A DNA stretch of 64,000 nt from Megascapheus bottae (lineage: Eukaryota; Chordata; Mammalia; Rodentia; Geomyidae). A program made the position numbers and the translations under genes. The notes below the pieces were generated by a model. That model had not been told where the DNA came from. It did no database searches and was given only the letters and a program-made list of their open reading frames with translations. Location of the stretch: positions 311,001 through 375,000 of the forward strand of contig JANJXV010000267.1 of the NCBI GenBank assembly GCA_024803745.1, read 5' to 3'. Below are positions 1 to 64,000 of the stretch, in pieces (positions within the stretch are counted from its first letter, which is position 1; each line of letters opens with the position of its first letter).

Positions 1-167
1 GGTGAAGATGATCTCACCGTAGCCCTAGTTACATGGCTGCCCCAGCATAAAGGACAGGATGAGCTGGGGGAAGATGTTCTCTGTGTTTTTCCACAGCCTA
101 TCCCGGCCTCTTCTTGTGTCTGATTAGACCAAGAGAGTACCAGGTTCCCTCTCATAGTCCTGGTTCT

Positions 168-300
168 TTTTCTTTTACAGTCATGAGGCTTGAACTCAGG
201 TCCTGGGTACTGTCCCTGAGCTCTTTTGCTCAAGGTTGATGCTCTACCATTTGAACCATAGTGCCATTTCCAGCTTTTCCTTTTCATGTGGATCTCTGAT
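168..300 (-). repeat. ID-like SINE fragment
   Basis: Antisense copy of the tRNA-derived SINE common in this window. It shows the words 'gaggcttgaactcagg' and 'gctcaaggttgatgctctacc', which are the reverse complement of the 'tagagc...ccttgagc' module seen in the plus-strand copies. It is diverged and has no clear tail. Confidence 0.6.
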
Positions 301-2070
301 ATCTCCAATGCTGTACCTGCAGGGAGGCACTCACCCCACAGACAGAGCCACCTCTGCCGTGACTGTGACTGCCCACAACCCTCACACCCACTCCTTGCAC
401 ACCCCTCGACTCCAGTTTTAGCTCCTCTTGGACTGGGTGTCCAGCCTACCCCTTCCTACATTCACAAAGGGTCTACAATTGTCTTCCCAGGGTCCTTTCT
501 TCTGCCAGCCAGAGTACAGACTGTGCACATCTTGACGATCACAGAGCTCAAAGCCAAAGGCTGAGATGAAGAAGGGGGTGACCCAGTGGCTGCACAGGGC
601 CCATGGATCATCCTGTGCATCCCCCAGCCTGTGACTTCCCCTACCCCCTTGGCAGGGAAGCTCCATGCCCACATCCTGATCCCTGGTCCCCTCCAATTCC
701 ATTCTCCCTTGGATTTTGCAGACTGTCTACCATCAGGATCTAAAATTCTATTCATCATTTTATGTCCTTATCACTGATTTGCTACTTGGGCAGGATCTCC
801 CCGTGCCTGGAGAGTGGGCATGTCATGTACTCTCTGTGGAGAAGTTGCCCCAGGAGAAGAAATATGCACTTCATGTGAGTGTTGGACAGGGCAGGAGGGC
901 TCCCTAGGATCAGAAGCCACAGGAGGGGTGCAGATGGGGGAATGCTAGGGGCCCCTGGGGACAGTGGGAGGTAGGGCACAGTTGGGTCCTTCTGCAGGGT
1001 TGACACCGCTTCACAAACCCAACAGAATGAGGTTCACATTACAGATGTCAGAGACAGTGCAGATTGCCAATGGGCGCAGGGGTCACTGTCAATCCCAGAT
1101 GCTGGCTGCATGCTGGGATGCACGCAGAGATGTTTTCAAGATCAGGTAATGAGGATGTTGCAGGGTGTAACCATTCTTTTCAGATGGCTCTCTAGCTCTC
1201 TTGAGCTTCATCTCTATCTTTGGCTTTTTCTTGGCAGTTAACTGGAAATGAGAGTTTCATGGACTTTCCTTTCTGCACTGGCTTCAAACAGAAGCTATGC
1301 ACAGTTTTCAAACCATACCCTACTGAAGAAGGGAAGCTTTATCTGATGCTTAACTGGGTTGCACTTTGGCTCCGTTTGCTATGCCTCACGGGAGGGGGCT
1401 CATCATTTGTAGACTAAGATCTCATGACCTTCAAAGCCAAATGCTACCTGAAAGTTCAGGGTCCCAGCCTATGTGTTGGGCCGGGGTGAATACATTCACT
1501 GTTATGCTGGGTCATCAACCCATGTTTTAAGCTGCAAGTAGGCAGTGCCACATTTGATAAGAACATCTGCCAGAGATTGTCACCTCATGAAAGCAGATTC
1601 TAAATTTGTATTCCATTTCCTGTGGTGGAGAAATCCCCTCCAACTTAGACAGGCTCACATCCACCTGCAGGTCACACTCCTAATGCACCCTTGAGTGTCC
1701 TCATGGTATTGGGATCTAAGTTTGTAGGGAATGCTGCTTTAGTCCATGAATTAGCTGGACAAGTGATGACAAAACGTGTTGTGGATTAATATGAGAACAA
1801 TTTAAGAAGCCCTGGAGGAGCATCAACCTGACCCTCTGTGGTGCTATAAATCTGATAGGATGTTCCAGACTGAGAAACAATCACATGGCTTTGTGTTTGG
1901 CATCCAGACAAGTGAGTGCATGTCTTAGCTGTCAGCCAATACAGAGGAGGACATGAATAAGTGGGTGGAAAGCATCTGTCAGACCCCTGTCTGGGGGCAG
2001 GTGGAGAGAACATAGGACGGTAGATACCATGGCTGTGGTGGGACCAAAAAAGGGGTAAAAGAGGCAAAGG
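301..2070. other. unassigned non-repetitive stretch
   Basis: I recognise no gene, RNA or repeat here. Only short open frames are present. A splice-acceptor-like pyrimidine run ending in 'cttggcag' lies near 1,237, followed by a short open stretch to about 1,417. That could be a decayed exon of the RalGDS-like locus further right, but the translation is not recognisable. Confidence 0.3.
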
Positions 2071-2275
2071 AACCAGGTGCTGGTAGCTCAAGACTGTCAT
2101 CCTAGCTACTCAGGAGTTTGAGATCTGAGGATCACAATTCAAAGCCAGCCCAGGACAGAAACTCCATGAGACTCTTATCTGCAATAAACTACTGAATGCA
2201 AGAAGCTCAAGCTCAGTGACAGCATCCAGGCCTAGCGTTCAAAACCCAGGACTGGCAGAAAAAAGTATCAAAGGA
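2071..2275 (+). repeat. ID-like SINE
   Basis: Sense-strand copy with 'cctagctactcaggag', 'caaagccagcccagga' and a terminal 'aaaacccaggactggcag'. It is diverged, and the 'agaagtggcgctgtgg' module is degraded. Confidence 0.7.
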
Positions 2276-3213
2276 CAAGAAGCTGGCCAAAAGTTAGAGG
2301 GACTCTATCTTGACAAACAATACAATGGTAAGTTGTACTCAGAAGACTTGCACAAAATCTGGAAATGCCTGAGACCTATCTATGTATGTTTCCTGTTTGT
2401 CTAAATACATATGTTTATGCATTAATATATTAGTATAGAGAGACAGATCAATACATATGACTATACATATATACATAGCCAGACACTTATGGGTGGGTGG
2501 TATACTGTGTGAGAGTTTGTGTTTGTGTTTTGTGGATGGCTATCTCTGTTTAAGAAAGATAGAAAATATGTAAATATCTTTAAAAAAACTTGAAAAAAAT
2601 ATAGAGAGACATAAGCTCTTGAGGGAATCTGAAATGACAAGATTATTCACAGGCACGTTTATCCTTATGGATTCCTCAGCAAGTTTTAATTTTTTTCATT
2701 ATTTTCTTTCTTTTTTTGAACCAGTGCTAAGGATTTCTCTCAGGGACCAGGTGCTGCCAATTACTAATTTTCTCATGGCTGCTACAAGAGGAACTGAGCC
2801 ACAGTTCCACTTTTGCCTTATTTATTCGTGCTTAACTGAAGATAAAGATTTCTATCAGTGACTTTCTTTCAGGGGCTGGATTCTAACGAGGGTCCCCAGA
2901 CCTCAGGCTTCTCTATAGCTACAATTAACAATATGAGAACCCAGCACTGGGTTCCAATGCACAGGGCAAGAAATTGAGTGAATCTCTCAACTCCAATTAG
3001 CTATAATAAGCTAGAAGTGAAAGACCAATACCTTTGAGGAAAAGATGCTGAGGGTTATCACACAGGCCCTATGAGTAAGCCCTAAACCCTGTACACATGT
3101 GTGCATGCACACATTGGCAGATACACACACACAGGCACACACACAATATCTCAGGCAATATTGTATTTTGAATTAATATCCAAAGATTGGACAACAGGAT
3201 AGCAAGTAATAAA
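2276..3213. other. AT-rich unassigned stretch with weak SINE remnant
   Basis: From 2,400 to 2,600 the sequence is AT-rich with repeated 'atacata' words. About 2,710-2,930 looks like a heavily decayed antisense SINE ('gaaccagtgctaagga', 'tgagccacagttcc'). A short CA-rich tract lies at 3,090-3,145. I see no gene. Confidence 0.35.
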
Positions 3214-3335
3214 ATCTGTTTTTCTTGTCTACATTGAGGGAAAGAGATAAGTCACAAGATGCAGAAGCGAAGAATTCAGAGGCAAATGCTGTGAGTGAAT
3301 AACTTGTAAAAAGCACATTTCTTTTCTTTTCTTTT

Positions 3336-3530
3336 CTTTTGTTTTTTCTGGGGCTTGAACTCAGGGCTTGAGCACTGCTCTTGGCTTTTCCCAAGTCTAG
3401 CCCTCTGCCACTTGAGCCACATTGCCATATGGATTTTTATATCTGTGTGATATTAAGGACTCAAACCTAGATCTTCATGGATGCTAGGCAAGCACTCTAC
3501 CACTGGGCCAAAGTCTAAACCCAGATTAAG
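3336..3530 (-). repeat. ID-like SINE inside spacer homologue
   Basis: Antisense SINE with 'ggggcttgaactcagg', 'gccacttgagccaca' and 'gctaggcaagcactctacc'. The same insertion is present in every array spacer in the opposite orientation (18,939-19,120 in U1). It therefore predates the duplication of this segment. Confidence 0.8.
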
Positions 3531-3767
3531 TATTTATAAATAGTCATCATCATCATATCAAAATATCCTTTCTCCTACAAAGAATGAACACTTATCTATG
3601 TCTGTAAGACTTTTTTTATGTCACCAATGCTTCTGTGATTTTCCCACTTGCATTTTTACAGATGACAGCACAGATATTCATCAGGAAGAAAAATAGATTA
3701 GGATAGAGAAACCTAACAACGTCCTAGTAGATTGAAGTGAAAAATATGTGCAAGATGGCCTGGGTCT

Positions 3768-3948
3768 TTCATCTATTTGTAGAGTGCTTGGCTACCACAC
3801 AAAAAGAGTCCGGTTTGATTCTGCAGTACCATATACATAGAAAACTCTGGAAGTGGTGCTGTGGCTTGGTGGGACAGCTATAGCCTAAAGAAAGCCTAAG
3901 AACAATGGTCAGGCTCTGAGGTCAAGTACCAGGACTAGCAAAGAAAAT
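3768..3948 (+). repeat. ID-like SINE inside spacer homologue
   Basis: Sense SINE with 'gtagagtgcttggctacc', 'ggaagtggtgctgtgg' and a terminal 'taccaggactagcaa'. It is orthologous by position to the antisense SINE at 18,490-18,680 in the first spacer. Confidence 0.75.
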
Positions 3949-4253
3949 GTGCAAGAGGCAAAATGCAAGCTGAGAAGGCACTGTGAAGCAAAATGTCTTG
4001 TGAAGGCTAAGGGGAATAGTGACAGTTAAGTTTGGATCTTACCTAAGAAAGGCTCCTTGAGCCTGAGACCAGGCTAGCACTTACGCCTAGTTAATGACTT
4101 GGGATTTGAACAAAAAGGTGTGCTGTTTACTACATCCATATGTGAGGTGGGAAGGGAGATTCAGCCTCCAGTATGTCTTTGGGGAGGTCTTCTGTGAGCA
4201 AGGAGCTTTGGTCATTGGGCCTTGAAAGGTGACCCTACCTACCTCCTTGGCCT

Positions 4254-4466
4254 GTGGCTCAGGAGGAAGAAAGATGTTGCTGTGCTGTTGCCAACGGTCA
4301 GGAGGCTCGGATCTCAGACATGAGAGGTATGGATGTCTCACTTGAAGAAGTAGATGCTGGATCAGGGCCAAGACAAAATTCCAGTATATCAGGCATTTCT
4401 CTAGGAAGAAAGCCAGGAAACTCCAGGGCAACTCAGATGAGGTATATTGAGAGGAAACCTATTTGA
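4254..4466 (+). other. conserved small open frame, MAQEEER type
   Basis: A 70-residue open frame starts MAQEEERCCCAVA and includes LGRKPGNSRAT. Its counterpart is open on the minus strand of nearly every array spacer (for example 17,918-18,103). The two differ by a one-base insertion near the end ('gcaactcagatgag' here, 'gcaaccagatgag' in the spacers), just before a possible splice donor ('gag/gtatat' here, 'gag/gtaaat' in spacers). It lies on the same strand as, and just upstream of, the RalGDS-like exon at 4,640, so it may be a decayed upstream exon. I do not recognise the protein sequence. Confidence 0.35.
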
Positions 4467-4639
4467 ACCCATCATCCTGCCCACAAACTACAACCTTCTT
4501 GTGTGCTTTCAAGTGACTATACTGAGATTAGAGTGTGTCATTTCCAATCTACTCTATACCAATTCCTCAGTGTGAAGTGTGGTCCCATTCCTACGTTTGA
4601 AATATCCACTGTTTTGCCAATACAGTGTGATGGTAAGTC

Positions 4640-4819
4640 AGCTCAGACTCTGAATGAGCCTTGTAACCTATGGATCCTGGAGGAAGGCCTGTTGGAGATG
4701 CTGCTGACAAAGCTGATCCCTGCCTACCAGAAAGGTGATCTCTTTTATGTGGGAAACTTCCTGCACAATTTCAAATAGTGGAGGACAATGTAGTAGTTGC
4801 TGGAAATTCTCTTGAAAAA
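4640..4819 (+). pseudogene. RalGDS/RGL-like pseudogene, RasGEF N-terminal domain exon
   Basis: The translation contains EEGLLEMLLTKLIPAYQKGD followed by LFYVGNFLHNFK. This matches the spacing of the RasGEF N-terminal (REM-type) domain of Ral guanine nucleotide exchange factors: G-LE-L, L-PA-Q--DL-YV--FL. In those proteins the domain supports the catalytic Ral exchange module. Downstream, the frame continues through three in-frame TAG codons (4,777-4,779 and the doublet 4,791-4,796). The doublet sits where the family has two glutamines (CAG to TAG). The frame then reads LLEILLKK and meets a canonical donor 'gtgagt' at 4,820. The preserved donor indicates a duplicated genomic copy, not a processed one. 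The 5' limit of the exon is uncertain. RalGDS, RGL1-4 or a rodent-specific RalGDS-like paralogue cannot be separated from this piece. Confidence 0.7.
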
Positions 4820-4823
4820 GTGA

Positions 4824-5257
4824 GTGTTCCCCCTCCAAACCCATGTTTGCTCACCACTCCTGGCCAAGCCTTGGAATACTTTGCTCCTCTCTGAGCCTGT
4901 TTGTTTCACTGGGGTGTTCACAGGGGAGCTAAGCATGATACAAGTGCACAAACTATTTCATTATGACTGGGACACCATGCCATTTCATTTCCCTCACAAG
5001 CTACTGGAGTCTCAACAGTGTGCTTACTGAGAAGTTGGATTTCAGGCATGAGTAAGTGGCTCCCAACTGCAGCCCTCACCTAGGTGACATCCTAGGAAAT
5101 CCCATTTCCCAGTAAGAAATGAGGTGTCAGTACTAATGGCGGAGGCCTGTGAAATACTGGAGTCAGAGGAAAAGCTGGGGGCTGAATCACTTTTGAGCCA
5201 TCAGGGAGGGATTGTGATAGCTTTGCCTGTTAGAACCTGAAAGCATTTACATTTTGG
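4824..5257. other. intronic sequence of the RalGDS-like pseudogene, unassigned
   Basis: This stretch follows the donor at 4,820. Open frames on both strands are short and unrecognised. No repeat is clear until the SINE at 5,258. Confidence 0.35.
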
Positions 5258-5375
5258 TGTGTGGTCCAGTGCTGCCACTTGAACCTGAACCCAGGTCTAA
5301 ATGCCATCCCTTTGGTGTTCAAAAATTAGCACTGTACCATTTGAGTCATAGGTCAAGTTCTGGCTTTTTGCTGCC
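5258..5375 (-). repeat. ID-like SINE fragment
   Basis: Antisense words 'ccagtgctgccacttgaacc', 'gcactgtaccatttgagtca' and 'ttctggctttttg' mark a decayed copy. Confidence 0.55.
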
Positions 5376-5759
5376 TAATTGAAGACAAGTGCCTTTAGAC
5401 TTTTACAGACTATACTTGCTTTCCACTGTGATCTTCAGAGCTCAGCCTGCTGGGTGGCTAAGATTAGAGGAATGAGCATTTAGTTCTTTATTTAGAGCAT
5501 TCACTTATTGATTTATTTAGAGCATTTACTTAGTTAATTTAAGGTGCGTTTACTTTGGACAGATGCATAGAGGCCTCTCTCAGAAGCTTCTGGAAGTGGG
5601 GTGTAAAAGTCATCCTGTTCTCGAGTGTCTCTTACCCCCCTCCCAGCACATAAGTGCACATCTCTGCAGGACAGCCACAGCATTACAATCCTACAAGAAA
5701 GGGGCTTTGGTAAAAGGCTCAAGATGGAGTGAGAAGGCTCTCACTTTCCTTGTACCGAA
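5376..5759. other. unassigned, presumed intron
   Basis: AT-rich from 5,460 to 5,545 with the repeated words 'gagcatt' and 'tatttagagcatt'. I find no gene or clear mobile element. Confidence 0.3.
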
Positions 5760-5960
5760 TGTGCCCACAGCACCATGTGTTCCATCTATACGATGTGAAT
5801 GGACTTCTACCCGAGTGATTTCTACGAGTTCAAGAACTGCCACACCCTGACACAACTCAAGCTCTATATGAGGCTCCACATGTCGGCTTTGGACCTGCTC
5901 TTCTAAACACAAACTTTTTGACCAGCCGGAGGAATATGTGACCAGTAAGACCAAGAAAAA
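5760..5960 (+). pseudogene. RalGDS/RGL-like pseudogene, second RasGEF-N exon
   Basis: In one frame the sequence reads MDFYPSDFYEFKNCHTLTQL and then KLYMRLHMSALDL. This parallels the family's W-D-Y-P-EDF, P-L-QL--Y--L-MPGSDLE block at the end of the RasGEF N-terminal domain. Immediately before it, TGA replaces the expected tryptophan codon ('acgatgtgaatggac', about 5,797). A TAA interrupts the frame at 5,904 just after the block, with further stops beyond. It lies about 950 bp downstream of, and on the same strand as, the exon ending at 4,819, in the correct order for one broken gene. The catalytic RasGEF domain was not found further right. Confidence 0.65.
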
Positions 5961-6389
5961 GTAGAAGTCCTGGTGTGGGTGCCTCAGAACCTGTGAGTAG
6001 GAAGCCCATGTGGTCTAGATATTGGTTGGCCCTTACTTCTACAGAGCTTGGCAAAATGCCCTTTATGGGTGGTGTCAGCAAGGTAATGTCTGTCCTCTGA
6101 AAGGACTCGGGAATAAGCACTCATTAGAAAGACCCTACACCTCCTCAGTGTTCAGTCCAAACTCCAGTTCTACAGGTTCCTCCATTAGATCCTCATGGAA
6201 GTTGAGTGACACTTCAACTTGCAGAGTCCACTCTGTCCACTCTGTACCTATTTCTATTCTTAGGTTTGGGTCATCGTGTAAGAGCTTATCCTGAACTCCG
6301 GATGAAAAACCCACCAATGGAGCTGGTGACTGATGGAGACTGAGAATCATCACTGCACTCCAGAAAGCATGGGCCTTCTGTAGAAATTA
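5961..6389. other. unassigned between pseudogene pieces
   Basis: Short open frames occur on both strands but none is recognised. A 'gtgagt' donor-like word occurs at 5,992, which would fit an intron start in the broken gene. Confidence 0.3.
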
Positions 6390-6935
6390 CCAAACAGGTT
6401 TAGAATCCTATGGATATACCTTTTGCTCTGAACCCCATGTGTGACACAGTTGAACCTGCAGATACTATGGAGGAAGAAAAAGAGCAGCCAGATTTCCTTC
6501 CGTTTCCTTTCACACTCCACCCAGAGTCAGTCCATCTGAGTCAGAGTAACACTCCACTTATTATGCAAGCTGAAGGGGCACACGCTGGGCTCATGGAAAA
6601 TGTCCCCATGGGAAGCAGCAAGTGTACTCTCAATACTGGATTCATTGGAGGAAAATGAATCCATCCTCACAGAATATCCAGACCCATCCATCTCACTAAA
6701 AGAGACTCAATCTCCATTCGACAAACCAGAATCCATCCCCCTCTTAACTCAGGAAGGACATTCTGTTTCTCATGAGGAAGGAGACCCTTCTGAGGACTCG
6801 GAAGTAGAATTACTGTCTGAAGGCAACTTGGAGGCCAGTCTGGATTTAGAGCTTCCCTGTCCCCTTCCTAAAAAGACGTCTCTTTATCTTGCTCTCATGA
6901 TTCTTGTCAAGTATTCATTGTATTTACTTTGCTAA
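6390..6935 (+). pseudogene. acidic open frames, possible decayed exon
   Basis: Two overlapping frames (6,410-6,658 and 6,600-6,935) are rich in Glu, Asp, Pro and Ser. Joined by a frameshift near 6,640-6,655, they would form about 175 residues ending in a hydrophobic stretch (LYLALMILVKYSLYLL) and a stop. A 'attaaa' polyadenylation-like word follows at about 6,938. The frames are on the same strand as the RalGDS-like exons and could be a 3' exon of that locus or of another gene. I do not recognise the sequence and cannot assign a function. Confidence 0.3.
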
Positions 6936-6939
6936 GTAT

Positions 6940-7351
6940 TAAACTCTCATTGTTAATATTATGGTGTGCAGTTCTTCAGTGCTTATTATACTGTGTTTTA
7001 TTTTCCACTTATAATGTGAGACCTCAGACACATAGGTCCTGGGTGGGCCAAAAACCAGACAGGTCTGGTCCCATAGAAGACAACCTTACTGGATATACAG
7101 GGAACTAGGAAATGCGTGGAATCACCAGGAATCCAGGCCAGGCCTCCATGGAAAGACAAGTCAGCTACCAAAGCTGAAGGACAGAGCAGATGCCTGGAAA
7201 TGTGTTTTGTCAATCGGGAGAAGTGCCAGAGTAACTGTAATATTATGTGGGACTCTGTTCTGTGAGTTCAAGTCTGTTTATATATCCATTGTGCTTTGTA
7301 CAAATATTTAAGAAAATTAAAACTCCACAATAGCATCAAAAATCTACTTTG
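6940..7351. other. unassigned stretch
   Basis: No gene or repeat recognised. The sequence becomes AT-rich after 7,230. Confidence 0.3.
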
Positions 7352-7545
7352 GCTTTTAATGTTGCCTAGTTGTAGAGTGCTCGCCTAGTATACAAGAAGA
7401 CCTTGATTCAATTCCTCGACACTGCATACACAGAAAAAGCAGATGGGGCACTGTTGCTCAGGTGTAAGAGTGCCACCCTTGAACAAATGTGGCCAAGGAC
7501 AGTTCCTGGTCCCTCAGTTCAAGCCGCAGGACTAGCGAAACAAGA
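7352..7545 (+). repeat. ID-like SINE
   Basis: Sense copy starting in the tRNA-like head ('tagagtgctcgcctag') and continuing to 'ttcaagccgcaggactagcg'. The order of modules is complete but diverged. Confidence 0.75.
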
Positions 7546-7659
7546 AATCATACCATTTTCCACACATTTGGAAATAAATCTGATTTATCTAACGCTACTT
7601 CTTTTTTGCCAGTCCAGGGTGTGTGCCACCAAGCCAAACTACTGGCCCCCAACCTTACT

Positions 7660-7960
7660 ATTTTTAATCATTTAATTTTTTTACATAATCATATTTCATG
7701 CTGTCTGTATTAATACCATAAACAGTATGCTTAGAGTAATAATGTTAAAGGTAAAACATAAGAAATTAATAACTAAAATTCCTTTTATATTAGTTTTATA
7801 GCATTACTACAATTTTATGAGAAAAATTACTTAGAATGTTTATTTTAGAGTTCAAGTAATCCATTTTGATAAATATATCAACCTACATCATTTATTTGAA
7901 CACATTTTAAACTATTTTTTTCAGGAATGAAAATACATATATATTTGTTGTAAATGAAAT
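7660..7960. other. AT-rich stretch
   Basis: Very AT-rich sequence with no open frame of note and no recognised element. Confidence 0.4.
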
Positions 7961-7961
7961 T

Positions 7962-8095
7962 TATGACTTGGGGGGAAAGGAAAGAGAAAATGGGGGAGGG
8001 GGTAACAGTGTTTACAAGAAATGTACTCATTACATATGTAACAGCAATCTCTTTGTATATCACCTTGAACAACAAATTTTTTGAAAAGTACAATA
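7962..8095 (+). repeat. unnamed interspersed repeat tail
   Basis: The words 'aaagagaaaatgggggaggg', 'ggtaacagtgtttacaagaa' and 'tactcattacatatgtaac' recur in similar order at 14,640-14,760. The end resembles the L1 3' tail words seen at 12,290-12,345 ('gtaacccctctatacatt'), so it may be a very short LINE 3' piece. The family is not certain. Confidence 0.4.
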
Positions 8096-8120
8096 AGTTT
8101 AAATGTCTACTTTGGGCAGA

Positions 8121-8330
8121 ATTTTTTTTGCCAGTACTGGGCTTAGACTCAGGACCTGAGCACGATCCTTGTTTTTGTTTTTGTTTATTCTTAAGGCGCA
8201 AGTTCTATCACATGTGCCACAGCAACACTTTTATCTTTCTTTATCAATGTTGTGCTGAGGAATTGAACTTGGGTCTTCATTCATGCTCGGCAAGAACTCT
8301 TCCACTAGGCTTAACTTATGGCCCCAGTGG
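8121..8330 (-). repeat. ID-like SINE
   Basis: Antisense copy with 'gccagtactgggcttagact', 'gtgctgaggaattgaac' and 'ggcaagaactcttccact'. The T-rich start at 8,121 is the complement of the poly(A) tail. Confidence 0.75.
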
Positions 8331-8424
8331 GAAGGAAGTTTTCCATAAAATATGTAGGAAATATGTACACTAAGGAAAAGCCATCAAAAATAGAAGAAAA
8401 ATTATATACTTAGATAACGACATG

Positions 8425-8573
8425 CCAGTATTATGGCCGATCTCTGTAATTCTAGCTTCAAGAGTGGCCTATTTGGACCGGGAGTTGGCTGGCTGAAGTA
8501 AAGTGCTATCCTTGAGCAAGCCCTAGGATAGTGCTCTGGCCATGAGTTGAAGCCATAGGACATGCAAAAAATA
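8425..8573 (+). repeat. ID-like SINE fragment
   Basis: Shows 'taattctagcttcaagag' and 'ccttgagcaagccctagga' with a short A-rich tail. It begins a run of sense-strand SINEs that continues to 9,868. Confidence 0.65.
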
Positions 8574-8582
8574 ATAATTTAA

Positions 8583-8815
8583 TGCCCGTGACTGGTGGCT
8601 CACCCTGGTAATCCTAGCTACCCTGGAGGATCGAGGTTCAAAGACGGCCCAGGCATAAAAATCTGTGAGAATCTTATTTCCAAGTAATCCAGAAAATTCA
8701 AAATGACAATGTGCCTCAAGTGGTAGAGCTCTTGCCTTGAGCTGAAGAGCTTAAGGTAAACATCCAGGCCCAGAGTTCAAGCCCCATGAGTGAAAAAAAG
8801 AAAAAGAAAAAGAAA
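8583..8815 (+). repeat. ID-like SINE, near full length
   Basis: The order is 'ggtggctcaccctggtaatc', 'caaagacggcccaggca', 'ctcaagtggtagagct', 'gcccagagttcaagcccc', ending in an (A)nG tail at 8,797-8,815. Confidence 0.8.
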
Positions 8816-8831
8816 GCCCTTATCTAAGGCT

Positions 8832-9113
8832 GGAGTGCACACTAGTGGTAGTTTGCTTGCCTAGTATGCACAAAGCCCTGTGTTCCATCACTCTGTACCA
8901 CTTACACCAAAAAAAACCTGGAAATGATCTCAGAAGGTTGGGTTCTGAGGATCACAGTTCAAAGCCAGGCCAGACACTAAAGTCCATGAAACTGTTACTT
9001 CCACTTAAGCACCAGAAAACCAGAAGTGACACTGTGGCTCAAGGTGTTTAAGGTTGTAGCCTTGAGCTGAAGAGCCCAGGGACACTGCCCAGGTGCACAA
9101 TTAAAGTCTTACA
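8832..9113 (+). repeat. ID-like SINE pair
   Basis: A tRNA-like ID head (8,832-8,912, 'agtttgcttgcctagtatgc') is joined to a second SINE body (8,913-9,113). The body ends at the microsatellite, which probably grew from its A-rich tail. Confidence 0.7.
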
Positions 9114-9128
9114 ACCAAAAGAGAGACA

Positions 9129-9196
<68 letters not shown>

Positions 9197-9316
9197 GAGA
9201 GAGAGAGATAGAGAGAGAGAGAGACAGAGAGAGAGACAGAGAGAGAGACAGAGAGACAGAGAGACAGACAGGCAGACAGACAGAGACAGACAGACAGAGA
9301 GACAGAGACAGAGACA
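9114..9316 (+). repeat. compound (GA)n / (GACA)n microsatellite
   Basis: About 200 bp of almost pure purine repeat. (GA)n dominates to about 9,230 and passes into GACA/CAGA units to 9,316. It begins directly after the SINE tail, the usual birthplace of such tracts. The Ser-Leu repeat frame on the minus strand is a translation of this tract and not a gene. Confidence 0.95.
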
Positions 9317-9319
9317 TCA

Positions 9320-9560
9320 AACAGTCAGGCACTGCTGGCTGAAGCGTGTAATTCTACCTACTATGGAGGCTGAGATTGGAGGATCTTGGTTCAAAGCCCA
9401 AAGCCAGCCTGGACACATATGTTTGTGAGACTTACATCACCAATTAACTACCAGAAACCAAAAATGGAGCTGTAGAGGAAGAGCGCTAGCCTTGAGCTGA
9501 AGAGGTCAGGGACAGTCCAGGCCCAAAGTCCAAGCAACATGACGAATCAATAATAAAAAA
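9320..9560 (+). repeat. ID-like SINE
   Basis: Sense copy flanking the microsatellite, with 'gaagcgtgtaattctacc', 'ttcaaagcccaaagccagcc' and 'gctagccttgagctgaag', then an A-rich tail with 'aataataaaaaaag'. Confidence 0.8.
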
Positions 9561-9594
9561 AGAAGATATCTAATAGTAATGATGAATAATTTTG

Positions 9595-9868
9595 GGCTGG
9601 GAGTTTGGCCTAGTGGTAGAGTGCTTGCCTAGCATGCACGAAGACCTTGGTTCAATTCCTCAATATCACATACATAGAAAAATGCTGGAAGTGGTGCTGA
9701 GGCTGAAGTGGTAGAGCCCTAGCCTTGAGAAAATATAAGGACAGTGCTCAGTCCCTGAGTTCAAGGCCAGGACTGGCCAAATCAAAAGTAGTAGAGCACT
9801 GGCATTGAACTGAAGATCTGAGGAACAGCCCAGGCAGAGTTCAAGCACCGCAAACAACAACAACAAAA
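9595..9868 (+). repeat. ID-like SINE with duplicated tRNA-like module
   Basis: One of the better preserved copies. The head 'ggtagagtgcttgcctagca' is close to the tRNA-Ala-derived ID consensus as I know it. It is followed by 'ctggaagtggtgctgagg' and by a further 'gtagagcactgg' module, and ends with (CAA)n. Confidence 0.85.
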
Positions 9869-10208
9869 TCTATGAAATGGCAGTGGTGGATTTAAGCTAA
9901 GCAAAAATAGAATAGAAATTGGTAAAATACATATTTGTGTGTAAGCAAAATAGCCAGACTTATGCATTAGAACAGGATAGCAACTTGAAAAAAAAATTTG
10001 TTTTCCATCTCACTAGGTCCTGTCTCTTAATTTATTCAAGTAAGTAAAATGCTGGGTTTTATAATCATTGCTCTGAATATTAGAAAATCATAATATCTCT
10101 CATTAACCAACAAAGACCAGGAACTGGGGCTTCGTTGAAATGGCAGAGTATCAGGCAAGAGAAGAAAAAATTGAAGTAAGAACTTGAAGTTCTTGATCCA
10201 GAACCTGC

Positions 10209-10436
10209 ATAGTAACAGAGCAGCAGCCTGGTGATGGTACCTCACACCTATAATCTTAGCTACTCAGGAGGCTAAGATCTGAGAATCAAAGTTTAAAGCC
10301 AGCCAAAGTACCCAGTTAACTGCCAGAAAAACCAGAAGTGGCACTGTGGCTCACAGATTAAAGCACTAGCCTTGAGCTAAAGAGCTCAGAGACAGTGCCC
10401 AGGCCCAGAGTTCAAGCCCCACAATTGACAAAAATC
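10209..10436 (+). repeat. ID-like SINE
   Basis: Full order of modules: 'ctcacacctataatcttagc', 'aagccagccaaagta', 'agaagtggcactgtggctca', 'ttcaagccccacaattgac', and an A-rich tail. Confidence 0.85.
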
Positions 10437-10659
10437 AAACAAGCAAACAAAACTCACAAAGAAGCCTGCAGACCACAGTGGTTCTGCTGAGTCTCTTCTC
10501 TATGGGGATCAGGAAACATTTCACTTTTTCTGCCTCTTCCCATCTCAACATTCATACTAAAATAAGACTGTGTTGAAAGTTTCAATTTATAAAAATGTTT
10601 TTCATGAAGCACCCTGAAATATTCATCGCTTATATCTCAATTGAAGATAGTTGATTTGG
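10437..10659. other. unassigned short stretch between SINEs
   Basis: No gene or repeat is recognised. Confidence 0.3.
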
Positions 10660-10752
10660 GGCTGCATTGGTAGAGTGCTAGCCTTGAGCAGAAAAGGTCA
10701 GGGATAGAGCTGAAGCACTCAGTTGAAGACCCAGTGCCAACACACAAAAGAA
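10660..10752 (+). repeat. ID-like SINE fragment
   Basis: Contains 'ggtagagtgctagccttgag' and a terminal 'gacccagtgccaaca'. Truncated at the 5' side. Confidence 0.65.
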
Positions 10753-10851
10753 ATTATGCACTTTATACATATTTTCTAATTTCTTAATGAATTTTTCAGT
10801 CTGTATAAATATAGGGTACATTCCTTGTTACTTAAGTAAGATTGCTCTTTT

Positions 10852-11190
10852 TTTTTCTTTTTGCCAGTCCTACGGCTTGGACTCAGGGCCTAGACATTTT
10901 CATTGGACTCGCTTGCCCAAGGTGAGTGCTCTGCCTCTTGAAACACAGCGCCACTTCTTGCTTTTTTCTGAATATGCTGTACCGGTGAATAGAACCTAGG
11001 TCTTCATGCATTCTAGGTGAGCACTCTACCATTAGGCTACATTCCCAGGCAGTGAGATTCCTCTTACAGTCATTGTATGTTCACAGAGTTTGATCTCACA
11101 CACTGTAGGGCCCTGGTTGGCTTTGACCTGTGATCCTAAGCCCTGAGCCTCCTAAGTAGCTGAAATTAAGTTGTGAGCCAGCATGATGGC
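10852..11190 (-). repeat. ID-like SINE, long antisense copy
   Basis: Starts with T-rich sequence and 'gccagtcctacggcttgg' and passes through 'ggtgagcactctaccatt'. It continues with 'gcctcctaagtagctga' and 'gtgagccagcatgatgg' (the complement of the SINE 5' head), so nearly the whole antisense element is present. Confidence 0.75.
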
Positions 11191-11239
11191 TTCCATTCTT
11201 TTTTCTACAAAAATATATGTAGTTATCTAAAATATATCT

Positions 11240-12352
11240 ATAGCTGAAAAAAATGAATCTCTCCCAAACAAATCTTCAAAGAAACAACCATCCTATTAAA
11301 AGGTGGGCTAAAGACTTAAAAGAGTATTCTCTGAAGAAAAAATTAAAATGGGCTTTAGACACATGAAGAAATGCTCCATATCTCTAGCAATAAGGGAAAT
11401 GAAAATCAAAACAACTTTGAGATTCCACCTGACTCCAGTCAGAATGGCCATTATCAAAAAATCTAATAAGAGATACTGGTGGGGAAGTGACCAGGTGGGA
11501 TCACACCTACACTGTTGGTGTGAGTGTAAACTCGTTCAACCACTAGGGAAAGCAGTGTGGTGGTTCCTCAAAAGACTGAACATAGAGCTCCCCTATGATC
11601 CAGCAAATCCACTACTTGGCATCTACCCAATTGTCCAGAAAAAAGGACATACTAAAGCCACTACCACAATGATGCTCATTGCAGCACTATTTACCATAGC
11701 AAAGATATGAAACCAACCCAGATGCCACTCAGTAGATGACTGAATCAAGAAGATGTGGTACTTATACACAATGGAATGCTATGCTGCCATCAGAAGGAAT
11801 GACATCGCCCCATTTGTAAGGAAATGGAAAGACTTGGAAAAATTCATATTAAGTGAAGCAGCCAGACCCAAAGAAACATAAGTTCAATGGTTTCCCTCAT
11901 TTGTAATAATTAGTTCACATCTAGGACTCTCCTAGAAGAGGATTACAATAACTCAAAAACCTAGGTATATAAGGTCATATAGGATGAGACTAAATGAAAG
12001 GATCTCTAGGATATGGGAACAAGAGCTATATCTTGTGTCATCGTTGCTCTTAATCTTGTGTGATTTTTGTCCTTAATCTACTATGTTATTTCTCATCTCT
12101 TATTTTGCCCTATGGTTAATGTCAGATTGTTACTGTATCTGATTTTTCCCTGGCATATTGTATATATGTTTATTTGTTTATGTCAAATAGGAAAGGGAAG
12201 GGGGGAAACAAGGTGATTGGGAAGGGGAGGGGAGAGGGAACTGGGGACAAAAACATGTGGAGTGGAATAAATGTGTGAGAAGTAATGCAGTCCACTACCT
12301 GTAAATGTAATCGTAACCCCTCTATACATTACCCTGAAAATAAAAAAGAGAC
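11240..12352 (+). mobile_element. LINE-1 3' fragment, older copy 1
   Basis: 5'-truncated L1. The frame 11,348-11,710 encodes the C-terminal ORF2 segment (HMKKCSISLAIREMKIKTT, then [13 protein letters not shown] and LPYDPANPLLGIYP). The zinc-knuckle-like cysteines are partly lost compared with the array copies. A G-rich 3'UTR (12,185-12,245) and an AATAAA-type tail near 12,340-12,352 follow. It is more diverged than the array L1s, so it belongs to an older insertion. Confidence 0.9.
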
Positions 12353-12371
12353 TATAAAAATATCTGTAGAA

Positions 12372-12427
12372 AATGAGGTTGGATGATGGAAACAACCAGA
12401 TGCCCTACTACAAAAATGTCATACACG

Positions 12428-12489
<62 letters not shown>

Positions 12490-13056
12490 CACACACACAC
12501 AATGGAATGATACATAGCCAACCGACAAGATAAAATAATGGCATTCTCGGGGAAGTGGATGAAAAGGAAAAAAATCATATTAACTGAAGTAAGCCAAACT
12601 CAAAGGAACATAGTGCCAAGAGTCTCCCTCATTTGTCAAATTCAGTAGAAACCTTGGGCTCTGCTACCAGAGATTTACAATAGAACAAAATCTAGAGACA
12701 TCGTGACAAATAGTATGACACTAAATGTAAGGACCTCCAAGATAAAGAAACAAAACTCATAATGAGTGATTGTTGTCCTTAATGAACTATGTGATCTCTT
12801 ACCTCTTTTGCTATCCCTTGGATATATCATATTGTTACAATATTTCACCTTGTTTTCTGATATATTTCATATGTGCCTAATTGGTTATTTGAAATTGGAT
12901 AGGGAAGGGGGGAAATGAACATGAATGGGGGTAGAGGAAGGGAAATGGGGACCATATCATTACATGGGGTATCAAAGTTTGAGAAGTAATGCACCTTCTA
13001 TCTGGTGAATATAATGTAACCCTTCTATAAATTACAATAAATATAAATACATAAAA
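12372..13056 (+). mobile_element. LINE-1 3' fragment, older copy 2
   Basis: Begins in the last part of ORF2 ('gatggaaacaaccagatgcc') and continues through 'actgaagtaagccaaactca', a G-rich 3'UTR at 12,900-12,950, and 'attacaataaatataaatac'. It sits directly after copy 1 in the same orientation. Confidence 0.85.
12423..12502 (+). repeat. (AC)n microsatellite inside L1
   Basis: About 38 AC dinucleotides with two cytosine/guanine interruptions. It replaces the position where other L1 copies read 'tttgtacacaatggaat', so it probably expanded from that ACACA word. Confidence 0.9.
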
Positions 13057-13075
13057 AGAAGATCTGCACAGAAAA

Positions 13076-13494
13076 AAATAATAATGGCATTTTTGGGGTA
13101 GTGGATGAAATTAGAGTGAATCCTGTTGAGTGAGATAAGTCAAGACCAAGGAACAAATGGTACATGATATCCTTAATATATGGATATTAGTTTCAAACGG
13201 TAGTAGAGCGATGATTGAATAGTTGATACCCAAAGTTCTGGACATAATTTTGGAGATATAAACATAACTACATAGACATAAAAATCTAGGATAGACTATA
13301 CACTCTATAGACATGTGTTTTATTATAGATTAATCTGTATCTATGACATACAAAGACTCAGCTTAATTTTTACTATATTCTAAAATCTATGTGCCAGTGA
13401 TTGTATAGCGATTCCCTTCTTGAATACTTGTTGGTTAAACATGACATTTGAAATATGATGTAAAATTCAATGTTAATAAATTTTTTAAAAAAGA
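13076..13494 (+). mobile_element. LINE 3' fragment, older copy 3
   Basis: Starts 'ataatggcatttttggggta', then 'gtggatgaaattagag' and 'gttgagtgagataagtc', which is the L1 ORF2 end in a form different from copies 1 and 2. It ends in 'ttaataaattttttaaaaaag'. It looks like a different, older L1 subfamily. Confidence 0.7.
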
Positions 13495-13877
13495 GGCTAG
13501 AGGTAAATACCACTAATGTACTTGCTCTAAGTGGTACAGAAATTTTCTTAATGAATCAAGGGTTTTTATTGCATCTTTATGCAATTATTTTAGTTCTGAG
13601 TGTTCTACACTCAATGATACTTCTGGAAAGATGATATAGCTGACTGTGTAGATGGTATGAAGACATACTGGCCCAAACGTAGAATAAAGCATTGGTAAGT
13701 GGCTGTTAGCTGTCCAGATTCTACTGGAATATGTGGAATGAATTTATTAAGCACAATGCAGGCTCTTAGTCAGATCAGGATCAAGATTATGTGGTTCCAT
13801 CAGATGAATGAGGAAAGATCAGAAAAATCTACTAAGATATCCAGATATACTTTTTAAACTAAGGTATCTGGACTCCT
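13495..13877. other. unassigned stretch
   Basis: AT-rich unique-looking sequence without an open frame or repeat I can name. Confidence 0.35.
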
Positions 13878-14120
13878 TTTTTTTTGTTTCTTGGTGGGGA
13901 GGTTGAACTTTGGACCTGGGCAAGGTCTCTTAGTTCTTTTTCCTCAAGGCTAATGCTGTACCAGTTTTAGCCACAACTCCACTTAGTTTTTGGGTGGATA
14001 AGTGGAGAGAAGAATCTTACAGTTTTTTTGTTTTCATTTTTTTGCTTGCAAAGGCTTTGAATCACCTTCTCCCTGGCTAGTAGAATGACAATTATGACCC
14101 TCCAGCGCCTGGCTAGTGAT
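13878..14120 (-). repeat. ID-like SINE, decayed
   Basis: Antisense copy with 'ctcaaggctaatgctgtacc', 'ttttagccacaactccactt' and, at the far end, 'gcgcctggctagtgattt'. Confidence 0.6.
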
Positions 14121-14236
14121 TTTTTGAAAACTGGACTTTATTCCAAATCACATAACTGGTTCCTAGCAAAGTTTTGAAGCCTGACTTAAATGTGACAGAT
14201 TTTTGTCACTTGGAGACACTCTGTGCTGAACGTAAG

Positions 14237-14345
14237 AAATCTACCAGCTGAGTCACAGTGGCACTTCCAGTTTTTTGTTTATGTGGTGCTGAGGAATGGA
14301 ATCCAGGGTTTCATACATGCTAGGCAAGCTTCATTTTCAGCCCAA
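14237..14345 (-). repeat. ID-like SINE fragment
   Basis: Contains 'accagctgagtcacagtggc', 'gtgctgaggaatggaatcc' and 'catgctaggcaagctt'. Confidence 0.65.
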
Positions 14346-14559
14346 GGTTTATGTTTTGTTTCTTCAGTGTTGTTGCTTCTAAGGTACTGTATGATGTTCT
14401 TTCATTTTCTTTGCTTTTTACCTCTTTTCTTCTTTTTCCCTTTAGTTTTATTCTCTGTAGTCACTGTGTTGAATTCGGGTACCCTGTGTCTTGTACATAG
14501 GTTTATGTGATTTGGGGAATGGAGAGGGTATAATAAAATGGTAAAAAAAAAACAAAGGA
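14346..14559. other. T-rich unassigned stretch
   Basis: Pyrimidine-rich with repeated 'ttcttt' and 'tttcc'. Short frames here are low-complexity only. Confidence 0.35.
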
Positions 14560-14765
14560 AAAAGGGTGAACCAATTGAACAGTGATACTTGGAAGACACT
14601 AAACGGAAATGAACTGAACAATCTGGGTGGAGAGGGGGCTGAGGGTAGGAAAACAGAGAAAAATGAGGGAGGGGATAACAATTTTCTTAAGAAATATGTT
14701 CATTACTTATGTAACCGTATGCCAACTATATATTGACTTAACAAAAGTAAATTAACTTAAAAAAT
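14560..14765 (+). repeat. unnamed interspersed repeat tail
   Basis: Matches the piece at 7,962-8,095 over 'gagggaggggataacaa', 'aagaaatatgttcattac' and 'ttatgtaaccgtatg', and ends A-rich. Possibly a LINE 3' tail. Confidence 0.4.
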
Positions 14766-14770
14766 AATTT

Positions 14771-15000
14771 AGCCGGGTATGATGGCTCACACTTGTAAAT
14801 GTAGCTACTCAAGAGGCTGGGATCCAAGGATAGCAGTTCAAAGTCAGCCTGAGCACTGAAGTCCATGTGACTCTTATCTCCAATTAACCACCAGAAACCC
14901 AGAAGTGGCCCTAAGGCTCAAGGGATAGGGCAGTAGTCTTGAGCTGAAAAGCTCAGTGACAAGACCCAGGTGCAGAATTGCAGTCCCATGACTTGAATGA
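14771..15000 (+). repeat. ID-like SINE
   Basis: Near full length: 'gccgggtatgatggctcaca', 'gttcaaagtcagcctgagca', 'agaagtggccctaaggctca' and 'gacccaggtgcagaattg'. Confidence 0.85.
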
Positions 15001-15007
15001 TGAATGA

Positions 15008-15235
15008 TACTAGCCAGGCTCTGTGCGCTCACACTTGGAATCCTATCTACACAGAATCAGGTTTGAATCCAGCCCAAACAAATTGCATGATATTCTGATT
15101 TACAGTTCATTACCAAAAATCTGGAAGTGGAGCTGTGGATAAAGTGGTAGAACACTAGCCTGAAGCAAAAAAAAACTTTTAAGGACAGTTCCCAGGCCCT
15201 GGGTTCAAGTCCCAGGACTTGCATAAAACAACAAA
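15008..15235 (+). repeat. ID-like SINE
   Basis: Follows the previous SINE head to tail: 'gctctgtgcgctcacacttg', 'ttgaatccagcccaaacaa', 'ctggaagtggagctgtgg', 'ggttcaagtcccaggactt', and an A-rich tail. Confidence 0.8.
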
Positions 15236-15924
15236 ACGTGACGCTGAGTCCTCCATCATTTGGTGTTATAGTTCAATATTCTTGATATGAGTCTTAGAAA
15301 TTAAGTCCTTAGCAAATACTCTCCCCTGAAATTCTGCTTCATAGCTGATTCATAGAATTTCAGCATCATTACTATCACCTACCAGTTAGCATAGCAGTCT
15401 ACTACTGAAAATTTGAAGAAAACTTTTGAGTAATCCTAATAAATCTGTGTATCATCTGCACACACATCAAATCAGCAGGAGCTATGTTCTACTATTATAT
15501 AAATGTATTTAATCCCTTCTTGACTTAATGAGCCTTAAAGAGGAAAACATATGAAGTAGTTATGAAACTAACAGTCACCATTCTTCTACCTAATATTGTA
15601 ATATAAGTTTATAAATGCAAGGACTATTCTGAAGTGTGCAGAAGATAGCTTCTAATTATAATATTCTCATGAAGTATAGTTTTTAAGAAACATGTTGCTT
15701 GCTTTGGGAAAGCAAAGGCAAGGAAAAATGATATAAGTAAGTTCCCTATTTATCAGAAGGAAAATACTATTGGGTTTAGATCAACTTCATTCATTCCGTG
15801 CTGATGAAACAAATATTTGCAATTCCTGAGGCCAATCACTTCATTGTGATGCACAATCAGCCAGCTTAGATCAATCTTCCAAAAAAGGAAAGGAACAAAT
15901 GAGAAGCAATTAAGGTTTCCAAAT
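15236..15924. other. AT-rich unassigned stretch
   Basis: No gene, RNA or repeat recognised. The minus-strand frame at 15,753-15,950 overlaps a SINE and shows no known motif. Confidence 0.35.
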
Positions 15925-16015
15925 AGAACCAGGTGGTGGTGGCAGCTCACACTTGTAATTCTATCTACTCAAGGCCTGAAATCCAAGGATCTGGATTAAG
16001 TCTGTCTGGGATGAA
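15925..16015 (+). repeat. ID-like SINE 5' fragment
   Basis: Contains 'caggtggtggtggcagctca' and 'gtaattctatctactcaag'. Confidence 0.6.
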
Positions 16016-16329
16016 GATATTACTGTCTGTAACATCATCTCTGTTATCACAGCCCAGCTGATACACTCTGCCCAACAGGTTCCAAACACCAATGTCCATC
16101 TCCTAACTGAAATACTAACAAACGTACTCACATATTATTTCCTCTTTGGGAGATAGTTGAAACATGTACCAGAAACATTTCCCTGGCTTCAGAGTGGAAG
16201 TGGAAATATATACTCACTAGAATCCCATCTAGTAAATTACAGTCAATCATCGTTCCTCACATCTTGTTAGTTAAATTGAACAATGAGTGTTTGGATCAGA
16301 AGCAATGTGTATGAGCATACATGTTGTAA
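16016..16329. other. unassigned stretch
   Basis: Nothing recognisable. Confidence 0.3.
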
Positions 16330-16460
16330 AAGTACTGTAATCCTAGCTACTCAAGATAAGCTGAAAACTGAGGATTCCAGTTCAAAATCAGGAACGCAAT
16401 ACATTCCATAAGATTTTTACCTCTAATTAACCAGCAAAAAACAGAGCGTTGAATTGTGCT
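16330..16460 (+). repeat. ID-like SINE fragment
   Basis: Contains 'gtaatcctagctactcaaga' and 'ccagttcaaaatcaggaacg'. It is the last repeat before the L1 array begins. Confidence 0.6.
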
Positions 16461-16496
16461 TAAAATGCCACAGCCCAAAGTTTTGCATTAAAGTAC

Positions 16497-17445
16497 TAGG
16501 GGGTAGCATTCAGGATGCCCACTCCCTCCACTCCTTTTTAACATAGTACTAGAATTCCTAGGCAGTGCAATAAGGCAAGAAGCAAGCATAAAGGGGATCC
16601 AAGTAGGGAAAGAGGAAATAAACCTATCCCTCTTTGCTGATGACATGATTTTGTATTTAAAGAATCCTATAGACTCTACTCCCAAGCTCCTTGAGCTGAT
16701 TCAAAGATTTGGAAGGATCTTCACCAACCAAACAACGGACAAATGCCTCATATCTAAAATATATCAACAACTCAAAAAATTGAATCACTCCAAAACTCAC
16801 CTCCAAAGTAACACCCATCCCATTAAAAATGGGCCAAAGACTTAAGAGAGTCTTCTCTGAAGAAAAAACAAAATTGCCTATAGACACATGAAGAAATGCT
16901 CAACATCTCTGGTCATAAAAGAAATGCAAATCAAAACAACTCCAAGATTCCACCTCACTCCAGTTAGAATGGCCAGGATCAGGCAAATGAATGACAACAG
17001 ATGCTGGAGGCGATGTGGCCAGGAGGGATCAGTACTACACTGTTGATGGGAGTGCAAACTCGTTCAACCACTATGGAAAGCAGTGCGGCAGTGCCTCAAA
17101 ACGCTAAACATACAACTCCCCTATGGCCCACCAATTCCACTTCTTGGCATTTACCCAACAATCCAGAAACAAGGGCATACTAAACCCACTAGCACAACAA
17201 TGTTCATTGCAGCACTATTCACCATAGCAAAGATATGGAACCAACCAAGATGTCCCTCAGTTGATGAGTGGATCAACAAGATGTGGTATTTGTACACAAT
17301 TGAATTCTATGCTGCTGTCAGAAAGAATGACATCGCCCCATTTGTTAGGAAATGGAAAGACTTAGAACAAATCATATTAAGTGAAGTAAGCCAGACTCAA
17401 AGGAACTTAGTCTCAGTGATTTCCCTCATTCGTCATAATCAGTAG
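16497..17445 (+). pseudogene. L1 ORF2 remnant of U0
   Basis: Part of the reverse transcriptase region with its FADD motif is fused to the C-terminal Cys-rich segment. The palm and most of the connector are missing. One cysteine of the C-terminal CX3C-X7-HX4C pattern reads differently because TGG became TGA ('ctgttgatgggag') near 17,045. It is not functional. Confidence 0.85.
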
Positions 17446-17860
17446 AAACCTTGGGCTCTACTAACAGAGATTGTCAATAGAGCAAAAGGCCATATATAAG
17501 GCCACATAATGTGAAGCTAATTGAAAGGACCTCCAGGATATTGACACAAAAGCCATATAATGAATAATTGTTGTCCTTAATGTACTATGTTTTCTCTCAT
17601 CTCGTTTGCTGTCCCTTGGTTATCCCATATTGGTATAGTATCTCACATTATCTTATATATTGAATTTATTTGTATTTGGATATTTGAAATTTGATAGGGA
17701 AGGGGGGAAAACCAAGACGGGTGGGGGGTGTGGGGTTGGAGGGAAATGGGTACCAAGACATGTGAAAGGGTATCAATGTATGTGAATTAATGCACCTTCT
17801 ATCTGGCAAATATCATCTAACCCTTTTACTAATTACAATAAAAAACTGAAAAAAAAGAAA
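16497..17860 (+). mobile_element. U0: truncated, internally deleted L1 at the array edge
   Basis: Starts abruptly inside ORF2 at the GCPL(S/P)PLLF motif (equivalent to about 23,005 in U1). It runs through the FADD reverse transcriptase motif ('tttgctgatgac') to about 16,717, then jumps about 930 bp to the equivalent of 24,148 ('gatcttcaccaacc'). From there it runs to the normal 3' end, G-rich 3'UTR and poly(A) at 17,860. The C-terminal frame 17,083-17,445 is open to the natural ORF2 stop. It keeps the AAG codon where U1-U3 have TAG, and the 'gggtaccaagacatg' 3'UTR form of U4-U6. Its 3' end joins the first spacer exactly as in all later units. This makes it a candidate partner for the exchange that founded the array. 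Confidence 0.9.
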
Positions 17861-18489
17861 GTTGTAGTGTGTAGGGAGGATGATGGGTTCAAATACATTT
17901 CTTCTTAGAAATTCACCTCATCTGGTTGCCCTGGATTTTCCTGGCCTTCTTCTTAGAGAAAGTTCTGTTATACTGGATTTGTGGCTTGGCAATGATATAG
18001 CATGTACATCTTCGAGTAAGACATCCACAACTTCCATGCCTGAGACTCGAGTTTCCTGACCTTTGGCAACAGCACAGCAACATCTTTCTTCCTCCTGAGC
18101 CACAGGCCAAGTGAGCTGGCTTGAGCTGGTTGTTAGTTACAGTGGCTTGGTTACCAGGGTTCCATATTCTGTTCCATTGTGAGGGAGGCAGGGTCACCTT
18201 TCAGGGCCCAATGACCAAAGATCCTTGCTCACAAAAGACCTTACCAAAGACATACTGGAGGCTGAATCTCTCCTCCAATATCACAATATACATGTGGATG
18301 TAGTAAACAGCACATCTTATTTGTCCAATCCCAATGTCTTCCACTAGGCCCAACTACCAGTCTGGTCTCAGGCTCAAGGAGCCTTTCTTAGGTAAGATCC
18401 AAACTTAAGGGTCAATATTGCCCTCATCCTTTACAAAACATTTGCTTCACAGTGCCTTCTCTGCCTGCATTTTGCCCCTTGTCGAATTT

Positions 18490-18680
18490 TTTTTGTTTTT
18501 GCTAGTCTTGGGACTTGACCTCAGAGTGTGAACATTGTTCTTGGGCTTTCTTTAGGCTTTAGCTGTCCCACAGAGCCACAGCACCACTTGCAGCGTTTTC
18601 TATGTATGTGGTAATGAGGAATCAAACCTGAGTCTTTTTGCTTGGTAGCCAGTACTTTACCACTAGGTCAAACACACAGG
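18490..18680 (-). repeat. ID-like SINE inside spacer
   Basis: Antisense: 'tgctagtcttgggacttgac', 'gtggtaatgaggaatcaaac' and 'ccagtactttaccactagg'. It is present at the same place in all spacers and in the single-copy homologue at 3,768-3,948. Confidence 0.75.
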
Positions 18681-18880
18681 GCATCTTGCACATATTTTTG
18701 ACGTCAATCTACTAGGATATTATTAGGTTTCTGTATCCTAATCATTTTTTTCCTGATGATTAGCTTTGCTGTCAAGTGTAAAAAATGCAAGAGGGAAAAA
18801 CACAGAAGAATTCGTGAAATTAAAAAAAGCATTAGACACAGTTAAGTGTTCATTCTTTGTAGGAGAAAAGATATTTGGAT

Positions 18881-18917
18881 ATGATGATTATGATGATGAT
18901 GATGATGATGATGATGA
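18881..18917 (+). repeat. (GAT)n microsatellite in spacer
   Basis: Length differs between units: about 12 triplets with an interruption here, 6 at 26,315 and 33,731, about 16 at 41,144, about 7 at 48,567, about 13 at 55,994 and about 5 at 63,439. The single-copy homologue has about 5 at 3,543. The equal length in U2 and U3 fits their recent common origin. Confidence 0.9.
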
Positions 18918-18938
18918 CTTTATAATTACTATGTCAGG

Positions 18939-19120
18939 GTTGAGAGTTTGGCATAGTGGTAGAGTGCTTGCCTAGCATCCATGAAGATCTGGGTTTGATT
19001 GCTCAGTATCACATAGATAGAAAATCTAGATGTGGCACTGTGGCTCAAGTGGCAGAGGGCTAGACTTGAGAAAACCCGAGGACAGTGCTCAGGCCCTGAA
19101 TTCAAGCCCCAAGACTGGCA
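18939..19120 (+). repeat. ID-like SINE inside spacer
   Basis: 'gtagagtgcttgcctagcat', 'tagatgtggcactgtggctc' and 'ttcaagccccaagactggca'. Shared by all spacers and by 3,336-3,530. Confidence 0.85.
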
Positions 19121-19245
19121 GAAAGATAAAAGAAAATAAAAATGCTTTTTACGAGCTAATTCACTCACAGCATTTGCTTCTGAAATCTTCGCTTCTGCAT
19201 CTTGTGAAATACCCCTTTCCCTCAACGTAGACAAGAAAAACAGAT

Positions 19246-19805
19246 CCATCCCATGGTCCACTGTGAGGCCACTGGTTGGGCTAAGAGCTAGTCGTTCAGC
19301 AACACATAAGTTTTATTCTAATACTTTCCAAACTTTGTACTCAAATATGCTACCTACTTACCAACTTAGGTCAGTTATCCTTATGCTATAACTTTTCTTC
19401 ATTACTACAATATTCTTACACTCCTACGTTAATCCTCTTGCACCTCCCCTGACGTCTCTCATTCTTTTTTTCTATCTCTGGACCTCTGCTCGTCTTTCAA
19501 CCCTTATACTGCACGGATCTACACTTGATGGCTGTTGAGCAGTATTGTATATGTAGGTGGTTAATTATTCTCTAGGCTCAGAGGGACTTAAAGACAATAG
19601 AGATTGGATTGAGAGGCTTATTGTTTTGGGTATAAATCGCTTATCAGTGGTTGTATAAGGCTGGTCGGTAAGTGCACAAAAAGAAAGAGTGATAATACCA
19701 ATCAAAACTTGTGAACATCTAGTGTCTGCCAGCTACAGAGGTCTAGGTTGGTTATATCTGAAAAACTATAATCGTATTTAGTAGTAATCTTGCTCCCATT
19801 TTCAA
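19246..19805 (+). promoter_or_regulatory. L1 5'UTR / putative internal promoter (U1)
   Basis: About 560 bp of non-coding sequence between the spacer and the ORF1 start. It is repeated in every unit and absent from the single-copy spacer homologue. An L1 5'UTR normally holds an internal RNA polymerase II promoter, but I can point to no specific factor site. It is AT-rich and not monomer-repeated. In U2-U6 a short open frame beginning MVNYSLGSEG lies within it; U1 lacks it because one codon reads TAA. No function is implied. Confidence 0.55.
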
Positions 19806-20989
19806 ATGGGCAGAACAAGAAACTCAAGAAAAATGTCAAATCAAGAAACAACATCCCCCACCCAATGTAAACAGACAATGGAACAGTCACTGGCAAACCT
19901 AGAGGAGAGTCTTCCAATTGCTACACAAATGCAATTGATAAACATCATTAATGAAAAATGTGAAAATATAAAGAAAGAGATAATGGAGGAAGCCATACCT
20001 GAACAAGAGGAAAGCAAGAACAAGGTGATAAGTGAAAAAGAAGAAGCCATAAAGGAGGCCATAATAAAGGTTTTTCATAGAAAGATGGATGAATTCAAAG
20101 AATCCACAAATAAAAACGTGACCAAACTCCAGCAAATGTCCAAAGAAAATAAAGCTACTGAGCTAACCACTCAAAAGGAAATCAAGGAGATAAAGAAATC
20201 CATACATGATCTAAAACAAGGGATGCAAGGCATCAAAAGTGAGCAATTAGAAGCAAGGGAGATGAAAAATAAAGTAGATAGCTTTGATAGCAGGTTAGAC
20301 ATTGCAGAGGAGAGAATTTCCGTGGCTGAAGATAATTTAGGTATTATAAAGAACAGAAAATGAGTCAATCCAAATCTAGGAAATATGAGAGAGCGTTTCA
20401 GGAGGTCCAAGATACAATTAGGAAGCCTAATTTAAGGCTAGTTGGTACTGAGGAGGGCGTGGAGAAAGAGGTCAATGGTATTGGAAATATACTTCAGGGA
20501 ATCATCTCAGAGAATTTCCCAAATATCCAGAAGGGCAGGCCCATCCAGATACGAGAAGCTTTTAGAACCCCAAACAGACCTGACCAGAAAAGAACATCCC
20601 ACCGCCACATTGTGATCCGAACTGGATCAATAGAAACGAAAGGAAAGATCCTAAAGGCAGCCAGGGAAAAGGGATCAGTAACCTACAAAGGCAAACCAAT
20701 CAGAATAACCCCAGATTTCTCAGCAGAGACCATGCAAGCACGAAGTGACTGGAAGCATATATGTCATGCACTTATATCAAATAACTACCAACCAAGAATA
20801 CTGTAGCCAGCTAAGCTCTCATTCATAACTGAGGGAAAAATAAAAACATTCCATTCCAGGGAAAAGCTGCAACAATATGTCGAAACAAAACCAACGCTAC
20901 AGAGAATTCTGAAAGATGCTCTATACATAGAAAACCAAAATAAATGCAATATAGGGAAAGAAATGGCACCTAAACAGCATACCATCTAA
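19806..20989 (+). pseudogene. L1 ORF1 (RNA-binding protein), disrupted, U1
   Basis: Residues 1-185 (19,806-20,363) are rich in Glu, Lys and Gln with heptad spacing, matching the ORF1p coiled coil. The frame then shifts at about 20,360 (ATGA overlap). The RNA-recognition and C-terminal domains follow in another frame to 20,803, with recognisable words NLRLVGTEEG, AREKGSVTYKGKPIRIT and NYQPRIL. TAG at 20,804-20,806 replaces the usual tyrosine before PAKLSF, and the last about 60 residues continue in frame to TAA at 20,987. ORF1p normally coats L1 RNA as a trimer. The frameshift and the stop are in every unit, so they predate the array. U1 private feature: VFHRKMDEF where the other units have VFQRKMDEF. 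Confidence 0.9.
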
Positions 20990-21037
20990 GGACCACAAGA
21001 ACTGTCAAGACACAGGCCCTACTAAAAGCTTTTAAAA

Positions 21038-24000
21038 ATGGTAGGAACTAATAAATATCTCTCAATCCTAACTCTCAATATCAATGGACTTAACTCTCCA
21101 ATTAAACGGCATAGGTTGTCTAGTTGGATCAAAAAGCAAGAGCCATCGTTCTGCTGACTTCAAGAGACACATCTTACCCCAAAACAATCATCTTTTGAAA
21201 GTGAGAGGTTGGAATAAACTCTATCAAGCTAACTGCCCCCATAAACCGGCTAGAGTTGCCATCCTCATATCAGATACAATAGACTTCAAACTAAAATTAG
21301 TAAGAAAAGACAAAGAAGGTTACTACATACTACTAAAGGGATCTTTCCTCCCGGAAGACATAACAATCCTAAATATTTACACACCCAATCCCGGAGCTCC
21401 AAACTTCATCAAGCAAACTTTACTTACACTGAAACCATACATAGATCGAAACACAGTGATTGTTGGTGAGTTTAACACACCACTCTCACCTATGGACAGA
21501 TCAACAAGGCAAAAACTCAACAGAGAAACCTTAGAACTGAACAACTATATAGACCAACTAGATCTAACAGACATCTGCAGAATATTCCACCCAGTAACAC
21601 CACAATATACGTTTTTCTCAGCAGCACATGGAACATTTTCCAAAATAGACCACATCTTAGGCCATAAAGCAAACCTGGACAGATTCAGAAACACTGAAAT
21701 TATTCCATGCACACTCTCAGACCATAAAGGCATCAAATTGGAGCTGAACACACATCTCCACCAAAGAAAACCCTGTAACTCATGGAGACTGAACCACACA
21801 TTGTTGAATCAAAAACAATGGGTAATCGAAGAGATCAGAACAGATATCCAACTGTTTATGAAATTTAACAATAAGGAGCACACAAATATCAACTCCTTAG
21901 GGACACAACAAAGGCAGTACTCAGAGGAAAATTTATAGCGCGGAGTGCCTACAACAGCAAGTTGGAAAAATGGCAAACCAACTAGTTAATGTCTCACCTT
22001 AACCTCCTGGAAAAAGAGCAACAAACCAACCCTAAACCCATTAGGAGAAAGCAAATTATTAAAATCAAAGCAGAATTAAATGATTTGGAATTTAAAAAAC
22101 TATAGAAAGTATCAACAAAACAAGGAGTTGGTTCTTGAAAGAATTAACAAAATTGACAAGCCCTTAGCAAATCTTACCAAAAAAAGAAGAGAGCATATCG
22201 AAATAAACAAAATCACAGATGAAAATGGTAATATAACGACAGAAATTACCAAGATCCAGAATATCATGAGGGAATACTTCTCAAACCTTTACGCCAACAA
22301 ATTTGAGAATCTAGAAGAAATGGATGAATTCCTAGACAATATTAACATACACACACTGAACCAAGAAGAGCTATCCCAACTCAACAGGCCTATTTCAAGC
22401 TCTGAAATAGAAATGGAAATTAGACAACTTCCACTTAAAAAGAGCCCAGGGCCAGATGGATTCACAGCTGAATTCTATAAGGTCTTCAAAGCAGAGCTCA
22501 CACCAATACTCCTCAAGATCTTCAACGAAATTGAAAATGAAGGTTCTTTACTAAACTGATTCTGTGAAGCCAGCATATCCCTCATCCCCAAACCAGACAG
22601 AGATTCATCAAAGAAAGAGATCTATAGACCCATTTCTTTGATGAACATCGATGCAAAACTTCTCAACAAAATACTGGCCAACCGTCTACAACAACTCATC
22701 AAAAAAAATATACACTATGATCAAACTGGATTCATCACAGTGAGGCAAAGCTGGTTCAACATACACAAATCAATTAATATAATTCAACACATCAACAGGA
22801 GCAGGGATAAAATCACATGATTGTCTCAATAGATGCGGAAAAGGCATTTGACAAGATCCAAAACCCCTTTATGTTAAAAGATGTGGAGAAACTAGGAATC
22901 CATGGAACATTTCTCAATGTAATAAAGGCTGTGTATGAGAAACCCACTGCTAGTATTATACTTAATGGTGAAAATCTAAAGCCATTCCCTCTAAAATCAG
23001 GAACGAGACAAGGATGCCCACTCTCTCCACTCCTTTTTAACTTAGTAGTAGAATTCCTAGGCAGTGCAATATGGCAAGAAGCAAGCATAAAGGGGATCCA
23101 AGTAGGGAAAGAGGAAATAAAACTATCCCTCTTTGCAGATGACATGATTCTGTATTTAAAGAATCCTATAGACTCTACTCCCAAGCTCCTTGAGCTGATT
23201 CAAAGCTTTGGAAGGGTAGCAGGCCATAAAATCAACCCGCACAAATCAACTGCCTTACTTTACGCCAACACTGAGAGGAACGAGGCAATAATCAGGAAAG
23301 AAAATCCTTTCACAATAGCCTCAAAGAAAATAAAGTACCTAGCAATTAGCTTAACTAAGAATGTAAAGGACCGTTTAGATGAAAACTTTAAAACCCTAAA
23401 AAAGGAAATTAAAGCAGAACTAAGGAAATGGAAAAACCTCCCATGCTCCTGGATTGGAAGAATCAACATTGTGAAAATGACAATCTTGCCAAGGGCTATC
23501 TACAAATTCAATGTAATACCCATCAACATCCCAATGTCATTCTTTAAAGACATAGAAGAGGCAATTCAAAATTTCATATGGAATCATAAAAGACCCCGTA
23601 TAGCAAAAACACTTCTTAGCAGAATGAACAGCGCTGGAGGAATTTCAATTCCAAACTTAAGGCTCTATTACAGAGCTATAATTCTCAAAACAGCTTGGTA
23701 CTGGCACAAGAACAGGCCTGAAGTCCAATGGAGTAGAACTGCGGACCCAGATATTAAACCACAGACCTATGGCCACCTAATCTTTGACCAGGGAGCCAAA
23801 AAAATAGAATGGAAGAAAGATAGCCTCTTCAACAAGTTGTGCTGGCAGAACTGGTTAAACACCTGCAGAAAACTAAAGTTGGATCCTTCTTTGTCACCTT
23901 GCAATAGAATTAACTCCAAATGGATCAAAGACCTGGAGGTAAAAGCTGACACACTGAAAAGTTTACAGGAAGGAATAGGAGATACACTAGGCCTCCTTGG

Positions 24001-24880
24001 TACAGGTCGAAACTTTCTTAATAAGGACCAAGAATCACAACAAATCAGAGAAAGGCAGGATAAGTGGGACTGCATTATACTGCAGAGCTTTTGTATGGCA
24101 ACGGATATAGCTAGTAAACTAATCAGGAAGCCTACAGAGTGGGAGAAGATCTTCACCACCCAAACAACGGAACAAGGCCTCATATCTAAAATATATCAAC
24201 AACTCAAAAAATTGAATCACTCCAAAACTAACCTCCAAAGTAACACCCATCCCATTACAAAATGGGCCAAAGACTTAAAGAGAGTCGTCTCTGAAGAAGA
24301 AACAAAAATGGCCTATAGACACATGAAGAAATGCTCAACATCTCTGGTCATAAATGAAATGCAAATCAAAACAAGTCTAAGATTCCACCTAACTCCAGTT
24401 AGAATGGCCAGGATCAGGAAAACGAATGACAACAGATGCTGGAGGGGATGTGGTCAGGAGGGATCACTACTACATTGTTGGTGGGAGTGCAAACTCGTTC
24501 AACCACTATGGAAAGCAGTGCGGCAGTGCCTCAAAACGCTAAACATACAACTCCCCTATGACCCAGCAATTCCAGTACTTGGCATTTACCCAACAATCCA
24601 GAAACAAGGGCATACTAAACCCACTAGCACAACAATGTTCATTGCAGCACTATTCACCATAGCATAGATATGGAACCAACCCAGATGTCCCTCAGTTGAT
24701 GAGTGGATCAACAAGTTGTGGTATTTGTACACAATGGAATTCTATGCTGCTGTCAGAAAGAATGACATCGCCCCATTTGTTAGGAAATGGAAAGACTTAG
24801 AACAAATCATATTAAGTGAAGTAAGCCAGACTCAAAGGAACTTAGGCTCAGTGGTTTCCCTCATTCGTCATAATCATTAG
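21038..24880 (+). pseudogene. L1 ORF2 (endonuclease-reverse transcriptase), disrupted, U1
   Basis: The start at 21,038 is chosen because it gives the typical N-terminal LTLNINGLNS motif. The frame hits TGA at 21,155-21,157 just before LQETHL, then shifts. The endonuclease continues in 21,084-21,938 with ILNIYTPN, VGEFNTPLSPMDRS (Glu at 21,468-21,470 in place of the catalytic Asp), SKIDHI and LSDHKG. Frameshifts follow at about 21,930 and 22,815, with TGA at 22,557-22,559. The reverse transcriptase spans 22,817-24,667 with [11 protein letters not shown] and FADD (23,132-23,143). A C-terminal CX3C-X7-HX4C motif lies at 24,437-24,490. A TAG at 24,665 (AAG in U4-U6) removes the last about 70 residues. 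Private change: GFITV where other units have GFITG. Confidence 0.9.
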
Positions 24881-25134
24881 AAACCTTGGGCTCTACTAGC
24901 AGAGATTGGCAATAGAGCAAAAGGCCATATATAAGGCCATATAATGTGAAGCTAATTGAAAGGACCTCCAGGATATTGACACAAAAGCCATATAATGAAT
25001 GATTGTTGTCCTTAATGTAGTATGTTGTCTCTCATCTCGCTTGCTGTCCCTTGGTTATCCCATATTGGTATAGTATCTCACTTTGTTATCTGATATATTG
25101 AATTTATTTGTATTTGGATATTTGAAATTTGATA

Positions 25135-25182
25135 GGGAAGGGGGGAAAACCAAGACGGGTGGGGGGTGTGGGGTTGGAGGGA
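25135..25182 (+). other. G-rich tract of L1 3'UTR
   Basis: Six runs of three or more guanines within about 48 bp, a G-quadruplex-capable pattern typical of rodent and human L1 3'UTRs. Equivalent tracts lie near 17,698-17,745, 32,551-32,598, 39,967-40,014, 47,408-47,455, 54,804-54,851 and 62,252-62,299. Confidence 0.8.
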
Positions 25183-25269
25183 AATGAGTGACATGTGAAA
25201 GGGTATCAATGTATGTGAATTAATGCACCTTCTATCTGGCAAATATCATCTAACCCTTTTACTAATTAC

Positions 25270-25293
25270 AATAAAAAAATGAAAAAAAAGAAA
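25270..25293 (+). terminator. L1 polyadenylation signal and A-rich tail (U1)
   Basis: AATAAA at 25,270-25,275 is followed by an A-rich tail that ends where the spacer word 'gttgtagtgtg' begins. Every unit ends the same way, with A-tract length varying by a few bases. Confidence 0.75.
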
Positions 25294-26661
25294 GTTGTAG
25301 TGTGTGGGGAGGATGATGGGGTCAAATACATTTCTTCTTAGAAATTTACCTCATCTGGTTGCCCTGGATTTTCCTGGCCTTCTTCTTAGAGAAAGTTCTG
25401 TTATACTGGATTTGTGGCTAGGCAATGATCTAGCATGTACATCTTCGAGTAAGACCTCCACAACTTCCATGCCTGAGACTCGAGTTTCCTGACCTTTGGC
25501 AACAGCACAGCAACATCTTTCTTCCTCCTGAGCCACAGGCCAAGTGAGCTGGCTTGAGCTGGTTGTTAGTTACAGTGGCATGGTTACCAGGGTTCCATAT
25601 TCTGTTCCATTGTGAGGGAGGCAGGGTCACCTTTCAGGGCCCAATGACCAAAGATCCTTGCTCACAAAAGACCTCACCAAAGACATACTGGAGGCTGAAT
25701 CTCTCCTCCAGTCTCACAATATACATGTGGATGTAGTATACAGCACACCTTATTTGTCCAATCCCAATGTCTTCCACTAGGCCCAACTACCAGTCTGGTC
25801 TCAGGCTCAAGGAGCCTTTCTTAGGTAAGATCCAAACTTAAGGGTCAATATTACCCTCATCCTTTACAAAACATTTGCTTCACAGTGCCTTCTCTGCCTG
25901 CATTTTGCCCCTTGTCGAATTTTTTTTGTTTTTGCTAGTCTTGGGAATTGACCTCAGAGTGTGAACATTGTTCTTGGGCTTTCTTTAGGCTTTAGCTGTC
26001 CCACCGAGCCACAGCACCACTTGCAGCGTTTTCTATGTATGTGGTAATGAGGAATCAAACCTGAGGCTTACTGCTTGGTAGCCAAGGACTCTCCCACTAG
26101 GTCAAACACACAGGGCATCTTGCACATATTTTGACGTCAATCTACTAGGATATTATTAGGTTTCTGTATCCTAATCAATTTTTTCCTGATGATTAGCTTT
26201 GCTGTCATGTGTAAAAAATGCAAGAGGGAAAAACACAGAAGAATTAGTGAAATTAAAAAAAAGCATTAGACACAGTTAAGTGTTCATTCTTTGTAGGAGA
26301 AAGGATATTTGGATATGATGATGATGATGATGACTTTATAATTACTATGTCAGTGTTGAGAGTTTGGCATAGTGGTAGAGTGCTTGCCTAGCATCCATGA
26401 AGTTCTGGGTTTGATTGCTCAGTACCACATAGATAGAAAATCTAGATGTGGCACTGTGGCTCAAGTGGCAGAGGGCTAGACTTGAGAAAACCCGAGGACA
26501 GTGCTCAGGCCCTGAATTCAAGCCCCAAGACTGGCAGAAAGATAAAAGAAAATAAAAATGCTTTTTACGAGCTAATTCACTCACAGCATTTGCTTCTGAA
26601 ATCTTCGCTTCTGCATCTTGTGAAATACCCCTTTCCCTCAACGTAGACAAGAAAAACAGAT
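25294..26661 (+). repeat. U2 spacer
   Basis: Same layout as the U1 spacer. U2 and U3 alone share 'ggctaggcaatgatctag' and 'aagacctccac', and both have a GAT tract of only six triplets (26,315-26,332). The minus-strand MAQEEER frame is open at 25,351-25,536. Confidence 0.9.
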
Positions 26662-27221
26662 CCATCCCATGGTCCACTGTGAGGCCACTGGTTGGGCTAA
26701 GAGCTAGTCGTGCAGCAACACATAAGTTTTATTCTAATACTTTCCAAACTTTGTACTCAAATATGCTACCTACTTACCAACTTATGTCAGTTATCCTTAT
26801 GCTATAACTTTTCTTCATTACTACAATATTCTTACACTCCTACGTTAATCCTCTTGCACCTCCCCTGACCTCTCTCGTTCTTTTTTTCTATCTCTGGACC
26901 TCTGCTCGTCTTTCAACCCTTATACTGCACGGATCTACACTTGATGGCTGTTGAGCAATATTGTATATGTAGGTGGTTAATTATTCTCTAGGCTCAGAGG
27001 GACATAAAGACAATAGAGATTGGATTGAGAGGCTTATTGTTTTGGGTATAAATCGCTTATCAGTGGTTGTATTAGGCTGGTCTGTAAGTGCACAAAAAGA
27101 AAGAGTGATAATACCAATCAAAACTTGTGAACATCTAGTGTCTGCCAGCGACAGAGGTCTAGGTTGGTTATATCTGAAAAACTATAATCGTATTTAGTAG
27201 TAATCGTGCTCCCATTTTCAA

Positions 27222-28405
27222 ATGGGCAGAACAAGAAACTCAAGAAAAATGTCAAATCAAGAAACAACATCCCCCACCCAATGTAAACAGACAATGGAAC
27301 AGTCACTGGCAAACCTAGAGGAGAGTCTTCCAATTGCTACACAAATGCAATTGATAAACATCATTAAAGAAAAATGGGAAAATATAAAGAAAGAGATAAT
27401 GGAGGAAGCCATACCTGAACAAGAGGAAAGCAAAAACAAGGTGATAAGTGAAAAAGAAAAAGCCATAAAGGAGGCCATAATAAAGGTTTTTCAAAGAAAG
27501 ATGGATGAATTCAAAGAATCCACAAATAAAAACGTGACCAAACTCCAGCAAATGTCCAAAGAAAATAAAGCTACTGAGCTAACCACTCAAAAGGAAATCA
27601 AGGAGATAAAGAAATCCATACATGATCTAAAACAAGGGATGCAAGGCATCAAAAGTGAGCAATTAGAAGCAAGGGAGATGAAAAATAAAGTAGATAGCTT
27701 TGATAGCAGGTTAGACATTGCAGAGGAGAGAATTTCCGTGGCTGAAGATAATTTAGGTATTATAAAGAACAGAAAATGAGTCAATCCAAATCTAGGAAAT
27801 ATGAGAGAGCGTTTCAGGAGGTCCAAGATACAATTAGGAAGCCTAATTTAAGGCTAGTTGGTACTGAGGAGGGCGTGGAGAAAGAGGTCAATGGTATTGG
27901 AAATATACTTCAGGGAATCATCTCAGAGAATTTCCCAAATATCCAGAAGGGCAGGCCCATCCAGATACGAGAAGCTTTTAGAACCCCAAACAGACCTGAC
28001 CAGAAAAGAACATCCCACCACCACATTGTGATCCGAACTGGATCAATAGAAACGAAAGGAAAGATCCTAAAGGCAGCCAGGGAAAAGGGATCAGTAACCT
28101 ACAAAGGCAAACCAATCAGAATAACCCCAGATTTCTCAGCAGAGACCATGCAAGCACGAAGTGACTGGAAGCATAGATGTCATGCCCTTATATCAAATAA
28201 CTACCAACCAAGAATACTGTAGCCAGCTAAGCTCTCATTCATAACTGAGGGAAAAATAAAAACATTCCATTCCAGGGAAAAGCTGCAACAATATGTCGAA
28301 ACAAAACCAACACTACAGAGAATTCTCAAAGATGCTCTATACATAGAAAACCAAAATAAATGCAATATAGGGAAAGAAATGGCACCTAAACAGCATACCA
28401 TCTAA
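27222..28405 (+). pseudogene. L1 ORF1, disrupted, U2
   Basis: The shared frameshift is at about 27,776 and the shared TAG at 28,220-28,222. The protein frames are identical to those of U3 and differ from U1 at several sites, including KEKWEN for NEKCEN, SEKEKA for SEKEEA and SHHHIV for SHRHIV. Confidence 0.9.
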
Positions 28406-28453
28406 GGACCACAAGAACTGTCAAGACACAGGCCCTACTAAAAGCTTTTAAAA

Positions 28454-31400
28454 ATGGTAGGAACTAATAAATATCTCTCAATCCTAACTCTCAATATCAA
28501 TGGACATAACTCTCCAATTAAACGACATAGGTTGTCTAGTTGGATCCAAAAGCAAGAGCCATCATTCTGCTGACTTCAAGAGACACATCTTACCCAAAAA
28601 CAATCATCTTTTGAAAGTGAGAGGTTGGAATAAACTCTATCAAGCTAACTGCCCCCATAAACAGGCTAGAGTTGCCATCCTCATATCAGATACAATAGAC
28701 TTCAAACTAAAATTAGTAAGAAAAGACAAAGAAGGTTACTACATACTACTAAAGGGATCTTTCCTCCCGGAAGACATAACAATCCTAAATATTTACACAC
28801 CCAATCCCGGAGCTCCAAACTTCATCAAGCAAACTTTACTTACACTGAAACCATACATAGATCGAAACACAGTGATTGTTGGTGAGTTTAACACACCACT
28901 CTCACCTATGGACAGATCAACAAGGCAAAAACTCAACAGAGAAACCTTAGAACTGAACAACTATATAGACCAACTAGATCTAACAGACATCTGCAGAATA
29001 TTCCACCCAGTAACACCACAATATACGTTTTTCTCAGCAGCACATGGAACATTTTCCAAAATAGACCACATCTTAGGCCATAAAGCAAACCTGGACAGAT
29101 TCAGAAACACTGAAATTATTCCATGCACACTCTCAGACCATAAAGGCATCAAATTGGAGCTGAACACACATCTCCACCAAAGAAAACCCTGTAACTCATG
29201 GAGACTGAACCACACATTGTTGAATCAAAAACAATGGGTAATCGAAGAGATCAGAACAGATATCCAACTGTTTATGAAATTTAACAATAAGGAGCACACA
29301 AATATCAACTCCTTAGGGACACAACAAAGGCAGTACTCAGAGGAAAATTTATAGCGCGGAGTGCCTACAACAGCAAGTTGGAAAAATGGCAAACCAACTA
29401 GTTAATGTCTCACCTTAACCTCCTGGAAAAAGAGCAACAAACCAACCCTAAACCCATTAGGAGAAAGCAAATTATGAAAATCAAAGCAGAATTAAATGAT
29501 TTGGAATAAAAAAAACTATAGAAAGAATCAACAAAACAAGGAGTTGGTTCTTGAAAGAATTAACAAAATTGACAAGCCCTTAGCAAATCTTACCAAAAAA
29601 AGAAGAGAGCATATCGAAATAAACAAAATCGCAGATGAAAATGGTAATATCACGACAGAAATTACCAAGATCCAGAATATCATGAGGGAATACTTCTCAA
29701 ACCTTTACGCCAACAAATTTGAGAATCTAGAAGAAATGGATGAATTCCTAGACAATATTAACATACACACACTGAACCAAGAAGAGCTATCCCTACTCAA
29801 CAGGCCTATTTCAAGCTCTGAAATAGAAATGGAAATTAGACAACTTCCACTTAAAAAGAGCCCAGGGCCAGATGGATTCACAGCTGAATTCTATAAGGTC
29901 TTCAAAGCAGAGCTCACACCAATACTCCTCAAGCTCTTCAACGAAATTGAAAATGAAGGTTCTTTACTAAACTGATTCTGTGAAGCCAGCATATCCCTCA
30001 TCCCCAAACCAGACAGAGATTCATCAAAGAAAGAGATCTATAGACCCATTTCTTTGATGAACCTCGATGCAAAACTTCTCAACAAAATACTGGCCAACCG
30101 TCTACAACAACTCATCAAAAAAAATATACACTATGATCAAACTGGATTCATCACAGGGAGGCAAAGCTGGTTCAACATACACAAATCAATTAATATAATT
30201 CAACACATCAACAGGAGCAGGGATAAAATCACATGATTGTCTCAATAGATGCGGAAAAGGCATTTGACAAGATCCAAAACCCCTTTATGTTAAAAGATGT
30301 GGAGAAACTAGGAATCCATGGAACATTTCTCAATGTAATAAAGGCTGTGTATGAGAAACCCACTGCTAGTATTATACTTAATGGTGAAAATCTAAAGCCA
30401 TTCCCTCTAAAATCAGGAACGAGACAAGGATGCCCACTCTCTCCACTCCTTTTTAACTTAGTAGTAGAATTCCTAGGCAGTGCAATATGGCAAGAAGCAA
30501 GCATAAAGGGGATCCAAGTAGGGAAAGAGGAAATAAAACTATCCCTCTTTGCAGATGACATGATTCTGTATTTAAAGAATCCTATAGACTCTACTCCCAA
30601 GCTCCTTGAGCTGATTCAAAGCTTTGGAAGGGTAGCAGGCCATAAAATCAACCCGCACAAATCAACTGCCTTACTTTACGCCAACACTGAGAGGAACGAG
30701 GCAATAATCAGGAAAGAAAATCCTTTCACAATAGCCTCAAAGAAAATAAAGTACCTAGCAATTAGCTTAACTAAGAATGTAAAGGACCGTTTAGATGAAA
30801 ACTTTAAAACCCTAAAAAAGGAAATTAAAGCAGAACTAAGGAAATGGAAAAACCTCCCATGCTCCTGGATTGGAAGAATCAACATTGTGAAAATGACAAT
30901 CTTGCCAAGGGCTATCTACAAATTCAATGTAATACCCATCAACATCCCAATGTCATTCTTTAAAGACATAGAAGAGGCAATTCAAAATTTCATATGGAAT
31001 CATAAAAGACCCCGTATAGCAAAAACACTTCTTAGCAGAATGAACAGCGCTGGAGGAATTTCAATTCCAAACTTAAGGCTCTATTACAGAGCTATAATTC
31101 TCAAAACAGCTTGGTACTGGCACAAGAACAGGCCTGAAGTCCAATGGAGTAGAACTGCGGACCCAGATATTAAACCACAGACCTATGGCCACCTAATCTT
31201 TGACCAGGGAGCCAAAAAAATAGAATGGAAGAAAGATAGCCTCTTCAACAAGTTGTGCTGGCAGAACTGGTTAAACACCTGCAGAAAACTAAAGTTGGAT
31301 CCTTCTTTGTCACCTTGCAATAGAATTAACTCCAAATGGATCAAAGACCTGGAGGTAAAAGCTGACACACTGAAAAGTTTACAGGAAGGAATAGGAGATA

Positions 31401-32296
31401 CACTAGGCCTCCTTGGTACAGGTCGAAACTTTCTTAATAAGGACCAAGAATCACAACAAATCAGAGAAAGGCAGGATAAGTGGGACTGCATTATACTGCA
31501 GAGCTTTTGTATGGCAACGGATATAGCTAGTAAACTAATCAGGAAGCCTACAGAGTGGGAGAAGATCTTCACCACCCAAACAACGGAACAAGGCCTCATA
31601 TCTAAAATATATCAACAACTCAAAAAATTGAATCACTCCAAAACTAACCTCCAAAGTAACACCCATCCCATTACAAAATGGGCCAAAGACTTAAAGAGAG
31701 TCGTCTCTGAAGAAGAAACAAAAATGGCCTATAGACACATGAAGAAATGCTCAACATCTCTGGTCATAAATGAAATGCAAATCAAAACAAGTCTAAGATT
31801 CCACCTAACTCCAGTTAGAATGGCCAGGATCAGGAAAACGAATGACAACAGATGCTGGAGGGGATGTGGTCAGGAGGGATCACTACTACACTGTTGGTGG
31901 GAGTGCAAACTCGTTCAACCACTATGGAAAGCAGTGCGGCAGTGCCTCAAAACGCTAAACATACAACTCCCCTATGACCCAGCAATTCCAGTACTTGGCA
32001 TTTACCCAACAATCCAGAAACAAGGGCATACTAAACCCACTAGCACAACAATGTTCATTGCAGCACTATTCACCATAGCATAGATATGGAACCAACCCAG
32101 ATGTCCCTCAGTTGATGAGTGGATCAACAAGTTGTGGTATTTGTACACAATGGAATTCTATGCTGCTGTCAGAAAGAATGACATCGCCCCATTTGTTAGG
32201 AAATGGAAAGACTTAGAACAAATCATATTAAGTGAAGTAAGCCAGACTCAAAGGAACTTAGGCTCAGTGGTTTCCCTCATTCGTCATAATCATTAG
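28454..32296 (+). pseudogene. L1 ORF2, disrupted, U2
   Basis: Carries all the shared lesions at +7,416 from U1, including the endonuclease Asp-to-Glu codon and the premature TAG at 32,081. The 616-residue reverse transcriptase frame (30,233-32,083) is identical to that of U1, with FADD at 30,548-30,559. A private G at 29,476 distinguishes it from U3. Confidence 0.9.
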
Positions 32297-32709
32297 AAAC
32301 CTTGGGCTCTACTAGCAGAGATTGGCAATAGAGCAAAAGGCCATATATAAGGCCATATAATGTGAAGCTAATTGAAAGGACCTCCAGGATATTGACACAA
32401 AAGCCATATAATGAATGATTGTTGTCCTTAATGTAGTATGTTGTCTCTCATCTCGCTTGCTGTCCCTTGGTTATCCCATATTGGTATAGTATCTCACTTT
32501 GTTATCTGATATATTGAATTTATTTGTATTTGGATATTTGAAATTTGATAGGGAAGGGGGGAAAACCAAGACGGGTGGGGGGTGTGGGGTTGGAGGGAAA
32601 TGAGTGACATGTGAAAGGGTATCAATGTATGTGAATTAATGCACCTTCTATCTGGCAAATATCATCTAACCCTTTTACTAATTACAATAAAAAAATGAAA
32701 AAAAAGAAA

Positions 32710-34077
32710 GTTGTAGTGTGTGGGGAGGATGATGGGGTCAAATACATTTCTTCTTAGAAATTTACCTCATCTGGTTGCCCTGGATTTTCCTGGCCTTCTT
32801 CTTAGAGAAAGTTCTGTTATACTGGATTTGTGGCTAGGCAATGATCTAGCATGTACATCTTCGAGTAAGACCTCCACAACTTCCATGCCTGAGACTCGAG
32901 TTTCCTGACCTTTGGCAACAGCACAGCAACATCTTTCTTCCTCCTGAGCCACAGGCCAAGTGAGCTGGCTTGAGCTGGTTGTTAGTTACAGTGGCATGGT
33001 TACCAGGGTTCCATATTCTGTTCCATTGTGAGGGAGGCAGGGTCACCTTTCAGGGCCCAATGACCAAAGATCCTTGCTCACAAAAGACCTCACCAAAGAC
33101 ATACTGGAGGCTGAATCTCTCCTCCAGTCTCACAATATACATGTGGATGTAGTATACAGCACACCTTATTTGTCCAATCCCAATGTCTTCCACTAGGCCC
33201 AACTACCAGTCTGGTCTCAGGCTCAAGGAGCCTTTCTTAGGTAAGATCCAAACTTAAGGGTCAATATTACCCTCATCCTTTACAAAACATTTGCTTCACA
33301 GTGCCTTCTCTGCCTGCATTTTGCCCCTTGTCGAATTTTTTTTGTTTTTGCTAGTCTTGGGAATTGACCTCAGAGTGTGAACATTGTTCTTGGGCTTTCT
33401 TTAGGCTTTAGCTGTCCCACCGAGCCACAGCACCACTTGCAGCGTTTTCTATGTATGTGGTAATGAGGAATCAAACCTGAGGCTTACTGCTTGGTAGCCA
33501 AGGACTCTCCCACTAGGTCAAACACACAGGGCATCTTGCACATATTTTGACGTCAATCTACTAGGATATTATTAGGTTTCTGTATCCTAATCAATTTTTT
33601 CCTGATGATTAGCTTTGCTGTCATGTGTAAAAAATGCAAGAGGGAAAAACACAGAAGAATTAGTGAAATTAAAAAAAAGCATTAGACACAGTTAAGTGTT
33701 CATTCTTTGTAGGAGAAAGGATATTTGGATATGATGATGATGATGATGACTTTATAATTACTATGTCAGTGTTGAGAGTTTGGCATAGTGGTAGAGTGCT
33801 TGCCTAGCATCCATGAAGTTCTGGGTTTGATTGCTCAGTACCACATAGATAGAAAATCTAGATGTGGCACTGTGGCTCAAGTGGCAGAGGGCTAGACTTG
33901 AGAAAACCCGAGGACAGTGCTCAGGCCCTGAATTCAAGCCCCAAGACTGGCAGAAAGATAAAAGAAAATAAAAATGCTTTTTACGAGCTAATTCACTCAC
34001 AGCATTTGCTTCTGAAATCTTCGCTTCTGCATCTTGTGAAATACCCCTTTCCCTCAACGTAGACAAGAAAAACAGAT
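32710..34077 (+). repeat. U3 spacer
   Basis: I saw no difference from the U2 spacer while reading, including the six-triplet GAT tract (33,731-33,748). The minus-strand MAQEEER frame is at 32,767-32,952. Confidence 0.9.
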
Positions 34078-34637
34078 CCATCCCATGGTCCACTGTGAGG
34101 CCACTGGTTGGGCTAAGAGCTAGTCGTGCAGCAACACATAAGTTTTATTCTAATACTTTCCAAACTTTGTACTCAAATATGCTACCTACTTACCAACTTA
34201 TGTCAGTTATCCTTATGCTATAACTTTTCTTCATTACTACAATATTCTTACACTCCTACGTTAATCCTCTTGCACCTCCCCTGACCTCTCTCGTTCTTTT
34301 TTTCTATCTCTGGACCTCTGCTCGTCTTTCAACCCTTATACTGCACGGATCTACACTTGATGGCTGTTGAGCAATATTGTATATGTAGGTGGTTAATTAT
34401 TCTCTAGGCTCAGAGGGACATAAAGACAATAGAGATTGGATTGAGAGGCTTATTGTTTTGGGTATAAATCGCTTATCAGTGGTTGTATTAGGCTGGTCTG
34501 TAAGTGCACAAAAAGAAAGAGTGATAATACCAATCAAAACTTGTGAACATCTAGTGTCTGCCAGCGACAGAGGTCTAGGTTGGTTATATCTGAAAAACTA
34601 TAATCGTATTTAGTAGTAATCGTGCTCCCATTTTCAA

Positions 34638-35821
34638 ATGGGCAGAACAAGAAACTCAAGAAAAATGTCAAATCAAGAAACAACATCCCCCACCCAATGT
34701 AAACAGACAATGGAACAGTCACTGGCAAACCTAGAGGAGAGTCTTCCAATTGCTACACAAATGCAATTGATAAACATCATTAAAGAAAAATGGGAAAATA
34801 TAAAGAAAGAGATAATGGAGGAAGCCATACCTGAACAAGAGGAAAGCAAAAACAAGGTGATAAGTGAAAAAGAAAAAGCCATAAAGGAGGCCATAATAAA
34901 GGTTTTTCAAAGAAAGATGGATGAATTCAAAGAATCCACAAATAAAAACGTGACCAAACTCCAGCAAATGTCCAAAGAAAATAAAGCTACTGAGCTAACC
35001 ACTCAAAAGGAAATCAAGGAGATAAAGAAATCCATACATGATCTAAAACAAGGGATGCAAGGCATCAAAAGTGAGCAATTAGAAGCAAGGGAGATGAAAA
35101 ATAAAGTAGATAGCTTTGATAGCAGGTTAGACATTGCAGAGGAGAGAATTTCCGTGGCTGAAGATAATTTAGGTATTATAAAGAACAGAAAATGAGTCAA
35201 TCCAAATCTAGGAAATATGAGAGAGCGTTTCAGGAGGTCCAAGATACAATTAGGAAGCCTAATTTAAGGCTAGTTGGTACTGAGGAGGGCGTGGAGAAAG
35301 AGGTCAATGGTATTGGAAATATACTTCAGGGAATCATCTCAGAGAATTTCCCAAATATCCAGAAGGGCAGGCCCATCCAGATACGAGAAGCTTTTAGAAC
35401 CCCAAACAGACCTGACCAGAAAAGAACATCCCACCACCACATTGTGATCCGAACTGGATCAATAGAAACGAAAGGAAAGATCCTAAAGGCAGCCAGGGAA
35501 AAGGGATCAGTAACCTACAAAGGCAAACCAATCAGAATAACCCCAGATTTCTCAGCAGAGACCATGCAAGCACGAAGTGACTGGAAGCATAGATGTCATG
35601 CCCTTATATCAAATAACTACCAACCAAGAATACTGTAGCCAGCTAAGCTCTCATTCATAACTGAGGGAAAAATAAAAACATTCCATTCCAGGGAAAAGCT
35701 GCAACAATATGTCGAAACAAAACCAACACTACAGAGAATTCTCAAAGATGCTCTATACATAGAAAACCAAAATAAATGCAATATAGGGAAAGAAATGGCA
35801 CCTAAACAGCATACCATCTAA
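34638..35821 (+). pseudogene. L1 ORF1, disrupted, U3
   Basis: Protein frames identical to U2. The shared frameshift is at about 35,192 and TAG at 35,636-35,638. Confidence 0.9.
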
Positions 35822-35869
35822 GGACCACAAGAACTGTCAAGACACAGGCCCTACTAAAAGCTTTTAAAA

Positions 35870-38800
35870 ATGGTAGGAACTAATAAATATCTCTCAATCC
35901 TAACTCTCAATATCAATGGACATAACTCTCCAATTAAACGACATAGGTTGTCTAGTTGGATCCAAAAGCAAGAGCCATCATTCTGCTGACTTCAAGAGAC
36001 ACATCTTACCCAAAAACAATCATCTTTTGAAAGTGAGAGGTTGGAATAAACTCTATCAAGCTAACTGCCCCCATAAACAGGCTAGAGTTGCCATCCTCAT
36101 ATCAGATACAATAGACTTCAAACTAAAATTAGTAAGAAAAGACAAAGAAGGTTACTACATACTACTAAAGGGATCTTTCCTCCCGGAAGACATAACAATC
36201 CTAAATATTTACACACCCAATCCCGGAGCTCCAAACTTCATCAAGCAAACTTTACTTACACTGAAACCATACATAGATCGAAACACAGTGATTGTTGGTG
36301 AGTTTAACACACCACTCTCACCTATGGACAGATCAACAAGGCAAAAACTCAACAGAGAAACCTTAGAACTGAACAACTATATAGACCAACTAGATCTAAC
36401 AGACATCTGCAGAATATTCCACCCAGTAACACCACAATATACGTTTTTCTCAGCAGCACATGGAACATTTTCCAAAATAGACCACATCTTAGGCCATAAA
36501 GCAAACCTGGACAGATTCAGAAACACTGAAATTATTCCATGCACACTCTCAGACCATAAAGGCATCAAATTGGAGCTGAACACACATCTCCACCAAAGAA
36601 AACCCTGTAACTCATGGAGACTGAACCACACATTGTTGAATCAAAAACAATGGGTAATCGAAGAGATCAGAACAGATATCCAACTGTTTATGAAATTTAA
36701 CAATAAGGAGCACACAAATATCAACTCCTTAGGGACACAACAAAGGCAGTACTCAGAGGAAAATTTATAGCGCGGAGTGCCTACAACAGCAAGTTGGAAA
36801 AATGGCAAACCAACTAGTTAATGTCTCACCTTAACCTCCTGGAAAAAGAGCAACAAACCAACCCTAAACCCATTAGGAGAAAGCAAATTATTAAAATCAA
36901 AGCAGAATTAAATGATTTGGAATAAAAAAAACTATAGAAAGAATCAACAAAACAAGGAGTTGGTTCTTGAAAGAATTAACAAAATTGACAAGCCCTTAGC
37001 AAATCTTACCAAAAAAAGAAGAGAGCATATCGAAATAAACAAAATCGCAGATGAAAATGGTAATATCACGACAGAAATTACCAAGATCCAGAATATCATG
37101 AGGGAATACTTCTCAAACCTTTACGCCAACAAATTTGAGAATCTAGAAGAAATGGATGAATTCCTAGACAATATTAACATACACACACTGAACCAAGAAG
37201 AGCTATCCCTACTCAACAGGCCTATTTCAAGCTCTGAAATAGAAATGGAAATTAGACAACTTCCACTTAAAAAGAGCCCAGGGCCACATGGATTCACAGC
37301 TGAATTCTATAAGGTCTTCAAAGCAGAGCTCACACCAATACTCCTCAAGCTCTTCAACGAAATTGAAAATGAAGGTTCTTTACTAAACTGATTCTGTGAA
37401 GCCAGCATATCCCTCATCCCCAAACCAGACAGAGATTCATCAAAAAAAGAGATCTATAGACCCATTTCTTTGATGAACCTCGATGCAAAACTTCTCAACA
37501 AAATACTGGCCAACCGTCTACAACAACTCATCAAAAAAAATATACACTATGATCAAACTGGATTCATCACAGGGAGGCAAAGCTGGTTCAACATACACAA
37601 ATCAATTAATATAATTCAACACATCAACAGGAGCAGGGATAAAATCACATGATTGTCTCAATAGATGCGGAAAAGGCATTTGACAAGATCCAAAACCCCT
37701 TTATGTTAAAAGATGTGGAGAAACTAGGAATCCATGGAACATTTCTCAATGTAATAAAGGCTGTGTATGAGAAACCCACTGCTAGTATTATACATAATGG
37801 TGAAAATCTAAAGCCATTCCCTCTAAAATCAGGAACGAGACAAGGATGCCCACTCTCTCCACTCCTTTTTAACATAGTACTAGAATTCCTAGGCAGTGCA
37901 ATATGGCAAGAAGCAAGCATAAAGGGGATCCAAGTAGGGAAAGAGGAAATAAAACTATCCCTCTTTGCAGATGACATGATTCTGTATTTAAAGAATCCTA
38001 TAGACTCTACTCCCAAGCTCCTTGAGCTGATTCAAAGCTTTGGAAGGGTAGCAGGCCATAAAATCAACCCTCACAAATCAACTGCCTTACTTTACGCCAA
38101 CACTGAGAGGAACGAGGCAATAATCAGGAAAGAAAATCCTTTCACAATAGCCTCAAAGAAAATAAAGTACCTAGCAATTAGCTTAACTAAGAATGTAAAG
38201 GACCGTTTAGATGAAAACTTTAAAACCCTAAAAAAGGAAATTAAAGCAGAACTAAGGAAATGGAAAAACCTCCCATGCTCCTGGATTGGAAGAATCAACA
38301 TTGTGAAAATGACAATCTTGCCAAGGGCTATCTACAAATTCAATGTAATACCCATCAACATCCCAATGTCATTCTTTAAAGACATAGAAGAGGCAATTCA
38401 AAATTTCATATGGAATAATAAAAGACCCCGTATAGCAAAAACACTTCTTAGCAGACAGAACAGCGCTGGAGGAATTTCAATTCCAAACTTAAGGCTCTAT
38501 TACAGAGCTATAATTCTCAAAACAGCTTGGTACTGGCACAAGAACAGGCCTGAAGTCCAATGGAGTAGAACTGCGGACCCAGATATTAAACCACAGACCT
38601 ATGGCCACCTACTCTTTGACCAGGGAGCCAAAAAAATAGAATGGAAGAAAGATAGCCTCTTCAACAAGTTGTGCTGGCAGAACTGGTTAAACACCTGCAG
38701 AAAACTAAAGTTGGATCCTTCTTTGTCACCTTGCACTAGAATTAACTCCAAATGGATCAAAGACGTCGAGGTAAAAGCTGACACACTGAAAAGTTTACAG

Positions 38801-39712
38801 GAAGGAATAGGAGATACACTAGGCCTCCTTGGTACAGGTCGAAACTTTCTTAATAAGGACCAAGAATCACAACAAATCAGAGAAAGGCTGGATAAGTGGG
38901 ACTGCATTAAACTGCAGAGCTTTTGTATGGCAACGGATATAGCTAGTAAACTAATCAGGAAGCCTACAGAGTGGGAGAAGATCTTCACCACCCAAACAAC
39001 GGAACAAGGCCTCATATCTAAAATATATCAACAAATCAAAACATTGAATCACTCCAAAACTAACCTCCAAAGTAACACCCGTCCCATTACAAAATGGGCC
39101 AAAGACTTAAAGAGAGTCTTCTCTGAAGAAGAAACAAAAATGGCCTATAGACACATGAAGAAATGCTCAACATCTCTGGTCATAAAAGAAATGCAAATCA
39201 AAACAAGTCTAAGATTCCACCTAACTCCAGTTAGAATGGCCAGGATCAGGAAAATGAATGACAACAGATGCTGGAGGGGATGTGGTCAGGAGGGATCACT
39301 ACTACACTGTTGGTGGGAGTGCAAACTCGTTCAACCACTATGGAAAGCAGTGCGGCAGTGCCTCAAAACGCTAAACATACAACTCCCCTATGACCCAGCA
39401 ATTCCAGTACTTGGCATTTACCCAACAATCCAGAAACAAGGGAATACTAAACCCACTAGCACAACAATGTTCATTGCAGCACTATTCACCATAGCATAGA
39501 TATGGAACCAACCCAGATGTCCCTCAGTTGATGAGTGGATCAACAAGTTGTGGTATTTGTACACAATGGAATTCTATGCTGCTGTCAGAAAGAATGACAT
39601 CGCCCCATTTGTTAGGAAATGGAAAGACTTAGAACAAATCATATTAAGTGAAGTAAGCCAGACTCAAAGGAACTTAGGCGCAGTGGTTTCCCTCATTCGT
39701 CATAATCAGTAG
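35870..39712 (+). pseudogene. L1 ORF2, disrupted, U3
   Basis: All the shared lesions are present. A private change turns the conserved reverse transcriptase SPGPDGF motif into SPGPHGF (CAT at 37,287-37,289). IIHNGEN (codon at about 37,792) replaces IILNGEN. FADD is at 37,964-37,975. Confidence 0.9.
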
Positions 39713-40125
39713 AAACCTTGGGCTCTACTAGCAGAGATTGTCAATAGAGCAAAAGGCCATATATAAGACCATATAATGTGAAGCTAATAGAAAGGACCTC
39801 CAGGATATTGACACAAAAGCCATATAATGAATGATTGTTGTCCTTAATGTACTATGTTGTCTCTCATCTCGCGTGCTGTCCCTTGGTTATCCCATATTGG
39901 TATAGTATCTCACTTTGTTATCTGATATATTGAATTTATTTGTATTTGGATATTTGAAATTTGATAGGGAAGGGGGGAAAACCAAGACGGGTGGGGGGTG
40001 TGGGGTTGGAGGGAAATGAGTGACATGTGAAAGGGTATCAATGTATGTGAATTAATGCACCTTCTATCTGGCAAATATCATCTAACCCTTTTACTAATTA
40101 CAATAAAAAAATGAAAAAAAAGAAA

Positions 40126-41143
40126 GTTGTAGTGTGTGGGGAGGATGATGGGGTCAAATACATTTCTTCTTAGAAATTTACCTCATCTGGTTGCCCTGGA
40201 TTTTCCTGGCCTTCTTCTTAGAGAAAGTTCTGTTATACTGGATTTGTGGCTTGGCAATGATCTAGCATGTACATCTTCGAGTAAGACATCCACAACTTCC
40301 ATGCCTGAGACTCGAGTTTCCTGACCTTTGGCAACAGCACAGCAACATCTTTCTTCCTCCTGAGCCACAGGCCAAGTGAGCTGGCTTGAGCTGGTTGTTA
40401 GTTACAGTGGCTTGGTTACCAGGGTTCCATATTCTGTTCCATTGTGAGGGAGGCAGGGTCACCTTTCAGGGCCCAATGACCAAAGATCCTTGCACACAAA
40501 AGACCTCACCAAAGACATACTGGAGGCTGAATCTCTCCTCCAGTCTCACAATATACGTGTGGATGTAGTATACAGCACACCTCCTTTGTCCAATCCCAAT
40601 GTCTTCCACTAGGCCCAACTACCAGTCTGGTCTCAGGCTCAAGGAGCCTTAGGTAAGATCCAAACTTAAGGGTCAATATTGCCCTCATCCTTTACAAAAC
40701 ATTTGCTTCACAGTGCCTTCTCTGCCTGCATTTTGCCCCTTGTCGAATTTTTTTTGTTTTTGCTAGTCTTGGGACTTGACCTCAGAGTGTGAACATTGTT
40801 CTTGGGCTTTCTTTAGGCTTTAGCTGTCCCACCGAGCCACAGCACCACTTGCAGCGTTTTCTATGTATGTGGTAATGAGGAATCAAACCTGAGGCTTACT
40901 GCTTGGTAGCCAAGGACTCTCCCACTAGGTCAAACACACAGGGCATCTTGCACATATTTTTGATGTCAATCTACTAGGATATTATTAGGTTTCTGTATCC
41001 TAATCAATTTTTTCCTGATGATTAGCTTTGCTGTCATGTGTAAAAAATGCAAGAGAGAAAAACACAGAAGAATTAGTGAAATTAAAAAAAAGCATTAGAC
41101 ACAGTTAAGTGTTCATTCTTTGTAGGAGAAAGGATATTTGGAT

Positions 41144-41192
<49 letters not shown>

Positions 41193-41520
41193 CTTTATAA
41201 TTACTATGTCAGGGTTGAGAGTTTGGCATAGTGGTAGAGTGCTTGCCTAGCATCCATGAAGTTCTGGGTTTGATTGCTCAGTACCACATAGATAGAAAAT
41301 CTAGATGTGGCACTGTGGCTCAAGTGGCAGAGGGCTAGACTTCAGAAAACCCGAGGACAGTGCTCAGGCCCTGAATTCAAGCCCCAAGACTGGCAGAAAG
41401 ATAAAAGAGAATAAAAATGCTTTTTACGAGCTAATTCACTCACAGCATTTGCTTCTGAAATCTTCGCTTCTGCATCTTGTGAAATACCCCTTTCCCTCAA
41501 CGTAGACAAGAAAAAGAGAT
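40126..41520 (+). repeat. U4 spacer
   Basis: Majority-type spacer with 'ggcttggcaatg' and 'aagacatccac'. It has the longest GAT tract (about 16 triplets from 41,144) and lacks 'tttctt' near 40,650 ('gagccttaggtaag'). The MAQEEER frame is open at 40,183-40,368 on the minus strand. Confidence 0.9.
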
Positions 41521-42080
41521 CCATCCCATGGTCCACTGTGAGGCCACTGGTTGGGCTAAGAGCTAGTCGTGCAGCAACACATAAGTTTTATTCTAATACT
41601 TTCCAAACTTTGTACTCAAATATGCTACCTACTTACCAACTTATGTCAGTTATCCTTATGCTATAACTTTTCTTCATTACTACAATATTCTTACACTCCT
41701 ACGTTAATCCTCTTGCACCTCCCCTGACCTCTCTCATTCTTTTTTTCTATCTCTGGACCTCTGCTCGTCTTTCAACCCTTATACTGCACGGATCTACACT
41801 TGATGGCTGTTGAGCAATATTGTATATGTAGGTGGTTAATTATTCTCTAGGCTCAGAGGGACTTAAAGACAATAGAGATTGGATTGAGAGGCTTATTGTT
41901 TTGGGTATAAATCGCTTATCAGTGGTTGTATTAGGCTGGTCTGTAAGTGCACAAAAAGAAAGAGTGATAATACCAATCAAAACTTGTGAACATCTAGTGT
42001 CTGCCAGCTACAGAGGTCTAGGTTGGTTATATCTGAAAAACTATAATCGTATTTAGTAGTAATCTTGCTCCCATTTTCAA

Positions 42081-43264
42081 ATGGGCAGAACAAGAAACTC
42101 AAGAAAAATGTCAAATCAAGAAACAACATCCCCCACCCAATGTAAACAGACAATGGAACAGTCACTGGCCAACCTAGAGGAGAGTCTTCCAATTGCTACA
42201 CAAATGCAATTGGTAAACATCATTAATGAAAAATGTGAAAATATAAAGAAAGAGATAATGGAGGAAGCCATACCTGAACAAGAGGAAAGCAAAAACAAGG
42301 TGATAAGTGAAAAAGAAGAAGCCATAAAGGAGGCCATAAAAAAGGTTTTTCAAAGAAAGATGGATGAATTCAAAGAATCCACAAATAAAAACGTGACCAA
42401 ACTCCAGCAAATGTCCAAAGAAAATAAAGCTACTGAGCTAACCACTCAAAAGGAAATCAAGGAGATAAAGAAATCCATACATGATCTAAAACAAGGGATG
42501 CAAGGCATCAAAAGTGAGCAATTAGAAGCAAGGGAGATGAAAAATAAAGTAGATAGCTTTGATAGCAGGTTAGACATTGCAGAGGAGAGAATTTCCGTGG
42601 CTGAAGATAATTTAGGTATTATAAAGAACAGAAAATGAGTCAATCCAAATCTAGGAAATATGAGAGAGCGCTTCAGGAGGTCCAAGATACAATTAGGAAG
42701 CCTAATTTAAGGCTAGTTGGTACTGAGGAGGGCGTGGAGAAAGAGGTCAATGGTATTGGAAATATACTTCAGGGAATCATCTCAGAGAATTTCCCAAATA
42801 TCCAGAAGGGCAGGCCCATCCAGATATGAGAACCTTTTAGAACCCCAAACAGACCTGACCAGAGAAGAACATCCCACCGCCACATTGTGATCCGAACTGG
42901 ATCAATAGAAACGAAAGGAAAGATCCTAAAGGCAGCCAGGGAAAAGGGATCAGTAACCTACAAAGGCAAACCAATCAGAATAACCCCAGATTTCTCAGCA
43001 GAGACCATGCAAGCACGAAGTGACTGGGAGCATATATGTCATGCCCTTAAATCAAATAACTACCAACCAAGAATACTGTAGCCAGCTCAGCTCTCATTCA
43101 TAACTGAGGGAAAAATAAAAACATTCCATTCCAGGGAAAAGCTGCAACAATATGTCGAAACAAAACCAACACTACAGAGAATTCTCAAAGATGCTCTATA
43201 CATAGAAAACCAAAATAAATGCAATATAGGGAAAGAAATGGCACCTAAACAGCATACCATCTAA
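42081..43264 (+). pseudogene. L1 ORF1, disrupted, U4
   Basis: The shared frameshift is at about 42,635 and TAG at 43,079-43,081. An additional private stop (CGA to TGA, 42,827-42,829) breaks the RNA-binding domain. Private substitutions include QLVNII and EAIKKVF. Confidence 0.9.
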
Positions 43265-43312
43265 GGACCACAAGAACTGTCAAGACACAGGCCCTACTAA
43301 AAGCATTTAAAA

Positions 43313-46300
43313 ATGGTAGGAACTAATAAATATCTCTCAATCCTAACTCTCAATATCAATGGACTTAACTCTCCAATTAAACGGCATAGGTTGTCTAGTT
43401 GGATCAAAATCAAGAGCCATCGTTCTGCTGAATTCAAGAGACACATCTTACCCAAAAACAATCATCTTTTGAAAGTGAGAGGTTGGAATAAACTCTATCA
43501 AGCTAACTGCCCCCATAAACAGGCTAGAGTTGCCATCCTCCTATCAGATACAATAGACTTCAAACTAAAATTAGTAAGAAAAGACAAAGAAGGTTACTAC
43601 ATACTACTAAAGGGATCTTTCCTCCCAGAAGACATAACAATCCTAAATATTTACACACCCAATCCCATAGCTCCAAACTTCATCAAGCAAACTTTACTTA
43701 CACTGAAACCATACATAGATCGAAACACAGTGATTGTTGGTGAGTTTAACACACCACTCTCACCTATGGACAGATCAACAAGGCAAAAACTCAACAGAGA
43801 AACCTTAGAAATGAACAACTATATAGACCAACTAGATCTAACAGACATCTGCAGAATATTCCACCCAGTAACACCACAATATACGTTTTTCTCAGCAGCA
43901 CATGGAACATTTTCCAAAATAGACCACATCTTAGGCCATAAAGCAAACCTGGACAGATTCAGAAACACTGAAATTATTCCATGCACACTCTCAGACCATA
44001 AAGGCATCAAATTGGAGCTGAACACACATCTCCACCAAAGAAAACCCTGTAACTCATGGAGACTGAACCACACATTGTTGAATCAAAAACAATGGGTAAT
44101 CGAAGAGATCAGAACAGATATCCAACTGTTTATGAAATTTAACAATAAGGAGCACACAAATATCAACTCCTTAGGGACACAACAAAGGCAGTACTCAGAG
44201 GAAAATTTATAGCGCGGAGTGCCTACAACAGCAAGTTGGAAAAATGGCAAACCAACTAGTTAATGTCTCACCTTAACCTCCTGGAAAAAGAGCAACAAAC
44301 CAACCCTAAACCCATTAGGAGAAAGCAAATTATTAAAATCAAAGCAGAATTCAATGATTTGGAATAAAAAAAAACTATAGAAAGAATCAACAAAGCAAGG
44401 AGTTGGTTCTTGAAAGAATTAACAAAATTGACAAGCCCTTAGCAAATCTTACCAAAAAAAGAAGAGAGCATATCGAAATAAACAAAATCGCAGATGAAAA
44501 TGGTAATATCACGACAGAAATTACCAAGATCCAGAATATCATGAGGGAATACTTCTCAAACCTTTACGCCAACAAATTTGAGAATCTAGAAGAAATGGAT
44601 GAATTCCTAGACAATATTAACATACACACACTGAACCAAGAAGAGCTAACCCAACTCAACAGGCCTATTTCAAGCTCTGAAATAGAAATGGAAATTAGAC
44701 AACTTCCACTTAAAAAGAGCCCAGGGCCAGATGGATTCACAGCTGAATTCTATAAGGTCTTCAAAGCAGAGCTCACACCAATACTCCTCAAGCTCTTCAA
44801 CGAAATTGGAAATGAAGGTTCTTTACTAAACTGATTCTGTGAAGCCAGTATATCCCTCATCCCCAAACCAGACAGAGATTCATCAAAGAAAGAGATCTAT
44901 AGACCCATTTCTTTGATGAACATCGATGCAAAACTTCTCAACAAAATACTGGCCAACCGTCTACAACAACTCATCAAAAAAAATGTACACTATGATCAAA
45001 CTGGATTCATCACAGGGAGGCAAAGCTGGTTCAACATACACAAATCAATTAATATAATTCAACACATCAACAGGAGCAGGGATAAAATCACATGATTGTC
45101 TCAATAGATGCGGAAAAGGCATTTGACAAGATCCAAAACCCCTTTATGTTAAAAGATGTGGAGAAACTAGGAATCCATGGAACATTTCTCAATGTAATAA
45201 AGGCTGTGTATGAGAAACCCACTGCTAGTATTATACTTAATGGTGAAAATCTAAAGCCATTCCCTCTAAAATCAGGAACGAGACAAGGATGCCCACTCTC
45301 TCCACTCCTTTTTAACATAGTACTAGAATTCCTAGGCAGTGCAATATGGCAAGAAGCAAGCATAAAGGGGATCCAAGTAGGGAAAGAGGAAATAAAACTA
45401 TCCCTCTTTGCAGATGACATGATTCTGTATTTAAAGAATCCTATAGACTCTACTCCCAAGCTCCTTGAGCTGATTCAAAGCTTTGGAAGGGTAGCAGGCC
45501 ATAAAATCAACCCTCACAAATCAACTGCCTTACTTTACGCCAACACTGAGAGGAACGAGGCAATAATCAGGAAAGAAAATCCTTTCACAATACCTCAAAG
45601 AAAATAAAGTACCTAGCAATTAGCTTAACTAAGAATGTAAAGGACCGTTTAGATGAAAACTTTAAAACCCTAAAAAAGGAAATTAAGCAGAACTAAGGAA
45701 ATGGAAAAACCTCCCATGCTCCTGGATTGGAAGAATCAACATTGTGAAAATGACAATCTTGCCAAGGGCTATCTACAAATTCAATGTAATACCCATCAAC
45801 ATCCCAATGTCATTCTTTAAAGACATAGAAGAGGCAATTCAAAATTTCATATGGAATAATAAAAGACCCCGTATAGCAAAAACACTTCTTAGCAGACAGA
45901 ACAGCGCTGGAGGAATTTCAATTCCAAACTTAAGGCTCTATTACAGAGCTATAATTCTCAAAACAGCTTGGTACTGGCACAAGAACAGGCCTGAAGTCCA
46001 ATGGAGTAGAACTGCGGACCCAGATATTAAACCACAGACCTATGGCCACCTACTCTTTGACCAGGGAGCCAAAAAAATAGAATGGAAGAAAGATAGCCTC
46101 TTCAACAAGTTGTGCTGGCAGAACTGGTTAAACACCTGCAGAAAACTAAAGTTGGATCCTTCTTTGTCACCTTGCACTAGAATTAACTCCAAATGGATCA
46201 AAGACGTGGAGGTAAAAGCTGACACACAGAAAAGTTTACAGGAAGGAATAGGAGATACACTAGGCCTCCTTGGTACAGGTCGAAACTTTCTTAATAAGGA

Positions 46301-47152
46301 CCAAGAATCACAACAAATCAGAGAAAGGCTGGATAAGTGGGACTGCATTAAACTACAGAGCTTTTGTATGGCAACGGATATAGCTAGTAAACTAATCAGG
46401 AAGCCTACAGAGTGGGAGAAGATCTTCACCACCCAAACAACGGAACAAGGCCTCATATCTAAAATATATCAACAACTCAAAAAATTGAATCACTCCAAAA
46501 CTAACCTCCAAAGTAACACCCATCCCATTACAAAATGGGCCAAAGACTTAAAGAGAGTCTTCTCTGAAGAAGAAACAAAAATGGCCTATAGACACATGAA
46601 GAAATGCTCAACATCTCTGGTCATAAAAGAAATGCAAATCAAAACAAGTCTAAGATTCCACCTAACTCCAGTTAGAATGGCCAGGATCAGGAAAACGAAT
46701 GACAACAGATGCTGGAGGGGATGTGGTCAGGAGGGATCACTACTACACTGTTGGTGGGAGTGCAAACTCGTTCAACCACTATGGAAAGCAGTGCGGCAGT
46801 GCCTCAAAACGCTAAACATACAACTCCCCTATGACCCAGCAATTCCAGTACTTGGCATTTACCCAACAATCCAGAAACAAGGGCCTACTAAACCCACTAG
46901 CACAACAATGTTCATTGCAGCACTATTCACCATAGCAAAGATATGGAACCAACCCAGATGTCCCTCAGTTGATGAGTGGATCAACAAGATGTGGTATTTG
47001 TACACAATGGAATTCTATGCTGCTGTCAGAAAAATGACATCGCCCCATTTGTTAGGAAATGGAAAGACTTAGAACAAATCATATTAAGTGAAGTAAGCCA
47101 GACTCAAAGGAACTTAGGCTCAGTGGTTTCCCTCATTCGTCATAATCAGTAG
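43313..47152 (+). pseudogene. L1 ORF2, disrupted, U4, with fused endonuclease frame
   Basis: A one-base deletion in 'atcaaaatcaagagcc' (near 43,407; other units have an AAAAAG run) joins the N-terminal frame to the downstream endonuclease frame. This gives one open frame of 299 residues (43,313-44,212). The join skips the QETHL segment, whose Glu is catalytic, and the Asp-to-Glu change remains. Three private one-base deletions break the rest: near 45,592, near 45,687 and near 47,031. FADD is at 45,407-45,418. Confidence 0.9.
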
Positions 47153-47570
47153 AAACCTTGGGCTCTACTAGCAGAGATTGTCAGTAGAGGAAAAGGCCAT
47201 ATATAAGGCCATATAATGTGAAGCTAATTGAAAGGACCTCCAGGATATTGACACAAAAGCCATATAATGAATGATTGTTGTCCTTAATGTACTATGTTGT
47301 GTCTCATCTCGCTTGCTGTCCCTTGGTTATCCCATATTGGTATAGTATCTCACTTTGTTATCTGATATATTGAATTTATTTGTATTTGGATATTTGAAAT
47401 TTGATAGGGAAGGGGGGAAAACCAAGACGGGTGGGGGGTGTGGGGTTGGAGGGAAATGGGTACCAAGACATGTGAAAGGGTATCAATGTATGTGAATTAA
47501 TGCACCTTCTATCTGGCAAATATCATCTAACCCTTTTAATAATTACAATAAAAAATGAAAAAAAAAGAAA

Positions 47571-48916
47571 GTTGTAGTGTGTGGGGAGGATGATGGGGTC
47601 AAATACATTTCTTCTTAGAAATTTACCTCATCTGGTTGCCCTGGATTTTCCTGGCCTTCTTCTTAGAGAAAGTTCTGTTATACTGGATTTGTGGCTTGGC
47701 AATGATCTAGCATGTACATCTTCGAGTAAGACATCCACAACTTCCATGCCTGAGACTCGAGTTTCCTGACCTTTGGCAACAGCACAGCAACATCTTTCTT
47801 CCTCCTGAGCCACAGGCCAAGTGAGCTGGCTTGAGCTGGTTGTTAGTTACAGTGGCTTGGTTACCAGGGTTCCATATTCTGTTCCATTGTGAGGGAGGCA
47901 GGGTCACCTTTCAGGGCCCAATGACCAAAGATCCTTGCTCGCAAAACACCTCACCAAAGACATACTGGAGGCTGAATCTCTCCTCCAGTCTCACAATATA
48001 CATGTGGATGTAGTATACAGCACACCTTCTTTGTCCAATCCCAATGTCTTCCACTAGTCCCAACTACCAGTCTGGTCTCAGGCTCAAGGAGCCTTTCTTA
48101 GGTAAGATCCAAACTTAAGGGTCAATATTGCCCTCATCCTTTACAAAACATTTGCTTCACAGTGCCTTCTCTGCCTGCATTTTGCCCCTTGTCGAATTTT
48201 TTTTTGTTTTTGCTAGTCTTGGGACTTGACCTCACAGTGTGAACATTGTTCTTGGGCTTTCCTTAGGCTTTAGCTGTCCCACCGAGCCACAGCACCACTT
48301 GCAGCGTTTTCTATTTATGTGGTAATGAGGAATCAAACCTGAGGCTTACTGCTTGGTAGCCAAGGACTCTCCCACTAGGTCAAACACACAGGGCATCATG
48401 CACATATTTTTGACGTCAATCTACTAGGATATTATTAGGTTTCTGTATCCTAATCAATTTTTTCCTGATGATTAGCTTTGCTGTCATGTGTAAAAAATGC
48501 AAGAGGGAAAAACACAGAAGAATTAGTGAAATTAAAAAAAAGCATTAGGAGAAAGGATATTTGGATATGATGATGATGATGATGATGACTTTATAATTAC
48601 TCTGTCAGGGTTGAGAGTTTGGCATAGTGGTAGAGTGCTTGCCTAGCATCCATGAAGATCTGGGTTTGATTGCTCAGTACCACATAGATAGAAAATCTAG
48701 ATGTGGCACTGTGGCTCAAGTGGCAGAGGGCTAGACTTGAGAAAACCCGAGGACAGTGCTCAGGCCCTGATTTCAAGCCCCAAGACTGGCAGAAAGATAA
48801 AAGAAAATAAAAATGTTTTTTACGAGCTAATTCACTCACAGCATTTGCTTCTGAAATCTTTGCTTCTGCATCTTGTGAAATACCCCTTTCCCTCAACGAA
48901 GACAAGGAAAACAGAT
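47571..48916 (+). repeat. U5 spacer
   Basis: Shorter than the others because about 27 bp ('acacagttaagtgttcattc' and adjoining bases) are missing at about 48,547, directly beside a seven-triplet GAT tract. The MAQEEER frame is open at 47,628-47,813 on the minus strand. Confidence 0.9.
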
Positions 48917-49476
48917 CCATCCCATGGTCCACTGTGAGGCCACTGGTTGGGCTAAGAGCTAGTCGTGCAGCAACACATAAGTTTTATTCTAATACTTTCC
49001 AAACTTTGTACTCAAATATGCTACCTACTTACCAACTTATGTCAGTTATCCTTATGCTATAACTTTTCTTCATTACTACAATATTCTTACACTCCTACGT
49101 TAATCCTCTTGCACCTCCCCTGACCTCTCTCATTCTTTTTTTCTATCTCTGGACCTCTGCTCGTCTTTCAACCCTTATACTGCACGGATCTACACTTGAT
49201 GGCTGTTGAGCAATATTGTATATGTAGGTGGTTAATTATTCTCTAGGCTCAGAGGGACTTAAAGACAATAGAGATTGGATTGAGAGGCTTATTGTTTTGG
49301 GTATAAATCGCTTATCAGTGGTTGCATTAGGCTGGTCTGTAATTGCACAAAAAGAAAGAGTGATAATACCAATCAAAACTTGTGAACATCTAGTGTCTGC
49401 CAGCTACAGAGGTCTAGGTTGGTTATATCTGAAAAACTATAATCGTATTTAGTAGTAATCTTGCTCCCATTTTCAA

Positions 49477-50660
49477 ATGGGCAGAACAAGAAACTCAAGA
49501 AAAATGTCAAATCAAGAAACAACATCCCCCACCCAATGTAAACAGACAATGGAACAGTCACTGGCAAACCTAGAGGAGAGTCTTCCAATTGCTACACAAA
49601 TGCAATTGATAAACATCATTAATGAAAAATGTGAAAATATAAAGAAAGAGATAATGGAGGAAGCCATAGCTGAACAAGAGGAAAGCAAAAACAAGGTGAT
49701 AAGTGAAAAAGAAGAAGCCATAAAGGAGGCCATAATAAAGGTTTTTCAAAGAAAGATGGATGAATTCAAAGAATCCACAAATAAAAACGTGACCAAACTC
49801 CAGCAAATGTCCAAAGAAAATAAAGCTACTGAGCTAACCACTCAAAAGGAAATCAAGGAGATAAAGAAATCCATACATGATCTAAAACAAGGGATGCAAG
49901 GCATCAAAAGTGAGCAATTAGAAGCAAGGGAGATGAAAAATAAAGTAGATAGCTTTGATAGCAGGTTAGACATTGCAGAGGAGAGAATTTCCGTGGCTGA
50001 AGATAATTTAGGTATTATAAAGAACAGAAAATGAGTCAATCCAAATCTAGGAAATATGAGAGAGCGCTTCAGGAGGTCCAAGATACAATTAGGAAGCCTA
50101 ATTTAAGGCTAGTTGGTACTGAGGAGGGCGTGGAGAAAGAGGTCAATGGTATTGGAAATATACTTCAGGGAATCATCTCAGAGAATTTCCCAAATATCCA
50201 GAAGGGCAGGCCCATCCAGATACGAGAAGCTTTTAGAACCCCAAACAGACCTGAACAGAAAAGAACATCCCACCGCCACATTGTGATCCGAACTGGATCA
50301 ACAGAAACGAAAGGAAAGATCCTAAAGGCAGCCAGGGAAAAGGGATCAGTAACCTACAAAGGCAAACCAATCAGAATAACCCCAGATTTCTCAGCAGAGA
50401 CCATGCAAGCACGAAGTGACTGGAAGCATATATGTCATGCCCTTATATCAAATAACTACCAACCAAGAATACTGTAGCCAGCTAAGCTCTCATTCATAAC
50501 TGAGGGAAAAATGAAAACATTCCATTCCAGGGAAAAGCTGCAACAATATGTCGAAACAAAACCAACACTACAGAGAATTCTCAAAGATGCTCTATACATA
50601 GAAAACCAAAATAAATGCAATATAGGGAAAGAAATGGCACCTAAACAGCATACCATCTAA
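49477..50660 (+). pseudogene. L1 ORF1, disrupted, U5
   Basis: The shared frameshift is at about 50,031 and TAG at 50,475-50,477. Private substitutions include EEAIAEQEE and NRPEQKR. Confidence 0.9.
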
Positions 50661-50708
50661 GGACCACAAGAACTGTCAAGACACAGGCCCTACTAAAAGC
50701 TTTTAAAA

Positions 50709-53700
50709 ATGGTAGGAAATAATAAATATCTCTCAATCCTAACTCTCAATATCAATGGACTTAACTCTCCAATTAAACGGCATAGGTTGTCTAGTTGGAT
50801 CAAAAAGCAAGAGCCATCGTTCTGATGACTTCAAGAGACACATCTTACCCAAAAACAATCATCTTTTGAAAGTGAGAGGTTGGAATAAACTCTATCAAGC
50901 TAACTGCCCCCATAAACAGGCTAGAGTTGCCATCCTCATATCAGATACAATAGACTTCAAACTAAAATTAGTAAGAAAAGGCAAAAATGGTTACTACATA
51001 CTACTAAAGGGATCTTTCCTCCCGGAAGATATAACAATCCTAAATATTTACACACCCAATCCCGGAGCTCCGAACTTCATCAAGCAAACTTTACTTACAC
51101 TGAAACCATACATAGATCGAAACACAGTGATTGTTGGTGAGTTTAACACACCACTCTCACCTATGGACAGATCAACAAGGCAAAAACTCAACAGAGAAAC
51201 CTTAGAACTGAACAACTATATAGACCAACTAGATCTAACAGACATCTGCAGAATATTCCACCCAGTATCACCACAATATACGTTTTTCTCAGCAGCACAT
51301 GGAACATTTTCCAAAATAGACCACATCTTAGGCCATAAAGCAAACCTGGACTGATTCAGAAACACTGAAATTATTCCATGCACACTCTCAGACCATAAAG
51401 GCATCAAATTGGAGCTGAACACACATCTCCACCGAAGAAAACCCTGTAACTCATGGAGACTGAACCACACATTGTTGAATCAAAAACAATGGGTAATCGA
51501 AGAGATCAGAACAGATATCCAACTGTTTATGAAATTTAACAATAAGGAGCACACAAATATCAACTCCTTAGGGACACAACAAAGGCAGTACTCAGAGGAA
51601 AATTTATAGCGTGGAGTGCCTACAACAGCAAGTTGGAAAAATGGCAAACCAACTAGTTAATGTCTCACCTTAACCTCCTGGAAAAAGAGCAACAAACCAA
51701 CCCTAAACCCATTAGGAGAAAGCAAATTATTAAAATCAAAGCAGAATTAAATGATTTGGAATAAAAAAAATCTATAGAAAGAATCAACAAAACAAGGAGT
51801 TGGTTCTTGAAAGAATTAACAAAATTGACAAGCCCTTAGCAAATCTTACCAAAAAAGAAGAGAGCATACCGAAATAAACAAAATCGCAGATGAAAATGGT
51901 AATATCACGACAGAAATTACCAAGATCCAGAATATCATGAGGGAATACTTCTCAAACCTTTACGCCAACAAATTTGAGAATCTAGAAGAAATGGATGAAT
52001 TCCTAGACAATATTAACATACACACACTGAACCAAGAAGAGCTAACCCAACTCAACAGGCCTATTTCAAGCTCTGAAATAGAAATGGAAATTAGACAACT
52101 TCCACTTAAAAAGAGCCCAGGGCCAGATGGATTCACAGCTGAATTCTATAAGGTCTTCAAAGCAGAGCTCACACCAATACTCCTCAAGCTCTTCAACGAA
52201 ATTGAAAATGAAGGTTCTTTACTAAACTGATTCTGTGAAGTCAGTATATCCCTCATCCCCAAACCAGACAGAGATTCATCAAAGAAAGAGATCTATAGAC
52301 CCATTTCTTTGATGAACGTCGATGCAAAACTTCTCAACAAAATACTGGCCAACCGTCTACAACAACTCATCAAAAAAAATATACACTATGATCAAACTGG
52401 ATTCATCACAGGGAGGCAAAGCTGGTTCAACATACACAAATCAATTAATATAATTCAACACATCAACAGGAGCAGGGATAAAATCACATGATTGTCTCAA
52501 TAGATGCGGAAAAGGCATTTGACAAGATCCAAAACCCCTTTATGTTAAAAGATGTGGAGAAACTAGGAATCCATGGAACATTTCTCAATGTAATAAAGGC
52601 TGTGTATGAGAAACCCACTGGAGTATTATACTTAATGGTGAAAATCTAAAGCCATTCCCTCTAATATCAGGAACGAGACAAGGATGCCCACTCTCTCCAC
52701 TCCTTTTTAACATAGTACTAGAATTCCTAGGCAGTGCAATATGGCAAGAAGCAAGCATAAAGGGGATCCAAGTAGGGAAAGAGGAAATAAAACTATCCCT
52801 CTTTGCAGATGACATGATTCTGTATTTAAAGAATCCTATAGACTCTACTCCCAAGCTCCTTGAGCTGATTCAAAGCTTTGGAAGGGTAGCAGGCCATAAA
52901 ATCAACCCTCACAAATCAACTGCCTTACTTTACGCCAACACTGAGAGGAACGAGGCAATAATCAGGAAAGAAAATCCTTTCACAATAGCCTCAAAGAAAA
53001 TAAAGTACCTAGCAATTAGCTTAACTAAGAATGTAAAGGACCGTTTAGATGAAAACTTTAAAACCCTAAGAAAGGAAATTAAAGCAGAACTAAGGAAATG
53101 GAAAAACCTCCCATGCTCCTGGATTGGAAGAATCAACATTGTGAAAATGACAATCTTGCCAAGGGCTATCTACAAATTCAATGTAATACCCATCAACATC
53201 CCAATGTCATTCTTCAAAGACATAGAAGAGGCAATTCAAAATTTCATATGGAATAATAAAAGACCCCGTATAGCAAAAACACTTCTTAGCAGAAAGAACA
53301 GCGCAGGAGGAATTTCAATTCCAAACTTAAGGCTCTATTACAGAGCTATAATTCTCAAAACAGCTTGGTACTGGCACAAGAACAGGCCTGAAGTCCAATG
53401 GAGTAGAACTGCGGACCCAGATATTAAACCACAGACCTATGGCCACCTAATCTTTGACCAGGGAGCCAAAAAAATAGAATGGAAGAAAGATAGCCTCTTC
53501 AACAAGTTGTGCTTGCAGAACTGGTTAAACACCTGCAGAAAACTAAAGTTGGTTCCTTCTTTGTCACCTTGCACTAGAATTAACTCCAAATGGATCAAAG
53601 ACGTGGAGGTAAAAGCTGACACACTGAAAAGTTTACAGGATGGAATAGGAGATACACTAGGCCTCCTTGGTACAGGTCGAAACTTTCTTAATAAGGACCA

Positions 53701-54550
53701 AGAATCACAACAAATCAGAGAAAGGCTGGATAAGTGGGACTGCACTAAACTGCAGAGCTTTTGTATGGCAACGGATATAGCTAGTAAACTAATCAGGAAG
53801 CCTACAGAGTGGGAGAAGATCTTCACCACCCAAACAACGGAACAAGGCCTCATATCTAAAATATATCAACAACTCAAAAAATTGAATCACTCCAAAACTA
53901 ACCTCCAAAGTAACACCCATCCCATTACAAAATGGGCCAAAGACTTAAAGAGAGTCTTCTCTGAAGAAGAAACAAAAATGGCCTATAGACACATGAAGAA
54001 ATGCTCAACATCTCTGGTCATAAAAGAAATGCAAATCAAAACAAGTCTAAGATTCCACCTAACTCCAGTTAGAATGGCCAGGATCAGGAAAACGAATGAC
54101 AACAGATGCTGGAGGGGATGTGGTCAGGAGGGATCACTACTACACTGTTGGTGGGAGTGCAAACTCGTTCAACCACTATGGAAAGCAGTGCGGCAGTGCC
54201 TCAAAACGCTAAACATACAACTCCCCTATGACCCAGCAATTCCAGTACTTGGCATTTACCCAACAATCCAGAAACAAGGGCATACTAAACCCACTAGCAT
54301 AACAATGTTCATTGCAGCACTATTCACCATAGCAAAGATATGGAACCAACCCAGATGTCCCTCAGTTGATGAGTGGATCAACAAGTTGTGGTATTTGTAC
54401 ACAATGGAATTCTATGCTGCTGTCAGAAAGAATGATATCGCCCAATTTGTTAGGAAATGGAAAGACTTAGAACAAATCATATTAAGTGAAGTAAGCCAGA
54501 CTCAAAGGAACTTAGGCTCAGTGGTTTCCCTCATTCGTCATAATCAGTAG
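50709..54550 (+). pseudogene. L1 ORF2, disrupted, U5
   Basis: In addition to the shared lesions it has a private TGA at 51,352-51,354 inside the endonuclease (AGA to TGA), one A missing near 51,853, and a net one-base loss near 52,618 that breaks the reverse transcriptase before RQGCPL. From 52,814 a 578-residue frame runs to the natural C-terminus. It starts just after FADD (52,802-52,813), so it lacks the catalytic core. Confidence 0.9.
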
Positions 54551-54968
54551 AAACCTTGGGCTCTACTAGCAGAGATTGCCAATAGAACAAAAGGCCATAT
54601 ATAAGGCCATATAATGTGAAGCTAATTGAAAGGACCTCCAGGATATTGACACAAAAGCCATATAATGAATGATTGTTGTCCTTAATGTACTATGTTGTCT
54701 CTCATCTCGCTTGCTGTCCCTTGGTTATCCCATATTGGTATAGTATCTCACTTTGTTATCTGATATATTGAATTTATTTGTATTTGGATATTTGAAATTT
54801 GATAGGGAAGGGGGGAAAACCAAGACAGGTGGGGGGTGTGGGGTTGGAGGGAAATGGGTACCAAGACATGTGAAAGGGTATCAATGTATGTGAATTAATG
54901 CACCTTCTATCTGGCAAATATCATCTAACCCTTTTACTAATTACAATAAAAAAATGAAAAAAAAGAAA

Positions 54969-55993
54969 GTTGTAGTGTGTGGGGAGGATGATGGGGTCAA
55001 ATACATGTCTTCTTAGAAATTTACCTCATCTGGTTGCCCTGGATTTTCCTGGCCTTCTTCTTAGAGAAAGTTCTGTTATACTGGATTTGTGGCTTGGCAA
55101 TGATCTAGCATGTACATCTTCGAGTAAGACATCCACAACTTCCATGCCTGAGACTCGAGTTTCCTGACCTTTGGCAACAGCACAGCAACATCGTTCTTCC
55201 TCCTGAGCCACAGGCCAAGTGAGCTGGTTGAGCTGGTTGTTAGTTACAGTGGCTTGGTTACCAGGGTTCCATAATCTGTTCCATTGTGAGGGAGGCAGGG
55301 TCACCTTTCAGGGCCCAATGACCAAAGATCCTTGCTCACAAAAGACCTCACCAAAGACATACTGGAGGCTGAATCTCTCCTCCAGTCTCACAATATACAT
55401 GTGGATGTAGTATACAGCACACCTTATTTGTCCAATCCCAATGTCTTCCACTAGGCCCAACTACCAGTCTGGTCTCAGGCTCAAGGAGCCTTTCTTAGGT
55501 AAGATCCAAACTTAAGGGTCAATATTGCCCTCATCCTTTACAAAACATTTGCTTCACAGTGCCTTCTCTGCCTGCATTTTGCACCTTGTCGAATTTTTTT
55601 TTTGTTTTTGCTAGTCTTGGGACTTGACCTCAGAGTGTGAACATTGTTCTTGGGCTTTCTTTAGGCTTTAGCTGTCCCACCGAGCCACAGCCCCACTTGC
55701 AGCGTTTTCTATTTATGTGGTAATGAGGAATCAAACCTGAGGCTTACTGCTTGGTAGCCAAGGACTCTCCCACTAGGTCAAACACACAGGGCATCTTGCA
55801 CATATTTTTGACGTCAATCTACTAGGATATTATTAGGTTTCTGTATCCTAATCAATTTTTTCCTGATGATTAGCTTTGCTGTCATGTGTAAAAAATGCAA
55901 GAGGGAAAAACACAGAAGAATTAGTGAAATTAAAAAAAAAAGGATTAGACACAGTTAAGTGTTCATTCTTTGTAGGAGAAAGGATATTTGGAT

Positions 55994-56033
<40 letters not shown>

Positions 56034-56361
56034 CTTTATAATTACTCTGTCAGGGTTGAGAGTTTGGCATAGTGGTAGAGTGCTTGCCTAGCATCCATGA
56101 AGATCTGGGTTTTATTGCTCAGTACCACATAGATAGAAAATCTAGATGTGGCACTGTGGCTCAAGTGGCAGAGGGCTAGACTTGAGAAAACCCGAGGACA
56201 GTGCTCAGGCCCTGAATTCAAGCCCCAAGACTGGCAGAAAGATAAAAGAAAATAAAAATGCTTTTTACGAGCTAATTCACTCACAGCATTTGCTTCTGTA
56301 ATCTTCGCTTCTGCATCTTGTGAAATACCCCTTTCCCTCAACGTAGACAAGAAAAACAGAT
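54969..56361 (+). repeat. U6 spacer
   Basis: GAT tract of about 13 triplets (55,994-56,033). A two-base loss near 55,226 ('gctggttgagctgg') extends the MAQEEER-type frame upstream (minus strand 55,026-55,304), so here it reads PVAQEEERCCCAVA without the methionine. Confidence 0.9.
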
Positions 56362-56921
56362 CCATCCCATGGTCCACTGTGAGGCCACTGGTTGGGCTAA
56401 GAGCTACTCGTGCAGCAACACATAAGTTTTATTCTAATACTTTCCAAACTTTGTACTCAAATATGCTACCTACTTACCAACTTATGTCAGTTATCCTTAT
56501 GCTATAACTTTTCTTCATTACTACAATATTCTTACACTCCTACGTTAATCCTCTTGCACCTCCCCTGACCTCTCTCATTCTTTTTTTCTATCTCTGGACC
56601 TCTGCTGGTCTTTCAACCCTTATACTGCACGGATCTACACTTGATGTCTGTTGAGCAATATTGTATATGTAGGTGGTTAATTATTCTCTAGGCTCAGAGG
56701 GACTTAAAGACAATAGAGATTGGATTGAGAGGCTTATTGTTTTGGGTATAAATCGCTTATCAGTGGTTGTATTAGGCTGGTCTGTAAGTGCACAAAAAGA
56801 AAGAGTGATAATACCAATCAAAACTTGTGAACATCTAGTGTCTGCCAGCTACAGAGGTCTAGGTTGGTTATATCTGAAAAACTATAATCGTATTTAGTAG
56901 TAATCTTGCTCCCATTTTCAA

Positions 56922-58105
56922 ATGGGCAGAACAAGAAACTCAAGAAAAATGTCAAATCAAGAAACAACATCCCCCACCCAATGTAAACAGACAATGGAAC
57001 AGTCACTGGCAAACCTAGAGGAGAGTCTTCCAATTGCTACACAAATGCAATTGATAAACATCATTAATGAAAAATGTGAAAATATAAAGAAAGAGATAAT
57101 GGAGGAAGCCATACCTGAACAAGAGGAAAGCAAAAACAAGGTGATAAGTGAAAAAGAAAAAGCCATAAAGGAGGCCATAATAAAGGTTTTTCAAAGAAAG
57201 ATGGATGAATTCAAAGAATCCACAAATAAAAACGTGACCAAACTCCAGCAAATGTCCAAAGAAAATAAAGCTACTGAGCTAACCACTCAAAAGGAAATCA
57301 AGGAGATAAAGAAATCCATACATGATCTAAAACAAGGGATGCAAGGCATCAAAAGTGAGCAATTAGAAGCAAGGGAGATGAAAAATAAAGTAGATAGCTT
57401 TGATAGCAGGTTAGACATTGCAGAGGAGAGAATTTCCGTGGCTGAAGATAATTTAGGTATTATAAAGAACAGAAAATGAGTCAATCCAAATCTAGGAAAT
57501 ATGAGAGAGCGCTTCAGGAGGCCCAAGATACAATTAGGAAGCCTAATTTAAGGCTAGTTGGTATTGAGGAGGGCGTGGAGAAAGAGGTCAATGGTATTGG
57601 AAATATACTTCAGGGAATCATCTCAGAGAATTTCCCAAATATCCAGAAGGGCAGGCCCATCCAGATACGAGAAGCTTTTAGAATCCCAAACAGACCTGAC
57701 CAGAAAAGAACATCCCACCGCCACATTGTGATCCGAACTGGATCAATAGAAACGAAAGGAAAGATCCTAAAGGCAGCCAGGGAAAAGGGATCAGTAACCT
57801 ACAAAGGCAAACCAATCAGAATAACCCCAGATTTCTCAGCAGAGACCATGCAAGCACGAAGTGACTGGAAGCATATATGTCATGCCCTTATATCAAATAA
57901 CTACCAACCAAGAATACTGTAGCCAGCTAAGCTCTCATTCATAACTGAGGGAAAAATAAAAACATTCCATTCCAGGGAAAAGCTGCAACAATATGTCGAA
58001 ACAAAACCAACACTACAGAGAATTCTCAAAGATGCTCTATACATAGAAAACCAAAATAAATGCAATATAGGGAAAGAAATGGCACCTAAACAGCATACCA
58101 TCTAA
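56922..58105 (+). pseudogene. L1 ORF1, disrupted, U6
   Basis: The shared frameshift is at about 57,476 and TAG at 57,920-57,922. Private substitutions include LQEAQDT, LVGIEEG and FRIPNRP. Confidence 0.9.
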
Positions 58106-58153
58106 GGACCACAAGAACTGTCAAGACACAGGCCCTACTAAAAGCTTTTAAAA

Positions 58154-61100
58154 ATGGTAGGAACTAATAAATATCTCTCAATCCTAACTCTCAATATCAA
58201 TGGACTTAACTCTCCAATTAAACGGCATAGGTTGTCTAGTTGGATCAAAAAGCAAGAGCCATCGTTCTGCTGACTTCAAGAGACACATCTTACCCAAAAA
58301 CAATCATCTTTTGAAAGTGAGAGGTTGGAATAAACTCTATCAAGCTAACTGCCCCCATAAACAGGCTAGAGTTGCCATCCTCATATCAGATACAATAGAA
58401 TTCAAACGAAAATTAGTAAGAAAAGACAAAGAAGGTTACTACATACTACTAAAGGGATCTTTCCTCCCGGAAGATATAACAATCCTAAATATTTACACAC
58501 CCAATCCCGGAGCTCCAAACTTCATCAAGCAAACTTTACTTACACTGAAACCATACATAGATCGAAACACAGTGATTGTTGGTGAGTTTAACACACCATT
58601 CTCACCTATGGACAGATCAACAAGGCAAAAACTCAACAGAGAAACCTTAGAACTGAACAACTATATAGACCAACTAGATCTAACAGACATCTGCAGAATA
58701 TTCCACCCAGTAACACCACAATATACGTTTTTCTCAGCAGCACATGGAACATTTTCCAAAATAGACCACATCTTAGGCCATAAAGCAAACCTGGACAGAT
58801 TCAGAAACACTGAAATTATTCCATGCACACTCTCAGACCATAAAGGCATCAAATTGGAGCTGAACACACATCTCCACCAAAGAAAACCCTGTAACTCATG
58901 GAGACTGAACCACACATTGTTGAATCAAAAACAATGGGTAATCGAAGAGATCAGAACAGATATCCAACTGTTTATGAAATTTAACAATAAGTAGCACACA
59001 AATATCAACTCCTTAGGGACACAACAAAGGCAGTACTCAGAGGAAAATTTATAGCGCGGAGTGCCTACAACAGCAAGTTGGAAAAATGGCAAACCAACTA
59101 GTTAATGTCTCACCTTAACCTCCTGGAAAAAGAGCAACAAACCAACCCTAAACCCATTAGGAGAAAGCAAATTATTAAAATCAAAGCAGAATTAAATGAT
59201 TTGGAATAAAAAAAAACTATAGAAAGAATCAACAAAACAAGGAGTTGGATCTTGAAAGAATTAACAAAATTGACAATCCCTTAGCAAATCTTACCAAAAA
59301 AAGAAGAGAGCATATCGAAATAAACAAAATCGCAGATGAAAATGGTAATATCACGACAGAAATTACCAAGATCCAGAATATCATGAGGGAATACTTCTCA
59401 AAACTTTACGCCAACAAATTTGAGAATCTAGAAGAAATGGATGAATTCCTAGACAATATTAACATACACACACTGAACCAAGAAGAGCTAACCCAACTCA
59501 ACAGGCCTATTTCAAGCTCTGAAATAGAAATGGAAATTAGACAACTTCCACTTAAAAAGAGCCCAGGCCAGATGGATTCACAGCTGAATTCTATAAGGTC
59601 TTCAAAGCAGAGTTCACACCAATACTCCTCAAGCTCTTCAACGAAATTGAAAATGAAGGTTCTTTACTAAACTGATTCTGTGACGCCAGTATATCCCTCA
59701 TCCCCAAACCAGACAGAGATTCATCAAAGAAAGAGATCTATAGACCCATTTCTTTGATGAACGTCGATGCAAAACTTCTCAACAAAATACTGGCCAACCG
59801 TCTACAACAACTCATCAAAAAAAATATACACTATGATCAAACTGGATTCATCACAGGGAGGCAAAGCTGGTTCAACATACACAAATCAATTAATATAATT
59901 CAACACATCAACAGGAGCAGGGATAAAATCACATGATTGTCTCAATAGATGCGGAAAAGGCATTTGACAAGATCCAAAACCCCTTTATGTTAAAAGATGT
60001 GGAGAAACTAGGAATCCATGGAACATTTCTCAATGTAATAAAGGCTGTGTATGAGAAACCCACTGCTAGTATTATACTTAATGGTGAAAATCTAAAGCCA
60101 TTCCCTCTAAAATCAGGAACGAGACAAGGATGCCCACTCTCTCCACTCCTTTTTAACATAGTACTAGAATTCCTAGGCAGTGCAATATGGCAAGAAGCAA
60201 GCATAAAGGGGATCCAAGTAGGGAAAGAGGAAATAAAACTATCCCTCTTTGCCGATGACATGATTCTGTATTTAAAGAATCCTATAGACTCTACTCCCAA
60301 GCTCCTTGAGCTGATTCAAAGCTTTGGAAGGGTAGCAGGCCATAAAATCAACCCTCACAAATCAACTGCCTTACTTTACGCCAACACTGAGAGGAACGAG
60401 GCAATAATCAGGAAAGAAAATCCTTTCACAATAGCCTCAAAGAAAATAAAGTACCTAGCAATTAGCTTAACTAAGAATGTAAAGGACCGTTTAGATGAAA
60501 ACATTAAAATCCTAAAAAAGGAAATTAAAGCAGAACTAAGGAAATGGAAAAACCTCCCATGCTCCTGGATTGGAAGAATCAACATTGTGAAAATGACAAT
60601 CTTGCCAAGGGCTATCTACAAATTCAATGTAATACCCATCAACATCCCAATGTCATTCTTTAAAGACATAGAAGAGGCAATTCAAAATTTCATATGGAAT
60701 AATAAAAGACCCCGTATAGCAAAAACACTTCTTAGCAGAAAAAACAGCGCTGGAGGAATTTCAATTCCAAACTTAAGGCTCTATTACAGAGCTATAATTC
60801 TCAAAACAGCTTGGTACTGGCACAAGAACAGGCCTGAAGTCCAATGGAGTAGAACTGCGGACCCAGATATTAAACCACAGACCTATGGCCACCTAATCTT
60901 TGACCAGGTAGCCAAAAAAATAGAATGGAAGAAAGATAGCCTCTTCAACAAGTTGTGCTGGCAGAACTGGTTAAACCCCTGCAGAAAACTAAAGTTGGAT
61001 CCTTCTTTGTCACCTTGCACTAGAATTAACTCCAAATGGATCAAAGACATGGAGGTAGAAGCTGACACACTGAAAAGTTTACAGGAAGGAATAGGAGATA

Positions 61101-61997
61101 CACTAGGCCTCCTTGGTACAGGTCGAAACTTTCTTAATAAGGACCAAGAATCACAACAAATCAGAGAAAGGCTGGATAAGTGGGACTGCATTAAACTGCA
61201 GAGCTTTTGTATGGCAACGGATATAGCAGGTAAACTAATCAGGAAGCCTACAGAGTGGGAGAAGATCTTCACCACCCAAACAACGGAACAAGGCCTCATA
61301 TCTAAAATATATCAACAACTCAAAAAATTGAATCACTCCAAAACTAACCTCCAAAGTAACACCCATCCCATTACAAAAATGGGCCAAAGACTTAAAGAGA
61401 TTCTTCTCTGAAGAAGAAACAAAAATGGCCTATAGACACATGAAGAAATGCTCAACATCTCTGGTCATAAAAGAAATGCAAATCAAAACAAGTCTAAGAT
61501 TCCACTTAACTCCAGTTAGAATGGCCAGGATCAGGAAAATGAATGACAACAGATGCTGGAGGGGATGTGGTCAGGAGGGATCACTACTACACTGTTGGTG
61601 GGAGTGCAAACTCGTTCAACCACTATGGAAAGCAGTGCGGCAGTGCCTCAAAACGCTAAACATACAACTCCCCTATGACCCAGCAATTCCAGTACTTGGC
61701 ATTTACCCAACAATCCAGAAACAAGGGCCTACTAAACCCACTAGCACAACAATGTTCATTGCAGCACTATTCACCATAGCAAAGATATGGAACCAACCCA
61801 GATGTCCCTCAGTTGATGAGTGGATCAACAAGTTGTGGTATTTGTACACAATGGAATTCTATGCTGCTGTCAGAAAGAATGACATCGCCCCATTTGTTAG
61901 GAAATGGAAAGACTTAGAACAAATCATATTAAGTGAAGTAAGCCAGACTCAAAGGAACTTAGGCTCAGTGGTTTCCCTCATTCGTCATAATCATTAG
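58154..61997 (+). pseudogene. L1 ORF2, disrupted, U6
   Basis: Private lesions are TAG at 58,992-58,994 (GAG to TAG), one G missing in 'gagcccaggccagatgg' near 59,567 that destroys the SPGPDG motif frame, and one A inserted near 61,377. The inserted A splits the C-terminus into 59,933-61,411 and 61,425-61,997. FADD is at 60,248-60,259. Confidence 0.9.
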
Positions 61998-62417
61998 AAA
62001 CCTTGGGTTCTACTAGCAGAGAATGGCAATAGAGCAAAAGGCCATATATAAGGCCATATAATGTGAAGCTAATTGAAAGGACCTCCAGGATATTGACACA
62101 AAAGCCATATAATGAATGATTGTTGTCCTTAATGTACTATGTTGTCTCTCATCTCGCTTGCTGTCCCTTGGTTATCCCATATTGGTATAGTATCTCACTT
62201 TGTTATCTGATATATTGAATTTATTTGTATTTGGATATTTGAAATTTGATAGGGAAGGGGGGAAAACCAAGACGGGTGGGGGGTGTGGGGTTGGAGGGAA
62301 ATGGGTACCAAGACATGTGAAGGGGTATCAATGTATGTGAATTAATGCACCTTCTATCTGGCAAATATCATCTAAGCCTTTTACTAATTACAATAAAAAA
62401 ATGAAAAAAAAAAGAAA

Positions 62418-63782
62418 GTTGTAGTGTGTGGGGAGGATGATGGGGGCAAATACATTTCTTCTTAGAAATTTACCTCATCTGGTTGCCCTGGATTTTCCTG
62501 GGCTTCTTCTTAGAGAAAGTTCTGTTATACTGGATTTGTGGCTTGGCAATGATCTAGCATGTACATCTTCGAGTAAGACATCCACATCTTCCATGCCTGA
62601 GACTGGAGTTTCCTGACCTTTGGCAACAGCACAGCAACATCTTTCTTCCTCCTGAGCCACAGGCCAAGTGAGCTGGCTTGAGCTGGTTGTTAGTTACAGT
62701 GGCTTGGTTACCAGGGTTCCATATTCTGTTCCATTGTGAGGAAGGCAGGGTCACCTTTCAGGGCCCAATGACCAAAGATCCTTGCTCACAAAAGACCTCA
62801 CCAAAGACATACTGGAGGCTGAATCTCTCCTCCAGTCTCACAATATACATGTGGATGTAGTATACAGCACACCTTATTTGTCCAATCCCAATGTCTTCCA
62901 CTAGGCCCAACAACTAGTCTGGTCTCAGGCTCAAGGAGCCTTTCTTAGGTAAGATCCAAACTTAAGGGTCAATATTGCCCTCATCCTTTACAAAACATTT
63001 TCTTCACAGTGCCTTCTCTGCCTGCATTTTGCCCCTTGTCGAATTTTTTTTGTTTTTGCTAGTCTTGGGACTTGACCTCAGAGTGTGAACATTGTTCTTG
63101 GGCTTTCTTTAGGCTTTAGCTGTCCCACCGAGCCACAGCACCACTTGCAGCGTTTTCTATGTATGTGGTAATGAGGAATCAAACCAGAGGCTTACTGCTT
63201 GATAGCCAAGGACTCTCCCACTAGGTCAAACACACAGGGCATCTTGCCCATATTTTTGACGTCAATCTACTAGGATATTATTAGGTTTCTGTATCCTAAT
63301 CAATTTTTTCCTGATGATTAGCTTTGCTGTCATGTGTAAAAATGCAAGAGGGAAAAACACAGAAGAATTAGTGAAATTAAAAAAAAGCATTAGACACAGT
63401 TAAGTGTTCATTCTTTGTAGGAGAAAGGATATTTGGATATGATGATGATGATGACTTTATAATTACTATGTCAGGGTTGAGAGTTTGGCACAGTGGTAGA
63501 GTGCTTGCCTAGCATCCATGAAGATCTGGGTTTGATTGCTCAGTACCACATAGATAGAAAATTTAGATGTGGCACTGTGGCTCAAGTGGCAGAGGGCTAG
63601 ACTTGAGAAAACCCGAGGACAGTGCCCAGGCCCTGAATTCAAGCCCCAAGACTGGCAGAAAGATAAAAGAAAATAAAAATGCTTTTTACGAGCTAATTCA
63701 CTCACAGTATTTGCTTCTGAAATCTTCGCTTCTGCATCTTGTGAAATACCACTTTCCCTCAACGTAGACAAGAAAAAGAGAT
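62418..63782 (+). repeat. U7 spacer
   Basis: Seventh copy of the spacer, with the shortest GAT tract (about five triplets, 63,439-63,453). It shows that the array continues beyond the window. The MAQEEER frame is open at 62,475-62,660 on the minus strand. Confidence 0.9.
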
Positions 63783-64000
63783 CCATCCCATGGTCCACTG
63801 TGAGGCCACTGGTTGGGCTAAGAGCTAGTCGTGCAGCAACACATAAGTTTTATTCTAATACTTTCCAAACTTTGTACTCAAATATGCTACCTACTTACCA
63901 ACTTATGTCAGTTATCCTTATGCTATAACTTTTCTTCATTACTACAATATTCTTACACTCCTACGTTAATCCTCTTGCACCTCCCCTGACCTCTCTCATT
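63783..64000 (+). mobile_element. U7 LINE-1, 5' end only
   Basis: The first 218 bp of the L1 5'UTR, cut by the window end. It matches 19,246-19,463 of U1. Confidence 0.85.

What the first reader, a model, noticed from the sequence alone, without database searches (positions are those of the whole stretch)
16497..64000. Head-to-tail macrosatellite of about 7.4 kb whose unit is a spacer plus a near full-length LINE-1
Six complete units and a seventh started copy repeat in the same orientation. Starts are at 17,861, 25,294, 32,710, 40,126, 47,571, 54,969 and 62,418 (periods 7,433, 7,416, 7,416, 7,445, 7,398, 7,449). L1s normally scatter; a regular array in which each unit carries the same L1 and the same 1.37-kb non-L1 spacer is unusual. 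The array runs off the right edge, so its true size is unknown.
Basis: seen in the sequence. Interest (0 to 1): 0.88.

Follow-up and report, generated by a model that had tools for sequence, protein, structure and literature searches.

The report
Giant LINE-1 and zinc-finger satellite
The repeated block is real and is one small piece of a huge nested satellite, in which stretches of about 7.4 kb carrying a dead LINE-1 alternate with 28.5-kb blocks carrying a broken KRAB zinc-finger gene, thousands of times over, so that several per cent of this genome assembly was built by copying two dead pieces of DNA.

Summary
In detail: six complete head-to-tail units (7,398-7,449 bp, 98.5-99.6% identical) and parts of two more. 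Each is a 1.38-kb non-L1 spacer plus a near full-length L1 that was dead before amplification: four stop codons are shared by 6 of 6 window units and by 19-20 of 20 units sampled on five contigs. The L1-spacer junction matches 19,206 places in 2.84 Gb (reversed-pattern control 0), about 142 Mb or 5%. The left flank belongs to a second repeated block of 28.5 kb with a broken KRAB zinc-finger gene. The array's left edge matches 2,560 places, the zinc-finger exon 4,792. Together they form a higher-order repeat, roughly 7.6-9.8% of the assembly (haplotype duplication not excluded). Unit 2 is a hybrid of units 3 and 1, as unequal crossing-over would make; a misjoin is unlikely but not excluded. New variant of a known kind; function untested, probably none. 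Host probably a heteromyid rodent (recalled).

The parts
1..16508 (+). Right-hand 16.5 kb of repeated segment B (28.5 kb; whole copy C267:298973-327510). Not unique flank: other copies on C52, C149 and at C267:281001-293196
   Evidence: C52:3575001-3598428 matches window 13369 back to C267:301001 at about 98%; C149 matches 11392-16543 at 97.6%; C267:281001-293401 matches 4276-16716 at 98.3%
3214..4500 (-). Old inverted relative of the spacer inside segment B, about 81-84% identical, without L1 at either end (resembles the unoccupied site)
16509..17855 (+). Left-edge L1 3' fragment (starts at L1 position 23011 of unit 1) with a ~0.93-kb internal deletion at ~16,712
   Evidence: the flank/L1 edge junction matches 2,560 places in the genome
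17856..19240 (+). Spacer, copy 1 (non-L1; contains a SINE-like stretch and an ATG microsatellite of variable length)
19241..25293 (+). L1, copy 1: 5'UTR 19241-19805, ORF1 from 19806, ORF2 about 21039-24880 (both broken), 3'UTR and A-rich tail 24881-25293
   Evidence: L1 copy on C5 whose similarity to the unit starts at 19241
17861..25293 (+). Unit 1 (7,433 bp)
25294..32709 (+). Unit 2 (7,416 bp), hybrid of unit 3 (5' part) and unit 1 (3' part)
29794..30378 (+). Crossover zone of unit 2, inside L1 ORF2
   Evidence: same bases in contig C494
32710..40125 (+). Unit 3 (7,416 bp)
40126..47570 (+). Unit 4 (7,445 bp)
47571..54968 (+). Unit 5 (7,398 bp)
54969..62417 (+). Unit 6 (7,449 bp)
62418..64000 (+). 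Unit 7, cut by the window edge; array continues to at least C267:415000

Best explanation
The window holds one array of a two-level satellite. Level 1 (A) is a 7.42-kb unit made of a 1.38-kb piece of older host sequence plus one near full-length, already dead L1, repeated head to tail. Level 2 is A-arrays alternating with a 28.5-kb segment B that carries a broken KRAB zinc-finger gene and sits where one L1 lacks about 1.6 kb of ORF2. SHOWN: the anatomy, the shared stop codons in the units read, the genome-wide pattern counts and the hybrid unit 2. INFERRED: the unit arose when two L1s in the same orientation flanked the 1.38-kb stretch and recombined with each other (or by one tandem duplication). 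It then grew and shrank by unequal crossing-over and gene conversion, while whole A+B blocks were copied to other sites. No retrotransposition of the unit is needed or seen. The sequence most likely has no encoded function; it probably behaves as heterochromatin-forming satellite DNA (untested).
For: (1) Head-to-tail units at 98.5-99.6% identity. (2) Shared stops at 20361, 20804, 21936 and 22557 in 6 of 6 window units, and 20/20, 20/20, 20/20 and 19/20 in 20 units from five contigs: one dead L1 was amplified. (3) Pattern counts, all with zero matches of the reversed control: L1/spacer junction 19,206; spacer/5'UTR junction 17,417; 5'UTR interior 17,263; array left edge 2,560; zinc-finger exon 4,792. 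(4) Segment B recurs at about 98% in the copies read; KRAB box E=2.7e-25 and C2H2 fingers E=2.8e-28. (5) Unit 2: of 93 sites where units 1 and 3 differ, the first 60 are unit-3-like, six are mixed, and 26 of the last 27 are unit-1-like, with 1 private site: the expected product of one unequal crossover. (6) Adjacent units differ by 1.15% on average (14 pairs), non-adjacent units of one stretch by 1.60% (36 pairs). (7) A minimal array with one spacer lies at C267:293197-298972.
Against: Units of one stretch are no more alike than units of different stretches (1.473% against 1.482%, permutation 0.46), so homogenisation within arrays is weak and much of the spread must be block copying whose mechanism is not seen. 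If the first L1 had inserted into a copy of the segment-B site, the DNA left of the array should match the sequence beyond window 4500; the only matches found there look like SINEs, one of them in the expected inverted sense (16335-16485 to 5320-5469, 62%). The candidate target-site duplication at the left edge is weak (13 of 17 bases, 4% of shuffles as good). The zinc-finger exon count (4,792) is almost twice the left-edge count (2,560), so many B copies may lack this edge or have diverged from it. Not all arrays fit: C149 ends inside a spacer beside a 23-bp satellite. Unit 2 could also be a misjoin, though C494 agrees with it. The assembly may hold both haplotypes of some loci. Chromatin state and chromosomal place were not testable.
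Confidence: 0.8

Rival explanations
1. Serial retrotransposition: L1s inserted again and again at the same spot, or L1 transcripts carried the spacer along (3' transduction), making the array by reverse transcription.
For: Each L1 copy read ends in an A-rich tail next to the spacer (for units 0-1), and L1 transduction of flanking DNA is discussed in PMC6947457 (passages).
Against: The units share the same internal stops and the same two junctions. Transduced spacers would end in their own poly(A); the spacer instead runs straight into the L1 5'UTR. The L1 frames are broken.
Confidence: 0.03
2. Assembly artefact: the array length or unit 2 is produced by mis-joined reads.
For: Unit 2 has one private substitution and looks as a misjoin product would look. 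C494 and C267 may be two haplotypes kept side by side.
Against: Units differ by 30-113 substitutions. C494 repeats the end of unit 2 and units 3-5 with its own differences, none of them across the unit-2 switch zone. Dozens of copies lie within single contigs of 5-6 Mb.
Confidence: 0.07
3. A rival for the founding step only: one L1, and a non-homologous tandem duplication (or a circular DNA that re-inserted) joined the spacer to the L1 5'UTR at the 5-bp microhomology CAGAT, without a second L1.
For: CAGAT is shared by the L1 5'UTR of a copy on C5 and by the unoccupied spacer relative. The minimal array is a circularly permuted unit lacking about 1.6 kb, as a linearised circle would be.
Against: Both spacer ends fall at L1 boundaries (A-rich 3' end on one side, 5'UTR on the other), which two L1 insertions explain without coincidence. 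Any slice of a tandem array is circularly permuted too. Whether the C5 copy extends further 5' than the unit's L1 was not determined.
Confidence: 0.35
4. The A+B blocks carry out a function, such as a centromeric or heterochromatic role or a zinc-finger protein that binds the neighbouring L1s.
For: Many KRAB zinc-finger proteins recognise transposable elements (PMC10547255, abstract start in the listing); KRAB and fingers recur thousands of times in the genome of the L1 arrays. The KRAB exon differs at only 1 of 126 positions between two copies.
Against: In 5 of 5 zinc-finger copies read, the finger frame is closed by stops in the linker part. The finger exon differs at 29 of 1,497 positions between two copies against 336 of 23,255 for the whole segment. 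No chromatin or expression data were available.
Confidence: 0.08

Closest known systems
Macrosatellites (DXZ4, D4Z4)
   Same: Head-to-tail units of several kb; array length varies between people (DXZ4: PMC3081327, abstract start in listing)
   Different: Those are single or few loci (D4Z4: 8 to over 100 units of 3.3 kb, PMC13138017, abstract start in listing); here about 19,000 junctions, each unit read carrying a near full-length L1
Tandem composite repeats of T2T ape genomes
   Same: Tandem repeat units described as composites (PMC11168930, passages; Hoyt et al. 2022 recalled, not held)
   Different: The passages report 13 new composite repeats on ape sex chromosomes; their make-up lies in supplements I did not see. 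That none has this scale or nesting is my inference
MMSAT4 and KRAB zinc-finger gene clusters of mouse
   Same: A so-called satellite that consists of KRAB zinc-finger genes and related units in clusters; 715 units (PMC5363842, abstract and section 5)
   Different: Here a 28.5-kb block with one broken gene is copied together with L1 macrosatellite arrays; 4,792 exon matches
LINE-1-derived satellites: common cetacean satellite, PROsat of Phodopus
   Same: Satellite DNA derived from LINE-1 (PMC6947457, table passage)
   Different: Recalled as shorter L1 pieces; here 5'UTR, ORF1, ORF2 and 3'UTR are present plus a 1.38-kb non-L1 spacer
LINE-1 arrays of mouse (170 kb at Dlk1-Dio3)
   Same: Large stretch dominated by L1; none of the ten full-length L1s found there is intact (PMC5848613, abstract and passages)
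   Different: Those hold 157 L1 repeats of different lineages and families; here one L1 is copied as a tandem unit
Complex heterochromatin repeats of voles (MS3, MS4)
   Same: Complex repeats used as probes for rodent sex-chromosome heterochromatin (PMC3913780, PMC5793180, passages)
   Different: Unit composition not seen (only a reference title); sequence comparison not done

Membership tests
Macrosatellite | Unit longer than about 1 kb, repeated head to tail | tested here: met
   7,398-7,449 bp, six units in one orientation
Macrosatellite | High identity between units | tested here: met
   98.47-99.60%
Macrosatellite | One or a few chromosomal loci | tested here: not met
   2,560 array-edge and 19,206 unit-junction matches, on many contigs
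Macrosatellite | Copy number varies between individuals | not testable with these tools
   One assembly; one pair of near-identical contigs compared over 30 kb, same units
Tandem composite repeat / TE-derived satellite | Tandem unit containing transposable-element sequence and other sequence | tested here: met
   L1 plus non-L1 spacer with SINE-like stretch
Tandem composite repeat / TE-derived satellite | Amplified as DNA, not by new insertions | tested here: met
   Three stops shared by 20 of 20 and one by 19 of 20 units examined; hybrid unit 2
LINE-1 | ORF2 with endonuclease and reverse transcriptase of the L1 type | tested here: met
   E=5.5e-76 (EN part) and 2.5e-253 (RT and C-terminal part) to human ORF2p
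LINE-1 | Able to retrotranspose | tested here: not met
   By sequence only: ORF1 and ORF2 broken by shared stops and frameshifts
Higher-order repeat | Larger block containing the tandem array itself repeated in order | tested here: met
   B-A-B-A at C267:281001-415000 and A-B-A on C52 around 3568178-3605000
KRAB zinc-finger gene | KRAB box and C2H2 fingers | tested here: met
   PF01352 E=2.7e-25; PF00096 E=2.8e-28
KRAB zinc-finger gene | Open frame that could make the protein | tested here: not met
   0 of 5 copies read have an open finger frame through the linker; the other matches of 4,792 were not read
Centromeric satellite | Location at centromeres, CENP-A binding | not testable with these tools
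   Contigs are unnamed; no chromatin data

The most novel reading that the evidence does not exclude
The A+B higher-order repeat is a main building material of this species' heterochromatin and may be one of the largest satellites, by unit size and total length, known in a mammal. A dead L1 and a dead KRAB zinc-finger gene were turned together into a repeat of about 34 kb to 90 kb or more that keeps spreading by block copying and unequal exchange, with the L1 tracts as recombination substrate. If that is right, L1 elements can build megabase satellites without any retrotransposition.
Probability: 0.35. Interest if true: 0.85.

Novelty: new variant of a known kind. Interest (0 to 1): 0.75.

Why it matters
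It shows a route by which a single dead L1 insertion becomes satellite DNA that makes up about 5% of a mammalian assembly, and it links an L1 macrosatellite with amplification of a broken KRAB zinc-finger gene in one higher-order repeat. The hybrid unit 2 looks like a caught unequal crossover, so rates of exchange, gene conversion and block copying could be measured on thousands of units. It also warns that L1 and zinc-finger copy numbers in such a genome can reflect satellite growth and not retrotransposition or selection for zinc-finger diversity.

Tried and rejected
Rejected or left open: (a) 'spacer' as the L1 5'UTR: an L1 copy on C5 has the sequence from 19241 on but no spacer, and a spacer relative occurs without L1 in segment B. 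(b) Sequence 19246-19800 as 5' flank of the L1 insertion: no match to the sequence next to the spacer relative (score 107 against shuffled maximum 121.5). (c) Left-edge target-site duplication: weak. (d) A split in divergence along the left-edge fragment, which would place the founding crossover: differences are roughly even along it. (e) A transversion bias special to the array: ratios are low in the array (72:109) but also in segment B (160:176) and the spacer relative (90:100), so it is not clearly array-specific; left unexplained. (f) Rfam: 0 families in window 1-26000. (g) Pfam on exon-like frames of the left flank and spacer: 0 families for 8 of 8 sequences; a RasGEF-like look of window 4630-4780 is recalled only, and the solved-structure search found nothing for window 4467-4775. 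(h) Ten literature searches listed no title or abstract start that describes this repeat; the library holds open-licence papers only.


Full report
CHECK OF THE OBSERVATION. The window (64,000 bases; C267:311001-375000 of a 2.84-Gb, 2,786-contig assembly) contains the array as described. Self-comparison gives offsets of 7,416 and near it. The six complete units are 7433, 7416, 7416, 7445, 7398 and 7449 bp, and pairwise identity is 98.47-99.60%. L1 sequence begins at about 16,509-16,511. The first L1 fragment (to 17,855) lacks about 0.93 kb inside, and its compared part is more divergent (96.2-96.5% identity). The L1 is genuine: three ORF2 pieces match solved human LINE-1 ORF2p at E=5.5e-76, 1.4e-49 and 2.5e-253.

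ANATOMY OF THE UNIT. Spacer 17,856-19,240; L1 5'UTR 19,241-19,805; ORF1 from 19,806; ORF2 about 21,039-24,880; 3'UTR with A-rich tail to 25,293. ORF1 and ORF2 are broken. Stops at 20361, 20804, 21936 and 22557 are present in 6 of 6 window units, and a fifth (24665) in 3 of 6. In 20 units from five contigs the counts are 20, 20, 20, 19 and 10 of 20. Those 20 came from stretches chosen among the 40 best hits to this window, so they are biased towards similar copies. Three units of C494 were dropped as near-duplicates, and the C267 unit with an LTR-flanked insertion was left out by a length filter. One dead L1 was therefore amplified. The spacer is an old host sequence: its inverted relative at 3,214-4,500 (81-84% identical) has no L1 at either end, and the similarity stops at the A-rich L1 end on one side and at the L1 5'UTR on the other. 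An L1 copy on C5 matches the unit from 19,241 onward (58 of the first 60 bases) and has no spacer (12 of 60 before it). CAGAT is shared at this boundary, so a single tandem duplication through microhomology remains possible.

GENOME-WIDE SCALE. The search machine answered only some requests. A 30-base pattern across the L1/spacer junction, up to two mismatches, matches 9,414 + 9,792 = 19,206 places; the reversed control pattern matches none. The spacer/5'UTR junction gives 17,417 and the 5'UTR interior 17,263. The last two agree, so at this stringency the 5'UTR probably seldom occurs outside the unit. Among the 100 places listed, three lie on very large contigs: two on C3 (68 Mb), 6,871 bp apart, and one on C5 (68 Mb). 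At 7.42 kb each, 19,206 units would be 142.5 Mb or 5.0% of the assembly. The lists show only the first 100 places, apparently in contig order: they lie on C38 (one, at its start), C52 and C54, on C52 and C54. I infer that exact copies are in blocks and rare on the largest contigs (contig numbers seem to fall with length). On C52, 42 of 77 successive listed places are 7,340-7,500 bp apart.

THE SECOND LEVEL. The array's left-edge junction itself matches 1,212 + 1,348 = 2,560 places. The DNA left of the array is a repeated segment, B. C52:3575001-3598428 matches window 13,369 back to C267:301001 at about 98%, C149 matches 11,392-16,543 at 97.6%, and C267:281001-293401 matches 4,276-16,716 at 98.3%. 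On C267 the order is B, a minimal array with one spacer (293197-298972), B (298973-327510, 28,538 bp), then the window's array. The two C267 arrays, and a 32-bp piece on C149, begin at L1 position 23011; the two right ends read (C52 and C267) lie at about 21386 and 21370 (unit 1 coordinates). So B sits where about 1.6 kb of ORF2 is missing. C149 is an exception: after those 32 bp it jumps to L1 position 21496, and its short array ends in the spacer beside a 23-bp satellite of at least 15 kb. Segment B holds a KRAB exon (PF01352, E=2.7e-25) and a C2H2 finger tract (PF00096, E=2.8e-28), about 9.2 and 5 kb left of the window. A 39-base pattern from its finger exon, up to three mismatches, matches 4,792 places. 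In 5 of 5 copies read, the finger frame is closed by stops in the linker part. Between C52 and C267 the finger exon differs at 29 of 1,497 positions, the KRAB exon at 1 of 126 and the whole segment at 336 of 23,255, so I see no constraint on the fingers; the KRAB exon is too short to judge. The two B counts (2,560 and 4,792) were made with different patterns and mismatch limits; they give 73-137 Mb for B and 7.6-9.8% of the assembly for A+B. This assumes that each match stands for a whole unit or segment, and it is inflated if both haplotypes are kept: C494 and C267 agree at 99.94% over 30 kb.

HOW IT WORKS. Unit 2 records what looks like unequal crossing-over. Units 1 and 3 differ at 93 gap-free sites; unit 2 follows unit 3 at the first 60, is mixed at six (window 29,871-30,378) and follows unit 1 at 26 of the last 27, with one private base. 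Order 1 - hybrid(3,1) - 3 is what one unequal exchange yields. A misjoin would look the same, but contig C494 has no difference from the window between 26,543 and 37,286. Adjacent units differ by 1.15% (14 pairs), non-adjacent ones in one stretch by 1.60% (36 pairs), yet stretches as a whole are not more uniform inside than between (1.473% against 1.482%, 50 and 140 pairs, permutation 0.46). I read this as local unequal exchange plus copying of whole blocks between sites; the block-copying mechanism is not seen. C220 supports block copying: in the opposite orientation it repeats window 16,588-19,287 at 99.74%, including the left-edge deletion. The founding step is inferred: two L1s flanking 1.38 kb that recombined (favoured) or one tandem duplication. 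Against the first, the DNA left of the array shows only SINE-like matches to the sequence beyond the spacer relative.

COMPARISON. By structure it is a macrosatellite and a TE-derived composite satellite. It fails 'one or a few loci', so I call it a higher-order composite satellite. Nearest relatives in print that I saw: tandem composite repeats of ape sex chromosomes (PMC11168930, passages), the mouse MMSAT4 'satellite' that consists of KRAB zinc-finger genes (PMC5363842, abstract and section 5), LINE-1-derived satellites of cetaceans and Phodopus (PMC6947457, passages) and the mouse LINE-1 arrays of many different L1s (PMC5848613, abstract and passages). Ten searches listed nothing like this repeat among titles and abstract starts, in a library of open-licence papers only. 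SINEs of the kind in the left flank look to me like those of heteromyid rodents (recalled), and the contig sizes might fit a kangaroo-rat assembly (a contig N50 of 9.6 Mb for Dipodomys spectabilis is given in PMC9348616, passages); both are leads, not tests.

Noticed in passing
C267:385606-392482 (right of the window; L007): A 6,877-bp insertion inside one L1 unit with 378-bp direct terminal repeats at 99.47% identity and a 6-bp target duplication: a young LTR element, probably an endogenous retrovirus. Observed only.
   Followed up: partly
C149:721597-737000 (L015-L016): The short array on C149 ends inside a spacer and abuts a satellite of 23-bp period that runs to the end of the fetched stretch (15.4 kb).
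   Followed up: no
window 17861-64000 and segment B: Transitions do not exceed transversions: private array substitutions 72:109, B copies 160:176, spacer relative 90:100, C494 against C267 5:6; lower than I would expect for a mammal (recalled). Units 1-3 are the most extreme (unit 1 against 3: 24:69). One older L1 comparison gives 79:70.
   Followed up: partly
window 4233-6935: Exon-like open stretches in segment B with a RasGEF/RalGDS-like look to my eye (recalled); no Pfam match, so at best a decayed gene.
   Followed up: partly
C3:21601800-21610563 (L035): On a 68-Mb contig two 5'UTR copies lie 6,871 bp apart; the one read has a spacer with a deletion of about 45 bp and 94-97% identity: perhaps a separate, more divergent array in otherwise satellite-poor DNA.
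   Followed up: partly
window 18881-18917, 41144-41192, 55994-56033: An ATG microsatellite in the spacer varies in length between units and between C267 and C494 (6 bases), usable as a unit marker.
   Followed up: no
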